Shown here: in pieces, positions 1-49,143 of the stretch | Numbering within the stretch: the first letter of the stretch is position 1 | Layout: the number at the start of each line of letters is the position of its first letter | Position numbers and translations under genes: made by a program | The notes under the pieces: model-generated | Told to the model about the DNA's origin: nothing | The model's input: only the letters and a program-made list of their open reading frames with translations | Database searches by the model: none | Source of the DNA: an uncultured Clostridia bacterium | Lineage (GTDB): Bacteria; Bacillota; Clostridia; Christensenellales; Borkfalkiaceae | Reading direction: 5' to 3' | DNA length: 49,143 nucleotides | NCBI GenBank assembly: GCA_947589085.1 | Contig: CANPZD010000008.1 | Span: 1-49,143 of the forward strand

Positions 1-384
1 GTGCAAAAACTCTTTGAACTCCTTGTTTTCCTCGGAGTTTTTCACGGCTTCGATATTCGCTTTGTCCTGCTCGTGCTGACGGCGGGCGTTTTCGCCCATT
101 TGCTCGAATGCTACCTTGAATTTTGCGATGATGCCTTTGGTATGGCAAAATTCCTCGAATTGTTTGGTGATCTCTTCCTGACTGACTGCATAGCCTGCAT
201 TGTAGTTTTCCATTTTGTGTTTTCTCCTTATTTCTATAAATTTTGTGTTTTTCTCGGAATGTTTCAAAAGTATCTCAAATTGCTCCTCGTAAGTTTTAGC
301 CGACAGAAACTCATTGAGGTCGTCCATAGTCAGCGCCGCATCGTCATCTGCCGATTGTTTTACGATTTTGATTTTCTTTGCCAT
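1..384 (-). CDS. Unknown protein, 3' part outside the window
   Basis: Open frame of 128 codons on the minus strand, running off the left edge without a stop. I chose the ATG at 384 because a good ribosome site (GGAGGAAG) lies just before it. An in-frame ATG at 213 also has a ribosome site (AAGGAGAAA), so a shorter product starting there is possible. The protein is charged and lysine/glutamate-rich with no membrane segment; residues 58-128 look helical, with many E, K, Q and A. I do not recognise the family. It is divergent from the TetR gene, and its codons are more A/T-ending than those of the housekeeping genes downstream, which may mean accessory origin. Confidence 0.6.
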   Translation of the reverse strand, partial: MAKKIKIVKQSADDDAALTMDDLNEFLSAKTYEEQFEILLKHSEKNTKFIEIRRKHKMENYNAGYAVSQEEITKQFEEFCHTKGIIAKFKVAFEQMGENARRQHEQDKANIEAVKNSEENKEFKEFLH

Positions 385-458
385 AACTTCCTCCGCATCC
401 TTTGATAAAAGTTTAGCACCGTTTTTTAGAAAACACCACAACACAAATCCCAAAAAGT

Positions 459-494
459 GTCGGTTTCAGAAGAGTTCTTCGGAAAGAAACCGAC
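459..494. promoter_or_regulatory. Inverted repeat, candidate operator
   Basis: Nine-base arms GTCGGTTTC (459-467) and GAAACCGAC (486-494) separated by 18 bases, between the divergent gene at 384 and the TetR promoter at 511-539. TetR-family regulators commonly bind such palindromes next to their own gene, so autoregulation is plausible. The wide spacing is unusual for one TetR dimer, and it could equally be an RNA hairpin. Confidence 0.35.
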
Positions 495-510
495 GAAGCA
501 CATTTTATAT

Positions 511-539
511 TTGTGTTTTACGGGGGAATATGCTATAAT
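511..539 (+). promoter_or_regulatory. Sigma-A promoter of the TetR operon
   Basis: TTGTGT (511-516), 17-base spacer, TATAAT (534-539). The start codon of the regulator is at 558 behind AAAGGAG. Confidence 0.75.
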
Positions 540-557
540 ACAACAAAGGAGTAAAGC

Positions 558-1151
558 ATGAACAAATCCGAAGCCAAATTCCATAACACCGCCGTAAAGA
601 TGGACGACGCGCTCGTTTTACTACTCGAACAAAAGGAGTTTTCCGATATTTCCATTATGGATGTATGCGAAAAGGCGGGCGTCAACCGCTCCACCTTCTA
701 TGCGCATTACGGCAATCTTTACGACCTCTTGAAGGAGACGCAGGAGCGCGCCGTTTCGGAATTTTTCGTATCGTTCGGTGCCTCCTTCGGTGCGGCGGAT
801 TTCTCCAAAATGACGGCAGACGAACTCGTCTTTATCTCCCCGCAATACCTTGTGCCGTACCTTACCTTTGTCAAAAAGAACAGGCGGCTGTATGAAGTGT
901 ACAACAATTCGGGCGCATTTCAAATCGGGGAAATGGATAAACAGCTCATTGAGAACATCTTCGTCCCGATCTATGCAAAAAACGGCGTGACGGATAAGCG
1001 CATCGTCGAATATATGTCTCGCTACTTTATCAGCGGCGTTACCGCCATTACGATGGAATGGGTGAAGCGCGGGTGCGAGGACGATATTCTGTTCATCTGC
1101 GAAGTCATCTCCATTTGCGTGCGCCCGTCGATGAAAGCGCCTTTGAAATAA
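558..1151 (+). CDS. TetR/AcrR-family transcriptional regulator
   Basis: A 197-residue one-component regulator. The N-terminal helix-turn-helix is clear: residues about 25-60 contain the segment around 'ISIMDVCEKAGVNRSTFYAH', typical of TetR proteins (the recognition helix ends in STFY-H). The C-terminal 120 residues form the ligand/dimer domain, whose ligand cannot be predicted. The ATG at 558 follows AAAGGAG at 7-base spacing. The membrane protein gene starts 5 bases after its stop, so the two are co-transcribed, and the membrane protein is probably the main regulated partner. Confidence 0.92.
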   Translation: MNKSEAKFHNTAVKMDDALVLLLEQKEFSDISIMDVCEKAGVNRSTFYAHYGNLYDLLKETQERAVSEFFVSFGASFGAADFSKMTADELVFISPQYLVPYLTFVKKNRRLYEVYNNSGAFQIGEMDKQLIENIFVPIYAKNGVTDKRIVEYMSRYFISGVTAITMEWVKRGCEDDILFICEVISICVRPSMKAPLK

Positions 1152-1156
1152 AAAAC

Positions 1157-2074
1157 ATGAAAAGACTACTCGAATTTCTCAAAAAGCCGCCGCTGTGGTT
1201 TTTACTCGTTCTTGCCGTCACCGGGATCGGCGGGGCTGTGGGCGGAACGCTCTTTCTCACGAAAGAGAATTTGTATTCCTATATGCTATGGGGATATGTC
1301 TTTCTCGGCGTGATGGCTGTGAGCGTCGGCTACTGCATTTACGGCTTTATCAAGACATTTCCCGCTTTGAATGAGCGAATTTTGAAATGGTCTGAAAATA
1401 AGCCATTTTGGAACAGAGTTTTCACCGAATACGGCTTCCGCGCGATTCTGTTCTCCGTCGGCTCCTTTGCGATCAATCTTGCGTTCGCCGTCTATAACGG
1501 CTCGGTCGCCATTGTCATCCGCTCGGTTTGGTTCGGCGCGCTCGCCGCTTACTATGTGCTTTTGATCGTGCTTCGCGGAATCATTCTTATTTATCACGCT
1601 ACCCGCAGGAAAGCCGTCAAAGCGGGGCAAACGGAAGAAAGTACTCAAATGAAAGATACGCGCGTTTACCGTGTTTGCGGGATTGGGTTGCTACTTCTGC
1701 CGATTGCGCTTTCCTTTGCCATTTTGCAGATGGTGCGGGCAAACGATTCGTTTGTCCATACGGGCATTACAATCTACGTCTATGCGATCTACGCTTTTTA
1801 TAAGATCATCGTGTCGATTTACAATTTCGTCAAAACAAGGCAAAGCAGCGAAATGACGGTGCGGGCGGCGAAAAATATCAATCTTGCCGACGCTTTTGTG
1901 TCTATTCTCGCCTTGCAAACGGCGATGTTCCACGAGTTCAGCACGAAAAATGCCATAGGCATCGCCACCATGAACGCGATCACGGGCGCGATCGTCTGTG
2001 CGCTCACCGCCGCGCTTGGTATTTTTATGATTATCATTGCCGCGAAAAACACGAAAAGGGGATCCAAGCCATAA
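1157..2074 (+). CDS. Polytopic membrane protein co-transcribed with TetR regulator
   Basis: 305 residues starting at ATG 1157, 5 bases after the regulator's stop. The frame is open further upstream, but that part lies within the regulator gene and is not expected to be translated. There are about seven to eight hydrophobic segments, roughly at residues 12-34, 42-64, 90-112, 117-138, 172-192, 200-220, 247-265 and 270-292, linked by short charged loops. I recognise no transporter motif. Clostridial TetR genes are often paired with such proteins, suggesting a role in efflux or envelope stress, but this is inference. No strong terminator follows; the next gene has its own promoter. Confidence 0.8.
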   Translation: MKRLLEFLKKPPLWFLLVLAVTGIGGAVGGTLFLTKENLYSYMLWGYVFLGVMAVSVGYCIYGFIKTFPALNERILKWSENKPFWNRVFTEYGFRAILFSVGSFAINLAFAVYNGSVAIVIRSVWFGALAAYYVLLIVLRGIILIYHATRRKAVKAGQTEESTQMKDTRVYRVCGIGLLLLPIALSFAILQMVRANDSFVHTGITIYVYAIYAFYKIIVSIYNFVKTRQSSEMTVRAAKNINLADAFVSILALQTAMFHEFSTKNAIGIATMNAITGAIVCALTAALGIFMIIIAAKNTKRGSKP

Positions 2075-2089
2075 GCCGTAAAAATTATC

Positions 2090-2118
2090 TTGACAGATTC
2101 CGAAAAGCGTATTACTAT
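2090..2118 (+). promoter_or_regulatory. Sigma-A promoter of the esterase lipoprotein gene
   Basis: TTGACA (2090-2095), 17 bases, TACTAT (2113-2118), about 40 bases upstream of the ATG at 2158. Confidence 0.75.
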
Positions 2119-2157
2119 TGAAGATATCAAAAATCAAAGTTTTACGGGGAGAAAAAA

Positions 2158-3489
2158 ATGAGCCGCGCAAACAGACGGCGTCGGGATTTTGCAAAGATAA
2201 AACAGCGGAGCGCGTTTTCGGTTGCGGCGATCGCGCTGCTCGCCCTGACCTTTTCCGCGGCGATCGGCGCATGTTCGTCGAAAAAAAACGCGGTGACGCT
2301 ATCGTTTCAGGCGACGGTGGCAAAGGGCGTCCCGCAGGGGACGAAGGTTTCGATCGGATCCGAACTGAACGAATGGGATCCGAGGGATTCCGCATGGTAT
2401 GCGACGCAGCTCGACGAGACGCATTTCAGCCTTGATATCACGTTGGGCGGGGAATGGATCGGGCGGGAGATCGCGTACAAATGGACGCTGCAATATCCCG
2501 AAAGTACGGGGAACGGCTGGGAATATTACGAGAACGTCTCCGCAGCCGCGGCGGACGCTTCCGGAAACCGAACCTATCGGATCAAAAGGGGGGCGAATCA
2601 AATCAACGATGCCGTAACATTCCCGGACCGCCGGGAAGAATCAAAGGGTACCGTCACTTGCGGAACGCTCGAAGTGATCGAAATGGACATGCCGCAGTTT
2701 TCCGACGGGCGCAAGCGCAAGATCCGCGTCTGGCTGCCCGACGGATATGACGAAGCGGATCGAAGTAAGAGATATTCCGTCTTATACATGCACGACGGGC
2801 AGAATCTCTTTGATGCGGCAACGTCCTTTTTGGGCGAATGGAAAGTGGACGAATCGCTTACCCGGCAGATGAAAGCAGGGTATGAATCCACGATTGTCGT
2901 CGGGATCGACAACGGGGAATCGGAGCGCTTCAACGAACTTTCGCCGAGTTGGGCGCTGAGCGATTTGGGCAAAGAATATATTTCCGCCCCCGCCGGCGAA
3001 AAATATGCGGAATTTATCGTAAGTACCGTAAAGCCCTACATCGATGCGCATTATAACACGGATCCGCGGCGCGAAAAAACCGGCGTGGGAGGCAGTTCGA
3101 TGGGCGGGATCATATCTCTGTTCATGGCCATAAAATATGCCCATGTTTTCGATTACGGCATAATTTTTTCCCCGGCCTTGCACGTTTACGAACAGGACGC
3201 GTTGGATCGTTTCTTCGAACGTTATTCTTTTACCGTGCCGCAGCTTCCGAAACTCTACCTGTTCGCGGGGGAGAAAAGGGGCGGATCACAGGCCGCATCG
3301 CCCTATGATGAATCATGTATTTCGCAATATGTCGGATCCGTCAAAGAGAATCTGATGGGCAGAAATTATCCCGGGCAGCTCATCGGAACGTGCACGGATC
3401 CCAACGGATATCACAACGAAAATACCTGGGCGAAAGCATTTCCCTCGGCGCTGCAATGGCTGAGCGAAGTCCGCGGGAACGGCGGTTGA
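2158..3489 (+). CDS. Lipoprotein with CBM20-like domain and EsteraseD-type alpha/beta hydrolase
   Basis: 443 residues. A basic N-terminus and hydrophobic stretch (residues 18-36) end in a lipobox I-G-A-C with Cys39, so the protein is probably a surface lipoprotein. Residues about 45-155 look like a starch-binding CBM20-type beta-sandwich (pattern ending in ELNEWDP). Residues about 165-443 match the putative esterase / feruloyl-esterase-like family: 'YMHDGQNLFD' near residue 215, a G-S-S-M-G elbow with nucleophile Ser314, and a likely catalytic His419 in 'GYHNENTW'. The substrate may be an esterified polysaccharide such as acylated starch or hemicellulose, but specificity is not visible. The start is set by GGGGAGAAAAAA just before ATG 2158. 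It is a single gene with its own promoter and terminator. Confidence 0.88.
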   Translation: MSRANRRRRDFAKIKQRSAFSVAAIALLALTFSAAIGACSSKKNAVTLSFQATVAKGVPQGTKVSIGSELNEWDPRDSAWYATQLDETHFSLDITLGGEWIGREIAYKWTLQYPESTGNGWEYYENVSAAAADASGNRTYRIKRGANQINDAVTFPDRREESKGTVTCGTLEVIEMDMPQFSDGRKRKIRVWLPDGYDEADRSKRYSVLYMHDGQNLFDAATSFLGEWKVDESLTRQMKAGYESTIVVGIDNGESERFNELSPSWALSDLGKEYISAPAGEKYAEFIVSTVKPYIDAHYNTDPRREKTGVGGSSMGGIISLFMAIKYAHVFDYGIIFSPALHVYEQDALDRFFERYSFTVPQLPKLYLFAGEKRGGSQAASPYDESCISQYVGSVKENLMGRNYPGQLIGTCTDPNGYHNENTWAKAFPSALQWLSEVRGNGG

Positions 3490-3502
3490 CCTGTGCGAAC
3501 GC

Positions 3503-3538
3503 CGCGGCGGGATCACGACGCCGCGTTTCTTTCTTTTT
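3503..3538 (+). terminator. Rho-independent terminator after the esterase gene
   Basis: Stem CGCGGCG (3503-3509) / CGCCGCG (3519-3525), 9-base loop, followed by a T-rich tail interrupted by C. Confidence 0.7.
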
Positions 3539-3625
3539 GACTTACAATACGATCATGATGAAACTTTTCCCCGCGGCGCCGCGCTCGGCCGTCGGTATGA
3601 TCCGGGGGAGAAAGGAGGCTTCGAA

Positions 3626-4177
3626 ATGCGCAAAACCAAAAAAATTCAGATGCAGATCCTGCAAAAATACTTTTCGATCCGGGATAACGTGGCGACGCTT
3701 ATGCTCGTGTATGATACGTTTGCGGAACTTGTTAATCAGAATTTCGGGGGCGATAATATCGAAAAGCTGAACGATAAGCTGTTTTCGGATATCTATGAAG
3801 CCGTATCGCTGCTGCCCAAGCAATTCAAATTGAATTTACAGATCGCGATCAAAGATTTCGGCGAATACACGCAGAGCGATTGCGAAAAAATCATCAGGCA
3901 GAATATCTACCTGATGGCCTATCGCACGATCAAAGCCAATCATCGCAAGTCGGTCAACGGTTGGTCGCTGATCGGCGTCGGCGCCGTCATTCTGATCGTG
4001 AGCTACTTTCTGCGCAAGTATGATTTATGGTTCGATCTGGTGAACATAAGCGGCACGCTGTTCGTTTGGGAAGGCGTAAATATGGCGTTTCTGGAGCGGA
4101 ATCTCGAGCATAAAGCGACGAAAAAGCTCGCAAGAGCCATACAGAACATCACCATAGAGAAAGCGGCGCAGGAATAA
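3626..4177 (+). CDS. Small membrane protein of unknown function
   Basis: 183 residues, starting at ATG 3626 behind a strong AGAAAGGAGG site. The N-terminal 110 residues are soluble and helical (many K, D, Q, L). Two hydrophobic segments follow at about residues 113-130 and 136-155, then a charged C-terminal helix. I do not recognise the family. It stands alone and converges on the minus-strand hydrolase gene at 4247. A weak GC-rich hairpin (4199-4204 / 4214-4219, stem CCCGGC/GCCGGG, no T-run) lies between the two. Confidence 0.75.
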   Translation: MRKTKKIQMQILQKYFSIRDNVATLMLVYDTFAELVNQNFGGDNIEKLNDKLFSDIYEAVSLLPKQFKLNLQIAIKDFGEYTQSDCEKIIRQNIYLMAYRTIKANHRKSVNGWSLIGVGAVILIVSYFLRKYDLWFDLVNISGTLFVWEGVNMAFLERNLEHKATKKLARAIQNITIEKAAQE

Positions 4178-4246
4178 GCGCCGCCCTCGGTATGGGATCC
4201 CGGCGAAAATGCGGCCGGGCCGTGACTTTGCGCCGAAGCGCGAATG

Positions 4247-5242
4247 TTATTTGCGATCGAAATTCTTTTTGAAAAACGCTTCGATCTGATCGAACGGGAT
4301 CACGTCAAGCCTGTCATACAAATCGGTATGCACGGCGTTCGGAATGATCAGCAGCTCCTTGTTTGCCGTGTATTTGCTGTTCTTCGTCATAGCGGCATAG
4401 GCGTCTTTCGAGAAATAGCAGGAGTGCGCCTTTTCGCCGTGGACGATGAGCACCGCGCTGCGGATCTCGTTGCTGTACGCAAGAATGGGCATATTGAGGA
4501 ACGAGAGCGCGGAAGTCTTGTTCCAGCCTTCGTTGCTGTTGAGGGAACGGGCATGGTAGCCGCGTTTCGTCTTATAGTAATCGTAATAGTCCTTGACGAA
4601 GAAGGGCGCGTCGTCGGGCAAGGGATCGACCACGCCGCCCGCGCGTTCGTAATTTCCGTTTTGATAGTCCGCCGTGCGCTGTTTGTTCAGCGCATTTTTG
4701 ATTTCAAAGCGCTCTTCTTCGCTGTCGTCCGCGTCGAAATATCCCTTGGCGTTCACCCTCGTCATATCGTACATGGTGGAGGCGACCGTCGCTTTGATCC
4801 GCGTATCCATCGCCGCGGCGTTTAACGCCATGCCGCCCCAGCCGCAGATCCCGATGACGCCGATCTTTTCGGGATTGACGTCTTTCCGGCAGGAAAGATA
4901 GTCGACTGCGGCCGAGAAGTCCTCGGTGTTGATGTCGGGCGAGGCGACGTATCTCGGCTGTCCGCCGCTTTCGCCCGTAAAGGAGGGATCGAAAGCGATC
5001 GTAAGAAAGCCGCGCTTTGCCATTTCCTGCGCGTACAGTCCGGACGCCTGTTCTTTCACCGCGCCGAACGGCCCGCAGACCGCGATCGCGGGCAGCGGTT
5101 CCGCCGCCTGTTTCGGGCGGTACGCGTCGCAGGCAAGCGTGATCCCGTAACGGGTATGAAATGTCGCCTTTTCGTGAAATACTTCTTCGCTCTTGGGGAA
5201 AGTTTTGTCCCATTCGCTCGTTAAAAACAATTTGTCCTGCAT
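4247..5242 (-). CDS. Alpha/beta hydrolase, dienelactone-hydrolase-like (YcjY type)
   Basis: 331 residues from ATG 5242, preceded by CGGGAGGAA, which lies within the end of the upstream acetyltransferase gene. The fold signature is clear: 'AVCGPFGAVKEQ' near residue 54, a nucleophile elbow G-I-C-G-W-G with Cys133 in place of Ser, and a C-terminal 'IPNAVHTDLYD' supplying the His. Cys as nucleophile is seen in dienelactone hydrolases. The substrate is unknown. It shares an operon with the acetyltransferase (2-base gap). The open frame extends far upstream, but that part reads the acetyltransferase gene in another frame and is not real. Confidence 0.88.
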   Translation of the reverse strand: MQDKLFLTSEWDKTFPKSEEVFHEKATFHTRYGITLACDAYRPKQAAEPLPAIAVCGPFGAVKEQASGLYAQEMAKRGFLTIAFDPSFTGESGGQPRYVASPDINTEDFSAAVDYLSCRKDVNPEKIGVIGICGWGGMALNAAAMDTRIKATVASTMYDMTRVNAKGYFDADDSEEERFEIKNALNKQRTADYQNGNYERAGGVVDPLPDDAPFFVKDYYDYYKTKRGYHARSLNSNEGWNKTSALSFLNMPILAYSNEIRSAVLIVHGEKAHSCYFSKDAYAAMTKNSKYTANKELLIIPNAVHTDLYDRLDVIPFDQIEAFFKKNFDRK

Positions 5243-5244
5243 AA

Positions 5245-5820
5245 TTATTCCTCCCGGATGAATTTTATGATCTTTGCGGGCACGCCGAGGGCAACGGCGT
5301 TTGCGGGCACGTCTTTCGTGACGACGGCACCCGCGCCGATCACCGCGCCGTCGCCGATCGTGACTCCCGGCAAAACGGTTGCGTGCGCGCCGATCCAGAC
5401 CCGATTTCCGATCTTGACGGGCGCAGGCAGCATATTTGCGCGCCGTTCGGGGTCCGGATCGTGATTGAGCGTTGCTATGACGACCTGCTGCCCGATCAGA
5501 ACGTCGTCGCCAATCTCGATCCCGCCCTGATCCTGAAAACAGCAGCCGGAATTGATAAAGACATGTTTTCCGACCGAAATGTTCAAGCCGTAATCGGCAA
5601 AAAACGGCGGGAACAGCCCGAACGTCTCGTCTTTTTCTTTTCCGATCAGCGCAAAGAAGAGCGTTCTGAGCCGATCCGGCCGATGATAGGATCGGTTGAT
5701 CTTTGCAGTGTACTTCAAAGCGCGCTGCGACATTTCGTGCATATAAAGATGCATCTTGGAACCTGCTTCGATGTAGGTCCGTTTTGCCATTTCCGCAAGA
5801 AACGTTTCTCTGTCCATCAT
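5245..5820 (-). CDS. Maltose/galactoside O-acetyltransferase-like (LbH hexapeptide repeat)
   Basis: 191 residues, acetyl-CoA-dependent sugar O-acetyltransferase. The N-terminal helix region (residues 1-60) matches the Mac domain. The C-terminal left-handed beta-helix contains hexapeptide repeats such as '[13 protein letters not shown]' and '[18 protein letters not shown]', with the active-site His in '[12 protein letters not shown]'. Two adjacent ATGs (5820 and 5817) follow GGGAGG; the first is used here. It is transcribed with the downstream hydrolase. Acetylation by one and ester cleavage by the other is a tempting but unproven pairing. Confidence 0.92.
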
Positions 5821-5840
5821 TGCCTCCCGATCTCAACAAT

Positions 5841-5869
5841 AGAATAAGGCGCAAAAACAGATATGTCAA
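5841..5869 (-). promoter_or_regulatory. Promoter of the acetyltransferase-hydrolase operon
   Basis: Read on the minus strand: TTGACA (5869-5864), 17 bases, TATTCT (5846-5841), about 20 bases before the ATG at 5820. Confidence 0.7.
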
Positions 5870-5986
5870 GCGAATTGAATATCGTGGGCACGTATAATTT
5901 GCTCTACAATGCTTAATGCGGCAATCGACGCGCGGCAGCGCCGCCGAACTCGTTTGAGAAAAGGATCCTAAAACGGCGCGAAAACA

Positions 5987-6015
5987 TTGAAAAAAGTGGC
6001 GCATTGTGATATAAT
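5987..6015 (+). promoter_or_regulatory. Sigma-A promoter of tadA
   Basis: TTGAAA (5987-5992), 17 bases, TATAAT (6010-6015). The promoter occupies the first codons of a longer open frame, which excludes the upstream starts and supports ATG 6065. Confidence 0.85.
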
Positions 6016-6064
6016 GTCATCATCGCCCGAAGTCGGAGGACGGCGGGAAGTTGAGGGAAACATC

Positions 6065-6520
6065 ATGCAGTTGAAATTTATGCGCGAGGCCTTGCGCCTT
6101 GCCCAAAAAGCGAAGGCGGCGGGGGAAGTGCCCATCGGCGCCGTGGTGGTCGTCGGCGGAAAGATCGTCGGCAGAGGGTACAATCTTCGCACGAAATTGC
6201 AGATGGCGACGCAGCATGCGGAGATCCGCGCCATCGACCGCGCGTGCCGCAAACTGCGCTCGTGGCGTTTGGAGGGGGCGGAGATCTATGTCACGCTCGA
6301 ACCCTGTCCCATGTGTATGGGGGCGATCCTGAATGCCCGCATCGAACGCGTGTATTTCGGAGCATATGAGCAAAAGGGCAGAAGTCTCACAAGAGAGCTT
6401 GCGAGCGCCAATCTTCTCAATCACACGGTAGAGGTGGAGGGCGGCGTTCTCGAAGAGGAATGCGCGCAGGTTCTCACCTCCTTTTTCAGCGAAATGCGCG
6501 CACGGGAAAAGATGAAATAA
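6065..6520 (+). CDS. tadA: tRNA adenosine(34) deaminase TadA
   Basis: 151 residues, usual length for TadA. It converts adenosine 34 to inosine in tRNA-Arg(ACG). The zinc and catalytic motifs are intact: H51-A-E53 and P-C81-P-M-C84, with the typical start 'MQLKFMREALRLAQKA'. ATG 6065 is chosen because the tadA promoter's -10 box ends at 6015; GAGGGA precedes the start. It is a single gene ending in a strong terminator and is divergent from the acetyltransferase operon. Confidence 0.96.
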   Translation: MQLKFMREALRLAQKAKAAGEVPIGAVVVVGGKIVGRGYNLRTKLQMATQHAEIRAIDRACRKLRSWRLEGAEIYVTLEPCPMCMGAILNARIERVYFGAYEQKGRSLTRELASANLLNHTVEVEGGVLEEECAQVLTSFFSEMRAREKMK

Positions 6521-6541
6521 TCCGGCACGATAAATGTTGCG

Positions 6542-6578
6542 GCCGCTGCGTTCCTACAGAGCGCAGCGGCTATTTTTT
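6542..6578 (+). terminator. Terminator of tadA
   Basis: Perfect 9-bp stem GCCGCTGCG (6542-6550) / CGCAGCGGC (6562-6570) followed by TATTTTTT. Confidence 0.92.
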
Positions 6579-6657
6579 GATTTCTTTAGTATTTAGATTA
6601 TTATCGAAATAATAAAATTTACCGAAAAACGATAGAATTTTTATAAAAAATTAAAAT

Positions 6658-6695
6658 AAACCCGTTATTTCGATAAATTTCGAAATAACGGGTTT
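6658..6695 (-). terminator. Terminator of the minus-strand ABC-F gene
   Basis: A perfect 16-bp stem (6658-6673 / 6680-6695) with a 6-base loop. Read on the minus strand, it ends in TATTTTAATTTTTT, and it lies 3 bases beyond the ABC-F stop. The adjoining AT-rich stretch 6595-6657 holds nothing else I can name, apart from an imperfect copy of the stem core (TTATCGAAATAA, 6601-6612). Confidence 0.88.
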
Positions 6696-6697
6696 AT

Positions 6698-8554
6698 TCA
6701 AATGAGCGTGCCGTATTCCCGATAGAGTTCTTCGCTTTCGCGGTGAAGCGCGTCGAGGCGGGCTACGGCGTCGCGCACTTTTACATAGTCGGAAGCGCAT
6801 GCGGCGAGCCGTTCGTTCCATTCTGCCTCTTCCGCTTCGATCGCTTCCAATCTCGTCTCGATCTCCTTGATCCGTGCGCGGATCTGCGCCTGTTTGGCGC
6901 GCTCTTCCCGGGAGCGATAGCTCTCGGATCTCGGCCGCTCGGCGCGCGGGGGTTCGTCCGCGACGGAAACGCTCTTCCTTGCGGCAAGGAATTCATCGTA
7001 ATTTCCGGGAAAACGGGACAATTTTCCGTTTTCGATCCAGCAAACGGAAGTTGCGACGGATTCGATAAATCGGCGGTCGTGCGAGACGAAGAGCAGGGTC
7101 CCGTCGTACGCGGCAAGCGCGGTTTCGAGCGCTTCGCGCGCCGGAAGATCGAGGTGATTGGTCGGTTCGTCGAGAACGAGCAGATTGGCTCTCGCCGTTT
7201 CCAAAATCGCAAGCTGCAATTTGGCGCGCATGCCGCCCGAAAGTTCTTTTACGCGCTTTGCGATATCCTCCGCAAAGAGTCCCGCGCGGGCGAGCGTACT
7301 TCTCACTTCCGTCTGCGAGAGGGCGGGGCAGTGTTCCCAAAGCGCGTCGAGAACGCATTCCTCGGGATCGAGATCCGCGTTTTCCTGGTCGAAATAGGCG
7401 GGTTTTACGAGCCGTCCGCATTTGACGCGGCGGTCGTTCGAAAGCAAAAATTTGATCAGCGTGCTCTTGCCCGTGCCGTTGTCGCCGACGAGCGTGCATT
7501 TTTCCCCGCGCATTAACGTAAAGGAAGCGTCGGAAAGCAGCGTTTTTCCGTCTACGGCGAGATCGAAATGCTCGGCGGTCAGCACCTTTTCATACGGTTT
7601 TTCCTCGGCGGAAAAGCAAAAGCGCGGCGGCTGCGGAGGCGGCAGCGGTTTTTCGAGCACCTCCATGCGCTCCAAACGGTTCACGCGGGAGAGCGCGCTC
7701 TTTGCGGTCGTTGCGCGCACGAGATTGCGGTCGACATAGTCTTTGAGCCGCGCGATCTCCTCCTGCTGTTTTTCATAGGCGCGCAGCTCTTCTTTGAAGC
7801 GTTCCGCTTTCAGCGGCTTATACGCGGAATAGTTTCCCTTATAGGAAGTGATTTTTCCGCGTTCCAATTCGAGGGTGCGCGCCGTGAGTTTATCGAGAAA
7901 ATATCGGTCGTGTGAAACGACGAGGATCGCGCCGCGATAGGAGAACAGGTACTCTTCGAGCCAGAAGAGGGTTTTTACGTCGAGATGGTTGGTGGGTTCG
8001 TCGAGAACGAGCAGTTCCGGCTCCTCCAGCAGGAGTCGGCAAAGTTTCAATTTAGTCCGCTCACCCCCGGACATGGTATCCACGTTTTGGTTGAAAACGT
8101 TCTGAAATCCCATTCCGCAGAGCACGGTGCGGATGCGTACGTCGCAGTTGTAGCTGTCGCGCGCGGCGATGCGTTTGTGCAGACTTTCAAGGCGCGCGGC
8201 AAGGATCTCCGCCGTCTTTCCGGAGGCGGAGGCAAGCTCGCGTTCCGTTTCCCGAAGCCGTTCGATCAGCTGTTCGTCCTCGCGGAACACTTCCTTCATT
8301 GCGCCGTAAACGGTGGAATGGGAATCGAATCCTCCCGTCTGTGCGAGATACCCGATGCGGATCCCGTTTTTCCGCACGATCTCGCCTGCGTCCGGCGTCA
8401 ATTCGCCGAGCAGAAGCCGAAGGACGGTGGTTTTTCCCTCCCCGTTGCCGCCGATCAGCCCGACGCGTTCTTTTTCGTGCAATTCGAAAGAGGCGTTCTG
8501 CACGGTGGGAACGCCGTCATAGCCGAATGTTACGTCACGGAAGCCGACAAGCAT
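6698..8554 (-). CDS. ABC-F family ATPase, both ATP sites intact
   Basis: 618 residues, two ABC domains and no membrane segments. ABC-F proteins act on the ribosome (translation factors or antibiotic protection). NBD1 has Walker A G-N-G-E-G-K-T (residues 36-42), signature M-S-G-G-E-R and Walker B followed by DEPTNHLD. NBD2 has G-D-N-G-T-G-K-S-T, L-S-G-G-M-R and again DEPTNHLD. The linker is charged ('YEKQQEEIARLKDY'), and the C-terminal 80 residues form an Arg/Glu-rich coiled coil. Start ATG 8554 has GGAG upstream; earlier in-frame starts would add a Ser/Phe-rich tail unlike the family. The subclass (Uup-like or resistance) cannot be fixed by eye. Confidence 0.93.
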   Translation of the reverse strand: MLVGFRDVTFGYDGVPTVQNASFELHEKERVGLIGGNGEGKTTVLRLLLGELTPDAGEIVRKNGIRIGYLAQTGGFDSHSTVYGAMKEVFREDEQLIERLRETERELASASGKTAEILAARLESLHKRIAARDSYNCDVRIRTVLCGMGFQNVFNQNVDTMSGGERTKLKLCRLLLEEPELLVLDEPTNHLDVKTLFWLEEYLFSYRGAILVVSHDRYFLDKLTARTLELERGKITSYKGNYSAYKPLKAERFKEELRAYEKQQEEIARLKDYVDRNLVRATTAKSALSRVNRLERMEVLEKPLPPPQPPRFCFSAEEKPYEKVLTAEHFDLAVDGKTLLSDASFTLMRGEKCTLVGDNGTGKSTLIKFLLSNDRRVKCGRLVKPAYFDQENADLDPEECVLDALWEHCPALSQTEVRSTLARAGLFAEDIAKRVKELSGGMRAKLQLAILETARANLLVLDEPTNHLDLPAREALETALAAYDGTLLFVSHDRRFIESVATSVCWIENGKLSRFPGNYDEFLAARKSVSVADEPPRAERPRSESYRSREERAKQAQIRARIKEIETRLEAIEAEEAEWNERLAACASDYVKVRDAVARLDALHRESEELYREYGTLI

Positions 8555-8585
8555 AAATTCATCTCCGGGGAAAAAGACTGTGATT

Positions 8586-8705
8586 ATGAAGAAAAAACAT
8601 GCCGTACGCCGTCTGGAAGAGGAGCTGAAAAGCGCCGCGCCCGGAGACGTAGCAAAACTCACGAAGAAGCTCGTCAAGATCAAGGACGAGTGGGTGAATC
8701 AGTAA
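8586..8705 (+). CDS. Possible 39-residue basic protein
   Basis: A short plus-strand frame in the 144-base gap between two minus-strand genes. It starts at ATG 8586 (or GTG 8580) and overlaps the end of the radical SAM gene by 7 bases. The product is Lys/Glu-rich and helical with no low-complexity run, and its third codon positions are mostly G or C like real genes here. The ribosome site is weak (GGGGA, about 14 bases upstream) and I see no promoter. It could be a small protein or chance. Confidence 0.35.
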   Translation: MKKKHAVRRLEEELKSAAPGDVAKLTKKLVKIKDEWVNQ

Positions 8706-9550
8706 TCCCATTGCGGAACGAAGCGCTGCGACGCGCTGTCTTTCCCCTGGGTGAAGATCTCCGTAAAGCCGAGCGCGATGGCGTGATCCACCACGCGCTG
8801 GTATTCGCGCGCGGTGATGGTTCTCTGCAATTCCGGAAAATTCGCGATCTCGCCCATGGGGGTGTATTGGCGCATAACGGAGATGGGCGCATGCGGGGGC
8901 AGGACCGTTTTCAGAAAATCCAGCACCTTAACGGAATCCGAGCTGCACCCGGGAAGAACGAGATGCCGCACCAAAATGCCGGATAAAAGACGTTCGCCGC
9001 TCCAAAGGAGGGGCTTTTTCGCCATATATCCGATCGCCCGGGAAGCAAATTCGAAGTAGTCCGGCCGACGCGTATACCGCGCGGAGAGTTCGGGGGAAAC
9101 GAATTTGAGATCGGGCAGCCAGATATCGATATAGGGCGCGATGCGTTCCAGCGCAGGCAGCGTGCAATATCCGCTCGAATTATAGACCACGGGAATTTTC
9201 GGCTTATAGAGCGCGAGCGCTTCGGCGACGAGATCGGAAACGTGGTCGCAGGTGACGAGATCGAGCGTATCCGCGCCCGCGGCTTCGAGTTCTCTGAAGA
9301 TCTCCGCAAGTTCGTTCGGGGTCACGGATCTTCCGCGCTGCGCCCGGGAGACCTCGAAATTCTGGCAGAATACGCACCGGAGCGAGCAGCCGCCGAAGAA
9401 CACGGCGCCGCTTCCGTTCGTATGGCAGAGCGGGGGTTCTTCGTAGGGATGCAGATAATATTTCGCGACCGTAAGTCCCCTTACGCCGCAGAGACCCGGA
9501 GCTCTCGATCTGTCCGCGCCGCAGGCAAGGGGGCAAAGCTTGCAATTCAT
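8699..9550 (-). CDS. Radical SAM protein, PflX-like (COG1313 type)
   Basis: 283 residues. The radical SAM cluster is C-S-L-R-C-V-F-C, binding a 4Fe-4S centre that cleaves S-adenosylmethionine. An N-terminal Cys motif (C-K-L-C-P-L-A-C) resembles proteins related to pyruvate-formate-lyase activases of the PflX group, whose target is unknown. ATG 9550 is chosen because family members start this way and because TATAAT sits only 6 bases upstream, so the mRNA would begin at the ATG. There is no ribosome site. It is divergent from metK, which makes its cofactor, and is followed on the same strand by the ABC-F gene. Confidence 0.87.
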
Positions 9551-9556
9551 GAGAAA

Positions 9557-9585
9557 ATTATACCACTTCCCCGCGGGAAAAGCAA
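9557..9585 (-). promoter_or_regulatory. Promoter giving a leaderless radical SAM mRNA
   Basis: Minus strand: TTGCTT (9585-9580), 17 bases, TATAAT (9562-9557), then 6 bases to ATG 9550. The expected +1 is the A of the start codon. Confidence 0.75.
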
Positions 9586-9595
9586 CCCGAATCGA

Positions 9596-9624
9596 TTGAC
9601 TTTTTGCAGGCGTTCCATTATAAT
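9596..9624 (+). promoter_or_regulatory. Sigma-A promoter of metK
   Basis: TTGACT (9596-9601), 17 bases, TATAAT (9619-9624). Predicted start near 9631 leaves a leader of about 64 bases. Confidence 0.85.
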
Positions 9625-9647
9625 GGACAAGTTGAATCAAGAAGAAA

Positions 9648-9674
9648 CGGACGGTCCCGGCTGCGGGACGTCCG
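9648..9674 (+). promoter_or_regulatory. Hairpin in the metK leader
   Basis: Arms CGGAC-(G)-GTCCCG (9648-9659) and CGGGAC-GTCCG (9664-9674) give an 11-bp stem with one bulged G and a GCTG loop. It ends 20 bases before the metK ATG. No T-run follows, so it is not a terminator. The leader is too short for a SAM-I riboswitch. A role in translation control or mRNA stability is possible. Confidence 0.5.
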
Positions 9675-9694
9675 GATCACAAGCGAGGAAGCGC

Positions 9695-10876
9695 ATGAGA
9701 AGATTTTTTACGAGCGAGAGCGTAACGGAAGGGCACCCCGACAAGGTGTGCGACAAAATTTCGGACAGCATTCTGGATGAACTCATCCGGCAGGACGCCG
9801 ACGCGCGTTCGGCGGTGGAATGCTGCGCCGCGCACAATACGCTGTTCATAGCGGGCGAAGTGAGCGCCGACGCCGCGGTGGACTACGAGGCGGTGGCGCG
9901 CCGGGTGATCCGCGAGATCGGGTATCATCACGGGAGCTTTGCGTACGACGCCTGCAAAGTTTTCGAGCTGATCCACGGGCAATCCGCGGATATCGCGCTC
10001 GGCGTGGACGCGTCGCTCGAAAAGAAGGCGGGCGGAGAGGAGCTGGACAGCCTCGGCGCAGGCGATCAGGGCATGATGTTCGGCTATGCCTGCCGCGAGA
10101 CGGAGGAACTCATGCCGCTGCCCATCGTACTTGCGCACAAGCTCGCCCGCAGGCTCACCGAGCTGAGAAAGAGCAAAGAAATTCCCTATCTGCGGCCGGA
10201 CGGCAAAACGCAGGTGACCGTGGAATACGAAGGAAAGAAGCCCGTCAGGGTGGATACGATCGTCATCTCCGCGCAGCACAAGGAGACCGTCTCGCACGAA
10301 CAGATCGAACGGGATCTCAAAGAGCTTGTCGTCAAGGCCGTGATCCCCGCGGAATTGCTTGATGGGGGCACAAAATACTATATCAATCCTACGGGCAAGT
10401 TCTGTATCGGAGGGCCGGAGGGCGATTCCGGACTTACGGGCAGGAAAATCGTTGTCGATACATACGGCGGCAGATGCGCGCACGGCGGCGGCGCTTTTTC
10501 GGGCAAGGATCCGACGAAGGTCGACCGCAGCGCGGCATATATGGCGCGCTATGTCTGCAAGAATCTGGTCGCCGCGGGACTTTGCGACGAGGTGGAGCTG
10601 GAGATCGCCTATGCCATCGGCGTCGCGCATCCCGTTTCGGTATTTATCGATACGTTCGGCAGCGGAAAACTTGCCGACGACAGGATCGCGGAGATCGTGA
10701 AAAAGGAATTCGATCTTCGCCCGTCGGCGATCATCCGCACGCTGGATCTGCGCAGACCCATCTATGCCCAGACGGCGGCTTACGGACACTTCGGCAGCGC
10801 GGACTTCCCCTGGGAAAAATGCGATCGCGTCGGCGATCTGAGGAGATATCTTGCCGATGCAGACGCAATCAAGTAA
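9695..10876 (+). CDS. metK: S-adenosylmethionine synthetase
   Basis: 393 residues, full length. It makes S-adenosylmethionine from methionine and ATP. Signatures visible in order: '[12 protein letters not shown]' at the N-terminus, '[12 protein letters not shown]' near residue 118, '[17 protein letters not shown]' and '[16 protein letters not shown]'. ATG 9695 follows GCGAGGAAG; the frame is open upstream but begins inside the divergent gene. The bioY start lies within its last codons. Its product feeds the radical SAM protein, RlmH, RlmB and, via SAH recycling, LuxS in this window. Confidence 0.97.
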
Positions 10877-11432
10877 AACTAATAGCAAAAAAATCGGACG
10901 CAAGCGGGCCGCATACGAAATCGCATATGTCGCGCTTGCCGTTGCGCTGATCGCGGTGTGCGCGTGGATCACGATCCCGCTCGGCCCCGTGCCGTTCACG
11001 TTGCAGACGTTTTCCGTCGCGCTTTTCGGGGCGCTTCTCGGCTGGAAGCGGGGGCTTGCCGCAGTGGCCGTGTACATTCTCATGGGCCTGATCGGGATCC
11101 CTGTTTTTTCCGGCTTCAAAGCGGGCACGGCGGCGCTTTTGGGTCCCACGGGCGGGTACATATTCGGATTCTTCTTTGCCGTTCTCATTCCCGGCCTTTT
11201 CAAGCGCATACCCGTAAGGACTTTCCCTGCGCGGCTGTTCCTCTTCTATGCGGGGATGATTGCGGGACTTGCGGTCTGTTATTTTTTCGGCACGGTCTGG
11301 TTTGTGGTCATGAACAAGACGCCCGTCGTCGCCGCGCTCACAGCCTGCGTCGTGCCCTTTCTCCTGCCCGATCTCATAAAACTGTTTGTGGCCGCCTTGC
11401 TTGCGGTACGTCTTGAAAAACATATCCGATAG
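10857..11432 (+). CDS. bioY: Biotin ECF transporter S component BioY
   Basis: 191 residues from ATG 10857; a TTG at 10851 is an alternative, better spaced to AGGAG (10841-10845). It is the membrane substrate-binding subunit of an energy-coupling-factor biotin importer. Five to six hydrophobic segments follow a basic N-terminus. Family motifs are '[14 protein letters not shown]' and '[12 protein letters not shown]'. No ECF ATPase or T component is nearby, so it would share the group II module made elsewhere. It overlaps metK by 20 bases and precedes the malic enzyme gene by 11 bases. Confidence 0.94.
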
Positions 11433-11443
11433 AGGAAAATCGT

Positions 11444-12616
11444 ATGAATTACAGAGAAGAATCGCTCAAACTGCATGCACAATGGAGGGGAAAGATCGAA
11501 GTGGTTCCCCGCGTCGGGGTGGATACCCGCGAAAAACTTTCTTTGGCGTATACGCCCGGCGTGGCGCAGCCCTGTCTTGCGATCCGCGACGATCCGGAAA
11601 AGAGTTTCGAGCTTACCCGGCGGTGGAACACCGTGCCCGTCGTCACCGACGGCACCGCCGTATTGGGACTGGGAGATATCGGCCCCGAAGCCGGAATGCC
11701 CGTCATGGAGGGGAAATGCGCTCTGTTCAAGGCCTTCGGCGGCGTCGACGCGATCCCGCTCTGCATTCGTTCCAAGGATCCCGAGGAGATCGTCCGCACC
11801 ATTGAGCTTCTGGCCGGGTCGTTCGGCGGGATCAATCTGGAAGATATCTCCGCGCCCCGCTGTTTCGAGATCGAGCGCCGTCTCAAAGAGGATCTCGATA
11901 TCCCCGTCTTTCACGACGATCAGCACGGTACGGCGGTCGTCACGGCGGCGGCGCTTCTGAATGCGCTTCGCATCGTGCCCAAGCGCGTGGAGGAGCTTGA
12001 AGTCGTGATCAACGGCGCGGGGGCGGCGGGGATCGCGATCGCGAAGTTCCTGCTGCAACTCGGCGTGGGCGGCGTGACGCTCTGCGACAGCAAGGGTATT
12101 ATCTGTGCGGGCGATGAAAGGCTGAATGCCGTCAAACGGGAGATCGCCGAAGTCACCAACCTCCGCCGCATGAAGGGCGGACTTGCCGACGCGATGAAGG
12201 GGGCGGACGTATTCATCGGGGTCTCGGTCGCAAATTGCGTGACGAAAGAGATGGTCCGTTCGATGGCTCCGCAGCCCATCGTATTTACCTGTGCGAATCC
12301 CACGCCGGAGATCGCGCGGGAGGACGCGTTGGCGGCGGGCGCGGCCGTCGTCGGGACCGGCTCCTCGGAGAAACCCAACCAGATCAACAACGTTCTCGTA
12401 TTTCCCGGCCTGTTCCGCGGCGCACTGGATGTGCGCGCCCGCGACATCAACTTCGAAATGATGCTGGCGGCGAGCAAGGCGATCGCGGCCTGCGTCTCGG
12501 ACGAAGCGCTCTGCAGCGATTATATTCTTCCGTACGCCTACGATCTAAGCGCGCACGAGGCGGTCGCAAAGGCGGTTGCCGAAGCGGCGCGGAGAACGGG
12601 CGTTGCGAAGATCTGA
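11444..12616 (+). CDS. NAD(P)-dependent malic enzyme
   Basis: 390 residues, the short bacterial form without a phosphotransacetylase tail. It decarboxylates malate to pyruvate with NAD(P)H formation. Seen: 'AYTPGVA' with the catalytic Tyr, 'MEGKCALFKAFGGVDAIP' with the catalytic Lys, metal-site 'FGGINLEDISAP' and 'FHDDQHGTA', and the dinucleotide fold G-A-G-A-A-G. Coenzyme preference cannot be read with certainty. It is last gene of the metK-bioY transcript and ends in a terminator. The fumarase genes at 14.9-16.2 kb can supply its malate. Confidence 0.95.
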   Translation: MNYREESLKLHAQWRGKIEVVPRVGVDTREKLSLAYTPGVAQPCLAIRDDPEKSFELTRRWNTVPVVTDGTAVLGLGDIGPEAGMPVMEGKCALFKAFGGVDAIPLCIRSKDPEEIVRTIELLAGSFGGINLEDISAPRCFEIERRLKEDLDIPVFHDDQHGTAVVTAAALLNALRIVPKRVEELEVVINGAGAAGIAIAKFLLQLGVGGVTLCDSKGIICAGDERLNAVKREIAEVTNLRRMKGGLADAMKGADVFIGVSVANCVTKEMVRSMAPQPIVFTCANPTPEIAREDALAAGAAVVGTGSSEKPNQINNVLVFPGLFRGALDVRARDINFEMMLAASKAIAACVSDEALCSDYILPYAYDLSAHEAVAKAVAEAARRTGVAKI

Positions 12617-12632
12617 ATTGCCGAAAATCAAA

Positions 12633-12665
12633 AATCCTCCGAAGGCCGCTTCGGGGGATTTTTTT
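12633..12665 (+). terminator. Terminator of metK-bioY-malic enzyme operon
   Basis: A 12-bp stem (12633-12644 / 12649-12660, one T-G wobble) with a GCCG loop, then T-run to 12665. Confidence 0.9.
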
Positions 12666-12683
12666 ATCGGAAAGGAAAGTCGC

Positions 12684-12709
12684 ACGGGCATGCGTCCGTC
12701 GCATAAAAT
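12684..12709 (+). promoter_or_regulatory. Possible SigK/SigE-type promoter
   Basis: AC (12684-12685), 16 bases, CATAAAAT (12702-12709). The mother-cell sporulation factor SigK reads AC-16/17-CATAnnnTA, so this fits except for the last base. No sigma-A promoter is evident upstream of the Cys-rich gene. Short motifs such as this occur by chance. Confidence 0.3.
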
Positions 12710-12758
12710 GGATTAGCGGCGAAAATGCCGAATTTTACGACGGAGGTCATACCTAATC

Positions 12759-13220
12759 ATGTGTAATTCCTGCAATCAATGCGGATGCGGCAACAACCGC
12801 GGAAACAATTGCGGCAACAACTGCGGGTGTAACTGCGGCTGCGGTTGCTCGCTCTTCAATCAGGTTGCGCGTGCGATCAACAATCTCTTCGGGAACGGCT
12901 GCGGGTGCAACGGCAACGGCGGCTGCGGTTGCGGCTGCGGCTGCAACGGCGGCCGGAGAAATCAGGGCGGCTGCGGCTGCAACGGCGGCTGCAATTCCTG
13001 CAATTCGAACAACAATACGCTGTTCGTCAATTTATTCGGGCAGGAGTTCGGCGTGGCGGAGAGCGGATCCGGGAATTGGAACTGCGGCTGCAATTCCTGC
13101 GGCGGCGAAGCTGATCTTACTTCGCTCACCGGTTGCGGCAACCAATGCTTCGACGCATACTATGCGCGTCAGTACGGACTTTATCCCTTCAATCGGACGA
13201 ATTGCTGCAACTGTTTCTGA
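12759..13220 (+). CDS. Cysteine-, glycine- and asparagine-rich protein
   Basis: 153 residues with about 28 cysteines, mostly as C-G-C and N-C-G-C runs, and no signal peptide or membrane segment. A short amphipathic helix (around 'LFNQVARAINNLFG', residues 32-45) interrupts the first Cys-rich block. A non-repetitive part near residues 86-105 and an aromatic C-terminus ending in N-C-C-N-C-F follow. The composition suggests a disulfide-crosslinked structural protein such as a spore coat component, or a metal-binding protein; the family is not recognised. GGAGG lies 12 bases before the ATG, rather far. It is a single gene with a strong terminator. Frames read from the other phases are Arg- or Ala-rich artefacts. 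Confidence 0.8.
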   Translation: MCNSCNQCGCGNNRGNNCGNNCGCNCGCGCSLFNQVARAINNLFGNGCGCNGNGGCGCGCGCNGGRRNQGGCGCNGGCNSCNSNNNTLFVNLFGQEFGVAESGSGNWNCGCNSCGGEADLTSLTGCGNQCFDAYYARQYGLYPFNRTNCCNCF

Positions 13221-13234
13221 GGGGAAATTTTTTT

Positions 13235-13268
13235 GCGGCGCCGCAAGTTTGCGGCGCCGCTTTTCTCT
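13235..13268 (+). terminator. Terminator of the Cys-rich protein gene
   Basis: 10-bp stem GCGGCGCCGC (13235-13244) repeated at 13251-13260 (each arm self-complementary), loop AAGTTT, then TTTTCTCTGTTTTTTT. Confidence 0.92.
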
Positions 13269-13300
13269 GTTTTTTTCAAAAAAAATTCCCTTGAAATTTG

Positions 13301-13329
13301 TTGCAAATCCCATTGCGGAATGATATAAT
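13301..13329 (+). promoter_or_regulatory. Promoter of yitT-luxS
   Basis: TTGCAA (13301-13306), 17 bases, TATAAT (13324-13329). Confidence 0.8.
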
Positions 13330-13357
13330 ATCGGCGTAACAAAGGGCAGGAGCAATC

Positions 13358-14389
13358 ATGAAGCACTTGCATTTTTCTTTCAAAAAGCCGTCGAAACGGC
13401 AACTCGAAAAGTTTGCGCTGAACAGTGCGATCATCCTGCTCGGCAATGCGCTCGCAGCTTCGGCGACCGCTTTTTTTATCGTACCGCTCGGATTTGTCAT
13501 GGGGGGGACGACGGGCCTCGGCATTCTCATCCGGAATCTGCTCGACCACTATGCGACCGTAAGCCCCAACCTGACGAATTGGATCGTCAACATCACGGTC
13601 TATGCGGCGAATATTGCGCTGTTTATCGTGGGAGCGATCATGTTGGGAAAGAAATTCGCCGCGGCAACGTTGGCGGGGACTCTGCTGTATCCCGCGTTTA
13701 TGAGCGTTTTCAATCTTCTCAACGGCGTTTATGCGAACGCGCACGAGGGCGTAACGCTCGGGGAATCTCTGAACAATCCCATGCTCGCCTGTATCTTCGG
13801 CGGGATCCTCTTCGGTTTGGGGATCGGCATTGTCGTGCGCGTGGGCGCTTCGACGGGCGGCACCGACATTCCGCCGCTCATTTTGCATAAATATTTCGGA
13901 ACGCCCGTTTCCATTTCGCTGTGGTGTATCGACGGGTTTGTCATCCTGTTGCAGTTTGCGGCGTGGCCGTACGTGACGATCGCAAACATTCTTTACGGCG
14001 TGGTGATCACGCTCATCACTTCGGTGATCATCAGCAAAGTTTCCCCGATCGGCATGCGGCGAACGCAGGTCAAGATCATCAGCAAAAACTACCTCGAGAT
14101 CCGCGATATGATCCTCAACAAGATCAGCCGCGGCGTTACGGTGCTCTACGGCCAGACGGGATATTTGCAGGAAGATTGCCACATGCTGCTCACGGTCATT
14201 TCGCATCGTCAGCTGGTGCGGCTCAAATCGGAGGTGCAGAAGATCGATCCCGAAGCTTTCATGACGGTCTCCGAAGTCTCCGAGGTGCGCGGGAAGGGAT
14301 TCCATTCGGACGGGGTGGATTTTCTCATGAAAGAGGACCGCATGATCATCCCGCCCGAGGAACTCAAAAAGCCACATGGAAAAGATTGA
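13358..14389 (+). CDS. YitT-family membrane protein
   Basis: 343 residues. Five or so transmembrane segments lie between residues 25 and 230, with 'FIVPLGFVMGGTTGLGIL' and 'VRVGASTGGTDIPPLIL' as typical YitT-family sequence. A soluble C-terminal DUF2179-like domain follows from about residue 235 ('GVTVLYGQTGYLQEDCHMLLTV'). Function is not established for the family. The start ATG 13358 is preceded by GGCAGGAG. It overlaps luxS by 14 bases, so the two are translationally coupled. Confidence 0.93.
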   Translation: MKHLHFSFKKPSKRQLEKFALNSAIILLGNALAASATAFFIVPLGFVMGGTTGLGILIRNLLDHYATVSPNLTNWIVNITVYAANIALFIVGAIMLGKKFAAATLAGTLLYPAFMSVFNLLNGVYANAHEGVTLGESLNNPMLACIFGGILFGLGIGIVVRVGASTGGTDIPPLILHKYFGTPVSISLWCIDGFVILLQFAAWPYVTIANILYGVVITLITSVIISKVSPIGMRRTQVKIISKNYLEIRDMILNKISRGVTVLYGQTGYLQEDCHMLLTVISHRQLVRLKSEVQKIDPEAFMTVSEVSEVRGKGFHSDGVDFLMKEDRMIIPPEELKKPHGKD

Positions 14390-14840
14390 AAGTTTCCGCG
14401 TCGACCATACAAAGCTTCTTCCGGGGCTGTATGTCTCGCGGAAAGACAAAACGGAGCGCGCGACGGTCACGACGTTCGACCTGCGTTTTACGGCGCCCAA
14501 CCGCGAACCCGTCATGGAAACGGCGGCGATCCACACGATCGAACATCTCGGCGCAACGTATCTGCGCAATTCGCCCGCAAAGAGCGAGGTCGTCTATTTC
14601 GGGCCGATGGGGTGCCGTACGGGATTTTATCTTCTGATGTTCGGCGACCGGACGCCGGAAGAGATCTTTCCGCTCGTGCGCGCAATGTGCGAATTTATTC
14701 TTTCGTACGAGGGGGAGATTCCGGGCGCGAAGCCGGAGGAATGCGGCAACTATTCCGAACAGGATCCGGTTACGGCAAAAGTTTATACGGCGCGCTATCT
14801 CGAAGCGCTCCGTAAAAAGAGATTCGAATATTCGCAATAA
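14376..14840 (+). CDS. luxS: S-ribosylhomocysteine lyase LuxS
   Basis: 154 residues, normal length. It cleaves S-ribosylhomocysteine to homocysteine and DPD, the precursor of autoinducer-2. The metal site is complete: H53-T-I-E56-H57 and Cys123, with catalytic Cys80 in 'GPMGCRTGFYLL'. The start overlaps yitT. Together with metK it represents the methyl cycle; the SAH nucleosidase is not in this window. Ends in a bidirectional terminator shared with the fumarase genes. Confidence 0.97.
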   Translation: MEKIESFRVDHTKLLPGLYVSRKDKTERATVTTFDLRFTAPNREPVMETAAIHTIEHLGATYLRNSPAKSEVVYFGPMGCRTGFYLLMFGDRTPEEIFPLVRAMCEFILSYEGEIPGAKPEECGNYSEQDPVTAKVYTARYLEALRKKRFEYSQ

Positions 14841-14847
14841 AAAAGAA

Positions 14848-14882
14848 GCTGCGCGGGCAAACGGCCCGCGCAGCGTATTTTT
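14848..14882. terminator. Bidirectional terminator between luxS and fumarase genes
   Basis: 11-bp perfect stem GCTGCGCGGGC (14848-14858) / GCCCGCGCAGC (14864-14874). T-rich tails occur on both strands (GTATTTTTATT on plus; TTCTTTTTTATT on minus). Confidence 0.9.
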
Positions 14883-15408
14883 ATTCTTTGGCGTAGACGC
14901 TCTTTCCGTGGCAATCCGCCGCGACGACGAGAGGAAAATCCTCGATCTCGAAGCGGTAAACGGCTTCGCTCATCAGATCCGGAAAGGCCAGCAAGTCGCT
15001 CTTTTTCACGGCGTTGCCGTAAAAGGCGCCCGCGCCGCCGATCGCGGCAAAATACACGGCTCTGTTTCGCACGAGCGCCGCGGCGACCTCCTCGCTCATT
15101 TCGCCCTTGCCGATCATTCCGCCGAGGCCGGCGTCGAGCAGACGGGGCGCGTAGGCGTTCATGCGGGCGGAAGTGGTGGGGCCGCAGCTCCCCGAGGCCT
15201 TTCCTTCCGGCGCGGGGCAAGGACCCGCATAGTAGATGAAGGCCCCCTTGAGCGGAAACGGCAGCGGCTTTCCCGCATCCATGTATTCGAAAAATCGCTT
15301 GTGCGCACAGTCGCGCGCGGTGTAAACGGTCCCCGAGAGCAGCACGCAGTCGCCCGCGTGCAGCGCTTCGATTTGCGATTCGGAGAGGGGAAGCGTAAGC
15401 TTTTTCAT
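14881..15408 (-). CDS. Fumarate hydratase class I, beta subunit
   Basis: 175 residues, matching the C-terminal swivel domain of iron-sulfur fumarases. Seen: 'LPLSESQIEALHAGDCVLLSG' near the start, 'YYAGPCPAP' and 'GSCGPTTSARM', which is typical of the subunit. It works with the alpha subunit to interconvert fumarate and malate. The start ATG 15408 overlaps the alpha stop (TGATG) and has AGGAGG upstream. The same two-part architecture is used by tartrate dehydratase, so substrate is assigned by likelihood and by the nearby malic enzyme. Confidence 0.9.
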   Translation of the reverse strand: MKKLTLPLSESQIEALHAGDCVLLSGTVYTARDCAHKRFFEYMDAGKPLPFPLKGAFIYYAGPCPAPEGKASGSCGPTTSARMNAYAPRLLDAGLGGMIGKGEMSEEVAAALVRNRAVYFAAIGGAGAFYGNAVKKSDLLAFPDLMSEAVYRFEIEDFPLVVAADCHGKSVYAKE

Positions 15409-16244
15409 CAGAGCACCTCCTCTTCGCAGCGCACGCAATGGCACTGCATATTGACGGCGACGGGAAGTCCCGCGATATGGGTGGGGGCGATCTCGCAGGC
15501 CACGGAAAGCGCGGTCGTCACTCCGCCGAATCCCTGCGCGCCGATGCCGAGCGCATTGATCTTTTCGAGCGCCTCGCGTTCGATCGCCGCGACGTCGGCG
15601 CGGGCGTTTGCGCTGCCCAGCGGCCGCGTGAGCGCCTTTTTCGCAAGAAATGCGCACGAATCGAAACTTCCGCCGATCCCCACGCCCACGACCACGGGCG
15701 GGCAGGGCCGCGATCCCGCAAGTTTTACGCTCTCCACGATGGTACGGATCACGCCCGCCGTTCCCTCGGCGGGGGTCAGCATGACGAGGCGGGACATATT
15801 TTCGCTTCCGAATCCCTTCGGAAGGAAGGTGATTTTTACGTTTTCTCCCGCGACAGGTTCCACATGCAGATGCGCGGGCGTATTGTCGCCCGTGTTGACG
15901 CGCGTGAGAGGGTCGCAGATGCTCTTGCGGAACCGTCCTTCGCGGTAGGCGCGGCGCACGCCCTCGTCCACGGCGTCGCGCAGGGGCGCGCCCGTGAGAA
16001 GCACGTCCTGCCCGAGTTCGATGAGCACGCAGCTCATGCCGGTATCCTGGCAGACGGGCATCTGTTCGCGGGCGGCGATCTTTTCGTTTTCGAGCACGGT
16101 TCGAAGCGCAAATTCCGCGGCGCCCGTCTCCCGGGCGCAGGCCTCTTCGAGCGCGGCTCTGCAGGGATCGGTCAGCCTGATGCACGCCTTCCGCGCCAGA
16201 CGGCAGACGCAGTTTTCGATTTCTTCGGTTGGGATGATTCGCAT
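15408..16244 (-). CDS. Fumarate hydratase class I, alpha subunit
   Basis: 278 residues, carrying the 4Fe-4S site. The N-terminal motif 'MPVCQDTGMS' supplies one cluster Cys; 'GGSFDSCAF' and the C-terminal 'NMQCHCVRC' supply others. 'FLPKGFGSENMSRL' and 'GIGAQGFGG' are conserved in the family. Start ATG 16244 has CCGGAGGAAAA upstream. It is first in a two-gene operon with the beta subunit. The oxygen-sensitive enzyme fits an anaerobe. L(+)-tartrate dehydratase is the main alternative. Confidence 0.92.
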   Translation of the reverse strand: MRIIPTEEIENCVCRLARKACIRLTDPCRAALEEACARETGAAEFALRTVLENEKIAAREQMPVCQDTGMSCVLIELGQDVLLTGAPLRDAVDEGVRRAYREGRFRKSICDPLTRVNTGDNTPAHLHVEPVAGENVKITFLPKGFGSENMSRLVMLTPAEGTAGVIRTIVESVKLAGSRPCPPVVVGVGIGGSFDSCAFLAKKALTRPLGSANARADVAAIEREALEKINALGIGAQGFGGVTTALSVACEIAPTHIAGLPVAVNMQCHCVRCEEEVL

Positions 16245-16271
16245 GATTTTCCTCCGGATCGTTCCGTATTT

Positions 16272-16299
16272 ATTATAGAAGAAAATTCGAAAAAAGCAA
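16272..16299 (-). promoter_or_regulatory. Promoter of the fumarase operon
   Basis: Minus strand: TTGCTT (16299-16294), 16 bases, TATAAT (16277-16272). Lies back to back with the CPBP promoter. Confidence 0.75.
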
Positions 16300-16308
16300 G
16301 GATTTCGT

Positions 16309-16337
16309 TTGGAGAATTCCGAAAACTCTTGTATAAT
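16309..16337 (+). promoter_or_regulatory. Promoter giving a leaderless CPBP-rlmH mRNA
   Basis: TTGGAG (16309-16314), 17 bases, TATAAT (16332-16337), then 6 bases to ATG 16344. The expected +1 is the start codon itself. Confidence 0.78.
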
Positions 16338-16343
16338 ACGGAT

Positions 16344-17264
16344 ATGCGCACTCAAGGATCCACGGAAAAAGCGCCCCGTCCGCTCATGCTCGAAGCGGGG
16401 GTAAATTATTCGGCGGCGGGCGTGCTGCCCGTCATACTCTCCTTTCTTGCGGTCTTGATTTTCAGCGCGGCGGCAGGAAAGCTTTATGCGGAATACGAAT
16501 CCTATAAATATCTCACGTATTTGCTTCCGCAGCTCTGTTTTGCCGGCATCGCGATCTTTTTCTTCCGCAGGAACAATCAAACGCTTCCCGCGCGCGAAGT
16601 ATATGCCCCGTGCAAGTGGTATTATTTTCTGCTTGCGATCGGTCTTTCGTTCGGTCTTTTTTCGCTCTCCGAGCTGAACGTGTATTTTATGCGGCTTCTC
16701 GAGATGATCGGCTATCATGCGCCCGCAAGTACCGTTCCCGACGTCACGGGCTGGTATCTTGTTCCGGGTCTTGCGATCATCGCCTTGCTGCCCGCCGTAT
16801 TCGAAGAGACGCTCTTTCGCGGCATTCAACTCGGGAGCATGCAAAAGAGCGGCTGGAACACGGCCGCCGCGCTGTTTATCTCGGGCGCGATGTTTTCGCT
16901 CTTTCACGGCAATCCCGCCCAGACGGTGTATCAGTTTATCTGCGGCGTATGTTACGGATTGCTTGCGGTGCGCAGCGGAAGCATTCTTCCCACGATGCTC
17001 GCCCACTTTACGAACAATGCCGTGATCCTCTGTCTGGCTTCGGCAGGGTATGAAGAAGATATTCCGCAATCCGCAAAACTTCCGCTCTATTTGACGGCTG
17101 CGGTCGTGCTGCTCGGGGTTCTGATCTTTCTCGTGTTCTTCAACCGGCGGGGAAACAGGCGCGGAAATCTCATCGGCGGCAAAAAATATTTTCTCGGCGC
17201 GGGCGTGGGGATCCTCGTGTGCGCGATCGAATGGATCACGGCGCTCGTCGGAGGGATCGCGTGA
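16344..17264 (+). CDS. CPBP-family intramembrane metalloprotease
   Basis: 306 residues with about eight transmembrane segments. The three CPBP (Abi/Rce1-like) motifs are present: E154-E-x-x-x-R159 in 'EETLFRG', F-x-x-x-H in 'FSLFHGNP', and 'AHFTNNA'. Such proteases cleave substrates in the membrane, and in bacteria are linked to bacteriocin immunity or peptide processing; the target here is unknown. No ribosome site precedes the ATG, matching a leaderless mRNA. Its TGA overlaps the GTG of rlmH (GTGA). Confidence 0.92.
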   Translation: MRTQGSTEKAPRPLMLEAGVNYSAAGVLPVILSFLAVLIFSAAAGKLYAEYESYKYLTYLLPQLCFAGIAIFFFRRNNQTLPAREVYAPCKWYYFLLAIGLSFGLFSLSELNVYFMRLLEMIGYHAPASTVPDVTGWYLVPGLAIIALLPAVFEETLFRGIQLGSMQKSGWNTAAALFISGAMFSLFHGNPAQTVYQFICGVCYGLLAVRSGSILPTMLAHFTNNAVILCLASAGYEEDIPQSAKLPLYLTAAVVLLGVLIFLVFFNRRGNRRGNLIGGKKYFLGAGVGILVCAIEWITALVGGIA

Positions 17265-17698
17265 TCAGGATCAATGCGGTCTGCGTCGGAAAGCTCAAGG
17301 AGCAATTCTGGCGCGAGGCCTGTGCGGAATACGAAAAGCGTCTTTCCCGCTTCTGCAAACTCACGGTCAAAGAGCTGCCGGAGCGCGATTCGCTCAAAGA
17401 GGAGGCGGCGGGGATCCTTCGCGACCTGCGCGGATATAAGATCGCGCTTGCCGTGGAAGGCAAGCGGTCGTCCTCCGAAAAATTTGCCGAGACCGTAAAA
17501 ACGCTCTGCGACGCGGGCGCGGAGATCACGTTCATCGTCGGCTCGTCTTGCGGTCTCGACGAGAGCGTGAAGGCTTCCGCGGATCTGCTTCTCTCCTTTT
17601 CGGACATGACGTTTCCGCATCAGATGTTCCGCGTGATCCTGCTCGAACAGCTCTATCGCGCCTTTATGATCAACGCGAATGCCGAATATCACAAATGA
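17261..17698 (+). CDS. rlmH: 23S rRNA pseudouridine(1915) N3-methyltransferase RlmH
   Basis: 145 residues, slightly short for RlmH (usually about 155-160). It methylates pseudouridine 1915 in 23S rRNA helix 69 using SAM. Family sequence is seen in 'VGKLKEQFW', in the SAM-binding knot 'FIVGSSCGLDESV' (usually I-G-G-S/P-x-G), and in the C-terminal 'FPHQMFRVILLEQLYRAF' ending in E-Y-H-K. GTG 17261 is chosen with GGAGGG upstream; it overlaps the protease stop. The knot has S-S where most members have G-G/S. Confidence 0.95.
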   Translation: MIRINAVCVGKLKEQFWREACAEYEKRLSRFCKLTVKELPERDSLKEEAAGILRDLRGYKIALAVEGKRSSSEKFAETVKTLCDAGAEITFIVGSSCGLDESVKASADLLLSFSDMTFPHQMFRVILLEQLYRAFMINANAEYHK

Positions 17699-17734
17699 AT
17701 CGCGTTCCGCGCGCCTTTTTGCATATGATTCAGA

Positions 17735-18559
17735 ATGAACGTTTATGAAGAGGTGCGCGAATTTTACGAAAGCTATCGGAAAGAAAAGCAGATCATCGGG
17801 CAAAGCGTCCTCGGGCGGAATTTATACGCTCTCCATGTGGGAAGTTTCAGCGGTCCGCAGGGGATCTCCCAGTATGGGATCCACGCGCGCGAATGGATCA
17901 CGGGGCCGATCGGGCTTTCCCATGTGCGGAGAGGCCTGTTTTGCGGCGGAGTATGGATCCTTCCCCTCATGAATCCGGACGGCGCTCTTCTCTCCGAGAC
18001 CGGTTTGGAGAGCGTGCCGCGGGAGCTTCGCGGCGAGCTGATCCGAATCAACGGCGGAGAGGATTTTTCCCTTTGGAAGGCAAACGCGGCCGCCGTGGAT
18101 CTGAATGTGAATTTCGACGCGCGCTGGGGCACGGGCGCACGCAATCTGCGGGAAAGGGCCTCCGAAAATTATATCGGTCCGTGCCCGTTTTCCGAGCCGG
18201 AAACGCAGGCGCTTCGCGATTTCACGCTGCGCGTCGGGCCGCAGTTTACGGTGAGCTGGCACACGAAGGGCGAGGAGATCTATTGGGATTTCCATCAGCC
18301 GTTTTTCAAAAAGCTGCGCGATAAAAGACTTGCCGCCGTCCTCTCGCGGAGCACGGGTTATCCGCTGTGCCGGGCGCGGCATTCCGCCGGCGGCTACAAG
18401 GATTGGTGCGTCGAAACGTTGAAGATCCCCGCCTTTACGGTGGAAGCGGGCGAAGAGGTTCTTTCTCATCCGATCGCGCGGCAGGCGCTTCCCGCTCTTC
18501 TGAACAAGACGCTCGACGCGCTCGTCGATCTTACAAACGCACTGCTTCCCTCGCGCTGA
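17735..18559 (+). CDS. M14-family zinc carboxypeptidase
   Basis: 274 residues, catalytic domain only, without a signal peptide. Zinc ligands are H50-x-x-E53 in 'GIHAREW' and H176 in 'VSWHTKGEE'; the catalytic Glu is probably E237 in 'FTVEAGEE'. The segment 'DLNVNFDARWGTG' matches the usual DLNRNF region. Similar compact M14 enzymes in Firmicutes cleave gamma-D-Glu-diaminopimelate in peptidoglycan peptides, so muropeptide recycling is a reasonable guess. There is no clear ribosome site before ATG 17735. Its last codons form part of the terminator stem. Confidence 0.9.
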   Translation: MNVYEEVREFYESYRKEKQIIGQSVLGRNLYALHVGSFSGPQGISQYGIHAREWITGPIGLSHVRRGLFCGGVWILPLMNPDGALLSETGLESVPRELRGELIRINGGEDFSLWKANAAAVDLNVNFDARWGTGARNLRERASENYIGPCPFSEPETQALRDFTLRVGPQFTVSWHTKGEEIYWDFHQPFFKKLRDKRLAAVLSRSTGYPLCRARHSAGGYKDWCVETLKIPAFTVEAGEEVLSHPIARQALPALLNKTLDALVDLTNALLPSR

Positions 18560-18573
18560 GGGAAGTATTTTTT
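18545..18573 (+). terminator. Terminator overlapping the M14 stop codon
   Basis: 8-bp stem CTTCCCTC (18545-18552) / GAGGGAAG (18558-18565) then TATTTTTT. The stop codon TGA (18557-18559) lies at the loop-stem junction. Confidence 0.9.
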
Positions 18574-18592
18574 ACGAAAGCGCTTTTTTCGT

Positions 18593-18621
18593 TTGATAAA
18601 TCAAAAAAGATATGGTATAAT
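18593..18621 (+). promoter_or_regulatory. Promoter of the second ABC-F gene
   Basis: TTGATA (18593-18598), 17 bases, TATAAT (18616-18621). Confidence 0.85.
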
Positions 18622-18657
18622 CTTCCACGGTTATTTTGACAAGTTGCGGGAGCGAAT

Positions 18658-20235
18658 ATGTTACAGGTCAACGGAGTGAGTCTGCAATACGGCAGCAAAA
18701 AGTTATTCGAGGACGTCAATCTCAAATTTACGAAGGGAAACTGTTACGGCATCATCGGCGCGAACGGCGCGGGCAAGTCGACGTTTTTGAAAGTCCTTTC
18801 CGGGGAGATCGAGCCGAACAAGGGGGACGTCACGCTCGATAAGAACGAGCGCATGAGCGTGCTGGCGCAGAATCAGAACAAATACGATTTCGAAACGGTT
18901 TTGCGTACGGTCATGCTGGGGCACAAGCGGCTCGTGGAGATCATGGATGAAAAGGACGCGCTCTACGCCCATGCGGATTTTACGGAAGAGGACGGCGTGC
19001 GCGCCTCCGAGTTGGAGAGCGAGTTTGCCGAGTTGGGGGGCTGGGAGGCCGAGAGCGAGGCGGAAACGCTGCTCAACGAATTGGATATTCCCTCCGAATT
19101 GCACGCCATGACGATGGGCGAGCTGGACGCAAAGCAGAAAGTCAAGGTGCTGCTGGCGCAGGCGCTGTTCGGCAATCCCGACGTGCTTCTGCTCGACGAA
19201 CCCACCAACAATCTCGATCTGAAAACGGCGCGCTGGCTGGAAAATTATCTTCTGGACTTCGAAAACACGATCATCATCGTGTCGCACAACCGACATTTCC
19301 TGAACAAGGTCTGCACGCACATCTGCGACGTGGACTACGGCAAGATCAATCTGTATCTCGGGAATTACGATTTCTGGTATCAGACGTCGCAGCTCATGGC
19401 GCGCCAGCAGAGGGACGCCAACAAAAAGGCGGAACAGCGCGCGGCGGAACTCAAAGAATTCATCGCGCGGTTTGCCGCGAACGCTTCGAAATCCCGGCAG
19501 GCGACGTCGCGGAAAAAGGAGCTGGAAAAACTCACGATCTCCGATTTCAAACCTTCGCTGCGGAAATATCCGTTCATCGACTTCAAATTCGAGCGCGAGA
19601 TCGGCAACGATATCCTTTCCGTGGAAGGCCTCACGAAGCAGGGATATTTCGAGGACGTCTCCTTTACCGTGCAGAAGGGGGATAAGATCGGGTTCGTCTC
19701 GGAGAAATCGACGGCGGTCACGATGCTGTACGATGTGCTTACGGGCAAAGCCGAGCCGGATGCCGGAACGGTAAAATGGGGAAAGACCATTCAGATGTCG
19801 TATTTCCCGCAGAACAACAACGAATTTTTCGAAGGTTGCGATCTTACGCTCGTACAGTGGCTCTCGCAGTTTTCCAAGGATCACTATGAGGAATACCTGC
19901 GCGGCTGGCTCGGGCGCATGCTGTTCTCGGGCGAAGAGGCGCTCAAACAGGCGAAAGTGCTTTCGGGCGGCGAAAAAGTGCGCTGTATGCTCGCCAAAAT
20001 GATGCTCGAAGGAGGGAATTTTCTGATCTTCGACGAGCCGACCAACCATCTCGATCTGGAATCCATCACTTCGCTCAACAACGGACTGACGGCGTTCAAG
20101 GGCTGCATGCTCCTCACTTCGCACGATCAGGAACTCATGAATACGGTCGCCAACCGCATCATCGTGCTGGACGGCAAAAAGGTATTCGACAGAAACGTCA
20201 CGTTCGACGAGTATATCGATCTCGCCAATGCGTGA
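18658..20235 (+). CDS. ABC-F ATPase, YkpA-like, with one degenerate ATP site
   Basis: 525 residues, two ABC domains, no membrane segments. NBD1 has an intact Walker A (G34-A-N-G-A-G-K-S-T42) and Walker B ('LLLDEPTNNLD'), but its signature reads M-G-E-L-D-A-K-Q (residues 153-160) instead of L-S-G-G-Q. NBD2 keeps its signature L435-S-G-G-E and 'FDEPTNHLD', but its Walker A is F-V-S-E-K-S-T-A-V-T (346-355) with no G-K-S/T. Since each ATP site pairs one Walker A with the other domain's signature, one site is intact and the other is lost on both sides. The start follows CGGGAG. Likely a ribosome-associated factor. Confidence 0.92.
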   Translation: MLQVNGVSLQYGSKKLFEDVNLKFTKGNCYGIIGANGAGKSTFLKVLSGEIEPNKGDVTLDKNERMSVLAQNQNKYDFETVLRTVMLGHKRLVEIMDEKDALYAHADFTEEDGVRASELESEFAELGGWEAESEAETLLNELDIPSELHAMTMGELDAKQKVKVLLAQALFGNPDVLLLDEPTNNLDLKTARWLENYLLDFENTIIIVSHNRHFLNKVCTHICDVDYGKINLYLGNYDFWYQTSQLMARQQRDANKKAEQRAAELKEFIARFAANASKSRQATSRKKELEKLTISDFKPSLRKYPFIDFKFEREIGNDILSVEGLTKQGYFEDVSFTVQKGDKIGFVSEKSTAVTMLYDVLTGKAEPDAGTVKWGKTIQMSYFPQNNNEFFEGCDLTLVQWLSQFSKDHYEEYLRGWLGRMLFSGEEALKQAKVLSGGEKVRCMLAKMMLEGGNFLIFDEPTNHLDLESITSLNNGLTAFKGCMLLTSHDQELMNTVANRIIVLDGKKVFDRNVTFDEYIDLANA

Positions 20236-20248
20236 AAACGATCGCGTC

Positions 20249-20280
20249 TCCCCGGGAAACTCCCCGGGGATTTTTTATTT
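20249..20280 (+). terminator. Terminator of the second ABC-F gene
   Basis: 8-bp stem TCCCCGGG (20249-20256) / CCCGGGGA (20263-20270) followed by TTTTTTATTT. Confidence 0.88.
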
Positions 20281-20342
20281 CACCCGAAAAAGTTTCTCCG
20301 CATACGATGATTCGTGCGCGGTACTTCGCGCGGAGGAGACGC

Positions 20343-21674
20343 ATGGGAAAATATTTCGGGACAGACGGTTTTCGCGGACGCGCCAACGAGACTCTCACCG
20401 CCATTCACGCCTTTCGGGTGGGGAGATTTCTCGGGCGGTACTTTGCCCGCGGCAGGGAGGGGCGCGCCCGCGTTCTGATCGGCAAGGATACGCGCCGTTC
20501 CTCGTACACGCTCGAATATTCGCTGGCGGCGGGTGCCGCGGCTTCGGGCGCGGACGTCTTTTTGCTGCATGTGACCACAACGCCGTCCGTCGCTTATCTC
20601 ACGCGCACGGAGGGGTTCGACTGCGGCGTGATGATTTCCGCAAGTCACAATCCCTATTACGATAACGGGATCAAACTGTTCGACGCCAAGGGGGAAAAAT
20701 TGCAGGGAGATATCCTGCGGCTCATCGAAGAATATCTCGACGGCGGTTCGATCCCGCTCGCCAAGGGGTCGGAGATCGGCCGTACGGTGGATTTTGTCGC
20801 GGGGCGCAACCGCTATCTTGCCTATCTTCTGGCGCTGCCGCGCGTCTCATTCCGCGGCATGCAGGTGGGACTTGACTGTGCGAACGGCAGCGCATTCATG
20901 ATCGCCAAGGCGGTGTTCGACGCGCTCGGCGCGACCGTCTGCGCGGTGGGCACGTCTCCGGACGGCGTGAATATCAACGCGGGAGTCGGCTCCACGCACC
21001 CTGCGCGCATCGCGTCGCTCGTCAGGGAAAACGGACTCGACATCGGCTTTTCCTTCGACGGGGACGCCGACCGCTGCATTCTCGCCGACGAACGCGGCAG
21101 GATCCTCGACGGCGACGCGATCCTCTATCTTGCCGCCCGCAACCTAAAATCGCGCGGGGAGCTGGACGGCGACGCGGTCGTTGCCACCCGCATGAGCAAT
21201 TCCGGATTGGAAAAAAGTCTCGCGCGGGAGGGGATCTCCGTGCAGTACTCCGAGGTGGGGGATCGGTTCGTCTATGAAAAAATGCTCTCTACGGGTTGTC
21301 TTTTGGGCGGGGAGAGTTCCGGACACATCATTTTCCGCAAATACGCCACGACGGGAGACGGCGTGCTCACGGCCCTGAAGATCATGGAAATGCTCGTCGA
21401 AAGCAAATGTCCGCTCTCTCTTCTGGCGGAGGGGTACCGGCCGCTTCCGCAGGTCATGCGCTGCGTGCGCGTGCGGGATAAGTCGGTGGCGGCGGCAGAT
21501 CCTGTCGCGGCGGCGCAGAAAGAGGCCGAACGTCTGCTCGACGGCGGTAGGGTGCTCGTGCGTGCTTCCGGAACGGAACAGGCCGTGCGCATTCTTGCGG
21601 AAGGCGAGGGCGACTGCAATGCGGCCGCCGATCTCGTGGAACGGGCGATCCACGCCGCGGAGGACGCGGTCTGA
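20343..21674 (+). CDS. glmM: Phosphoglucosamine mutase
   Basis: 443 residues, full length. It converts glucosamine-6-phosphate to glucosamine-1-phosphate for peptidoglycan precursor synthesis. Seen: start 'MGKYFGTDGFRG', the phosphoserine loop 'MISASHNPYYDNG' with Ser101, Mg site 'SFDGDADRC', sugar loop 'GGESSGHIIF' and phosphate loop R-A-S-G-T-E. Gln follows T-E where Pro is usual. ATG 20343 has CGGAGGAG upstream. The stop overlaps the glmS start (TGATG), so mutase and synthase are made together. Confidence 0.96.
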   Translation: MGKYFGTDGFRGRANETLTAIHAFRVGRFLGRYFARGREGRARVLIGKDTRRSSYTLEYSLAAGAAASGADVFLLHVTTTPSVAYLTRTEGFDCGVMISASHNPYYDNGIKLFDAKGEKLQGDILRLIEEYLDGGSIPLAKGSEIGRTVDFVAGRNRYLAYLLALPRVSFRGMQVGLDCANGSAFMIAKAVFDALGATVCAVGTSPDGVNINAGVGSTHPARIASLVRENGLDIGFSFDGDADRCILADERGRILDGDAILYLAARNLKSRGELDGDAVVATRMSNSGLEKSLAREGISVQYSEVGDRFVYEKMLSTGCLLGGESSGHIIFRKYATTGDGVLTALKIMEMLVESKCPLSLLAEGYRPLPQVMRCVRVRDKSVAAADPVAAAQKEAERLLDGGRVLVRASGTEQAVRILAEGEGDCNAAADLVERAIHAAEDAV

Positions 21675-23449
21675 TGTGCGGCATTGTCGGATACGTCGGG
21701 ACCGGTCGGGCCGCGCCGATCCTGCTCGACGGACTTAAAAAACTCGAATACCGCGGATACGATTCGGCGGGGATCGCCGTTCTCGACGGCAGCCGGATGC
21801 AGCTCTTCCGCCGCGCGGGAAGCGTGGCATATCTCGAAGAGGCGCGCAAACTTCAAGGCTGTATCGGGATCGGCCACACGCGCTGGGCGACCCACGGCGC
21901 GCCCACGGAGCAAAATGCGCATCCGCACGTCTACGGCAGATTCGCCGTCGTGCACAACGGCATCATCGAGAACATGCAGCCGCTCAAAGAGGCATGTCTG
22001 AAACGGGGAGAAACATTCTCTTCGGAAACGGACAGCGAGATCATAGCGCATCTGATCGAGTTCTGTTACGACGGCGATTTCATCAAGGCGGTCCGCAGCG
22101 CCTGCGCCCGTCTCGAAGGCGCGTATGCGCTTGCGGTGCTCTGCACGGCGGAACCCGATACGATCGTGCTTGCGAGAAGGGCAAGTCCGCTCGTTTTGGG
22201 CGAGGGGGAAGACGGCCTTTATCTTGCGAGCGATATCCCCGCGATCGCCCGGAAAGGCATAAAAATTTATGCGCTATCGGACGGGGAATTTGCGATCCTT
22301 CGGGGCAGAGAAATCGCGTTTTACACCGAGGACGGGCGAAAAATTTCCAAAGATCCCATCGATTACGATTGCGAAGAGGAGATTCCGGAGAAAAAGGGTT
22401 TTGCGCATTTCATGCGCAAAGAAATGTCGGAAATTCCGCTTGCAATGGCAAATACTCAAAAAATTATTCCATGTTATCCGAGAATTTCGGAGCTTCGTGA
22501 GGTACTATGTCACGCAGAGTACATTGAAATCGTTGCGTGCGGAACGGCCTATCACAGCGGGATCTGCGCAAAATACGCCTTTGAATCGCTTGCGCGCGTG
22601 CCTGTGGCGGTTTCGATCGCGAGCGAGTACCGCTACCGCGATCCGATCGTAAAAAAGGGCACGGTCGTGATCGCCGTCTCGCAGAGCGGAGAGACCGCGG
22701 ATACGCTCGCGGCGGCAGAACTTGCCCGGGCGCGGGGCGCCGTCGTCGTCGCCGTCACCAACGTGCGGTTTTCTTCCCTCGCGCGCCTCGCCGACCATGT
22801 GCTCTTTACCTGCGCGGGCAGGGAGATCGCCGTGGCGGCGACCAAGAGTTTCAACGCCCAGCTCATGCTTCTCTATTCGCTCGCGGAAGAGCTTGCACGT
22901 GCGCGGGGCGGGCGCGTTTGCGGAGCGGAACTTGCGGAGCTTCCCGCGCTTGCCGCCGAAGCGGGCAGAGCCGCGGAAGGGGTGCGCGGCTGGACGGCGC
23001 ACTTTGCGGGAGCCAAGTCGGTATTCTTTCTGGGGCGCGGGGCGGATTATTGCGCGGCGCTCGAGGGCAGCCTGAAATTCAAGGAGATCACCTATCTTCC
23101 GAGCGAAGGATATCCCGCGGGAGAATTGAAGCACGGAACGCTTGCGCTCGTGGAACGGAATACGCCCGTCGTGGCGCTTCTGACTTCCCGCCGTCTTGCG
23201 GAAAAGACGATGAACGCCGTGCATGAGACCTATGCGCGCGGCGCAAAGGTATTTCTCATCACCTGTCTGCCCGAGTATTGCAGCCGGGAAGAAGTCTCCT
23301 TTTCCGTCGTGATACCGGATTGCGGAGAGATCTTTTCTCCCGCGCTCTCCGTGATCCCGCTGCAGGCGCTCGCCTACTATGTTTCGGTTGCGCGCGGGAA
23401 CGACCCCGATAAGCCGCGCAATCTTGCGAAATCCGTCACCGTGGAATAA
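21674..23449 (+). CDS. glmS: Glutamine-fructose-6-phosphate aminotransferase (isomerizing)
   Basis: 591 residues. It makes glucosamine-6-phosphate from fructose-6-phosphate and glutamine. The glutaminase domain begins M-C-G-I-V-G-Y with the nucleophilic Cys2 exposed after Met removal; 'GHTRWATHGAPTEQNAHPH' and 'VVHNGIIEN' are family hallmarks. Two SIS domains follow ('CGTAYHSG', 'AVSQSGETADT', 'LGRGADYCAALEGSLKFKE'), and the C-terminus ends K-S-V-T-V-E as usual. Its start overlaps glmM, leaving no room for the glmS ribozyme found in many Firmicutes, so control must differ. Confidence 0.97.
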   Translation: MCGIVGYVGTGRAAPILLDGLKKLEYRGYDSAGIAVLDGSRMQLFRRAGSVAYLEEARKLQGCIGIGHTRWATHGAPTEQNAHPHVYGRFAVVHNGIIENMQPLKEACLKRGETFSSETDSEIIAHLIEFCYDGDFIKAVRSACARLEGAYALAVLCTAEPDTIVLARRASPLVLGEGEDGLYLASDIPAIARKGIKIYALSDGEFAILRGREIAFYTEDGRKISKDPIDYDCEEEIPEKKGFAHFMRKEMSEIPLAMANTQKIIPCYPRISELREVLCHAEYIEIVACGTAYHSGICAKYAFESLARVPVAVSIASEYRYRDPIVKKGTVVIAVSQSGETADTLAAAELARARGAVVVAVTNVRFSSLARLADHVLFTCAGREIAVAATKSFNAQLMLLYSLAEELARARGGRVCGAELAELPALAAEAGRAAEGVRGWTAHFAGAKSVFFLGRGADYCAALEGSLKFKEITYLPSEGYPAGELKHGTLALVERNTPVVALLTSRRLAEKTMNAVHETYARGAKVFLITCLPEYCSREEVSFSVVIPDCGEIFSPALSVIPLQALAYYVSVARGNDPDKPRNLAKSVTVE

Positions 23450-23455
23450 TAAAAT

Positions 23456-23477
23456 CCCCGCCGTTCCGATGGCGGGG
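23456..23477. terminator. Hairpin between converging glmS and unknown gene
   Basis: 7-bp stem CCCCGCC (23456-23462) / GGCGGGG (23471-23477). The minus-strand side has a short T-rich tail (ATTTTATTATT); the plus side has none, so it fits best as the terminator of the minus-strand gene and a weak one for glmS. Confidence 0.6.
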
Positions 23478-23501
23478 AAAATGATTTCATAGGGATAGCG
23501 G

Positions 23502-23852
23502 TTATTTCCGCGTAAGTTCCGGATCCTCTTCCGGGTAAACGGAAAAGGGATTGCCCGCGAACGGATTGCAGCGGGGGCGGGTATAAAGGCGCACGTTTTG
23601 CGTGCCTTCGGGAATGGGATAGCTCGCGAAATACGATTCCGGCATCGTACGGGAATAGGCAACGAAGAAAAACTGCGGGTTTTCCGTGATCTCCAGCGAA
23701 AGCGTTTCACCGTTTTTCAATTTTCCGACGGGATGGCAGGGGATCCCCGAGATGCGGGAAGTCGCTTCCGCTTCCCCGCAGGAAAGATAAAGATACACAG
23801 TACTTGCGCAGCCGATCAACGACTTTTTGCGCCTTACGGTAAGGGTTCTCAT
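23502..23852 (-). CDS. Small protein of unknown function
   Basis: 116 residues from ATG 23852 behind GAAGGAAA. No signal peptide or membrane segment. The N-terminal half alternates hydrophobic and polar residues ('LTVRRKKSLIGCASTVYLYL', 'KLKNGETLSLEI'), suggesting a beta-sandwich; the C-terminus is Pro/Asn-rich. Proteins of this flavour seem familiar from clostridial genomes, but I know no function. It has its own promoter and sits between glmS and the antiporter gene. The frame stays open upstream into the antiporter gene, which is a shadow. Confidence 0.75.
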   Translation of the reverse strand: MRTLTVRRKKSLIGCASTVYLYLSCGEAEATSRISGIPCHPVGKLKNGETLSLEITENPQFFFVAYSRTMPESYFASYPIPEGTQNVRLYTRPRCNPFAGNPFSVYPEEDPELTRK

Positions 23853-23888
23853 AATTTCCTTCGGTGTGTCCTTGCAGGGTTTTCTTTC

Positions 23889-23917
23889 ATTATAGCACAA
23901 ATTTGAGAAGATATCAT
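23889..23917 (-). promoter_or_regulatory. Promoter of the small unknown gene
   Basis: Minus strand: ATGATA (23917-23912), 17 bases, TATAAT (23894-23889). Confidence 0.6.
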
Positions 23918-23925
23918 ATTTTTCG

Positions 23926-23956
23926 AAAAAAAATAAGTCCGCGGGGATTTGCGGAC
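23926..23956 (-). terminator. Terminator of the antiporter gene
   Basis: Minus strand stem GTCCGC/GCGGAC (23956-23951 with 23942-23937) followed by TTATTTTTTTTC. It lies 7 bases beyond the antiporter stop. Confidence 0.8.
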
Positions 23957-23962
23957 CGTTTT

Positions 23963-25222
23963 TTAGGTTTCCCCCCAATTTTCGGGAAGATTGCTGCGCG
24001 GCGGCCTGCGCAATTCTTTTCGGTACGAAAGTTTGAGGAAAATGGGCGTGAGCACGGAGGAGATGAGAATGATGAGAAAGACGAACGGGTAGATCGCGCT
24101 GTCCACGAGATTTGCGGCGACGCCCCGTTCCGTGCAGATGAGCACGACTTCCGCGCGTACCATCATGCCGAGGCCGATGCGCGCGCTGTCTGCCCAGGAA
24201 AACTTGCAGATTTTGGCGCCCGCGCCGCAGCCGATGAATTTCCCGAGCAGCGCCACGGCGAGATACACGAATCCGAACGCGAGAAAGGATGGCGTCAGTC
24301 CGGAGAAATCGAGGTTCATGCCGATCGAGGCAAAGAACACGGGCGAAAAGATGAGGTAACCCATGGTGTCCACTTTGCTCTCGACATAGGGCGTTTCGGA
24401 GAGCGTGCCGCCGAGCAGCAGTCCGGCGACATAGGCGCCCGTGATATCCGCCACGCCGAAGAATTTTTCCGCGCAGTAGGCGTAGAGAAAGCAGGCCGCG
24501 AGCGAAATAATGGGGACGCGCCGGTTGTGCGGCGCCTTGCGTTCCATGAGATCGAACAGTTTTCTCAGTCCCACGCCGACCGCGATCGCAGCGACGAAAA
24601 ATACCGCGATCTTGATCGCCACGAGCGCCGCGTTGGGGTGAAACCAATTCCAGCCCGTCTGTTCTCCGCCCGCGGAAAAACCCGTGAGCACGGAGAGAAT
24701 GACGATGCCGATCACATCGTCGATGACGGCGGCGGCAACGATCGAAGTGCCGAGTTTGGTGTCCAGCTTGCCGAGTTCTTTGAGCACGGCGACCGTAACG
24801 GAGACGGAGGTCGCCGTAAGGATGGCGCCGTAAAAGAGCCAGGAGAGCGGAGTGCCGTGCGGCTGAAACAGGAAGGCGACGAGCGTGCCGAGTCCCATGG
24901 GCACGGCGACGCCGAATCCCGTGATCACGACGGAGGCAAGTCCGGTCTGTTTGAGTTTTTTGAGGTCGGTGCCCAGTCCGGCGGAGAACATGATCATGAC
25001 GACGCCGATCTTGCTCAGAACGCTGATCGCAAATTTGATCTGTTCGCCGAAGAATGCTTCCCGCAAGGGTTCCCAAGGGATATAAGAAAGGCATCCGATG
25101 AGAACGCCGGCGACGAGCATGCCGATCACGGCGGGCATGCCGAGTTTATGCGCCCCAAGCCCCATGAGTTTGGAGAGCAGAAGAATGAGCGCAAGGGGGA
25201 GTAAGAGTTCGAAAGCTTCCAT
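23963..25222 (-). CDS. Cation:proton antiporter (CPA2 / Na+/H+ exchanger family)
   Basis: 419 residues with about twelve transmembrane segments and no C-terminal TrkA domain. The ion-binding pair D168-D169 in 'AAAVIDDVIGIVIL' is typical of electrogenic CPA2 exchangers; 'LGMPAVIGMLVAGVLIG' at the N-terminus and 'SPVFFASIGMNLDF' are family sequence. It would expel Na+ or K+ in exchange for protons. The ribosome site is weak (CGGAAAAA). Monocistronic, transcribed divergently from mrnC. Confidence 0.93.
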   Translation of the reverse strand: MEAFELLLPLALILLLSKLMGLGAHKLGMPAVIGMLVAGVLIGCLSYIPWEPLREAFFGEQIKFAISVLSKIGVVMIMFSAGLGTDLKKLKQTGLASVVITGFGVAVPMGLGTLVAFLFQPHGTPLSWLFYGAILTATSVSVTVAVLKELGKLDTKLGTSIVAAAVIDDVIGIVILSVLTGFSAGGEQTGWNWFHPNAALVAIKIAVFFVAAIAVGVGLRKLFDLMERKAPHNRRVPIISLAACFLYAYCAEKFFGVADITGAYVAGLLLGGTLSETPYVESKVDTMGYLIFSPVFFASIGMNLDFSGLTPSFLAFGFVYLAVALLGKFIGCGAGAKICKFSWADSARIGLGMMVRAEVVLICTERGVAANLVDSAIYPFVFLIILISSVLTPIFLKLSYRKELRRPPRSNLPENWGET

Positions 25223-25273
25223 GGTTTTTCCGTTTTCGCGCGCCGATCACGGGCGCGACAAATTCCGTATCAT

Positions 25274-25301
25274 ATTATAGTTCATTCGCCGGGAAAGGCA
25301 A
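25274..25301 (-). promoter_or_regulatory. Promoter of the antiporter gene
   Basis: Minus strand: TTGCCT (25301-25296), 16 bases, TATAAT (25279-25274). The leader holds a small GC-rich hairpin (GGCGC/GCGCC). Confidence 0.65.
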
Positions 25302-25413
25302 CTTTTTTTCGACAAGTTTTTTATTCGCGGGATCCGGTGGAAAAGCTGACATTTTTTGAAAGATTTTTTAACTTTGCGGCGGGCGGAACCTTGTCAATTT
25401 TCTCTGTAAGCGC

Positions 25414-25442
25414 TTGCGTTTTGTCGGCGGATTTGCTATAAT
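25414..25442 (+). promoter_or_regulatory. Promoter giving a leaderless mrnC operon mRNA
   Basis: TTGCGT (25414-25419), 17 bases, TATAAT (25437-25442), then 7 bases to ATG 25450. +1 should fall at 25449-25450. Confidence 0.78.
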
Positions 25443-25449
25443 AGGGAAA

Positions 25450-25875
25450 ATGACGAAACTGAGTGCGCCCGTCGAACGCGAACGGGTCAGACAGATGAAT
25501 CCCGTCGTTCTCGCGTTTGTGGGCGACGCGGTCTATACGCTCTATGTCCGCAGGGAACTTGCGCTGCGGCACGGCAGCAAGACCGGGCAGCTGAACGCGC
25601 TCGCCGCGGAGCAGGTCTCCGCGCACGGGCAGAGCGCCGCGCTTGAACGCATTCTTCCGCTTCTTTCCGAGGAGGAAGAGGAGATCTTCCGCCGCGGCAG
25701 GAACGCCAAAAAACCCACGAAGAGCAAGAACGCGAGCGTTGCGGAATACGTGCGCTCGACGGGGTTCGAAGCGCTGCTCGGCTTTCTGTATCTCACGGGG
25801 CAGGAAGAGCGGATCGGGGAATTGTTCTTCCCGGAGGAATCGCAGGCCGGAGGGGCGTTGGCGAAAAGAATATGA
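25450..25875 (+). CDS. mrnC: Mini-ribonuclease III
   Basis: 141 residues: an RNase III catalytic domain without a dsRNA-binding domain. It trims the ends of 23S rRNA precursor. The signature is 'LAFVGDAVYTLYVR' with catalytic Asp26, and the second acidic site is in 'STGFEALLGFLYL'. ATG 25450 is chosen because the promoter occupies the upstream in-frame codons. It overlaps rlmB by 4 bases (ATGA); mrnC-rlmB adjacency is conserved in Firmicutes. Confidence 0.95.
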   Translation: MTKLSAPVERERVRQMNPVVLAFVGDAVYTLYVRRELALRHGSKTGQLNALAAEQVSAHGQSAALERILPLLSEEEEEIFRRGRNAKKPTKSKNASVAEYVRSTGFEALLGFLYLTGQEERIGELFFPEESQAGGALAKRI

Positions 25876-26582
25876 AGACCGAAGGCAGAAACGCCGTTTT
25901 GGAATTGCTGAAAACGGAGAAAACCATCGAAAAGATCCTTCTCGAAAAGGGCGCGCAGGGCACGCTGGGCAGGATCTTTGCAGAGGCGCGCAAAAAGGGC
26001 GTCCGCGTGCAGTTTGTCGACCGCGCCGCGCTCGATAAGGAGAGCGCGGATAAGCGGCATCAGGGCGTGATCGCGTTCACGACGGAATTCGTGTATGCGG
26101 ATCTCGACGATCTCGGCGCGGAGGAGAACAGTCTGCTCGTTCTCTGCGACGGCATCGAGGACGTGCACAATCTCGGTTCCGTGCTACGCGTTGCGGAATG
26201 CGCGGGCGCGTCCGGCGTGGTAATCCCCAAGGCAAAGGGCGCGAGCGTTACGGAAGCGGTCGTGCGTATTTCCGCGGGGGCGGCGGAACATCTGCCCGTT
26301 GCGAAGGTATCTTCGATCAACGCCGCGATCGACGCTCTGAAAGCGCGCGGCTTCTGGGTCTATGCGCTGGAGGCGGGCGGAAAGCTCATTTACGATCACG
26401 AGTTTTCGGGCAAGATCGCGCTTGTCGTGGGAGGGGAGGATTGCGGCGTGCACCGTCTCACCCGCGAAAAGTGCGACGGCGTGCTCTCCATTCCGCTCTT
26501 CGGGAAAGTCAATTCGCTCAACGCGTCCGTCGCGCTGGGGATCGCGGTCTACGAGGTGGTTCGTGCAAGATTACAGAAATGA
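25872..26582 (+). CDS. rlmB: 23S rRNA (guanosine(2251)-2'-O)-methyltransferase RlmB, TrmH family
   Basis: 236 residues. An N-terminal L30e-like substrate-binding domain (residues 1-75) is followed by a SPOUT methyltransferase domain with motif 1 'DGIEDVHNLGSVLRVAE', motif 2 'ALVVGGEDCGV' and motif 3 'IPLFGKVNSLNASVALGIA'. It methylates the ribose of a guanosine in 23S rRNA using SAM. Translationally coupled to mrnC; its end overlaps the sigma factor start by 20 bases. Other TrmH-family targets cannot be excluded by eye. Confidence 0.94.
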   Translation: MKTEGRNAVLELLKTEKTIEKILLEKGAQGTLGRIFAEARKKGVRVQFVDRAALDKESADKRHQGVIAFTTEFVYADLDDLGAEENSLLVLCDGIEDVHNLGSVLRVAECAGASGVVIPKAKGASVTEAVVRISAGAAEHLPVAKVSSINAAIDALKARGFWVYALEAGGKLIYDHEFSGKIALVVGGEDCGVHRLTREKCDGVLSIPLFGKVNSLNASVALGIAVYEVVRARLQK

Positions 26583-27132
26583 AAAGGACGAGGCGCTCAT
26601 CGCCGTCGCCCGCGCCGGAGATGCGGACGCAACGGAAGAGCTGATGCGGCGGTACAAAAATATCGTCCTCCGCAGCGCGCGCAAATTTTCTTTCAACCAG
26701 TTTGCGGAGGTCGACGATCTCGTGCAGGAAGGCATGATCGGCCTGTATTCCGCGATCGGAAGTTTCAGTTCCGCCGCGGGAAAAAGTTTTAAGAACTTCG
26801 TCTATCTCTGCGTGGTCCGCAGGATCTACAGCTATCTGCGCTTTATCAACCGCGGAAATCCCGAGGGCGAGCGCAGCGAGATCGACCCGGAGAGCATTCC
26901 GGAGGGTTCCACGCCCGAGGATCTGCTTCTCGACGGGGAATCGGATGCGGAATTCCGTTTGCGCCTCGTAAAAACGCTCTCGGATTTTGAATTCCGCGTC
27001 GTTACCATGTATCTCGAAGGCATGAGCTACGCGCAGATCTCCGAAGCGACCGGCAAGGAGATCAAGAGCATCGACAACGCGCTCGCCCGTTCCAAACGCA
27101 AACTTTTGCATGCGTTCAGCGAAATCAAGTAA
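26563..27132 (+). CDS. Sigma-70 family factor, SigH (sigma-30)-like
   Basis: 189 residues. Region 2 is clear: 'DLVQEGMIGLYSAIGSF' near residues 50-66, a core-binding segment typical of SigH. Region 4 is near the C-terminus ('MSYAQISEATGKEIKSIDNALARSKRKL'). GTG 26563 is the best start, with GAGGTG upstream, though it lies inside rlmB. Synteny mrnC-rlmB-sigH as in Bacillus supports SigH, the post-exponential/competence and sporulation factor; the usual yacP between rlmB and sigH is missing. The sequence is short for SigH (about 210-220), so another alternative sigma is possible. Confidence 0.88.
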   Translation: MQDYRNEKDEALIAVARAGDADATEELMRRYKNIVLRSARKFSFNQFAEVDDLVQEGMIGLYSAIGSFSSAAGKSFKNFVYLCVVRRIYSYLRFINRGNPEGERSEIDPESIPEGSTPEDLLLDGESDAEFRLRLVKTLSDFEFRVVTMYLEGMSYAQISEATGKEIKSIDNALARSKRKLLHAFSEIK

Positions 27133-27143
27133 GGAAGCAACTT

Positions 27144-28835
27144 ATGCCGCATCTCTCTCTTTACAGAAAATTCCGCCCCGACACCTTCGACAAGATGGTA
27201 CGTCAGGAGCACGTGGTCCGCATTCTCAAAAATCAGATCGCGGAGAACGCGGTGGGGCATGCGTATCTCTTTACCGGGCCGCGGGGCACGGGAAAGACGA
27301 GCGTCGCCCGTATTTTTGCGCGCGCCGTCAACTGTCTTGATCCGAAAGACGGATCTCCGTGCGGGAAGTGCGCCGTCTGCCGCGCGCTCGGGGAGGGGTC
27401 TTTGGATATCTCCGAGATCGACGCCGCGTCCAACAACGGCGTGGGAGAGATGCGCGAACTCCGCGAGAAAGTGCAGTATCCGCCCGTCACGGGTCGGTAT
27501 AAAGTGTATATCATCGACGAGGTCCACATGCTTACGGACGCCGCGTTCAACGCGCTTTTGAAGACGTTGGAAGAGCCGCCCGCCCATGTGATCTTTATTC
27601 TCGCCACCACAGAGCCGCAGAAGATCCCCGCCACGATCCTCTCGCGCTGCATGCGGCTGGATTTCCGCCTGATCCCAGAAGAGGATCTCGTAAAACATCT
27701 GAGATCCATTCTCGAAGAGATCGGAAAACCCTATGAAGAAGCGGCGCTCTCCGCGATTGCGCGGGCGGGCGCCGGAAGCGACCGCGATATGCTCTCGATC
27801 GCAGAGGCCTGCATCGTTTATTCCGAAACGCTGACGTACGATACCGTGTGCGCGGTGCTCGGGGCGGCGGATTTCCGGGAAACGGCCGATCTGGTACGCG
27901 CCATGCTCGCTTCCGATCTTTCCGCGTCGCTCTCCGTTTGCGAGCGCATTCTCACGGAGGGAAAGTCCGTAGGCGTTCTGCTCAAGGACTGTCTGGAATT
28001 TTTGAGCCGCATTTCGATCGCCAAGACGTGCAAGAACGCGGAACAGCTTTTGTCGCTTCCGCGCGAGATGTTCGATACCGTCCGCACGATCGCGGACGGC
28101 GCGGACGGCAGGGCGATCCTGCGCGCCACGGAGATCCTCATCAAGACGGAGAGCGAACTGCGCTATGTTTCGTCTCCCCGCATTTCTTTGGAAACGGCGA
28201 TCGTCCGCATAGCGTATCCGGAGAGCGATTCTGCGCCCGACGCGTTGCTGTTGCGGCTCAAAAACCTCGAGGATCGGCTTGCCCGGACCGCGCAAAGTCC
28301 GTCCGCGCCTGCGCCTTTGCCGGCGCCGGCCGCACCCAAGGCGGCCGTTCCCGCGGAACCGGAAGCGAAATATGAATTTCCCGAAGAGGAGCCGGTATTC
28401 GAAGAAGCGTATTTTTCGGACGAGCCTTCCCGCGCGGATCCGCCCGTTCCCGCGAAGCCGAAGGCCGAAGCGCAGACCCCGTTTACACAGCCTGCGCCCG
28501 CGGCGCGGGAGGCCGCAGAAGAGATGACGGCGGAAGTCGCTTTCGGCAAGTTCATGCGCGCCCTGCGCAAGACGTCGAAGAGCGGCGTGCTGTTTACCAT
28601 GTGTTCCGATCTTCTTGCCGTTTTCGAGGGCGGGACGCTGGCTTTGTATACGGAATCGGAGACGATCTATGCGGCGCTTCGCCGTGAAGATCATGCCAAG
28701 GTCATGACGGAAGTGTTCGCGCAGATCGGCATATCTTCCTTCGAAGTGCGCAAGAGAGGGCGGCCTGCGACGGGGAACGGCGCGCTCGAAGAACTCAAAG
28801 AAAATTTCAAGGATTACCCGATCGAAATCAAATAA
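27144..28835 (+). CDS. dnaX: DNA polymerase III subunits gamma and tau
   Basis: 563 residues. Clamp-loader AAA+ ATPase: Walker A 'GPRGTGKTS' near residue 45, a four-Cys zinc module (C-x(8)-C-x2-C-x2-C) near residues 64-80, and Walker B 'VYIIDEVHMLT'. Residues about 365-465 are a Pro/Ala/Glu-rich linker; the C-terminal 100 residues correspond to tau domain V ('VAFGKFMRALRKTS'). AAGGAAG precedes ATG 27144. I did not find an obvious A-run with stem for programmed frameshifting. It heads a dnaX-ybaB-recR operon. Confidence 0.96.
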   Translation: MPHLSLYRKFRPDTFDKMVRQEHVVRILKNQIAENAVGHAYLFTGPRGTGKTSVARIFARAVNCLDPKDGSPCGKCAVCRALGEGSLDISEIDAASNNGVGEMRELREKVQYPPVTGRYKVYIIDEVHMLTDAAFNALLKTLEEPPAHVIFILATTEPQKIPATILSRCMRLDFRLIPEEDLVKHLRSILEEIGKPYEEAALSAIARAGAGSDRDMLSIAEACIVYSETLTYDTVCAVLGAADFRETADLVRAMLASDLSASLSVCERILTEGKSVGVLLKDCLEFLSRISIAKTCKNAEQLLSLPREMFDTVRTIADGADGRAILRATEILIKTESELRYVSSPRISLETAIVRIAYPESDSAPDALLLRLKNLEDRLARTAQSPSAPAPLPAPAAPKAAVPAEPEAKYEFPEEEPVFEEAYFSDEPSRADPPVPAKPKAEAQTPFTQPAPAAREAAEEMTAEVAFGKFMRALRKTSKSGVLFTMCSDLLAVFEGGTLALYTESETIYAALRREDHAKVMTEVFAQIGISSFEVRKRGRPATGNGALEELKENFKDYPIEIK

Positions 28836-28853
28836 CTTTTTTTGGAGGCGGAA

Positions 28854-29195
28854 ATGGCATACGGCAGAGGCGGCGCCATGGGAGGCGGCGGCATGCAGAA
28901 TCTCATGAAGCAGGCGCAGAAGATGCAGGAGGAAATGCAGGCGACGGAAAAGCTGCTCGACGAGTGGGAGATCGTCGGAACTGCGGGCGGCGAAGCGGTC
29001 GTCGTGTATATGAATGCGAAAAAAGTCATCGACGGGATCGAGATCGATGAATCCGTCGTCGATCCCGAGGACGTGGAAATGCTCGAGGATCTTGTTCTGG
29101 CCGCCATCCGCGACGGATATAAGAAAGCGGACGCGGTGTATCAGGAGAAGATGTCCAAATTTGCCGGACTCGGCGGAGCGGGAGGACTTCTGTAA
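28854..29195 (+). CDS. YbaB/EbfC family nucleoid-associated protein
   Basis: 113 residues with a Gly-rich N-terminus ('GRGGAMGGGG'), then a helix 'MQNLMKQAQKMQEEMQ' and the compact alpha-beta fold of EbfC, ending Gly-rich. It binds DNA as a dimer and is nearly always encoded between dnaX and recR. ATG 28854 is chosen for the GGAGGCGG site just upstream; an ATG 12 bases earlier lacks one. Confidence 0.95.
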   Translation: MAYGRGGAMGGGGMQNLMKQAQKMQEEMQATEKLLDEWEIVGTAGGEAVVVYMNAKKVIDGIEIDESVVDPEDVEMLEDLVLAAIRDGYKKADAVYQEKMSKFAGLGGAGGLL

Positions 29196-29789
29196 GTGGA
29201 AGTGTTCATCGAGCCGATCGGACGGCTCATCAACGAATTTTCCAAACTGCCCGGCGTGGGCAAAAAGACGGCTCAGCGGTATGCATACCGCGTTATTTCG
29301 ATGTCGGAAGAGGAAGCGCGCGCCTTTGCGGACGCGGTCGTCGACGTAAAGCGGCGCGTCCGGTTCTGCCGGATCTGCGGCAATTTCACGGACGAAGATA
29401 CGTGTGCCGTCTGCAGAACGCGGGACGCCTCGCAGATCTGCGTCGTCAAGGAGCCGAAGGACGTGATCGCACTTGAAAAGCTGCACGAATATCAAGGCGT
29501 ATATCATGTGCTTCACGGCGTGATCAGTCCCATGAACGGCGTCGGTCCCGACGATATCCGGATCAAGGAACTTCTTGCGCGGCTGCGGGAGGGCAACGTA
29601 AAAGAAGTGATCATGGCGACCAATCCGGATGTGGAAGGGGAAGCCACGGCCATGTACATTGCGAAATTGATCAAGCCTTTGGGCGTGAAAGTCACGCGCA
29701 TCGCGCACGGGGTGCCCGTCGGCGGCGAGCTGGAATATACGGATGAAGTTACGCTTGCCCGCGCGCTCATTGAAAGGAAAGAACTGTAA
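29196..29789 (+). CDS. recR: Recombination protein RecR
   Basis: 197 residues, full length. It acts with RecF and RecO to load RecA at single-strand gaps. Helix-hairpin-helix '[15 protein letters not shown]', four-Cys zinc finger C-R-I-C...C-A-V-C (near residues 57-72) and a Toprim domain ('[15 protein letters not shown]', '[16 protein letters not shown]') are visible in order. GTG 29196 follows the ybaB stop directly; GGAGG is 11 bases upstream. A second GTG at 29202 could also serve. Confidence 0.95.
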
Positions 29790-29793
29790 CGCA

Positions 29794-29826
29794 CAGGCCC
29801 CTCGGAAGGCCTGCAAAATTTATTTG
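29794..29826 (+). terminator. Weak hairpin after recR
   Basis: 6-bp stem CAGGCC (29794-29799) / GGCCTG (29808-29813) then CAAAATTTATTT. Weak; readthrough into gpsA is likely because no promoter is seen in the gap. Confidence 0.4.
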
Positions 29827-29852
29827 AATTTGTTTGAAAAGGAAACGTCGAT

Positions 29853-30830
29853 ATGAAGATTTCTGTGCTCGGATGCGGCAGATGGGGTTCGTTTATCGCA
29901 TGGTACTTATCTCACCGAGGATTCGAAGTGACAAGCTGGGGACCGGAGGAGGATTTTTCCTATCAGATCCTCAAACAGACGGGACGGAACGAATACGTTG
30001 CGCTCGAACGGAATATTTACCTTACCTGCGATCTCGGCAAAGCCGTAAAATCCGCGGAGATCATTGTGATCTCGATCTCATCTCAAGGACTGCGCGGATT
30101 TATGAAGCGCGTGATGCACTATAATGTGAAAGATAAGATCTTTGTTCTGTGCATGAAAGGCATTGAGGAAGACACGGGAAAGCGCCTCTCGGAAGTGCTT
30201 ACGGAGAGCGGCGTCTCTTCCGAGAAGATCGCGGTATGGGTGGGGCCGGGGCACATCCAGAGCTTTGTCAAGGGCATTCCCAACTGCATGGTCATCGATT
30301 CGGCAAGCGAGCCGTTGAAGCGCTATCTTGCAGACAGTTTCCGCTCCGATCTGATCCGGTTTTATTACGGCGAGGATCTCATCGGCACGGAGATCGGCGC
30401 CGCGGCCAAGAATGTCATGGGGATCGCGGCCGGCATTCTCGACGTGCTCTGTCCGCCGCTCAAGGGGCCGCTCATGGCGCGGGGGGCGTATGAAATTTCC
30501 CGTCTCATCAAGGCGATGGGAGGCAATCCGCTCTCCGCATACGGTCTTGCGCACCTCGGCGACTACGAAACCACGCTGTTTTCGCCCTATTCCCACAACC
30601 GCGCATTCGGCGAAAGCCTTGCCAAGGGAGAGCAATTCCCCAAGCTCGCGGAAGGGGTCGCGACGTCGAAGGCGATCAAGCAGTTGGGCGAGCGGTACGG
30701 CGTGGAGCTTCCGATCACGGAGGCGGTATATTCCGTCTGTTTCGGCGAGGGGGACGGCGAAACGCGCTGCCGCGAGGCGATCGCGGGGCTGTTCAACCGT
30801 CCGATCGTCTCGGAATGGTTCGAGCTGTAA
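29853..30830 (+). CDS. gpsA: NAD(P)-dependent glycerol-3-phosphate dehydrogenase
   Basis: 325 residues. It reduces dihydroxyacetone phosphate to sn-glycerol-3-phosphate for phospholipids. The nucleotide fold has G-C-G-R-W-G at residues 7-12; the catalytic Lys is in 'IGAAAKNVMGIAAG'; 'SRLIKAMGGNPLSAYGLAHLGD' is the typical substrate region. AAAGGAAACG precedes ATG 29853. The adenine-side loop reads S-W-G-P rather than the common W-x-R-x, so cofactor preference is uncertain. Confidence 0.93.
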   Translation: MKISVLGCGRWGSFIAWYLSHRGFEVTSWGPEEDFSYQILKQTGRNEYVALERNIYLTCDLGKAVKSAEIIVISISSQGLRGFMKRVMHYNVKDKIFVLCMKGIEEDTGKRLSEVLTESGVSSEKIAVWVGPGHIQSFVKGIPNCMVIDSASEPLKRYLADSFRSDLIRFYYGEDLIGTEIGAAAKNVMGIAAGILDVLCPPLKGPLMARGAYEISRLIKAMGGNPLSAYGLAHLGDYETTLFSPYSHNRAFGESLAKGEQFPKLAEGVATSKAIKQLGERYGVELPITEAVYSVCFGEGDGETRCREAIAGLFNRPIVSEWFEL

Positions 30831-30838
30831 AGAAAAAA

Positions 30839-30862
30839 GACGGTACGGATCCGTCGGTTTTT
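30839..30862 (+). terminator. Terminator after gpsA
   Basis: 5-bp stem GACGG (30839-30843) / CCGTC (30851-30855), then GGTTTTT. Short but well placed before the tRNA promoter. Confidence 0.5.
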
Positions 30863-30902
30863 GAAACTTTTTGTATTTTTTCCGAAAATCGGGCAAGAAC
30901 AG

Positions 30903-30931
30903 TTGACAAGCCGATTTGTTTCGTGTATGAT
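30903..30931 (+). promoter_or_regulatory. Promoter of tRNA-Val
   Basis: TTGACA (30903-30908), 17 bases, TATGAT (30926-30931), near-consensus as expected for a tRNA gene. Confidence 0.85.
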
Positions 30932-30946
30932 AGTACCGTTGCTCAC

Positions 30947-31023
<77 letters not shown>

Positions 31024-31320
31024 CGAAGCCCTGTATATTGTGTCGAAGCCTTGTGCAGACCGATATGTGGGGTTTTTTATTTTTGTTTTGACGGTTGGTT
31101 TTTTCAGGAAATCAAGGCAGAAAATGTGTGACGGGGTCGGAAAAAAGCAGACGAATTCCGTTTTACCGGGCACAGGCCGCGGACGAGATCCGCGGTTTTT
31201 TATATGCTTTCATGCGCATTTGCGGATTCGTGAAAAAGGGCCGTGGAAAAATTTTCATGAATTTATGCGATTTTTCAGATTGATTTTACGAATTCGGTCC
31301 AAAAAAAGACTCGCAAAGTC
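31024..31320. other. Non-coding gap after tRNA-Val
   Basis: About 300 bases without a convincing gene. It holds a wobble-rich hairpin before a T-run at about 31028-31085 (likely tRNA terminator) and a strong terminator at 31177-31202. An open frame 31040-31324 runs through both hairpins, has no ribosome site, and looks spurious. Confidence 0.6.
31177..31202 (+). terminator. Terminator between tRNA and pilin operon
   Basis: 7-bp stem CCGCGGA (31177-31183) / TCCGCGG (31189-31195) then TTTTTTT. It insulates the pilin promoter from upstream transcription. Confidence 0.9.
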
Positions 31321-31349
31321 TTGACTTTTCGCATAAACTGGGATAAAAT
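31306..31349 (+). promoter_or_regulatory. Promoter of the prepilin operon with overlapping inverted repeat
   Basis: TTGACT (31321-31326), 17 bases, TAAAAT (31344-31349). An inverted repeat AAGACT (31306-31311) / AGTCTT (31317-31322) overlaps the -35 box and could be an operator; an A-run just upstream may act as UP element. Predicted leader about 100 bases, with a GCGGC/GCCGC hairpin (31429-31443) right before GGAGGT. Confidence 0.7.
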
Positions 31350-31454
31350 ATATTTTGTAGCAGATAAATAGTATAAAGCAGAAATGCTGATCGGTACCGC
31401 AAGAACGGGAGCGCATAGAACATTAAGAGCGGCAAACGGCCGCGGAGGTTTGAG

Positions 31455-34400
31455 ATGAAGTTCCTGAAAAAACTTAAAAACAGAGTAAAAAACAGACGGG
31501 GCAACACGCTTGTGGAAGTCCTGCTCGTTGTCGGGTTGATGACGATTTTGCTCGGGATCGCCGTACCCGATCTTATTTCCGAATCGAAAGAGATCAAGAT
31601 GACCGAAATGAACAGCAATGCCCGTGCGGTCGCAGTTGCGGTGCAGAGCAAACTTTACGGCATAAAAAACCGCGGAACCTCGATCGGCTCCGAATATCGG
31701 ACGTTGAATGAAACGGCGGCAGAAGTCAGCATTTCGACCGATGATGGCGGAAAAGACGTAAAATACGTGAGCAATTTCGGCGAAAAGGGCACGGCGGGGA
31801 AGGACTATCTCCTTTCGGGCGCAATCACCGACACCGATCTTTTGCAGAAAGGTAAGATCGTCGTTGTGTACGATCCCCTTACGGCGGATGTTCTCGAAGT
31901 TTTTTACGGGGAAAAGGAATTTCCTGTCGATGATATATTCCCCACGGCCAACGAAAGTTTTTTGAAAAACAACAATATCGGACTTTATCGCGGCGAGGGC
32001 TCGCCCGAACCCGAGCGCGCCATCTCGATTCCGCGGTTTTCACTCAGTGTAGGGGAGGAGAATGAGGAACGGTATCTTCAAATGCAGATGGAGGGGACTC
32101 CCGATCCATCGATCGCCACCTTGCCTTTGGGGCTGGAAATTTATATCCAGTTCCCCGATTTCGACGACAAGGAAAAATGGGATGAAATACTCGTCTATGC
32201 CGAGGGGATGTTTGATAGCGAATACAAAGTGAACTACGGAGATTCTATCGTATCCGATGATTCGGGGGAGAATCAATTAACGCTGGATAAGATAGCAAAC
32301 AACAACAAGATCATGCGTTTTATCATCGACAGTGCGGTCTTGGAAAAGAGCGCCTACGCGACGGACTATCTGAAACATAACAAACATCCCGAGATCGTTT
32401 CGGTGGCGAGCGCCCCCTTCTATCCGCGCGCGACGATCAACGATTGGATGATGCAATCGTCCAATCCCTACATCACCTATTGGTTCCGTCAGCATGCTAC
32501 CTATATAAATGAAAATACCGGAGGTCCGAAGGAAAGCGATCCCACGATGTCGCAGAAGCTATATGACCATATTGTTGCCCTCGATAATAACTATAAGTCA
32601 CAACATACGGCAACGGACTATATCCCCATTAACGGGACTTGCCGCGTCCGCATGGAGTTGCACGTATTGTCCGGCGATACTTGGACGGAGGAGAAGAACG
32701 GCGCGCGGATTCGGAAGTATGACGACGATACGTATGCTCCCGTCAATATCACGTCCGCGCTGCTGAGCCCTTATTTTAATCTGCTCGATCAAACCACCGG
32801 TCAGATCTCGCTCTCTTCCATGCGCGCGCTTTCCCATCTTTGGCAGGTGTTTGAGAGTGAAAATACGATCAAGACGGCGTGTCTCCGCGATGATATTAAC
32901 GGGGACAACTTCTACACACTGTTAAAGGGCCTGCGGCAAGCATTGTGGGATGAATTGAAGATGACGGGGGAAACGAAGGAGGACGAGAAGAAGCGCCAAG
33001 ATTTGTGGGGCGACTGGGCGGTCAACCAAGGGGCGAGCGTTAAGTCGTGCGATGGCAACAAGAAATTTAAGTTGGACGGAACAACGACGGACGGCGGCTC
33101 CCATAAGATTCAAAACATTATTTTTACCGGGCGGAACGGTGGCGATGCTTCTTCGGAGCCGGGAGGCTTGTTCGAATACGCAAACGGCTGTACCTTCACA
33201 AACATCGATATCGTCAACCCTGCCACATTGCGGAGAAATTACGACCCGACATTTCTCGAAACGAAAGATCACAGCATTACCGCCATCAACGAGTCGGAGC
33301 AGTGGGGCGGCGCTTCGGGTGCGTTCGTCGGCTTTGCCGTGAACTGCACCTTCAAAAATGTCCGCGCTTATCTCGATGATGCGCATCTCCCTCCCGCCCT
33401 CAATCTGTCGGGTCTTACAATCGACGGTTCCGTCGTGGGCGGGCTCGTCGGCGTGGCGATCGGCTCGGGGGGCAGAGAAACCACATTTACGAACTGCGCT
33501 GCGTCGGTTCGTGCCACGAATGGCACGCTCGACTCCGCGATGCGCGTCGTGTATGCGGGCGGGCTCGTCGGGATCGCGGCGGGAAATGTTACCATCTCGA
33601 GTTGTTACGCGGCAAGCCAGCTTTCGGGCTATTATTCGGGCGGGCTCGTCGGCGCTACCGTATCCGGACAGGGAAATGCGATTCCGTGGACGTATAAGGA
33701 CAGGGAGTGGGATTTAACGCCCCGCGAGCAGGGGTCCATTACGGACACACCGACGATTCAAAACAGTTTTGCGGCGGGGCAGATCACGCGGCAGGTGCGC
33801 GTCGGCGGCGGTCTCATTGCCGACGTTCAGGGCGCGCTCCCGCAGGAAAAAGTTCAAAATTGCTATTCCGCCGCTTGGTGGGAGGCGCTCGCTCCCGTTT
33901 CCTACGGCACCTTTAAGGGCGATAAGAAAAACTATTACGTCTATCAAACGCGATTCCCCATTCCCGTCACGGAGAACGTCGAGGCATGGTTTAAGTGTAC
34001 GGGCGATGTTCTCTCATTGAAAACAAATGAGGATGGCACAGATGTGGATGACGGCGTCGCCTGCACGGGCGGCGATCTGAAGTCGAAAACGGAATTTTCG
34101 GGTTGGACGGCGGAGGCGACAGCCACCCACCAATGGTCGTACAACGAGGGAAGTTTCGAATTGCACAAGATGTATTGGAAGGAGAAGGGCACGCCCGAGG
34201 CATATCCTTTCCCCATGCCGTCGGAGTACGTAAAACGCTACGGCGCCGAATTTTGGGGCGACTGGATCAAGACCTACGAAGAGAAACCGATGACGGCGGG
34301 CGGAACGCCTGCTGCTACGCCGTTCTCTTCCGAGTTTTTGGGGTATTATGCCTGTTACTATGACATACAAAGTGTGATGACCACGAGTAGCGGGCAGGTG

Positions 34401-35027
34401 AGATCGAGACAGGATTATTATGATTATTTGGAAAGGTATGCTGATGAGCGAGCGGGGGACTTCCTTTCTGGGTACCGATTCCAAATAAGAAATGGTGCTG
34501 CCGAGTTAAAACTGTTTAACGATTATCTGACAGGCGGCAGCTTGAATTATTGGTGGGCAAGGAATTCCGATCCCGACCGTCAAACCGAACCGTATATTAA
34601 CCCCGGCGCTCCCGCGGGCGTCGCAGGCACAACAAAGGTTGAGGCTTCTGGCGGAAAGTTTGTATTCACCGCGCCGAAATTTTACAACCCCGATTACGAC
34701 CCTGTCGGAGGATATAATCTTGAAGTTAAGGGCGCAGACGTCAACATGGATACTACCGTTATCCGCTTGGATTATTACGGCTTCTACTGCTACCCCCATC
34801 GTGGCACGTGGAATGATTCGATGTGGATAAAGTATTATATCATGCTGACGGATGACCCCATAGAAGGCGGCACTGCGAGGATAAATGAGACGAACACGAC
34901 TGTTGAGATGAATGAGGCAGTGTTCGAAGTGGCAATTCCGAACGTACAGATTACGCTGGAAGCAACGGGCGTTTCCCCGAAATGGAGTGATGGAAGGTTC
35001 TTTATATCGTCGGCGGTGGTTGAATAG
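31455..35027 (+). CDS. Giant type IV prepilin-like protein with GLUG-type repeats
   Basis: 1190 residues. The N-terminus is a class III prepilin signal: basic leader ending R-R-G16, then N-T-L-V-E21 (Glu at +5) and a hydrophobic helix to about residue 40. Ordinary pilins have 130-200 residues. Residues about 60-500 are a mixed region I do not recognise. Residues about 540-800 contain Gly-rich GLUG-like repeats ('SGAFVGFAVNCTFKNV', 'VVGGLVGVAIGSGG', 'AGGLVGIAAGNVTISSCYA', 'SGGLVGATVSGQG'), which form a beta-helix in surface adhesins. Residues 800-1190 are rich in Y, W and D. It probably sits at the pilus tip as an adhesin. GGAGGTTTGAG precedes ATG 31455. Confidence 0.88.
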   Translation: MKFLKKLKNRVKNRRGNTLVEVLLVVGLMTILLGIAVPDLISESKEIKMTEMNSNARAVAVAVQSKLYGIKNRGTSIGSEYRTLNETAAEVSISTDDGGKDVKYVSNFGEKGTAGKDYLLSGAITDTDLLQKGKIVVVYDPLTADVLEVFYGEKEFPVDDIFPTANESFLKNNNIGLYRGEGSPEPERAISIPRFSLSVGEENEERYLQMQMEGTPDPSIATLPLGLEIYIQFPDFDDKEKWDEILVYAEGMFDSEYKVNYGDSIVSDDSGENQLTLDKIANNNKIMRFIIDSAVLEKSAYATDYLKHNKHPEIVSVASAPFYPRATINDWMMQSSNPYITYWFRQHATYINENTGGPKESDPTMSQKLYDHIVALDNNYKSQHTATDYIPINGTCRVRMELHVLSGDTWTEEKNGARIRKYDDDTYAPVNITSALLSPYFNLLDQTTGQISLSSMRALSHLWQVFESENTIKTACLRDDINGDNFYTLLKGLRQALWDELKMTGETKEDEKKRQDLWGDWAVNQGASVKSCDGNKKFKLDGTTTDGGSHKIQNIIFTGRNGGDASSEPGGLFEYANGCTFTNIDIVNPATLRRNYDPTFLETKDHSITAINESEQWGGASGAFVGFAVNCTFKNVRAYLDDAHLPPALNLSGLTIDGSVVGGLVGVAIGSGGRETTFTNCAASVRATNGTLDSAMRVVYAGGLVGIAAGNVTISSCYAASQLSGYYSGGLVGATVSGQGNAIPWTYKDREWDLTPREQGSITDTPTIQNSFAAGQITRQVRVGGGLIADVQGALPQEKVQNCYSAAWWEALAPVSYGTFKGDKKNYYVYQTRFPIPVTENVEAWFKCTGDVLSLKTNEDGTDVDDGVACTGGDLKSKTEFSGWTAEATATHQWSYNEGSFELHKMYWKEKGTPEAYPFPMPSEYVKRYGAEFWGDWIKTYEEKPMTAGGTPAATPFSSEFLGYYACYYDIQSVMTTSSGQVRSRQDYYDYLERYADERAGDFLSGYRFQIRNGAAELKLFNDYLTGGSLNYWWARNSDPDRQTEPYINPGAPAGVAGTTKVEASGGKFVFTAPKFYNPDYDPVGGYNLEVKGADVNMDTTVIRLDYYGFYCYPHRGTWNDSMWIKYYIMLTDDPIEGGTARINETNTTVEMNEAVFEVAIPNVQITLEATGVSPKWSDGRFFISSAVVE

Positions 35028-35038
35028 GGGAATAAACT

Positions 35039-35755
35039 ATGATGAAACATTGTGTTTGTAAAAAGTTTTCTCTCCGCCGCGGGGCGTCCGTGCTGATCGC
35101 TCTGCTTGTCTTTTTCCTCGCCGCGCTCGCGGGGACGATCGCTCTTACGATGGCGGCGTCCAACGCGGGCAGATACACGCACGAAACAGACGATCAGCAA
35201 TCTTATCTCTCCGTTGCTTCGGCGGCAAAACTCATTCTGAGCAAGTTGGAAAATTACGAAGTTTATCTTAGTACGGAAGATTCTAAGCGTCCGTCCGAAA
35301 ATCCTACTGCGGACAGAGTTAAAATGACCTGCCGTCAAAAAGGCACGCAGAATGTTGCGGCAAACGAGATGTTTTTTGCCGATAAGCAGTTTCAAGACAA
35401 TCTCGTTGCACTTACTTTTCCTCAAGACAAACGTGATCCCAATTACAAATATAAGGATGTTCGCTTCCGCTTGACCGTAAAGGGCGTCCCTTCCGCGGGA
35501 AGCGTATTTGTGCTGTTGGATATGCTCAATTTCACGTTTAAGTTTCAGCTCTGGTCCGAAGAGGGAAATGCCCGGAACTATCAAATGACGATGTTCGTCG
35601 TGCTTACGCCCATACAGACGGATTATACCTCGTACCCCACGGAAGGAGTGGCGCAATATTGGTACAGAACCATGGAGTTTGATACGCAAAAGGTGAGATT
35701 CGAAGTCGAGAGGGACAAGGACGATTCGACGCCCACAGAAGGAGAAGGCGCATGA
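35039..35755 (+). CDS. PilX-like minor pilin
   Basis: 238 residues. A basic leader ends R-R-G and is followed by A-S-V-L-I-A-L-L-V and a long hydrophobic helix, the pattern of PilX-type minor pilins, which lack the Glu at +5. The rest is soluble with no family that I recognise. AGGGGA precedes ATG 35039. It lies 11 bases after the giant pilin and overlaps the next pilin by 4 bases, so it belongs to the same operon and pilus. Confidence 0.75.
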   Translation: MMKHCVCKKFSLRRGASVLIALLVFFLAALAGTIALTMAASNAGRYTHETDDQQSYLSVASAAKLILSKLENYEVYLSTEDSKRPSENPTADRVKMTCRQKGTQNVAANEMFFADKQFQDNLVALTFPQDKRDPNYKYKDVRFRLTVKGVPSAGSVFVLLDMLNFTFKFQLWSEEGNARNYQMTMFVVLTPIQTDYTSYPTEGVAQYWYRTMEFDTQKVRFEVERDKDDSTPTEGEGA

Positions 35756-36090
35756 AAAACATGATCAAAAAATTGAAATCGAAGAGCGGCGAAACGCTCA
35801 TGGAAATTCTCGTGGCAATTCTCATTCTCGCGCTTTCCGCAGGGCTGTTTGCTTCCATGTATACGGCTTCGGCTAATATTAACAGATCCGCGCGCGAAAA
35901 GGACGAAAAAATTTATGACGCGGTGGGAGAGCTCGAGGACTTCATCGGCTCGACAAGCGGGGGCACGGAAGGAACGGTGACGTATACCCCCCTTGACAGC
36001 GAAGGCGAACCCCAGTCCGGGGAGGGCAATGTTAAGGTCCAAGTCTTCACCCAAGACGGAATGACGGCATATACGGGGGGGACGCCATGA
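35752..36090 (+). CDS. Type IV prepilin, small
   Basis: 112 residues. Leader MKNMIKKLKSKSG, cleaved after Gly13, then E-T-L-M-E (Glu at +5) and a hydrophobic helix to about residue 35. The soluble part is only about 65 residues and rich in G, T and E, so it is likely a minor pilin. Overlaps its neighbours on both sides (ATGA). GGAGAAGG lies just upstream. Confidence 0.85.
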   Translation: MKNMIKKLKSKSGETLMEILVAILILALSAGLFASMYTASANINRSAREKDEKIYDAVGELEDFIGSTSGGTEGTVTYTPLDSEGEPQSGEGNVKVQVFTQDGMTAYTGGTP

Positions 36091-36620
36091 AAAAATTACG
36101 CAACAAGAAGGGCTTTACGCTTACGGAAATGTTGATCTCCGTGTTGCTTCTCGGATTTGTGTCGATCATGGTGACGGTTATGACGTCGGCTATCCTCAAC
36201 TCTACCGTCACAATGCGGGAGGTCGCGCAGGCCGAGATTCTGGGCAGCGAGGCGCTCGAAAACATGCAGAGCGAACTGCGCTTCGGCACGAACGTCGTCG
36301 TGGCGGCGGACGGCAAAGCCGTCTCGTATACCCGCGAGGACACCGATTACACGCTCGATCGCAACGATGACGGGAAGATCATCATCAAGACCAAGGATAC
36401 GCCGGAAGGGACGGAACTCTTTGCGGGCGTATCATACGGGAATCTGAAAGTTTCCGAGTTAATGTTTTCGCTGGGCGCGGGCGCGGACGAGGGTCCCAAC
36501 GGATCGGTCGTGATCTCCGTTTCGATCGCTTACGGGAAGAATGTTCTCTGGAAAGGCGACGTTTCCGTGCGGCCGCTGAATGGCAGCGCAACCGCGGCGT
36601 ATTCGGACGGCGCAGATTAA
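36087..36620 (+). CDS. Type IV prepilin, PilW/GspJ-like
   Basis: 177 residues. Leader MKKLRNKKG, then F-T-L-T-E (Glu at +5), the most canonical signal of the four, and a hydrophobic helix to about residue 35. The globular part resembles minor pilins of the PilW/GspJ type ('NSTVTMREVAQAEILGSEALENM'). Last gene of the prepilin operon; a terminator follows at once. No prepilin peptidase is in the window. Confidence 0.87.
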   Translation: MKKLRNKKGFTLTEMLISVLLLGFVSIMVTVMTSAILNSTVTMREVAQAEILGSEALENMQSELRFGTNVVVAADGKAVSYTREDTDYTLDRNDDGKIIIKTKDTPEGTELFAGVSYGNLKVSELMFSLGAGADEGPNGSVVISVSIAYGKNVLWKGDVSVRPLNGSATAAYSDGAD

Positions 36621-36641
36621 AAAATTCGGTTTCGATCATCG

Positions 36642-36670
36642 GCAACGGAAAAAAATCCGTTGCTTTTTTA
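36642..36670 (+). terminator. Terminator of the prepilin operon
   Basis: 8-bp stem GCAACGGA (36642-36649) / TCCGTTGC (36656-36663), A6 loop, then TTTTTTAT. Confidence 0.93.
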
Positions 36671-36722
36671 TGGGCATGCCCCCGAAAAATTTTTTCGCGG
36701 AGAGGCATTTTCCCGAGAATGC

Positions 36723-36751
36723 TTTACATTTTTGGCGAATTGTGCTATAAC
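36723..36751 (+). promoter_or_regulatory. Promoter of the kinase/binding-protein operon
   Basis: TTTACA (36723-36728), 17 bases, TATAAC (36746-36751). Confidence 0.75.
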
Positions 36752-36780
36752 ATTATAAAAGGTCAAGGAGGGCAGGAACC

Positions 36781-38955
36781 GTGAAGAACAAGACGATCCG
36801 TTTTTTGGTCGTTCCGATCGTAATCATCGCGCTTCTCTGCATTGCGGTTTTGTCCCTCGTGGCTTATCTCATGAACATGCGGGGCGCAGACGCCGTCGGA
36901 AAGCTCGGTTCTCTCTACATGGCGGAAACGAGCCGGCAGTCCGCCGTACATTTCGGCACGACGTTCGAACTTCGGCTCGCGCAGGTGAGCGCCCTTGCCG
37001 ACGCCGTTCCTCCCGAGCGCGAGATGGACGATGAAACGCGCCGCGTGCTGCTCAATCATCAAGCCCGTCTGCGCGGGTTCGATCACCTTGCGCTTTGCGC
37101 GGCAGACGGCACAATGGAGATGCTGTACGGAAGCATGCTTACGGTAGACGATCCGCAGGCGTTCCTCGCTTCTCTTCTCGGCGGCACGGAGACGATGACG
37201 AGCGGAAAAGATCATTACGGCGACAGTTTTGTCGTGATGGGCGTTCCGGCCGCCTATACGATGTCGAACGGGCAAAAGAGCGTTGCGCTCGTTGCCGCGC
37301 TGCCCATTTCGTACATCCGCGATACGCTCGCGGCGGACGCCGAAAGCGCTTCTACTTACTATTTTATCATCGATTCCGCGGGGCGGATCATCATTCACGA
37401 CGGAACCGAAAGCGATGACAAGAATTACTTCCAGAGGGTCATCGACCGTTACGGCGAAACCCGCGTGGACGGCGCGAAAGTGCCGAAAGAGGATTATATA
37501 ACAGCGCTTCAAACGTCGATCGACGCGGGGGAGATCTTTTCGGCGGAGTTTACCCTCGACGGGCAGCGCCGGTTCGTTTATGAGACGCCGCTGCCTTCTT
37601 CTTCGTGGTATCTGCTTTTGTTCTTGCCCTACGGACCGATCAATACGACGGTGAACGCCCTCGGCACAACTTGGATCTGGGCGGCCGCTTTGAGCTGTCT
37701 GTTCATTCTCGTCGCGCTGCTTCTGGTGTTTGCATTTTATTCCCGTCTCACGCGGCGGCACATGCGCGAGCTGGAAGAAATGCGCTGCGCGGCGGAACAT
37801 GCCAACCGCGCCAAGAGCGATTTTCTCTCCAACATGAGCCACGATATCCGAACGCCCATGAACGGGATCATCGGCATGACGGCCATCGCGAGCGCCAATC
37901 TCGGCAACAGAGAGCAAGTGAAGAATTGTCTCGAAAAGATTTCGGCTTCCGGCCGTCATCTCCTCGGACTTATCAACGATATTCTCGATATGTCGCGCAT
38001 CGAGAGCGGGAAACTCGAACTGCATCTCGAATCGATGTCCCTGCACGAAACGCTCGAAGGCGTCGTCACGATCATTCAACCGCAAGTTCAAACAAAGCGG
38101 CAGAGCTTTGAAACGGATTATTCCGATCTTCCCTGCGAATTTATCCTCTGCGACAGCGTGCGGCTCAATCAGATCCTTCTCAATCTTCTCGGCAACGCCG
38201 TCAAATTTACGCCCGACGGGGGCAGGATCTCCCTCTCCTGCAGCGAGGAAGATTCGCCCGAGGGAGAAGGGTTTGTCCGCGTGCGGTTCCGCGTGAAAGA
38301 TACGGGCATCGGCATGAGCGAAGAATTCCAGAAAAAAGTGTTTGAGGCGTTTGCCCGCGAGGACGACGGAAGAGTGCGGCAGATCGAAGGTTCCGGACTG
38401 GGCATGGCGATCACCAAATATCTCGTAGACGCCATGCACGGAACGATCGGCCTTACCAGCCGCCCCGGCAAGGGCACCGAATTTTTTCTCACGTTCGACT
38501 TCGAGCGCACGGAGGGCAAGCGCGCTCCGGTGGCGGAGAAGATCGAATACGATTTCGGCGGAAGGCGCGTGCTTCTTGCAGAGGACAACGAACTCAACCG
38601 CGAGATCGCCGTGGAGCTGCTGGCCGAAGTGGGACTTACCGTCGAAGCGACGGAAAACGGCAAACTGTGCGCGGAACGCTTCGCCGCCTCCGAAGAGGGG
38701 TATTACGACGCCATCTTCATGGATATCCGCATGCCCGTGATGAACGGTTACGAGGCGACGGAGACCATTCGGAAAATGTCCCGCCCCGACGCGTCGACGA
38801 TCCCCATCATCGCCATGAGCGCAGACGCGTTTGCAGACGATGTGTCGCGCTGTCTTGCATGCGGCATGAACGCGCATACGGCAAAGCCCATCGATATGAC
38901 GGCCGTCTGCAAGCTTCTCACAAAATATTTCGTCAGGGGGAAGCAGGAATCATGA
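36781..38955 (+). CDS. Hybrid sensor histidine kinase (Cache-like sensor, HisKA, HATPase, receiver)
   Basis: 724 residues from GTG 36781 behind AAGGAGGG. Transmembrane segments at about 7-30 and 298-322 enclose a 265-residue extracytoplasmic domain of probable double-Cache type. HisKA follows with phospho-acceptor His354 in '[10 protein letters not shown]'; HATPase_c has '[11 protein letters not shown]', 'DTGIGM' and 'GSGLGMAI'. A receiver at about 590-715 has phospho-acceptor Asp648 in '[11 protein letters not shown]'. A hybrid kinase needs an Hpt partner, and one is encoded at 44668. It overlaps the solute-binding protein gene by 4 bases, suggesting joint ligand sensing. Confidence 0.94.
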
Positions 38956-40229
38956 AAAAGATCGCTCCCATACTTGTTTCGTTCGCGCTTCTTCTTCCCG
39001 TTGCGGCATGCGCGGCGCCGCCTGCGGACGGGGGCGGCGAAGGCAGAACGGAGACGGAAATTTCCCTGTGGACGTATCCCGTCGGAGAATGGGGGAACGC
39101 CAACTCCGTTGCGCCTCTCATCAACGCGTTCCGCCGCGTGCATCCCGAAATTTCCATCAAGATCAAGATCGTCGACTATGCCACGGGAGACAGCGAGGTG
39201 GAGAAGGCGATCGCGGAAGGAACCCCGCCCGATCTTATTCTCGAAGGCCCCGAACGGCTTGTCGCAAATTGGGGCGCGCGGGATCTCATGGTCTCCCTCA
39301 ACGATCTTTGGGATAGCGAGGCAACGGACGGCGTTTACGAGAACGTCGAAAAGGCCTGCCGCAAAGACGAAACATATTATATCTATCCGCTCTGCATGAC
39401 AACGCATTGCATGGCGATCAACCGCGATCTCTTCGAGGAAGCGAATGCTTGGCAATATATCGACGAAGAGCATCATACATGGACGACGGAGGGATTTCAG
39501 CGCGCCGTCGCCGCGATCGACGCCTATAACGAGGCGAACGGCTTGAAAAGAGACGTTGCCGCGGTCTATTGCAGCGGACAGGGCGGCGACCAGGGGACGC
39601 GGGCGCTTGTCAACAATCTGTACGGCGGAACGTTTGCGGATAAAACGGGCTACACCGTAGACAGCGAAGAAAACATCCGTGCGCTCCGGCTTCTGCGCGA
39701 CATGAAGGGCATCCGTTTCGACGCAGAGATGAACGGCGCAGAAGAGCAGAACGCCTTTTGCAAAGGCGAACTTGCCATGGCGTTCTGCTGGAACGTGGCG
39801 GCGGAAGTGAATCAATCGATCGCGCATCCCGATTTTGCCTCGTCCATCTTCCCCATGGCGTTTCCCGCGGAGGAGGGGAAGGATCCCTCCCTGCAGGGCG
39901 GGATCTGGGGGTTCGGCGTGTTCCAAAGCGGCGATAAGGCGCGCGTTTCCGCGGCAAAGGAATTTATCCGCTTTCTCGGCGAAGAGGACTATACGAGAGC
40001 GGTCACGACGTCGTCGTATCTGCCCGTGCGCAAGCTCGCGCGCGATCCGTATGAGAATGACGCTCTGATGAACGAGTACGATATTTTCAGTCAATATCTC
40101 GGCGAATATTACCAGATCACGCCGGGTTGGGCGGACGCCCGAACGGCGTGGTGGACCCTGTTGCAGGCCGTCGGAGAGGGGGCGGATATCGCGCAGGCGA
40201 TCAAAAATTTCCCTCAAAAACAACCATAA
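38952..40229 (+). CDS. Extracellular solute-binding lipoprotein, family 1
   Basis: 425 residues from ATG 38952. The signal peptide ends in lipobox V-A-A-C with Cys20. The mature part resembles family 1 (sugar-type) binding proteins: '[21 protein letters not shown]' near residue 58, '[12 protein letters not shown]', and '[14 protein letters not shown]'. No ABC permease genes are next to it. Because it is translationally coupled to the sensor kinase, I infer that it presents ligand to the kinase's outer domain rather than serving import alone. The ligand is unknown. Confidence 0.9.
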
Positions 40230-40244
40230 CATTGCTGTTTGTCT

Positions 40245-40275
40245 GCGCCGCACACGTCCGTGCGGCGCGATTTTT
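40245..40275 (+). terminator. Terminator of the kinase/binding-protein operon
   Basis: 9-bp stem GCGCCGCAC (40245-40253) / GTGCGGCGC (40260-40268), then GATTTTT. Confidence 0.92.
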
Positions 40276-40536
40276 AAGATTTTTGCGGCCTATCCCGGCT
40301 TGAAAATACCGTCTGCGGATTTGTGCGCTCTCGCCTGTTTTTCTTAGGCAATCGCTCTTCCGGGGATGAAATGCGGCCTTCCGAACGCGGACATGTGTTT
40401 GAATTTTATTTCAAAAGTTGACAACGGGGTTTGAAAATCATGGTAAGAACCAAGAGGAAAAGCGTATTTTTGGAGGCTTTTCCAACATTTTTGGTAAGCA
40501 TGTAGAAATTTTTTCAAAGAAAATGCATATATTTAG
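40276..40536. other. Non-coding gap with nested inverted repeat
   Basis: No gene seen. An 8-bp stem GGAAAAGC (40456-40463) / GCTTTTCC (40476-40483) is flanked by ACCAA (40449-40453) and TTGGT (40491-40495), giving a nested palindrome 40449-40495, about 40 bases before the next -35 box. TTGACA at 40418 has no good -10 box at 17 bases. The direct repeat TGGTAAG occurs at both ends of the palindrome. Confidence 0.5.
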
Positions 40537-40565
40537 TTGCATTTTGTCCCAAATTCGCTTATAAT
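40537..40565 (+). promoter_or_regulatory. Promoter of the Ig-repeat/c-di-GMP/pilus motor operon
   Basis: TTGCAT (40537-40542), 17 bases, TATAAT (40560-40565). Leader about 80 bases with two small hairpins (TTGCA/TGCAA and CCCG/CGGG). I see no other promoter or T-run terminator down to pilC, so the six genes may be one transcript. Confidence 0.75.
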
Positions 40566-40650
40566 GTCGTCGTAAGGGAGAAATTGCAAGTAAGCCCTGC
40601 AAAAAAGGAAAAAGCCATTCCCGCGACGATCGGGAAAAAGGAGTTACGCT

Positions 40651-42609
40651 ATGTCGGATTTATGTGCGGTCAAAATTTTCGGGGTGAATCTCGACTGGAC
40701 TGTCTCCACGACGGTTCTCGTGCTGATGTTGGCGCAGATCGCCCTTGTTGCGGTGGCGGTTGTGGCCTTCATCCTCATCACCGTGCGCAAGCATGCCCTG
40801 TCCAAGAGAAAACAAAACATTCTCGTTACCCACGCTGCGGAGCCGGATAAGGATCGTTCCATCGTCGGCATCTCGCTCGATACGGTGGTCGTCAAACGCA
40901 AATTTACGGTGGGCGAGGCGTTCGATTATTCCGGGCTGATCGTCACCGCAAGTTACAACAGCGAACCTTCGACGGAGAACGTGATCGATTTCACCGTCGA
41001 AACGCCCGATATGGATCGTCCGGGCAAACCGACCGTTGTCGTCCATTACGGCGGTTTTTCCGCATATTACACCATCGAAGTCGTCGCAACGTCGGAAGAG
41101 AGGACTTGCGTAGGCATTTCGCTCGACGTTACCGCCGTGCGCAGGCTGTTTGCCGCGGGCGAGACGTTCGATTGCGGCGGCCTTGTCGTGACCGCAAACT
41201 ATAACGGCGCGCCTTTAACGGAAAACGTAGTCGATTTCACCGTCGAAACCCCCGAAATGAGCTTTCCGGGCAGCCGGAACGTTTTGGTCCGTTACGGCGG
41301 TTTTTCCGCGTATTACACCATCGAGATCGCCGCAAATGCGGAGCAGCGGACGTGCGTGGGCATTTCGCTCGACGTTACCGCCGTGCGCAAACAGTTCGCC
41401 GAGGGCGAACCGTTCGATTGCGCCGGCCTCGTCGTTGTCGCGCATTACGACCGCGAACCGCTTGCCGAAGAGGTATTCGACTATACCGTGGAAAGTCCTG
41501 CCACGGATGAGGAGGGCGTAAAACAGGTCGTCATCCGTCACGGGGATTTCGTGGAGTACTACAATATCGAAGTTACTCCCGTCTGCAAGGAGCGTACGCT
41601 CGTCGGGATCGATCTCGATCTCGAAGCCGTCCGTGCAGACTTCTTCGTCGGCGAGACGTTCGATTGCGCCGGTCTCGGCGTTGTCGCGCGCTACGACGCG
41701 GAACCCTATGCCGAACGCGTGACGGACTTCACCGTCGAGGCGCCCGATCTCACCGAGAAGGGCATGAAGAACGTCGTCGTGCGTTATGGCGATTTTGTGC
41801 AGACTTATCCCGTGTTCGTCGCCGAGGAACGCGCGCTCGTGGGTATCACGCTCGATACTTCCGTCGTGCGCCGCGAGTTTGCGGCGGGTGAGACGTTCAA
41901 TGCCGTCGGATTGATCGTTACGGCGGACTATGACGCGGAACCGTACAGCGAGGAACTTTCCGATTATGAAGTGGAAGCGCCCGATCTTTCCGAAGAGGGC
42001 GAAAAGGAAGTCCGCGTGAGCTATCTCGGCAAAACGGCTTCTTATAGCGTTACCGTCGTACGTCCCGCGGAAACGGCGGAGGAGACGGCGGCGGTCGCGC
42101 TGGACGAAAGTCTGATCCGTTACGATAAAAGTTTTACCGCCCGTCTCATTCAGACGAGCGACGAAAACAAACGTTGGTATACGCTCATCAAGAACGAATT
42201 GCTTTCCTACAAAAAAGTGCACGACCGCATGAGCTGGAAACGCGAAACGTATAAGGCGGCGGGCGGCTGCGTTGCGAAGATCAGCTTCCGCGGCAACACG
42301 CTCTGTCTCTTCCTTCCGCTCGATCCGGCCGAATTCGTCGAATCGCGCTACAAGGTGGAGGACGATTCTGTCAACAAGTCGAGCGAGGATACGCCCTGCC
42401 TCTTCCGGATCAAGAACGACAAGCGTTTGCGCCTTTCGTTCGATCTCATTGCGCGGGTCATGGAAGAGCGCGGACTTGCCCGCGTCGACCATGAGGAAGT
42501 GGACTACGCAGAACCTTATCAGGATACCGAAGCGCTGATCGAAAAGGGCCTTGTCCGCCGTAAAGTCACTACGAAAGAAGAAGAGGACGCAGTATTCACG
42601 AGAAAGTGA
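40651..42609 (+). CDS. Membrane protein with five Big_3-like Ig repeats and a conserved C-terminal domain
   Basis: 652 residues from ATG 40651 behind AAAGGAG. One transmembrane segment (about 20-45) is followed by a basic stretch V-R-K-H-A-L-S-K-R-K. Five tandem Ig-like repeats of 77-82 residues (69-470) each run 'VGISLD...GE.FD..GL.V.A.Y' and resemble the Big_3 fold. Residues about 488-640 form a separate basic domain ('YDKSFTARLIQ', 'KNELLSYKKV', 'RMSWKRETY', 'LCLFLPLDPAEF') that I have seen in other clostridial proteins but cannot name. By the positive-inside rule the Ig repeats and the C-terminal domain would be cytoplasmic, which is unusual. It is first gene of the c-di-GMP/pilus motor cluster. 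Confidence 0.85.
   Translation: MSDLCAVKIFGVNLDWTVSTTVLVLMLAQIALVAVAVVAFILITVRKHALSKRKQNILVTHAAEPDKDRSIVGISLDTVVVKRKFTVGEAFDYSGLIVTASYNSEPSTENVIDFTVETPDMDRPGKPTVVVHYGGFSAYYTIEVVATSEERTCVGISLDVTAVRRLFAAGETFDCGGLVVTANYNGAPLTENVVDFTVETPEMSFPGSRNVLVRYGGFSAYYTIEIAANAEQRTCVGISLDVTAVRKQFAEGEPFDCAGLVVVAHYDREPLAEEVFDYTVESPATDEEGVKQVVIRHGDFVEYYNIEVTPVCKERTLVGIDLDLEAVRADFFVGETFDCAGLGVVARYDAEPYAERVTDFTVEAPDLTEKGMKNVVVRYGDFVQTYPVFVAEERALVGITLDTSVVRREFAAGETFNAVGLIVTADYDAEPYSEELSDYEVEAPDLSEEGEKEVRVSYLGKTASYSVTVVRPAETAEETAAVALDESLIRYDKSFTARLIQTSDENKRWYTLIKNELLSYKKVHDRMSWKRETYKAAGGCVAKISFRGNTLCLFLPLDPAEFVESRYKVEDDSVNKSSEDTPCLFRIKNDKRLRLSFDLIARVMEERGLARVDHEEVDYAEPYQDTEALIEKGLVRRKVTTKEEEDAVFTRK
40855..42060 (+). 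repeat. Five tandem Ig-domain repeats of about 230-246 bases
   Basis: Repeat units begin at residues 69, 151, 233, 315 and 394 of the encoded protein. Repeats 1-3 are exactly 82 residues, and repeats 2 and 3 share nearly identical stretches (V-G-I-S-L-D-V-T-A-V-R), which implies recent duplication; 4 and 5 have diverged and are shorter. Confidence 0.88.
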
Positions 42610-42630
42610 TCGGAGACGGATGGCGGAGAC

Positions 42631-44664
42631 ATGCGGCAAGAGCAAAGCAAAGAAAAAATACTCATTGTTGATGATTCCGAGATGAACCGCTCGATCCTTG
42701 CGGATATGTTGGCGGATGAGTTCGGCGTAACGGAAGCCGAGGACGGTGAAGCCGCACTTGCGATCCTTGCGGAGCGCGGAAGCGAATTTTCTCTTGTTCT
42801 CCTCGACATCGTGATGCCGAAAAAAGACGGATTCGAAGTGCTCGGCGAGATGAACCGTACCCGCCTCATTGAGGATCTTCCCGTCATCATGGTTTCCGCG
42901 GAGACGGCTCCCGCGCAGATCGAACGCGCGTACGAGCTGGGCGCGACGGACTTCATCATGCGACCTTTCGACGCATCCATCGTGCACCGCCGCGTGCTCA
43001 ATACGATTTTCCTCTACACCAAACAGAGAAAACTGATCGATATCATCGAATCGCAGATCAACGAGAAGGAACAGAACAGCAGCATGATGGTGGACATTCT
43101 GAGCCACATTGTCGAGTTCCGGAACGGCGAGAGCGGGTTGCATATTTTACATGTGCGCACCATTACCGATTTCCTTCTGCGCAAGCTTGTCCGCAAGACG
43201 GACCGCTATCCTGTTTCGGAAGGCGACATTCCGATCATCGCCATGGCGTCTGCCCTGCACGATATCGGCAAGATCGGCATCGACGACAAGATCCTCAACA
43301 AACCGGGCAAACTCACCGATGAAGAGTATGCCGTCATGAAAACGCACAGCATGATCGGCGCGAAGATGCTCGACGGCCTCTACGCGCATAAAGATAATCC
43401 TCTCGTGAAGTACGCATACGAGATCTGCCGCTGGCATCATGAGCGGTGGGACGGAAGGGGCTATCCCGACGGTTTGAAGGGAGACGAGATCCCCATTTCG
43501 GCGCAGATCGTATCTCTTGCCGACGTATACGACGCGCTGACGAGCGAGCGGGTGTATAAGCCGCCGTTTTCGCCGGAGACGGCCAAAGAGATGATCCTTA
43601 CAGGCAAGTGCGGAACGTTCAATCCGCTGCTTCTCGAATGCCTTTCCGACGAATTCGATAACATCCGCGAGGCGCTGTCCCAGAACGTCAGCGAAAACGC
43701 GGTCCGCAGGGAGATCCGCAATTATGCCGATGCGGCGCTGTATTCCAAGGGGGTGCGGGCGTCGGATCGCACGTTGCGGCTGCTCGATTACGAGCGCATG
43801 AAGTACAACTTTTTTGCCGATCTCACCGAGGAGATCCAATTCGAATACAACGTTTCCGAAAATATTCTCAAACTATCCGCAAGGGGTGCGAAGAAATTCG
43901 GCGTTCCGCAGGAGATCGTCGATCCGGCAAACGAGCCGCGATTCAAGACGCAGCTCGGGGAAAACTGGTTCGGGAATCTTTCGAAATATCTTTCCGAAAT
44001 GACGCCCGCGGCGCCCGAATTCCGTCACGAGTGCGAACTCCGCGTCGGCGGCGAACTCCGCTGGTACGACGTCATCATGCGCGTCACGTGGACGGACGAC
44101 GCGTCGCCGACCATCGAGAGCGTCATCGGGAAGTTGGTCGATATCCACGATACGCACATCGCATTCGACGAATTGCGTGAAAAATCCATCCGCGATCCTC
44201 TCACGGGGCTTTTGAACCGCGAGGGCGCGGGGGAAGACCTTGCCGAAAAACTATCGAAATTCCCCGAACATAAATATGCCGTTGCCGTGTTCGATATCGA
44301 CTCTTTCAAGAGCGCGAACGACGTATACGGGCACCTGTTCGGCGACAAAGTATTGCGCGAAGTTTCCGAACGGCTCATTCACAGCACGCGCGTTCATGAT
44401 TTGTGCGCGCGCATCGGCGGCGACGAATTTCTCATTGTATTCGAATATGATACGGATATCCATCCGATTATCGCGCGTGTATTCAAGTCGCTGTGCGGAA
44501 AGGTAGACGCGTTCGATCTCACCGTGAGCATGGGCGTTGTCGAGATGACGGAAAAAGAGCAGGAATTCGAGGAACTTTTCCGCAAAGCGGACGTCGCGCT
44601 GTACGTATCCAAAAACGCGGGCAAGGCGGCGTACCGATTCTATGAATCTTCCATGGAGGAATAG
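42631..44664 (+). CDS. Response regulator with REC, HD-GYP, PAS-like and GGDEF domains
   Basis: 677 residues. REC (1-125) has phospho-acceptor Asp59 in 'LLDIVMPKKDG'. HD-GYP (about 150-345) has H210-D-I-G-K, H269-H-E and the G-R-G-Y-P loop ending at 279, so c-di-GMP hydrolysis looks possible. Residues about 390-510 look PAS-like. GGDEF (about 520-677) has the intact I-G-G-D-E-F at 595-600, and an inhibitory site R587-V-H-D590 exactly five residues before the motif. Both synthesis and breakdown of c-di-GMP are therefore predicted. It starts behind GGAGAC, 21 bases after the Ig-repeat gene and 3 before the Hpt gene. Confidence 0.95.
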   Translation: MRQEQSKEKILIVDDSEMNRSILADMLADEFGVTEAEDGEAALAILAERGSEFSLVLLDIVMPKKDGFEVLGEMNRTRLIEDLPVIMVSAETAPAQIERAYELGATDFIMRPFDASIVHRRVLNTIFLYTKQRKLIDIIESQINEKEQNSSMMVDILSHIVEFRNGESGLHILHVRTITDFLLRKLVRKTDRYPVSEGDIPIIAMASALHDIGKIGIDDKILNKPGKLTDEEYAVMKTHSMIGAKMLDGLYAHKDNPLVKYAYEICRWHHERWDGRGYPDGLKGDEIPISAQIVSLADVYDALTSERVYKPPFSPETAKEMILTGKCGTFNPLLLECLSDEFDNIREALSQNVSENAVRREIRNYADAALYSKGVRASDRTLRLLDYERMKYNFFADLTEEIQFEYNVSENILKLSARGAKKFGVPQEIVDPANEPRFKTQLGENWFGNLSKYLSEMTPAAPEFRHECELRVGGELRWYDVIMRVTWTDDASPTIESVIGKLVDIHDTHIAFDELREKSIRDPLTGLLNREGAGEDLAEKLSKFPEHKYAVAVFDIDSFKSANDVYGHLFGDKVLREVSERLIHSTRVHDLCARIGGDEFLIVFEYDTDIHPIIARVFKSLCGKVDAFDLTVSMGVVEMTEKEQEFEELFRKADVALYVSKNAGKAAYRFYESSMEE

Positions 44665-44667
44665 ACA

Positions 44668-45030
44668 ATGACGATCCGTGAATGTTATTCCATGCTCAAC
44701 GGGGATTACGACGATGTGATCGGCAGATTGCGGAGCGAGCGTCTGGTGCAGAAATTCTTATTGAAATTTCTCGCCGACGGGAGCTACGAACTTCTTTTCC
44801 GTTCTCTCGGAGAGGGAAACGCGCAAGAGGCCTTCCGCGCGGCGCATACCATCAAGGGGATGTGCCAGAACTTGAGTTTCACGGCGCTTGAACGTTCTGC
44901 GTCGGCGCTCACCGAAACGCTGCGGGGAGGGGAGCTTGCGGGATACGAACCTCATCTCTCCGCCGTAAAAGAAGATTACGAACGCACGGTTGCTGCGATC
45001 AAGGCATACGCAGAAAACCCGGAAAGTTGA
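44668..45030 (+). CDS. Hpt (histidine phosphotransfer) protein
   Basis: 120 residues, a single four-helix Hpt domain. Phospho-acceptor His60 lies in 'AAHTIKGMCQNLSF', a textbook Hpt motif. It would carry phosphate from the hybrid kinase receiver (Asp648) to the REC domain of the adjacent c-di-GMP enzyme (Asp59). TGGAGGAATAG precedes ATG 44668, 3 bases after the previous stop. Confidence 0.93.
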   Translation: MTIRECYSMLNGDYDDVIGRLRSERLVQKFLLKFLADGSYELLFRSLGEGNAQEAFRAAHTIKGMCQNLSFTALERSASALTETLRGGELAGYEPHLSAVKEDYERTVAAIKAYAENPES

Positions 45031-45110
45031 TCGTCCGGCTTTCGGCCCGCCCTGCGGGCAGGTTGCGGGTCCCGGAATAAAGAGCGCGGTTTTCCGCGAG
45101 AGGAATGCAT

Positions 45111-46814
45111 ATGGAATATTTTCGGTTAGGCGATATTCTCATCAACAACGGCGCCATCACGCAGGAACAGCTGGATAAGGCGCTTGCCCTGCAAAAGTCG
45201 AGGCACGAACGTCTCGGCACCATTCTGATTGACGAGGGTATTATCAACGAGCAGCTTCTCATCGAGACGCTGGAGGTTCAGCTCGGGATCGATTTCATCG
45301 ATCTCTCCAAAGTGCGGATCCCCATCGAACTTGCGTCTCTCGTGCCGAGAAGCATTGCGCGCCGTCACGGCGTTGTGCCCGTCCGTCTCAACAAAGACGA
45401 GCTTACGCTTGCGATGAGCGACCCGCTCAATTTCGTTGCGCTCGAAGAAGTCCGCACTGCGACGCGCAAGCGTATTCTTCCCAAGATCGCGACGACGGCG
45501 GCCGTGAACAAGGCGATCGCGACGCTGTACGGCAACGAGGGGGTTGCCCGCGCCATCGAAGAGATGCGCGGGGATTCGGCCGCGCGCGAGACGGCTTCGC
45601 AGAACCGCCCGCAGACGGAAGAAGTTGCGGAAGAGAGCCAGCAGCAATCGGCGCCCACCGTCCGTCTTGTCAATTCCATTCTGGAGCGCGCGTCCGTCGA
45701 ACGGGCGAGCGACGTGCATATCGAGCCTCGTGTAGACGAAGTGGTCGTCCGCATGCGGATCGACGGCAAACTGCGCACGGTGCTCACCGTTCCCGACGAA
45801 TTGAAACGCACCGTCATATCCCGACTGAAAATCATGGGCGGGATGGATATCACGGAATCGCGCGTTCCGCAGGACGGGCGCGCCAACGTGCTCGTAAAGG
45901 GGCACAATATCGATCTCAGAATGTCCACGCTCCCCGCCATGTACGGCGAAAAAGTCGTGATTCGGTTGCTCGACAAGTCCGTGCAGCTGCTCGACGCGGC
46001 TGCGATCGGGTTGAACGGGGAGAATCTCGAAAAATACAACCGGCTTCTCGGATCCGCGCACGGAATGATTCTGATCGTGGGACCCACCGGTTCCGGCAAA
46101 TCGTCTACCATGTATACGATGATCCGTTCGCTCAACACCGACGAAGTCAATCTTGTCACGCTTGAAGATCCCGTCGAGTACGATATCGACGGCGTCAATC
46201 AGGTGCAGATCAATGAAAAGACGGGTATGACGTTTGCGGAAGGTCTGCGCGCCATTCTCCGTCAGGACCCCGACATTATCGCCGTCGGCGAGATCCGCGA
46301 CAGCGAAACGGCGGAGATCGCCATTCGTTCGGCGATCACGGGGCATCTCGTGCTTTCCACGGTGCACACGGGCGACGCGCTCTCCGCGATCGACCGTCTT
46401 GTGGATATCGACGTCGCGCCCTATCTCATTGCGGACGCGCTCAACGGCGTGATCTCGCAGCGGCTCGTGCGGTGCATTTGTCCCCATTGCAAGGAGGAAT
46501 ATGTTCCCTCGCCCGAAACGCTGGCCGCGCTCGGTTGCGATCCCGCGGACGATACGATCCGTTTCTACCGCGGAAAGGGCTGCCCGCACTGTTATCATAC
46601 GGGTTATTCCGGGCGCACGGGCGTATTCGAGATCCTGATTCTCGACAAGGAATTCAAGCGCGCCGTGGCGGAGGGCCGTCACACGGCGGAGCTTGGGGAA
46701 TATGTGAAGCAGGGCAAATTCACGCCGCTCATCGACGATTGCCGCAGACTCGTGCTTGCGGGGGTCACGTCGGCGGATGAAGCGCTCAGCGTGCTCAACG
46801 CGTCGGTCAAGTAA
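45111..46814 (+). CDS. pilB: Type IV pilus assembly ATPase PilB
   Basis: 567 residues. ATG 45111 is chosen over ATG 45105 because GAGAGGA (45098-45104) abuts the latter. The N-terminus has two MshEN motifs of 24 residues, 5-28 and 34-57, each beginning R-L-G and ending L-x-x-Q, the pattern known to bind c-di-GMP in MshE. The GspE ATPase core has Walker A G324-P-T-G-S-G-K-S-S332, 'TLEDPVEYD', 'LRQDPDIIAVGEIRD', and a tetra-Cys zinc site (C-P-H-C twice). It powers pilus extension. A GC hairpin without T-run lies in the gap before it. Confidence 0.96.
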   Translation: MEYFRLGDILINNGAITQEQLDKALALQKSRHERLGTILIDEGIINEQLLIETLEVQLGIDFIDLSKVRIPIELASLVPRSIARRHGVVPVRLNKDELTLAMSDPLNFVALEEVRTATRKRILPKIATTAAVNKAIATLYGNEGVARAIEEMRGDSAARETASQNRPQTEEVAEESQQQSAPTVRLVNSILERASVERASDVHIEPRVDEVVVRMRIDGKLRTVLTVPDELKRTVISRLKIMGGMDITESRVPQDGRANVLVKGHNIDLRMSTLPAMYGEKVVIRLLDKSVQLLDAAAIGLNGENLEKYNRLLGSAHGMILIVGPTGSGKSSTMYTMIRSLNTDEVNLVTLEDPVEYDIDGVNQVQINEKTGMTFAEGLRAILRQDPDIIAVGEIRDSETAEIAIRSAITGHLVLSTVHTGDALSAIDRLVDIDVAPYLIADALNGVISQRLVRCICPHCKEEYVPSPETLAALGCDPADDTIRFYRGKGCPHCYHTGYSGRTGVFEILILDKEFKRAVAEGRHTAELGEYVKQGKFTPLIDDCRRLVLAGVTSADEALSVLNASVK

Positions 46815-46853
46815 GCAAGACTTCATAGGTTCACGCACAAGGAGAATGCAGCT

Positions 46854-47903
46854 ATGCCCATGGAACTCAACAGTTTGATTTCGAAAGCGAAAGAAATGCG
46901 CGCTTCGGATATTCATCTCGTGCGCAATCTTCCTCCGCGCATACGCGTCGACGGGGAATTGCAGAACTTCGGCGCGCCGCTCACGGCTGCGGATTGCGAA
47001 TTTTACGCGCGCCAGATGGCGGGCGCGGAATATCGGAAGATCGAAAAGACGGGCGAACTCGACCTTGCGATCACCTTTGCGGGGAACATTCGCTGCCGTA
47101 TCAATTTATTCCGTCAGCAGGGCGCGGTGTCGTCGGCGATCCGGATCCTTTCCGACAAGATCCCCGAACTCGACTCTTTGGGACTTCCGCCCATGGTGCA
47201 GACGCTTCCCGCGCTCGGCCGCGGCATTGTGCTTGTTACGGGCGAGACGGGATCGGGCAAATCGACCACGCTTGCGGCGATGCTCAACCGCATTAATCAT
47301 ACGCAGAATGCGCACATTATCACATTGGAAGATCCTATCGAATATATTTACGAACCCGATAAATGCGCGATCAATCAGCGTGAGATCGGAACGGATACCG
47401 AGAGTTACGCCACGGGTCTGCGCGCGATCCTGCGCGAAGATCCCGATGTGATCCTCATCGGCGAAATGCGCGATCTCGACACCATTGAAACGGCGCTCAC
47501 GGCGGCGGAGACGGGGCACCTCGTGTTTGCGACGCTGCACACGAATTCCGCACCCGATTCGATCGACCGTATCGTCGACGTATTTCCCGAAATGCGGCAG
47601 AAGCAGATCCGCATGCAGCTTTCGACCACGCTGATGGCAGTGCTTTCGCAGCAGCTCTTGCCCCGCAAGAACGGGGGGAGAGTGGCGGCGTGCGAACTGA
47701 TGATGGTAACGCCAGCCATTCGCAATCTCATCCGCGAGGGCAAGACCCCGCAGATCGCGAGTTCGATGGCGACGTCGGCGGCGGAAGGTTCGGTGACGAT
47801 GGATAATTCGCTGATTGCGCTCTATCGCAAACAAGTGATTTCCGCCGAAATGGCGAAATCCGCCGCGCATGACGCGGAATACGTTCGCAAGAACGTGTTC
47901 TGA
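46854..47903 (+). CDS. pilT: Type IV pilus retraction ATPase PilT
   Basis: 349 residues, usual length. Seen: 'ASDIHLV' near residue 17, Walker A 'GETGSGKST', 'IITLEDPIEYIYE', 'LREDPDVILIGEMRD', 'TGHLVFATLHTNSA' and the retraction signature 'AIRNLIREGKTPQI' near the C-terminus. It disassembles pili and drives twitching motility. AAGGAGAATGCAGCT precedes ATG 46854 (a second ATG follows 6 bases later). It sits between pilB and pilC in one operon. Confidence 0.97.
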   Translation: MPMELNSLISKAKEMRASDIHLVRNLPPRIRVDGELQNFGAPLTAADCEFYARQMAGAEYRKIEKTGELDLAITFAGNIRCRINLFRQQGAVSSAIRILSDKIPELDSLGLPPMVQTLPALGRGIVLVTGETGSGKSTTLAAMLNRINHTQNAHIITLEDPIEYIYEPDKCAINQREIGTDTESYATGLRAILREDPDVILIGEMRDLDTIETALTAAETGHLVFATLHTNSAPDSIDRIVDVFPEMRQKQIRMQLSTTLMAVLSQQLLPRKNGGRVAACELMMVTPAIRNLIREGKTPQIASSMATSAAEGSVTMDNSLIALYRKQVISAEMAKSAAHDAEYVRKNVF

Positions 47904-47943
47904 TCGGAATCATTCCGCGAAGCAATCATAAAAGGAGGGATAA

Positions 47944-49143
47944 ATGAAGACGTTCAAGTATCGCGCGATTGCGCAGGACGGTACCGCCGTCAACGGCGTG
48001 ATCGAGGCGTACGACGAATTCGAAGCGGTCAACGAGATCCGCAAATCGTACGACGTCGTCGAATTTATCAAACCCGTCCGCAAGGAGCGGCGGATCAATA
48101 TCAACATCAACGAGCCGCTCTGGGTCAGCAACAAGACGCTTGCGCTCACCGCGAATCAGTTTTTCATCATGCTGAAAGCGGGTCTTTCGATGACGCGGAC
48201 CATAGAGCTGATCGCCGATCAGTGCAGCGATAAGCTGATGAAGCGGTATCTTCGTGCGAGCGCGGAAGACGTGGCGGCCGGTTATTCGCTTGCGGCGAGT
48301 CTCGAAAAGAACGGGAAGAAGATCCCCGCGGTATTCATCGAAACGGTACGTGCGGGGGAGGAATCCGGTACGCTTGAACAGTCGTTCCAAAGCCTCGAAG
48401 TCTATTATTCCCGCGCCCACAAAACGAAGAAAAAGGTCAAGTCTGCGCTCACCTACCCGATCATTGTCTTGCTCATCGCGATCGTGGTGATCGCGGTGGT
48501 CATGGTCGTGCTTGTGCCGCGCATGACGGAAACGTTGCAGTCTTTCGGGACGGAACTTCCCGTCGTCACGAAGATCCTGATCGCCATTTCCGACTTTTTC
48601 AAAAATTGGTGGTGGATCGTACTCATTGTGATCGCGGCGGTCATTCTCGGGCTGTATTTTTACGGAAAGACGGAAAAGGGCAAGATGTCGCTCTCGAAGC
48701 TTCGCATGAAGATGCCCGTGATCGGGAAGATCACCCGTTTCAATGCGGCGGCGCAGGTGGCCAACACGCTTGCAACGCTGCTGGCGGCAGGTTTGCCCGT
48801 AACGAGGGCGCTCGACATTGTGAGCCGCGTCGTGGATATGCGCTGCGTGGGGAAGGAACTCAACGAAGCCATCGTAAAACTCGAAGGCGGCATGTCGCTC
48901 GGCGAGGCGCTCAAAGATTCCCAATGGCTGCCCGCCATGCTCATTGAAATGATCACGGTGGGAGAGTCCTCCGGTATGCTTGAAGAGACGCTTCGCACCA
49001 TAGGATTGTATTATTCCGAAGAGGCGACGTCTGCGTCCGATGCGGCGCTCGGCCTTATGGAGCCTATCATCACGGTGGTACTCGGCGTAGTGGTCGGATT
49101 CATCGTCATTGCGATCTATGTGCCCATGTTCACGATGTCCTCG
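47944..49143 (+). CDS. pilC: Type IV pilus inner-membrane platform protein PilC (cut by window end)
   Basis: The first 400 residues are present. Two T2SSF domains (about 65-190 and 270-395) each contain a membrane segment, with another at about 205-235. 'NQFFIMLKAGLSMTRTIEL' and 'TLATLLAAGLPVTRALDIV' are the repeated family motif. The sequence ends in 'IAIYVPMFTM', typical of the last residues, so only a few codons are missing. Start ATG 47944 follows AAAAGGAGGG. It links the PilB/PilT motors to the pilus base. Confidence 0.96.
   Translation, partial: MKTFKYRAIAQDGTAVNGVIEAYDEFEAVNEIRKSYDVVEFIKPVRKERRINININEPLWVSNKTLALTANQFFIMLKAGLSMTRTIELIADQCSDKLMKRYLRASAEDVAAGYSLAASLEKNGKKIPAVFIETVRAGEESGTLEQSFQSLEVYYSRAHKTKKKVKSALTYPIIVLLIAIVVIAVVMVVLVPRMTETLQSFGTELPVVTKILIAISDFFKNWWWIVLIVIAAVILGLYFYGKTEKGKMSLSKLRMKMPVIGKITRFNAAAQVANTLATLLAAGLPVTRALDIVSRVVDMRCVGKELNEAIVKLEGGMSLGEALKDSQWLPAMLIEMITVGESSGMLEETLRTIGLYYSEEATSASDAALGLMEPIITVVLGVVVGFIVIAIYVPMFTMSS

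Follow-up and report, generated by a model that had tools for sequence, protein, structure and literature searches.

A long-standing question is how one diffusible messenger can serve many outputs without cross-talk, and most work on it has used species rich in c-di-GMP enzymes. The stretch of DNA analysed here (the window, 49,143 nt) may hold a limiting case, with one maker, one recognised reader, one shuttle and two of three hybrid kinases in about 27 kb, counting the start of a further contig, C6.

We put the probability at roughly two in three that these genes form a type IV pilus locus equipped with a signalling circuit of its own, leading from ligand through kinases, Hpt and the regulator RHG to c-di-GMP and PilB. 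We infer the following route, including its ligands and its sign of control. Extracellular ligands, probably sugars on lipoproteins such as SBP1 and SBP2, would act on the hybrid kinases HHK1, HHK3 and HHK4. Phosphate would then pass from the kinase His to the kinase receiver, to Hpt His60 and on to Asp59 of the RHG receiver. Phosphorylation would tip RHG between synthesis (GGDEF) and destruction (HD-GYP) of c-di-GMP, and we think that the receiver mainly switches the adjoining HD-GYP domain. The MshEN domain of PilB would read the c-di-GMP level and set pilus extension.

Gene content of the locus

Open reading frame calls and Pfam profiles place a string of signalling and pilus genes, all on the forward strand, at 31321..49143 (Table 1).

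Table 1. Positions of genes and sequence elements in the window.
Feature	Position	Strand	Basis or remark
Promoter-like site TTGACT, 17 nt, TAAAAT	31321..31349	+	before prepilin genes; weak
Large prepilin of modular build, 1190 aa, perhaps a tip adhesin	31455..35027	+	N_methyl 20.5 bits, cut-off 21.2
Prepilin-like protein of 238 aa in PilX position	35039..35755	+	no Pfam match
Minor prepilin, 112 aa	35752..36090	+	N_methyl 20.0 bits, cut-off 21.2
Minor prepilin, 177 aa	36087..36620	+	N_methyl 29.3 bits
Terminator-like stem behind prepilin genes	36641..36664	+	weak alone
Hybrid kinase HHK1 of 724 aa with two membrane segments; His354, Asp648	36781..38955	+	Pfam, residue check
SBP1, sugar-type solute-binding lipoprotein, 425 aa	38952..40229	+	Pfam; lipobox read by eye
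Terminator-like stem behind SBP1	40244..40269	+	weak alone
Membrane-anchored Big_3 repeat protein	40651..42609	+	Pfam; conserved C-terminal domain, no known family
RHG, REC-HD-GYP-linker-GGDEF regulator, 677 aa, Asp59	42631..44664	+	Pfam, residue check
Hpt protein, 120 aa, His60	44668..45030	+	Pfam, residue check
PilB extension ATPase, tandem MshEN c-di-GMP motifs	45105..46814	+	Pfam, motif check
PilT retraction ATPase	46854..47903	+	Pfam
PilC, reading frame still open at contig end	47944..49143	+	Pfam

Three of the four prepilin-like genes (31455-36620) matched N_methyl, two of the three slightly under the family cut-off, and a protein similar to the remaining 238-aa product occupies the same position in relatives. 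Judging from the gene order of relatives, contig C6 probably continues the window's contig (C8). It carries a prepilin, PilD, PilM, a PilO-like protein and, past further pil genes, a second solute-binding protein and hybrid kinase pair. A type IV pilus system is thereby represented by PilB, PilT, PilC and prepilins in the window and by PilD and PilM above cut-off on C6; the PilO-like protein scored 19.3 bits (cut-off 27.8), and PilN was assigned by position in a relative alone. The N terminus of the 1190-aa prepilin has weak matches in relatives.

Promoter-like sites are weak evidence, with 16 observed against a mean of 10.1 in shuffled sequence, as are terminator-like stems (25 found, 25.0 expected from shuffles). 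Such stems, no commoner than in shuffles, give a weak hint that HHK1 and SBP1 may form a separate transcription unit. The earlier description of the locus as clostridial is apt: the nearest named relatives are MAGs labelled Clostridia or Oscillospiraceae, and their isolate names read 'Lapin', which we take as rabbit.

The Ig-repeat (Big_3) protein may face the cytoplasm, as judged from hydropathy and charge. The charges around its membrane segment favour cytosolic repeats in the window and in 13 of 16 other loci (not clear in L008, L049 and L136), which disfavours a surface adhesin. It has nine Cys behind the membrane segment; this count says nothing about its side, because exported SBP1 also has seven. 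Searching PDB sequences with the C-terminal domain returned nothing useful.

Maker, shuttle and reader across genomes

RHG is the sole GGDEF protein found in the small genome of this uncultured relative of gut Clostridia (1.38 Mb, 96% complete, so that about 4% may be missing), and the window likewise holds the sole Hpt and the sole MshEN protein found. A profile search of the genome gave no match to PilZ, and no c-di-GMP riboswitch reached gathering score in the window or seven other loci; neither a PilZ protein nor a local riboswitch turned up as a candidate reader. As far as GGDEF, Hpt, MshEN and PilZ proteins go, the circuit looks closed in this genome, with one maker and one reader. Because the sole maker, shuttle and recognised binding motor are encoded side by side, c-di-GMP looks reserved for the pilus, and since no further GGDEF, Hpt, MshEN or PilZ was found it would effectively be private to it. 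The locus looks like a naturally pared-down form of a network that is tangled as a rule.

The window PilB (MshEN, 75.6 bits) has both 24-residue motifs with a five-residue spacer, with Ala in place of L/V/I at position 11 of motif I. We therefore class it as an MshEN-type extension ATPase and predicted c-di-GMP binder. Of 27 RHG-linked PilB rows, 26 have both motifs complete (21 of 22 when each distinct row is counted once), whereas all 22 PilBs without RHG lack them; the motifs that had been read in this PilB are thus present, and are kept only beside RHG.

GGDEF exceeded the cut-off in 20 of 101 genomes of the same genus, as a single copy each time. High-scoring MshEN was found in 19 of these 20 versus 0 of the 81 others. 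In 17 of the 19, the GGDEF protein shares the contig and lies within 4 kb. Contig ends cut the MshEN domain of G266 in two, with one part on the contig that carries RHG, and in G248 the MshEN and GGDEF genes are on separate contigs. PilB-linked RHGs form one clade, so this co-occurrence may reflect few evolutionary events.

RHG and Hpt adjoined each other in 26/26 compared loci, with PilB on the contig in 24; RHG or GGDEF had been the reason for fetching 19 of the 26, a choice that biases this set towards RHG. In L073, L088 and L105 the order is prepilins-RHG-Hpt-HHK2, and L083 is a differently arranged pil locus with RHG, Hpt, HHK2, HHK3 and SBP2. In L115 pil genes precede RHG, and neither Hpt nor a hybrid kinase was detected behind it. 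Because gene order recurs in relatives, the cluster is more than chance. The association of Hpt and RHG with this pilus type is supported as non-random, and a random neighbourhood of relay and pil genes is disfavoured by the co-occurrence and the recurring order. The earlier note's expectation that kinase, Hpt and regulator accompany the pil genes thus stands for Hpt and regulator, in both the locus and the genome comparison, and is not supported for the kinase it named, which is accessory (see below).

RHG, Hpt and kinase could instead constitute a general c-di-GMP relay that is merely near pil genes, with the messenger acting elsewhere. Many relatives have the triad where pil genes are missing: by the script's rule RHG lacked them in 61 of 89 distinct rows, some only from short contigs, and the triad is therefore not pilus-specific by origin. 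Moreover, MshEN was absent from 10 of 11 Hpt-positive genomes of g8, another genus of the family. We nevertheless consider a general relay unlikely here. The genome offers the messenger no PilZ that we could find and one MshEN, riboswitches were not found in the loci scanned, and RHG presence tracks the intact PilB motif. For RHGs nearest the pil clade, MshEN occurred in 6/6 genomes with pil genes near RHG, against 0/5 in which 4-10 kb upstream of RHG held no pil genes.

Beyond the pilus-dedicated circuit itself, a wider reading is that the c-di-GMP of this lineage is no global messenger and serves as a private line within a single pilus locus, which may be transferable. Maker, shuttle, nearly all hybrid kinases and reader would come and go together in close relatives, and the cytosolic-Ig membrane protein encoded beside the enzyme may tether the complex to the base of the pilus. 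This reading, which draws on the finding that PilBs without the maker are also without the reader motif, we hold tentatively, at a little under even odds. The locus seems to occupy different sites, because a search with seven upstream and two downstream genes in 27 related loci gave two isolated flank matches and so no shared insertion site; several of the 27 came from the same genomes, and the fetched flanks were short.

Relay inputs and the RHG regulator

All residues of a His-Asp-His-Asp phosphorelay are present, and the genes named in the earlier note are there, with His354 and Asp648 of HHK1, His60 of Hpt and Asp59 of RHG correctly numbered. The relay has one plain target, RHG, once the other response regulators are eliminated. 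These two appear to be poor targets: a NarL-type regulator immediately follows a HisKA_3 kinase of its own, and in a Spo0A-like protein, unlikely as a second Hpt target, Ser takes the place of the acceptor Asp when it is aligned with a solved response regulator.

HHK1 contains HisKA, HATPase and REC domains. Its sensor domain matched dCache_1 weakly (25.8 bits, cut-off 45) and gave no convincing PDB match in a profile search of PDB sequences. The start of SBP1 overlaps the HHK1 stop (ATGA). All three HisKA kinases of the genome are hybrids (HHK1, HHK3 and HHK4), facing the one Hpt found; two lie within the pil region (window and start of C6) and the third on contig C9. The wiring therefore looks like a hub. 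Each relay step does occur once in the window, as had been stated; genome-wide this fails for the kinase. Among the matches listed, HisKA reading frames of at least 700 aa occurred in at least 23 genomes, 22 of them Hpt-positive.

A linear version, in which HHK1 and SBP1 are the dedicated input and alone signal via Hpt and RHG to PilB, draws on the overlap of the two genes and their placement just upstream in the window. We regard this single-kinase wiring, originally proposed for the locus, as distinctly unlikely. Of the 26 compared loci, 9 contain HHK1 and 8 contain SBP1, both of them minimum counts, since short contigs may hide further cases; another hybrid kinase, HHK2, lies between Hpt and PilB in 18. 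The genome has two more hybrid kinases, and a second Hpt was not found. HHK1 and SBP1 are accessory parts of the locus.

Alignment of the 23 PilB-linked RHG proteins found the catalytic and phosphorylation residues intact in every one, with HD, GYP, GGDEF and I-site as expected of a bifunctional enzyme. Hpt His60 was kept in 107/107 rows, repeats included. Three genomes (G215, G219 and G269) have Hpt and no GGDEF that was found. It is very improbable that the relay controls a phosphodiesterase only, with GGDEF regulatory and PilB amount, not c-di-GMP binding, as output: G215 and G269 do keep Hpt next to RHG-like proteins of 505 and 514 aa, but every PilB-linked protein retains GGDEF and I-site, and the PilB motifs are retained.

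Comparison with known systems

The individual parts are known; what appears new is the closed, pilus-dedicated assembly, of which we found no description in the open-access literature searched, most subscription papers lying outside its scope. To that extent the wiring looks undescribed, as had been supposed.

Vibrio cholerae, Clostridium perfringens and Myxococcus each have many c-di-GMP enzymes. Their ATPases MshE, PilB2 and PilB bind c-di-GMP and have the same N-terminal domain with tandem 24-residue motif and five-residue spacer (PMC11731258, PMC11656802); for Myxococcus 24 c-di-GMP enzymes are predicted (PMC11656802). Here, in contrast, the sole GGDEF protein found lies in PilB's own gene string.

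Borrelia burgdorferi Rrp1 has a receiver domain and a partner hybrid kinase, Hk1. It too is the single diguanylate cyclase of its genome, with an output that includes glycerol metabolism (PMC3128128). Unlike Rrp1, RHG also has HD-GYP, an Hpt partner and a pilus-locus setting.

In Pseudomonas aeruginosa one Hpt, HptB, takes the signals of several hybrid kinases and is linked to a diguanylate cyclase; the link runs through an additional regulatory branch, in a species that has many other c-di-GMP enzymes. Vibrio LuxPQ-LuxU combines binding protein, hybrid kinase and Hpt, and its output, LuxO, is a transcription factor. These three parts are shared here, where the match to the LuxQ model covers only the kinase part. 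The several hybrid kinases, one Hpt and diguanylate cyclase of our genome resemble the HptB cascade with HsbD (PMC5085249), apart from the further branch.

Signalling is tied to c-di-GMP and pilus extension in Xanthomonas by PilB-PilZ-FimX and, by title alone, PdeK-PdeR (PMC10333796). PilB there does not bind c-di-GMP and FimX is the receptor, whereas here the predicted reader is the MshEN domain of PilB. In Clostridioides difficile c-di-GMP controls pili by way of a riboswitch that precedes the pilus operon (PMC11656802). Our locus would likewise link c-di-GMP to pili in a clostridium, and no such riboswitch was found in the stretches scanned.

One could reconstitute and measure the whole route by which an external ligand would act on the pilus motor, and the presence or absence of the locus among close relatives provides natural controls. 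Pili of Ruminococcus albus, a related gut organism, mediate adhesion to cellulose (PMC6916266), and for this reason a sugar-sensing pilus switch would be ecologically sensible, a link that is our guess.

Composition of the pilus locus

Contig C8, the entire window, belongs to a draft genome of 1.38 Mb in 28 contigs that is 96% complete. It carries a pilus locus at its end, where PilC is truncated. Five relatives (G111, G236, G258, G231 and G099) were each represented by two adjacent or overlapping stretches of a single contig, and in all five the genes for the solute-binding lipoprotein SBP2 and the hybrid kinase HHK3 come after the pil genes. Because contig C6 of the same genome shows this arrangement, it very probably continues C8. 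The listed reading frame of HHK3 starts too far upstream, as a tRNA overlaps its first codons. When the genes flanking the locus in the window were sought beside 27 related loci, they were not found there.

Features of the pilus locus, its signalling proteins and a compared locus
Feature	Location	Strand	Details
tRNA gene	window 30947-31020		~430 bases upstream of first prepilin gene
Pilus locus	window 31455 to contig end	+	four prepilin-like genes, HHK1 (hybrid kinase), SBP1 (solute-binding lipoprotein), Big_3 (Ig-like repeat protein), RHG (REC-HD-GYP-GGDEF regulator), Hpt, PilB, PilT, PilC
Big_3 C-terminal domain	window 42106-42606		alignment A1; conserved, often two copies
pil genes	C6 start		prepilin, prepilin peptidase, PilM, PilO-like protein (match below family cut-off)
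SBP2, HHK3	C6, after pil genes	opposite	in this order
HHK4	C9		third hybrid kinase of genome; solute-binding domains fused to N terminus
Hybrid kinase	L142:4352-7654		two SBP_bac_3 matches at N terminus
Spo0A-like protein	L144:3585-4334		
Compared locus	L083		PilC, prepilins, PilD, PilM, two genes at PilN/PilO places, large prepilin, minor prepilins, RHG, Hpt, HHK2, HHK3, SBP2

The phosphorelay residues named in the earlier note were located with correct numbering: His354 and Asp648 of HHK1, His60 of Hpt and Asp59 of RHG. The nearest proteins of solved structure to SBP1 are sugar-binding proteins. As none of the 12 window genes scanned encodes a permease, SBP1 more probably serves in sensing than in transport. 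The kinase at L142 has an architecture like that of EvgS/BvgS. Small gaps and terminator-like stems at 36641 and 40244, in a scan whose stem total was no higher than in shuffles, suggest three transcription units: the prepilins, HHK1-SBP1, and Big_3-RHG-Hpt-PilB-PilT-PilC.

Charges flanking the single membrane segment of the Big_3 protein point its Ig-like repeats to the cytoplasm in the window and in 13 of 16 other loci, a hint that the protein may be a scaffold on the inner side and not lie at the cell surface. Its C-terminal domain matched nothing in Pfam or NCBIfam, and no PDB sequence convincingly; it is also present in L043 and L108, and no pil genes were seen at either.

Signalling proteins and their proposed wiring

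Pfam searches of the genome returned one Hpt, one GGDEF and one MshEN domain, three HisKA kinases, all hybrid, eight receiver domains on six proteins, and no PilZ. Three of the six receiver proteins are the hybrid kinases and a fourth is RHG. The fifth, a NarL-type regulator, is encoded immediately after a HisKA_3 kinase of its own; the sixth is Spo0A-like and has a serine aligned with the expected phospho-acceptor aspartate. With no second Hpt, the NarL type paired and the Spo0A-like protein lacking the aspartate, the Hpt-requiring hybrid kinases would by elimination converge on one Hpt, and that Hpt on the one unpaired receiver, RHG. We regard this elimination as the strongest argument for the wiring. 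No c-di-GMP riboswitch was detected at gathering score in the window and seven other loci scanned.

In known families hybrid kinases pass phosphate through an Hpt to a receiver, and the chemistry assigned to the GGDEF and HD-GYP domains likewise comes from known families. Parts, residues, order and uniqueness are established at the level of sequence. In the proposed mechanism sugar-like ligands would form the input, c-di-GMP may be used privately by the pilus, and the direction of control by the relay is likewise presumptive. At L150 and L152 (genomes G215 and G269) Hpt adjoins an RHG-like, REC-HD-GYP-sized protein of 505-514 aa, and neither of these Hpt-positive genomes gave a GGDEF match. 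Since Hpt and the RHG-like protein are kept there with no GGDEF detected, these loci suggest that the relay acts first of all on the HD-GYP part. Both genomes hold a c-di-GMP-degrading enzyme type without a known maker.

All components and links have precedents: genomes with a single cyclase are known, as are kinases that converge on a single Hpt and PilB proteins that bind c-di-GMP. The open-access literature yielded no phosphorelay, bifunctional enzyme and reader in one pilus locus holding the genome's recognised c-di-GMP machinery; what appears to be new is this combination in one pilus locus, not the individual parts.

Association of the c-di-GMP reader motif with the maker

Gene order was compared across 26 distinct loci including the window, 7 reached via MshEN and 19 via GGDEF or RHG. 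The self-contained sensor-to-pilus module put forward in the earlier note was conserved in its RHG and Hpt (26/26) and PilB (24/26), and not in its HHK1 (9/26) and SBP1 (8/26), upstream counts being lower bounds where contigs are short. PilB is missing in L047 and L139, where the contig ends first; for L139 the pilus link is not established. The Big_3 protein was present in 18 loci, as was HHK2, a second hybrid kinase between Hpt and PilB, which places the window in the minority without HHK2. On these counts RHG, Hpt and PilB form the core, and the kinases seem to be interchangeable.

MshEN motifs bind c-di-GMP, according to two papers (PMC11731258, PMC11656802). We inspected all 29 MshEN places from the family search and further loci, counting PilB frames of at least 400 aa. 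Both 24-residue motifs with their five-residue spacer occurred in 26 of 27 RHG-adjacent PilB rows (21 of 22 distinct), the exception being L009 with one strict motif, versus none of 22 PilBs whose loci lack RHG (whole-genome GGDEF absence checked for same-genus members). Genome G195 has both PilB sorts and serves as a within-genome control. The reader motif goes with the maker. Loci L012-L033 form a second PilB-PilC pilus locus type in the same family, with PilB lacking these motifs.

Among 101 same-genus genomes, 20 encode a GGDEF protein above cut-off, one copy each (a match in G237 fell below it and was excluded), and 25 encode MshEN. High-scoring MshEN (66 bits or more) was found in 19 of the 20 GGDEF-positive genomes versus none of the remaining 81; Fisher's exact test gave 1.2e-19, which is not a true probability because the genomes are related. 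G270, the GGDEF-positive genome without it, is an assembly of 460 contigs at 81% completeness, in which the contig with RHG spans only 3.8 kb and ends at the genes. The two domains lie at most 4 kb apart on one contig in 17 of the 19, with G266 and G248 interrupted by contig ends. A lower-scoring sort (39-57 bits) accounts for seven matches, spread over G195 and six further genomes; G266 also has a 25-bit fragment, the second half of its split gene. Hpt was present in 23 genomes, namely the 20 GGDEF-positive ones and G215, G219 and G269. Among the HisKA matches listed, open frames of 700 aa or longer came from 23 genomes, 22 with Hpt and one, G244 (63% complete), without; G270 has Hpt and shows no such frame there.

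Wider relatives

A wider scan, with one genome per species, yielded 80 named loci, the best 80 of 575 confirmed. The triad of RHG, Hpt and hybrid kinase often stands with no pil genes nearby in Oscillospiraceae and their relatives. In a tree built by a quick method from 89 distinct RHG proteins, all 23 rows labelled PilB-linked group together (SH-aLRT 100), corresponding to one change, and the RHG of L047 falls inside it. Loci beside this group carry pil genes in a different order, as in L083; L115 matches L083 in its pil part and RHG, but neither an Hpt nor a hybrid kinase turned up in the ~10 kb behind RHG.

The 32 genomes from which these loci come were searched for MshEN. It is encoded by all six with pil genes near RHG (L073, L083, L088, L105, L115 and L092, the last with PilD ~6 kb upstream), by none of five in which 4-10 kb of sequence before RHG contain no pil gene (L057, L058, L065, L109, L111), by four of six with RHG near a contig end and by three of the 15 belonging to the other clade. 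At least one strict motif was present at nine of the 16 MshEN places and none at three; the other four were not scored. In g8, a different genus of this family, MshEN is missing from 10 of the 11 genomes with Hpt. In L073, L088 and L105, huge frames of 1544 to 2741 aa that start at the edge of the locus precede the minor prepilins; in the latter two loci they match L083's large prepilin.
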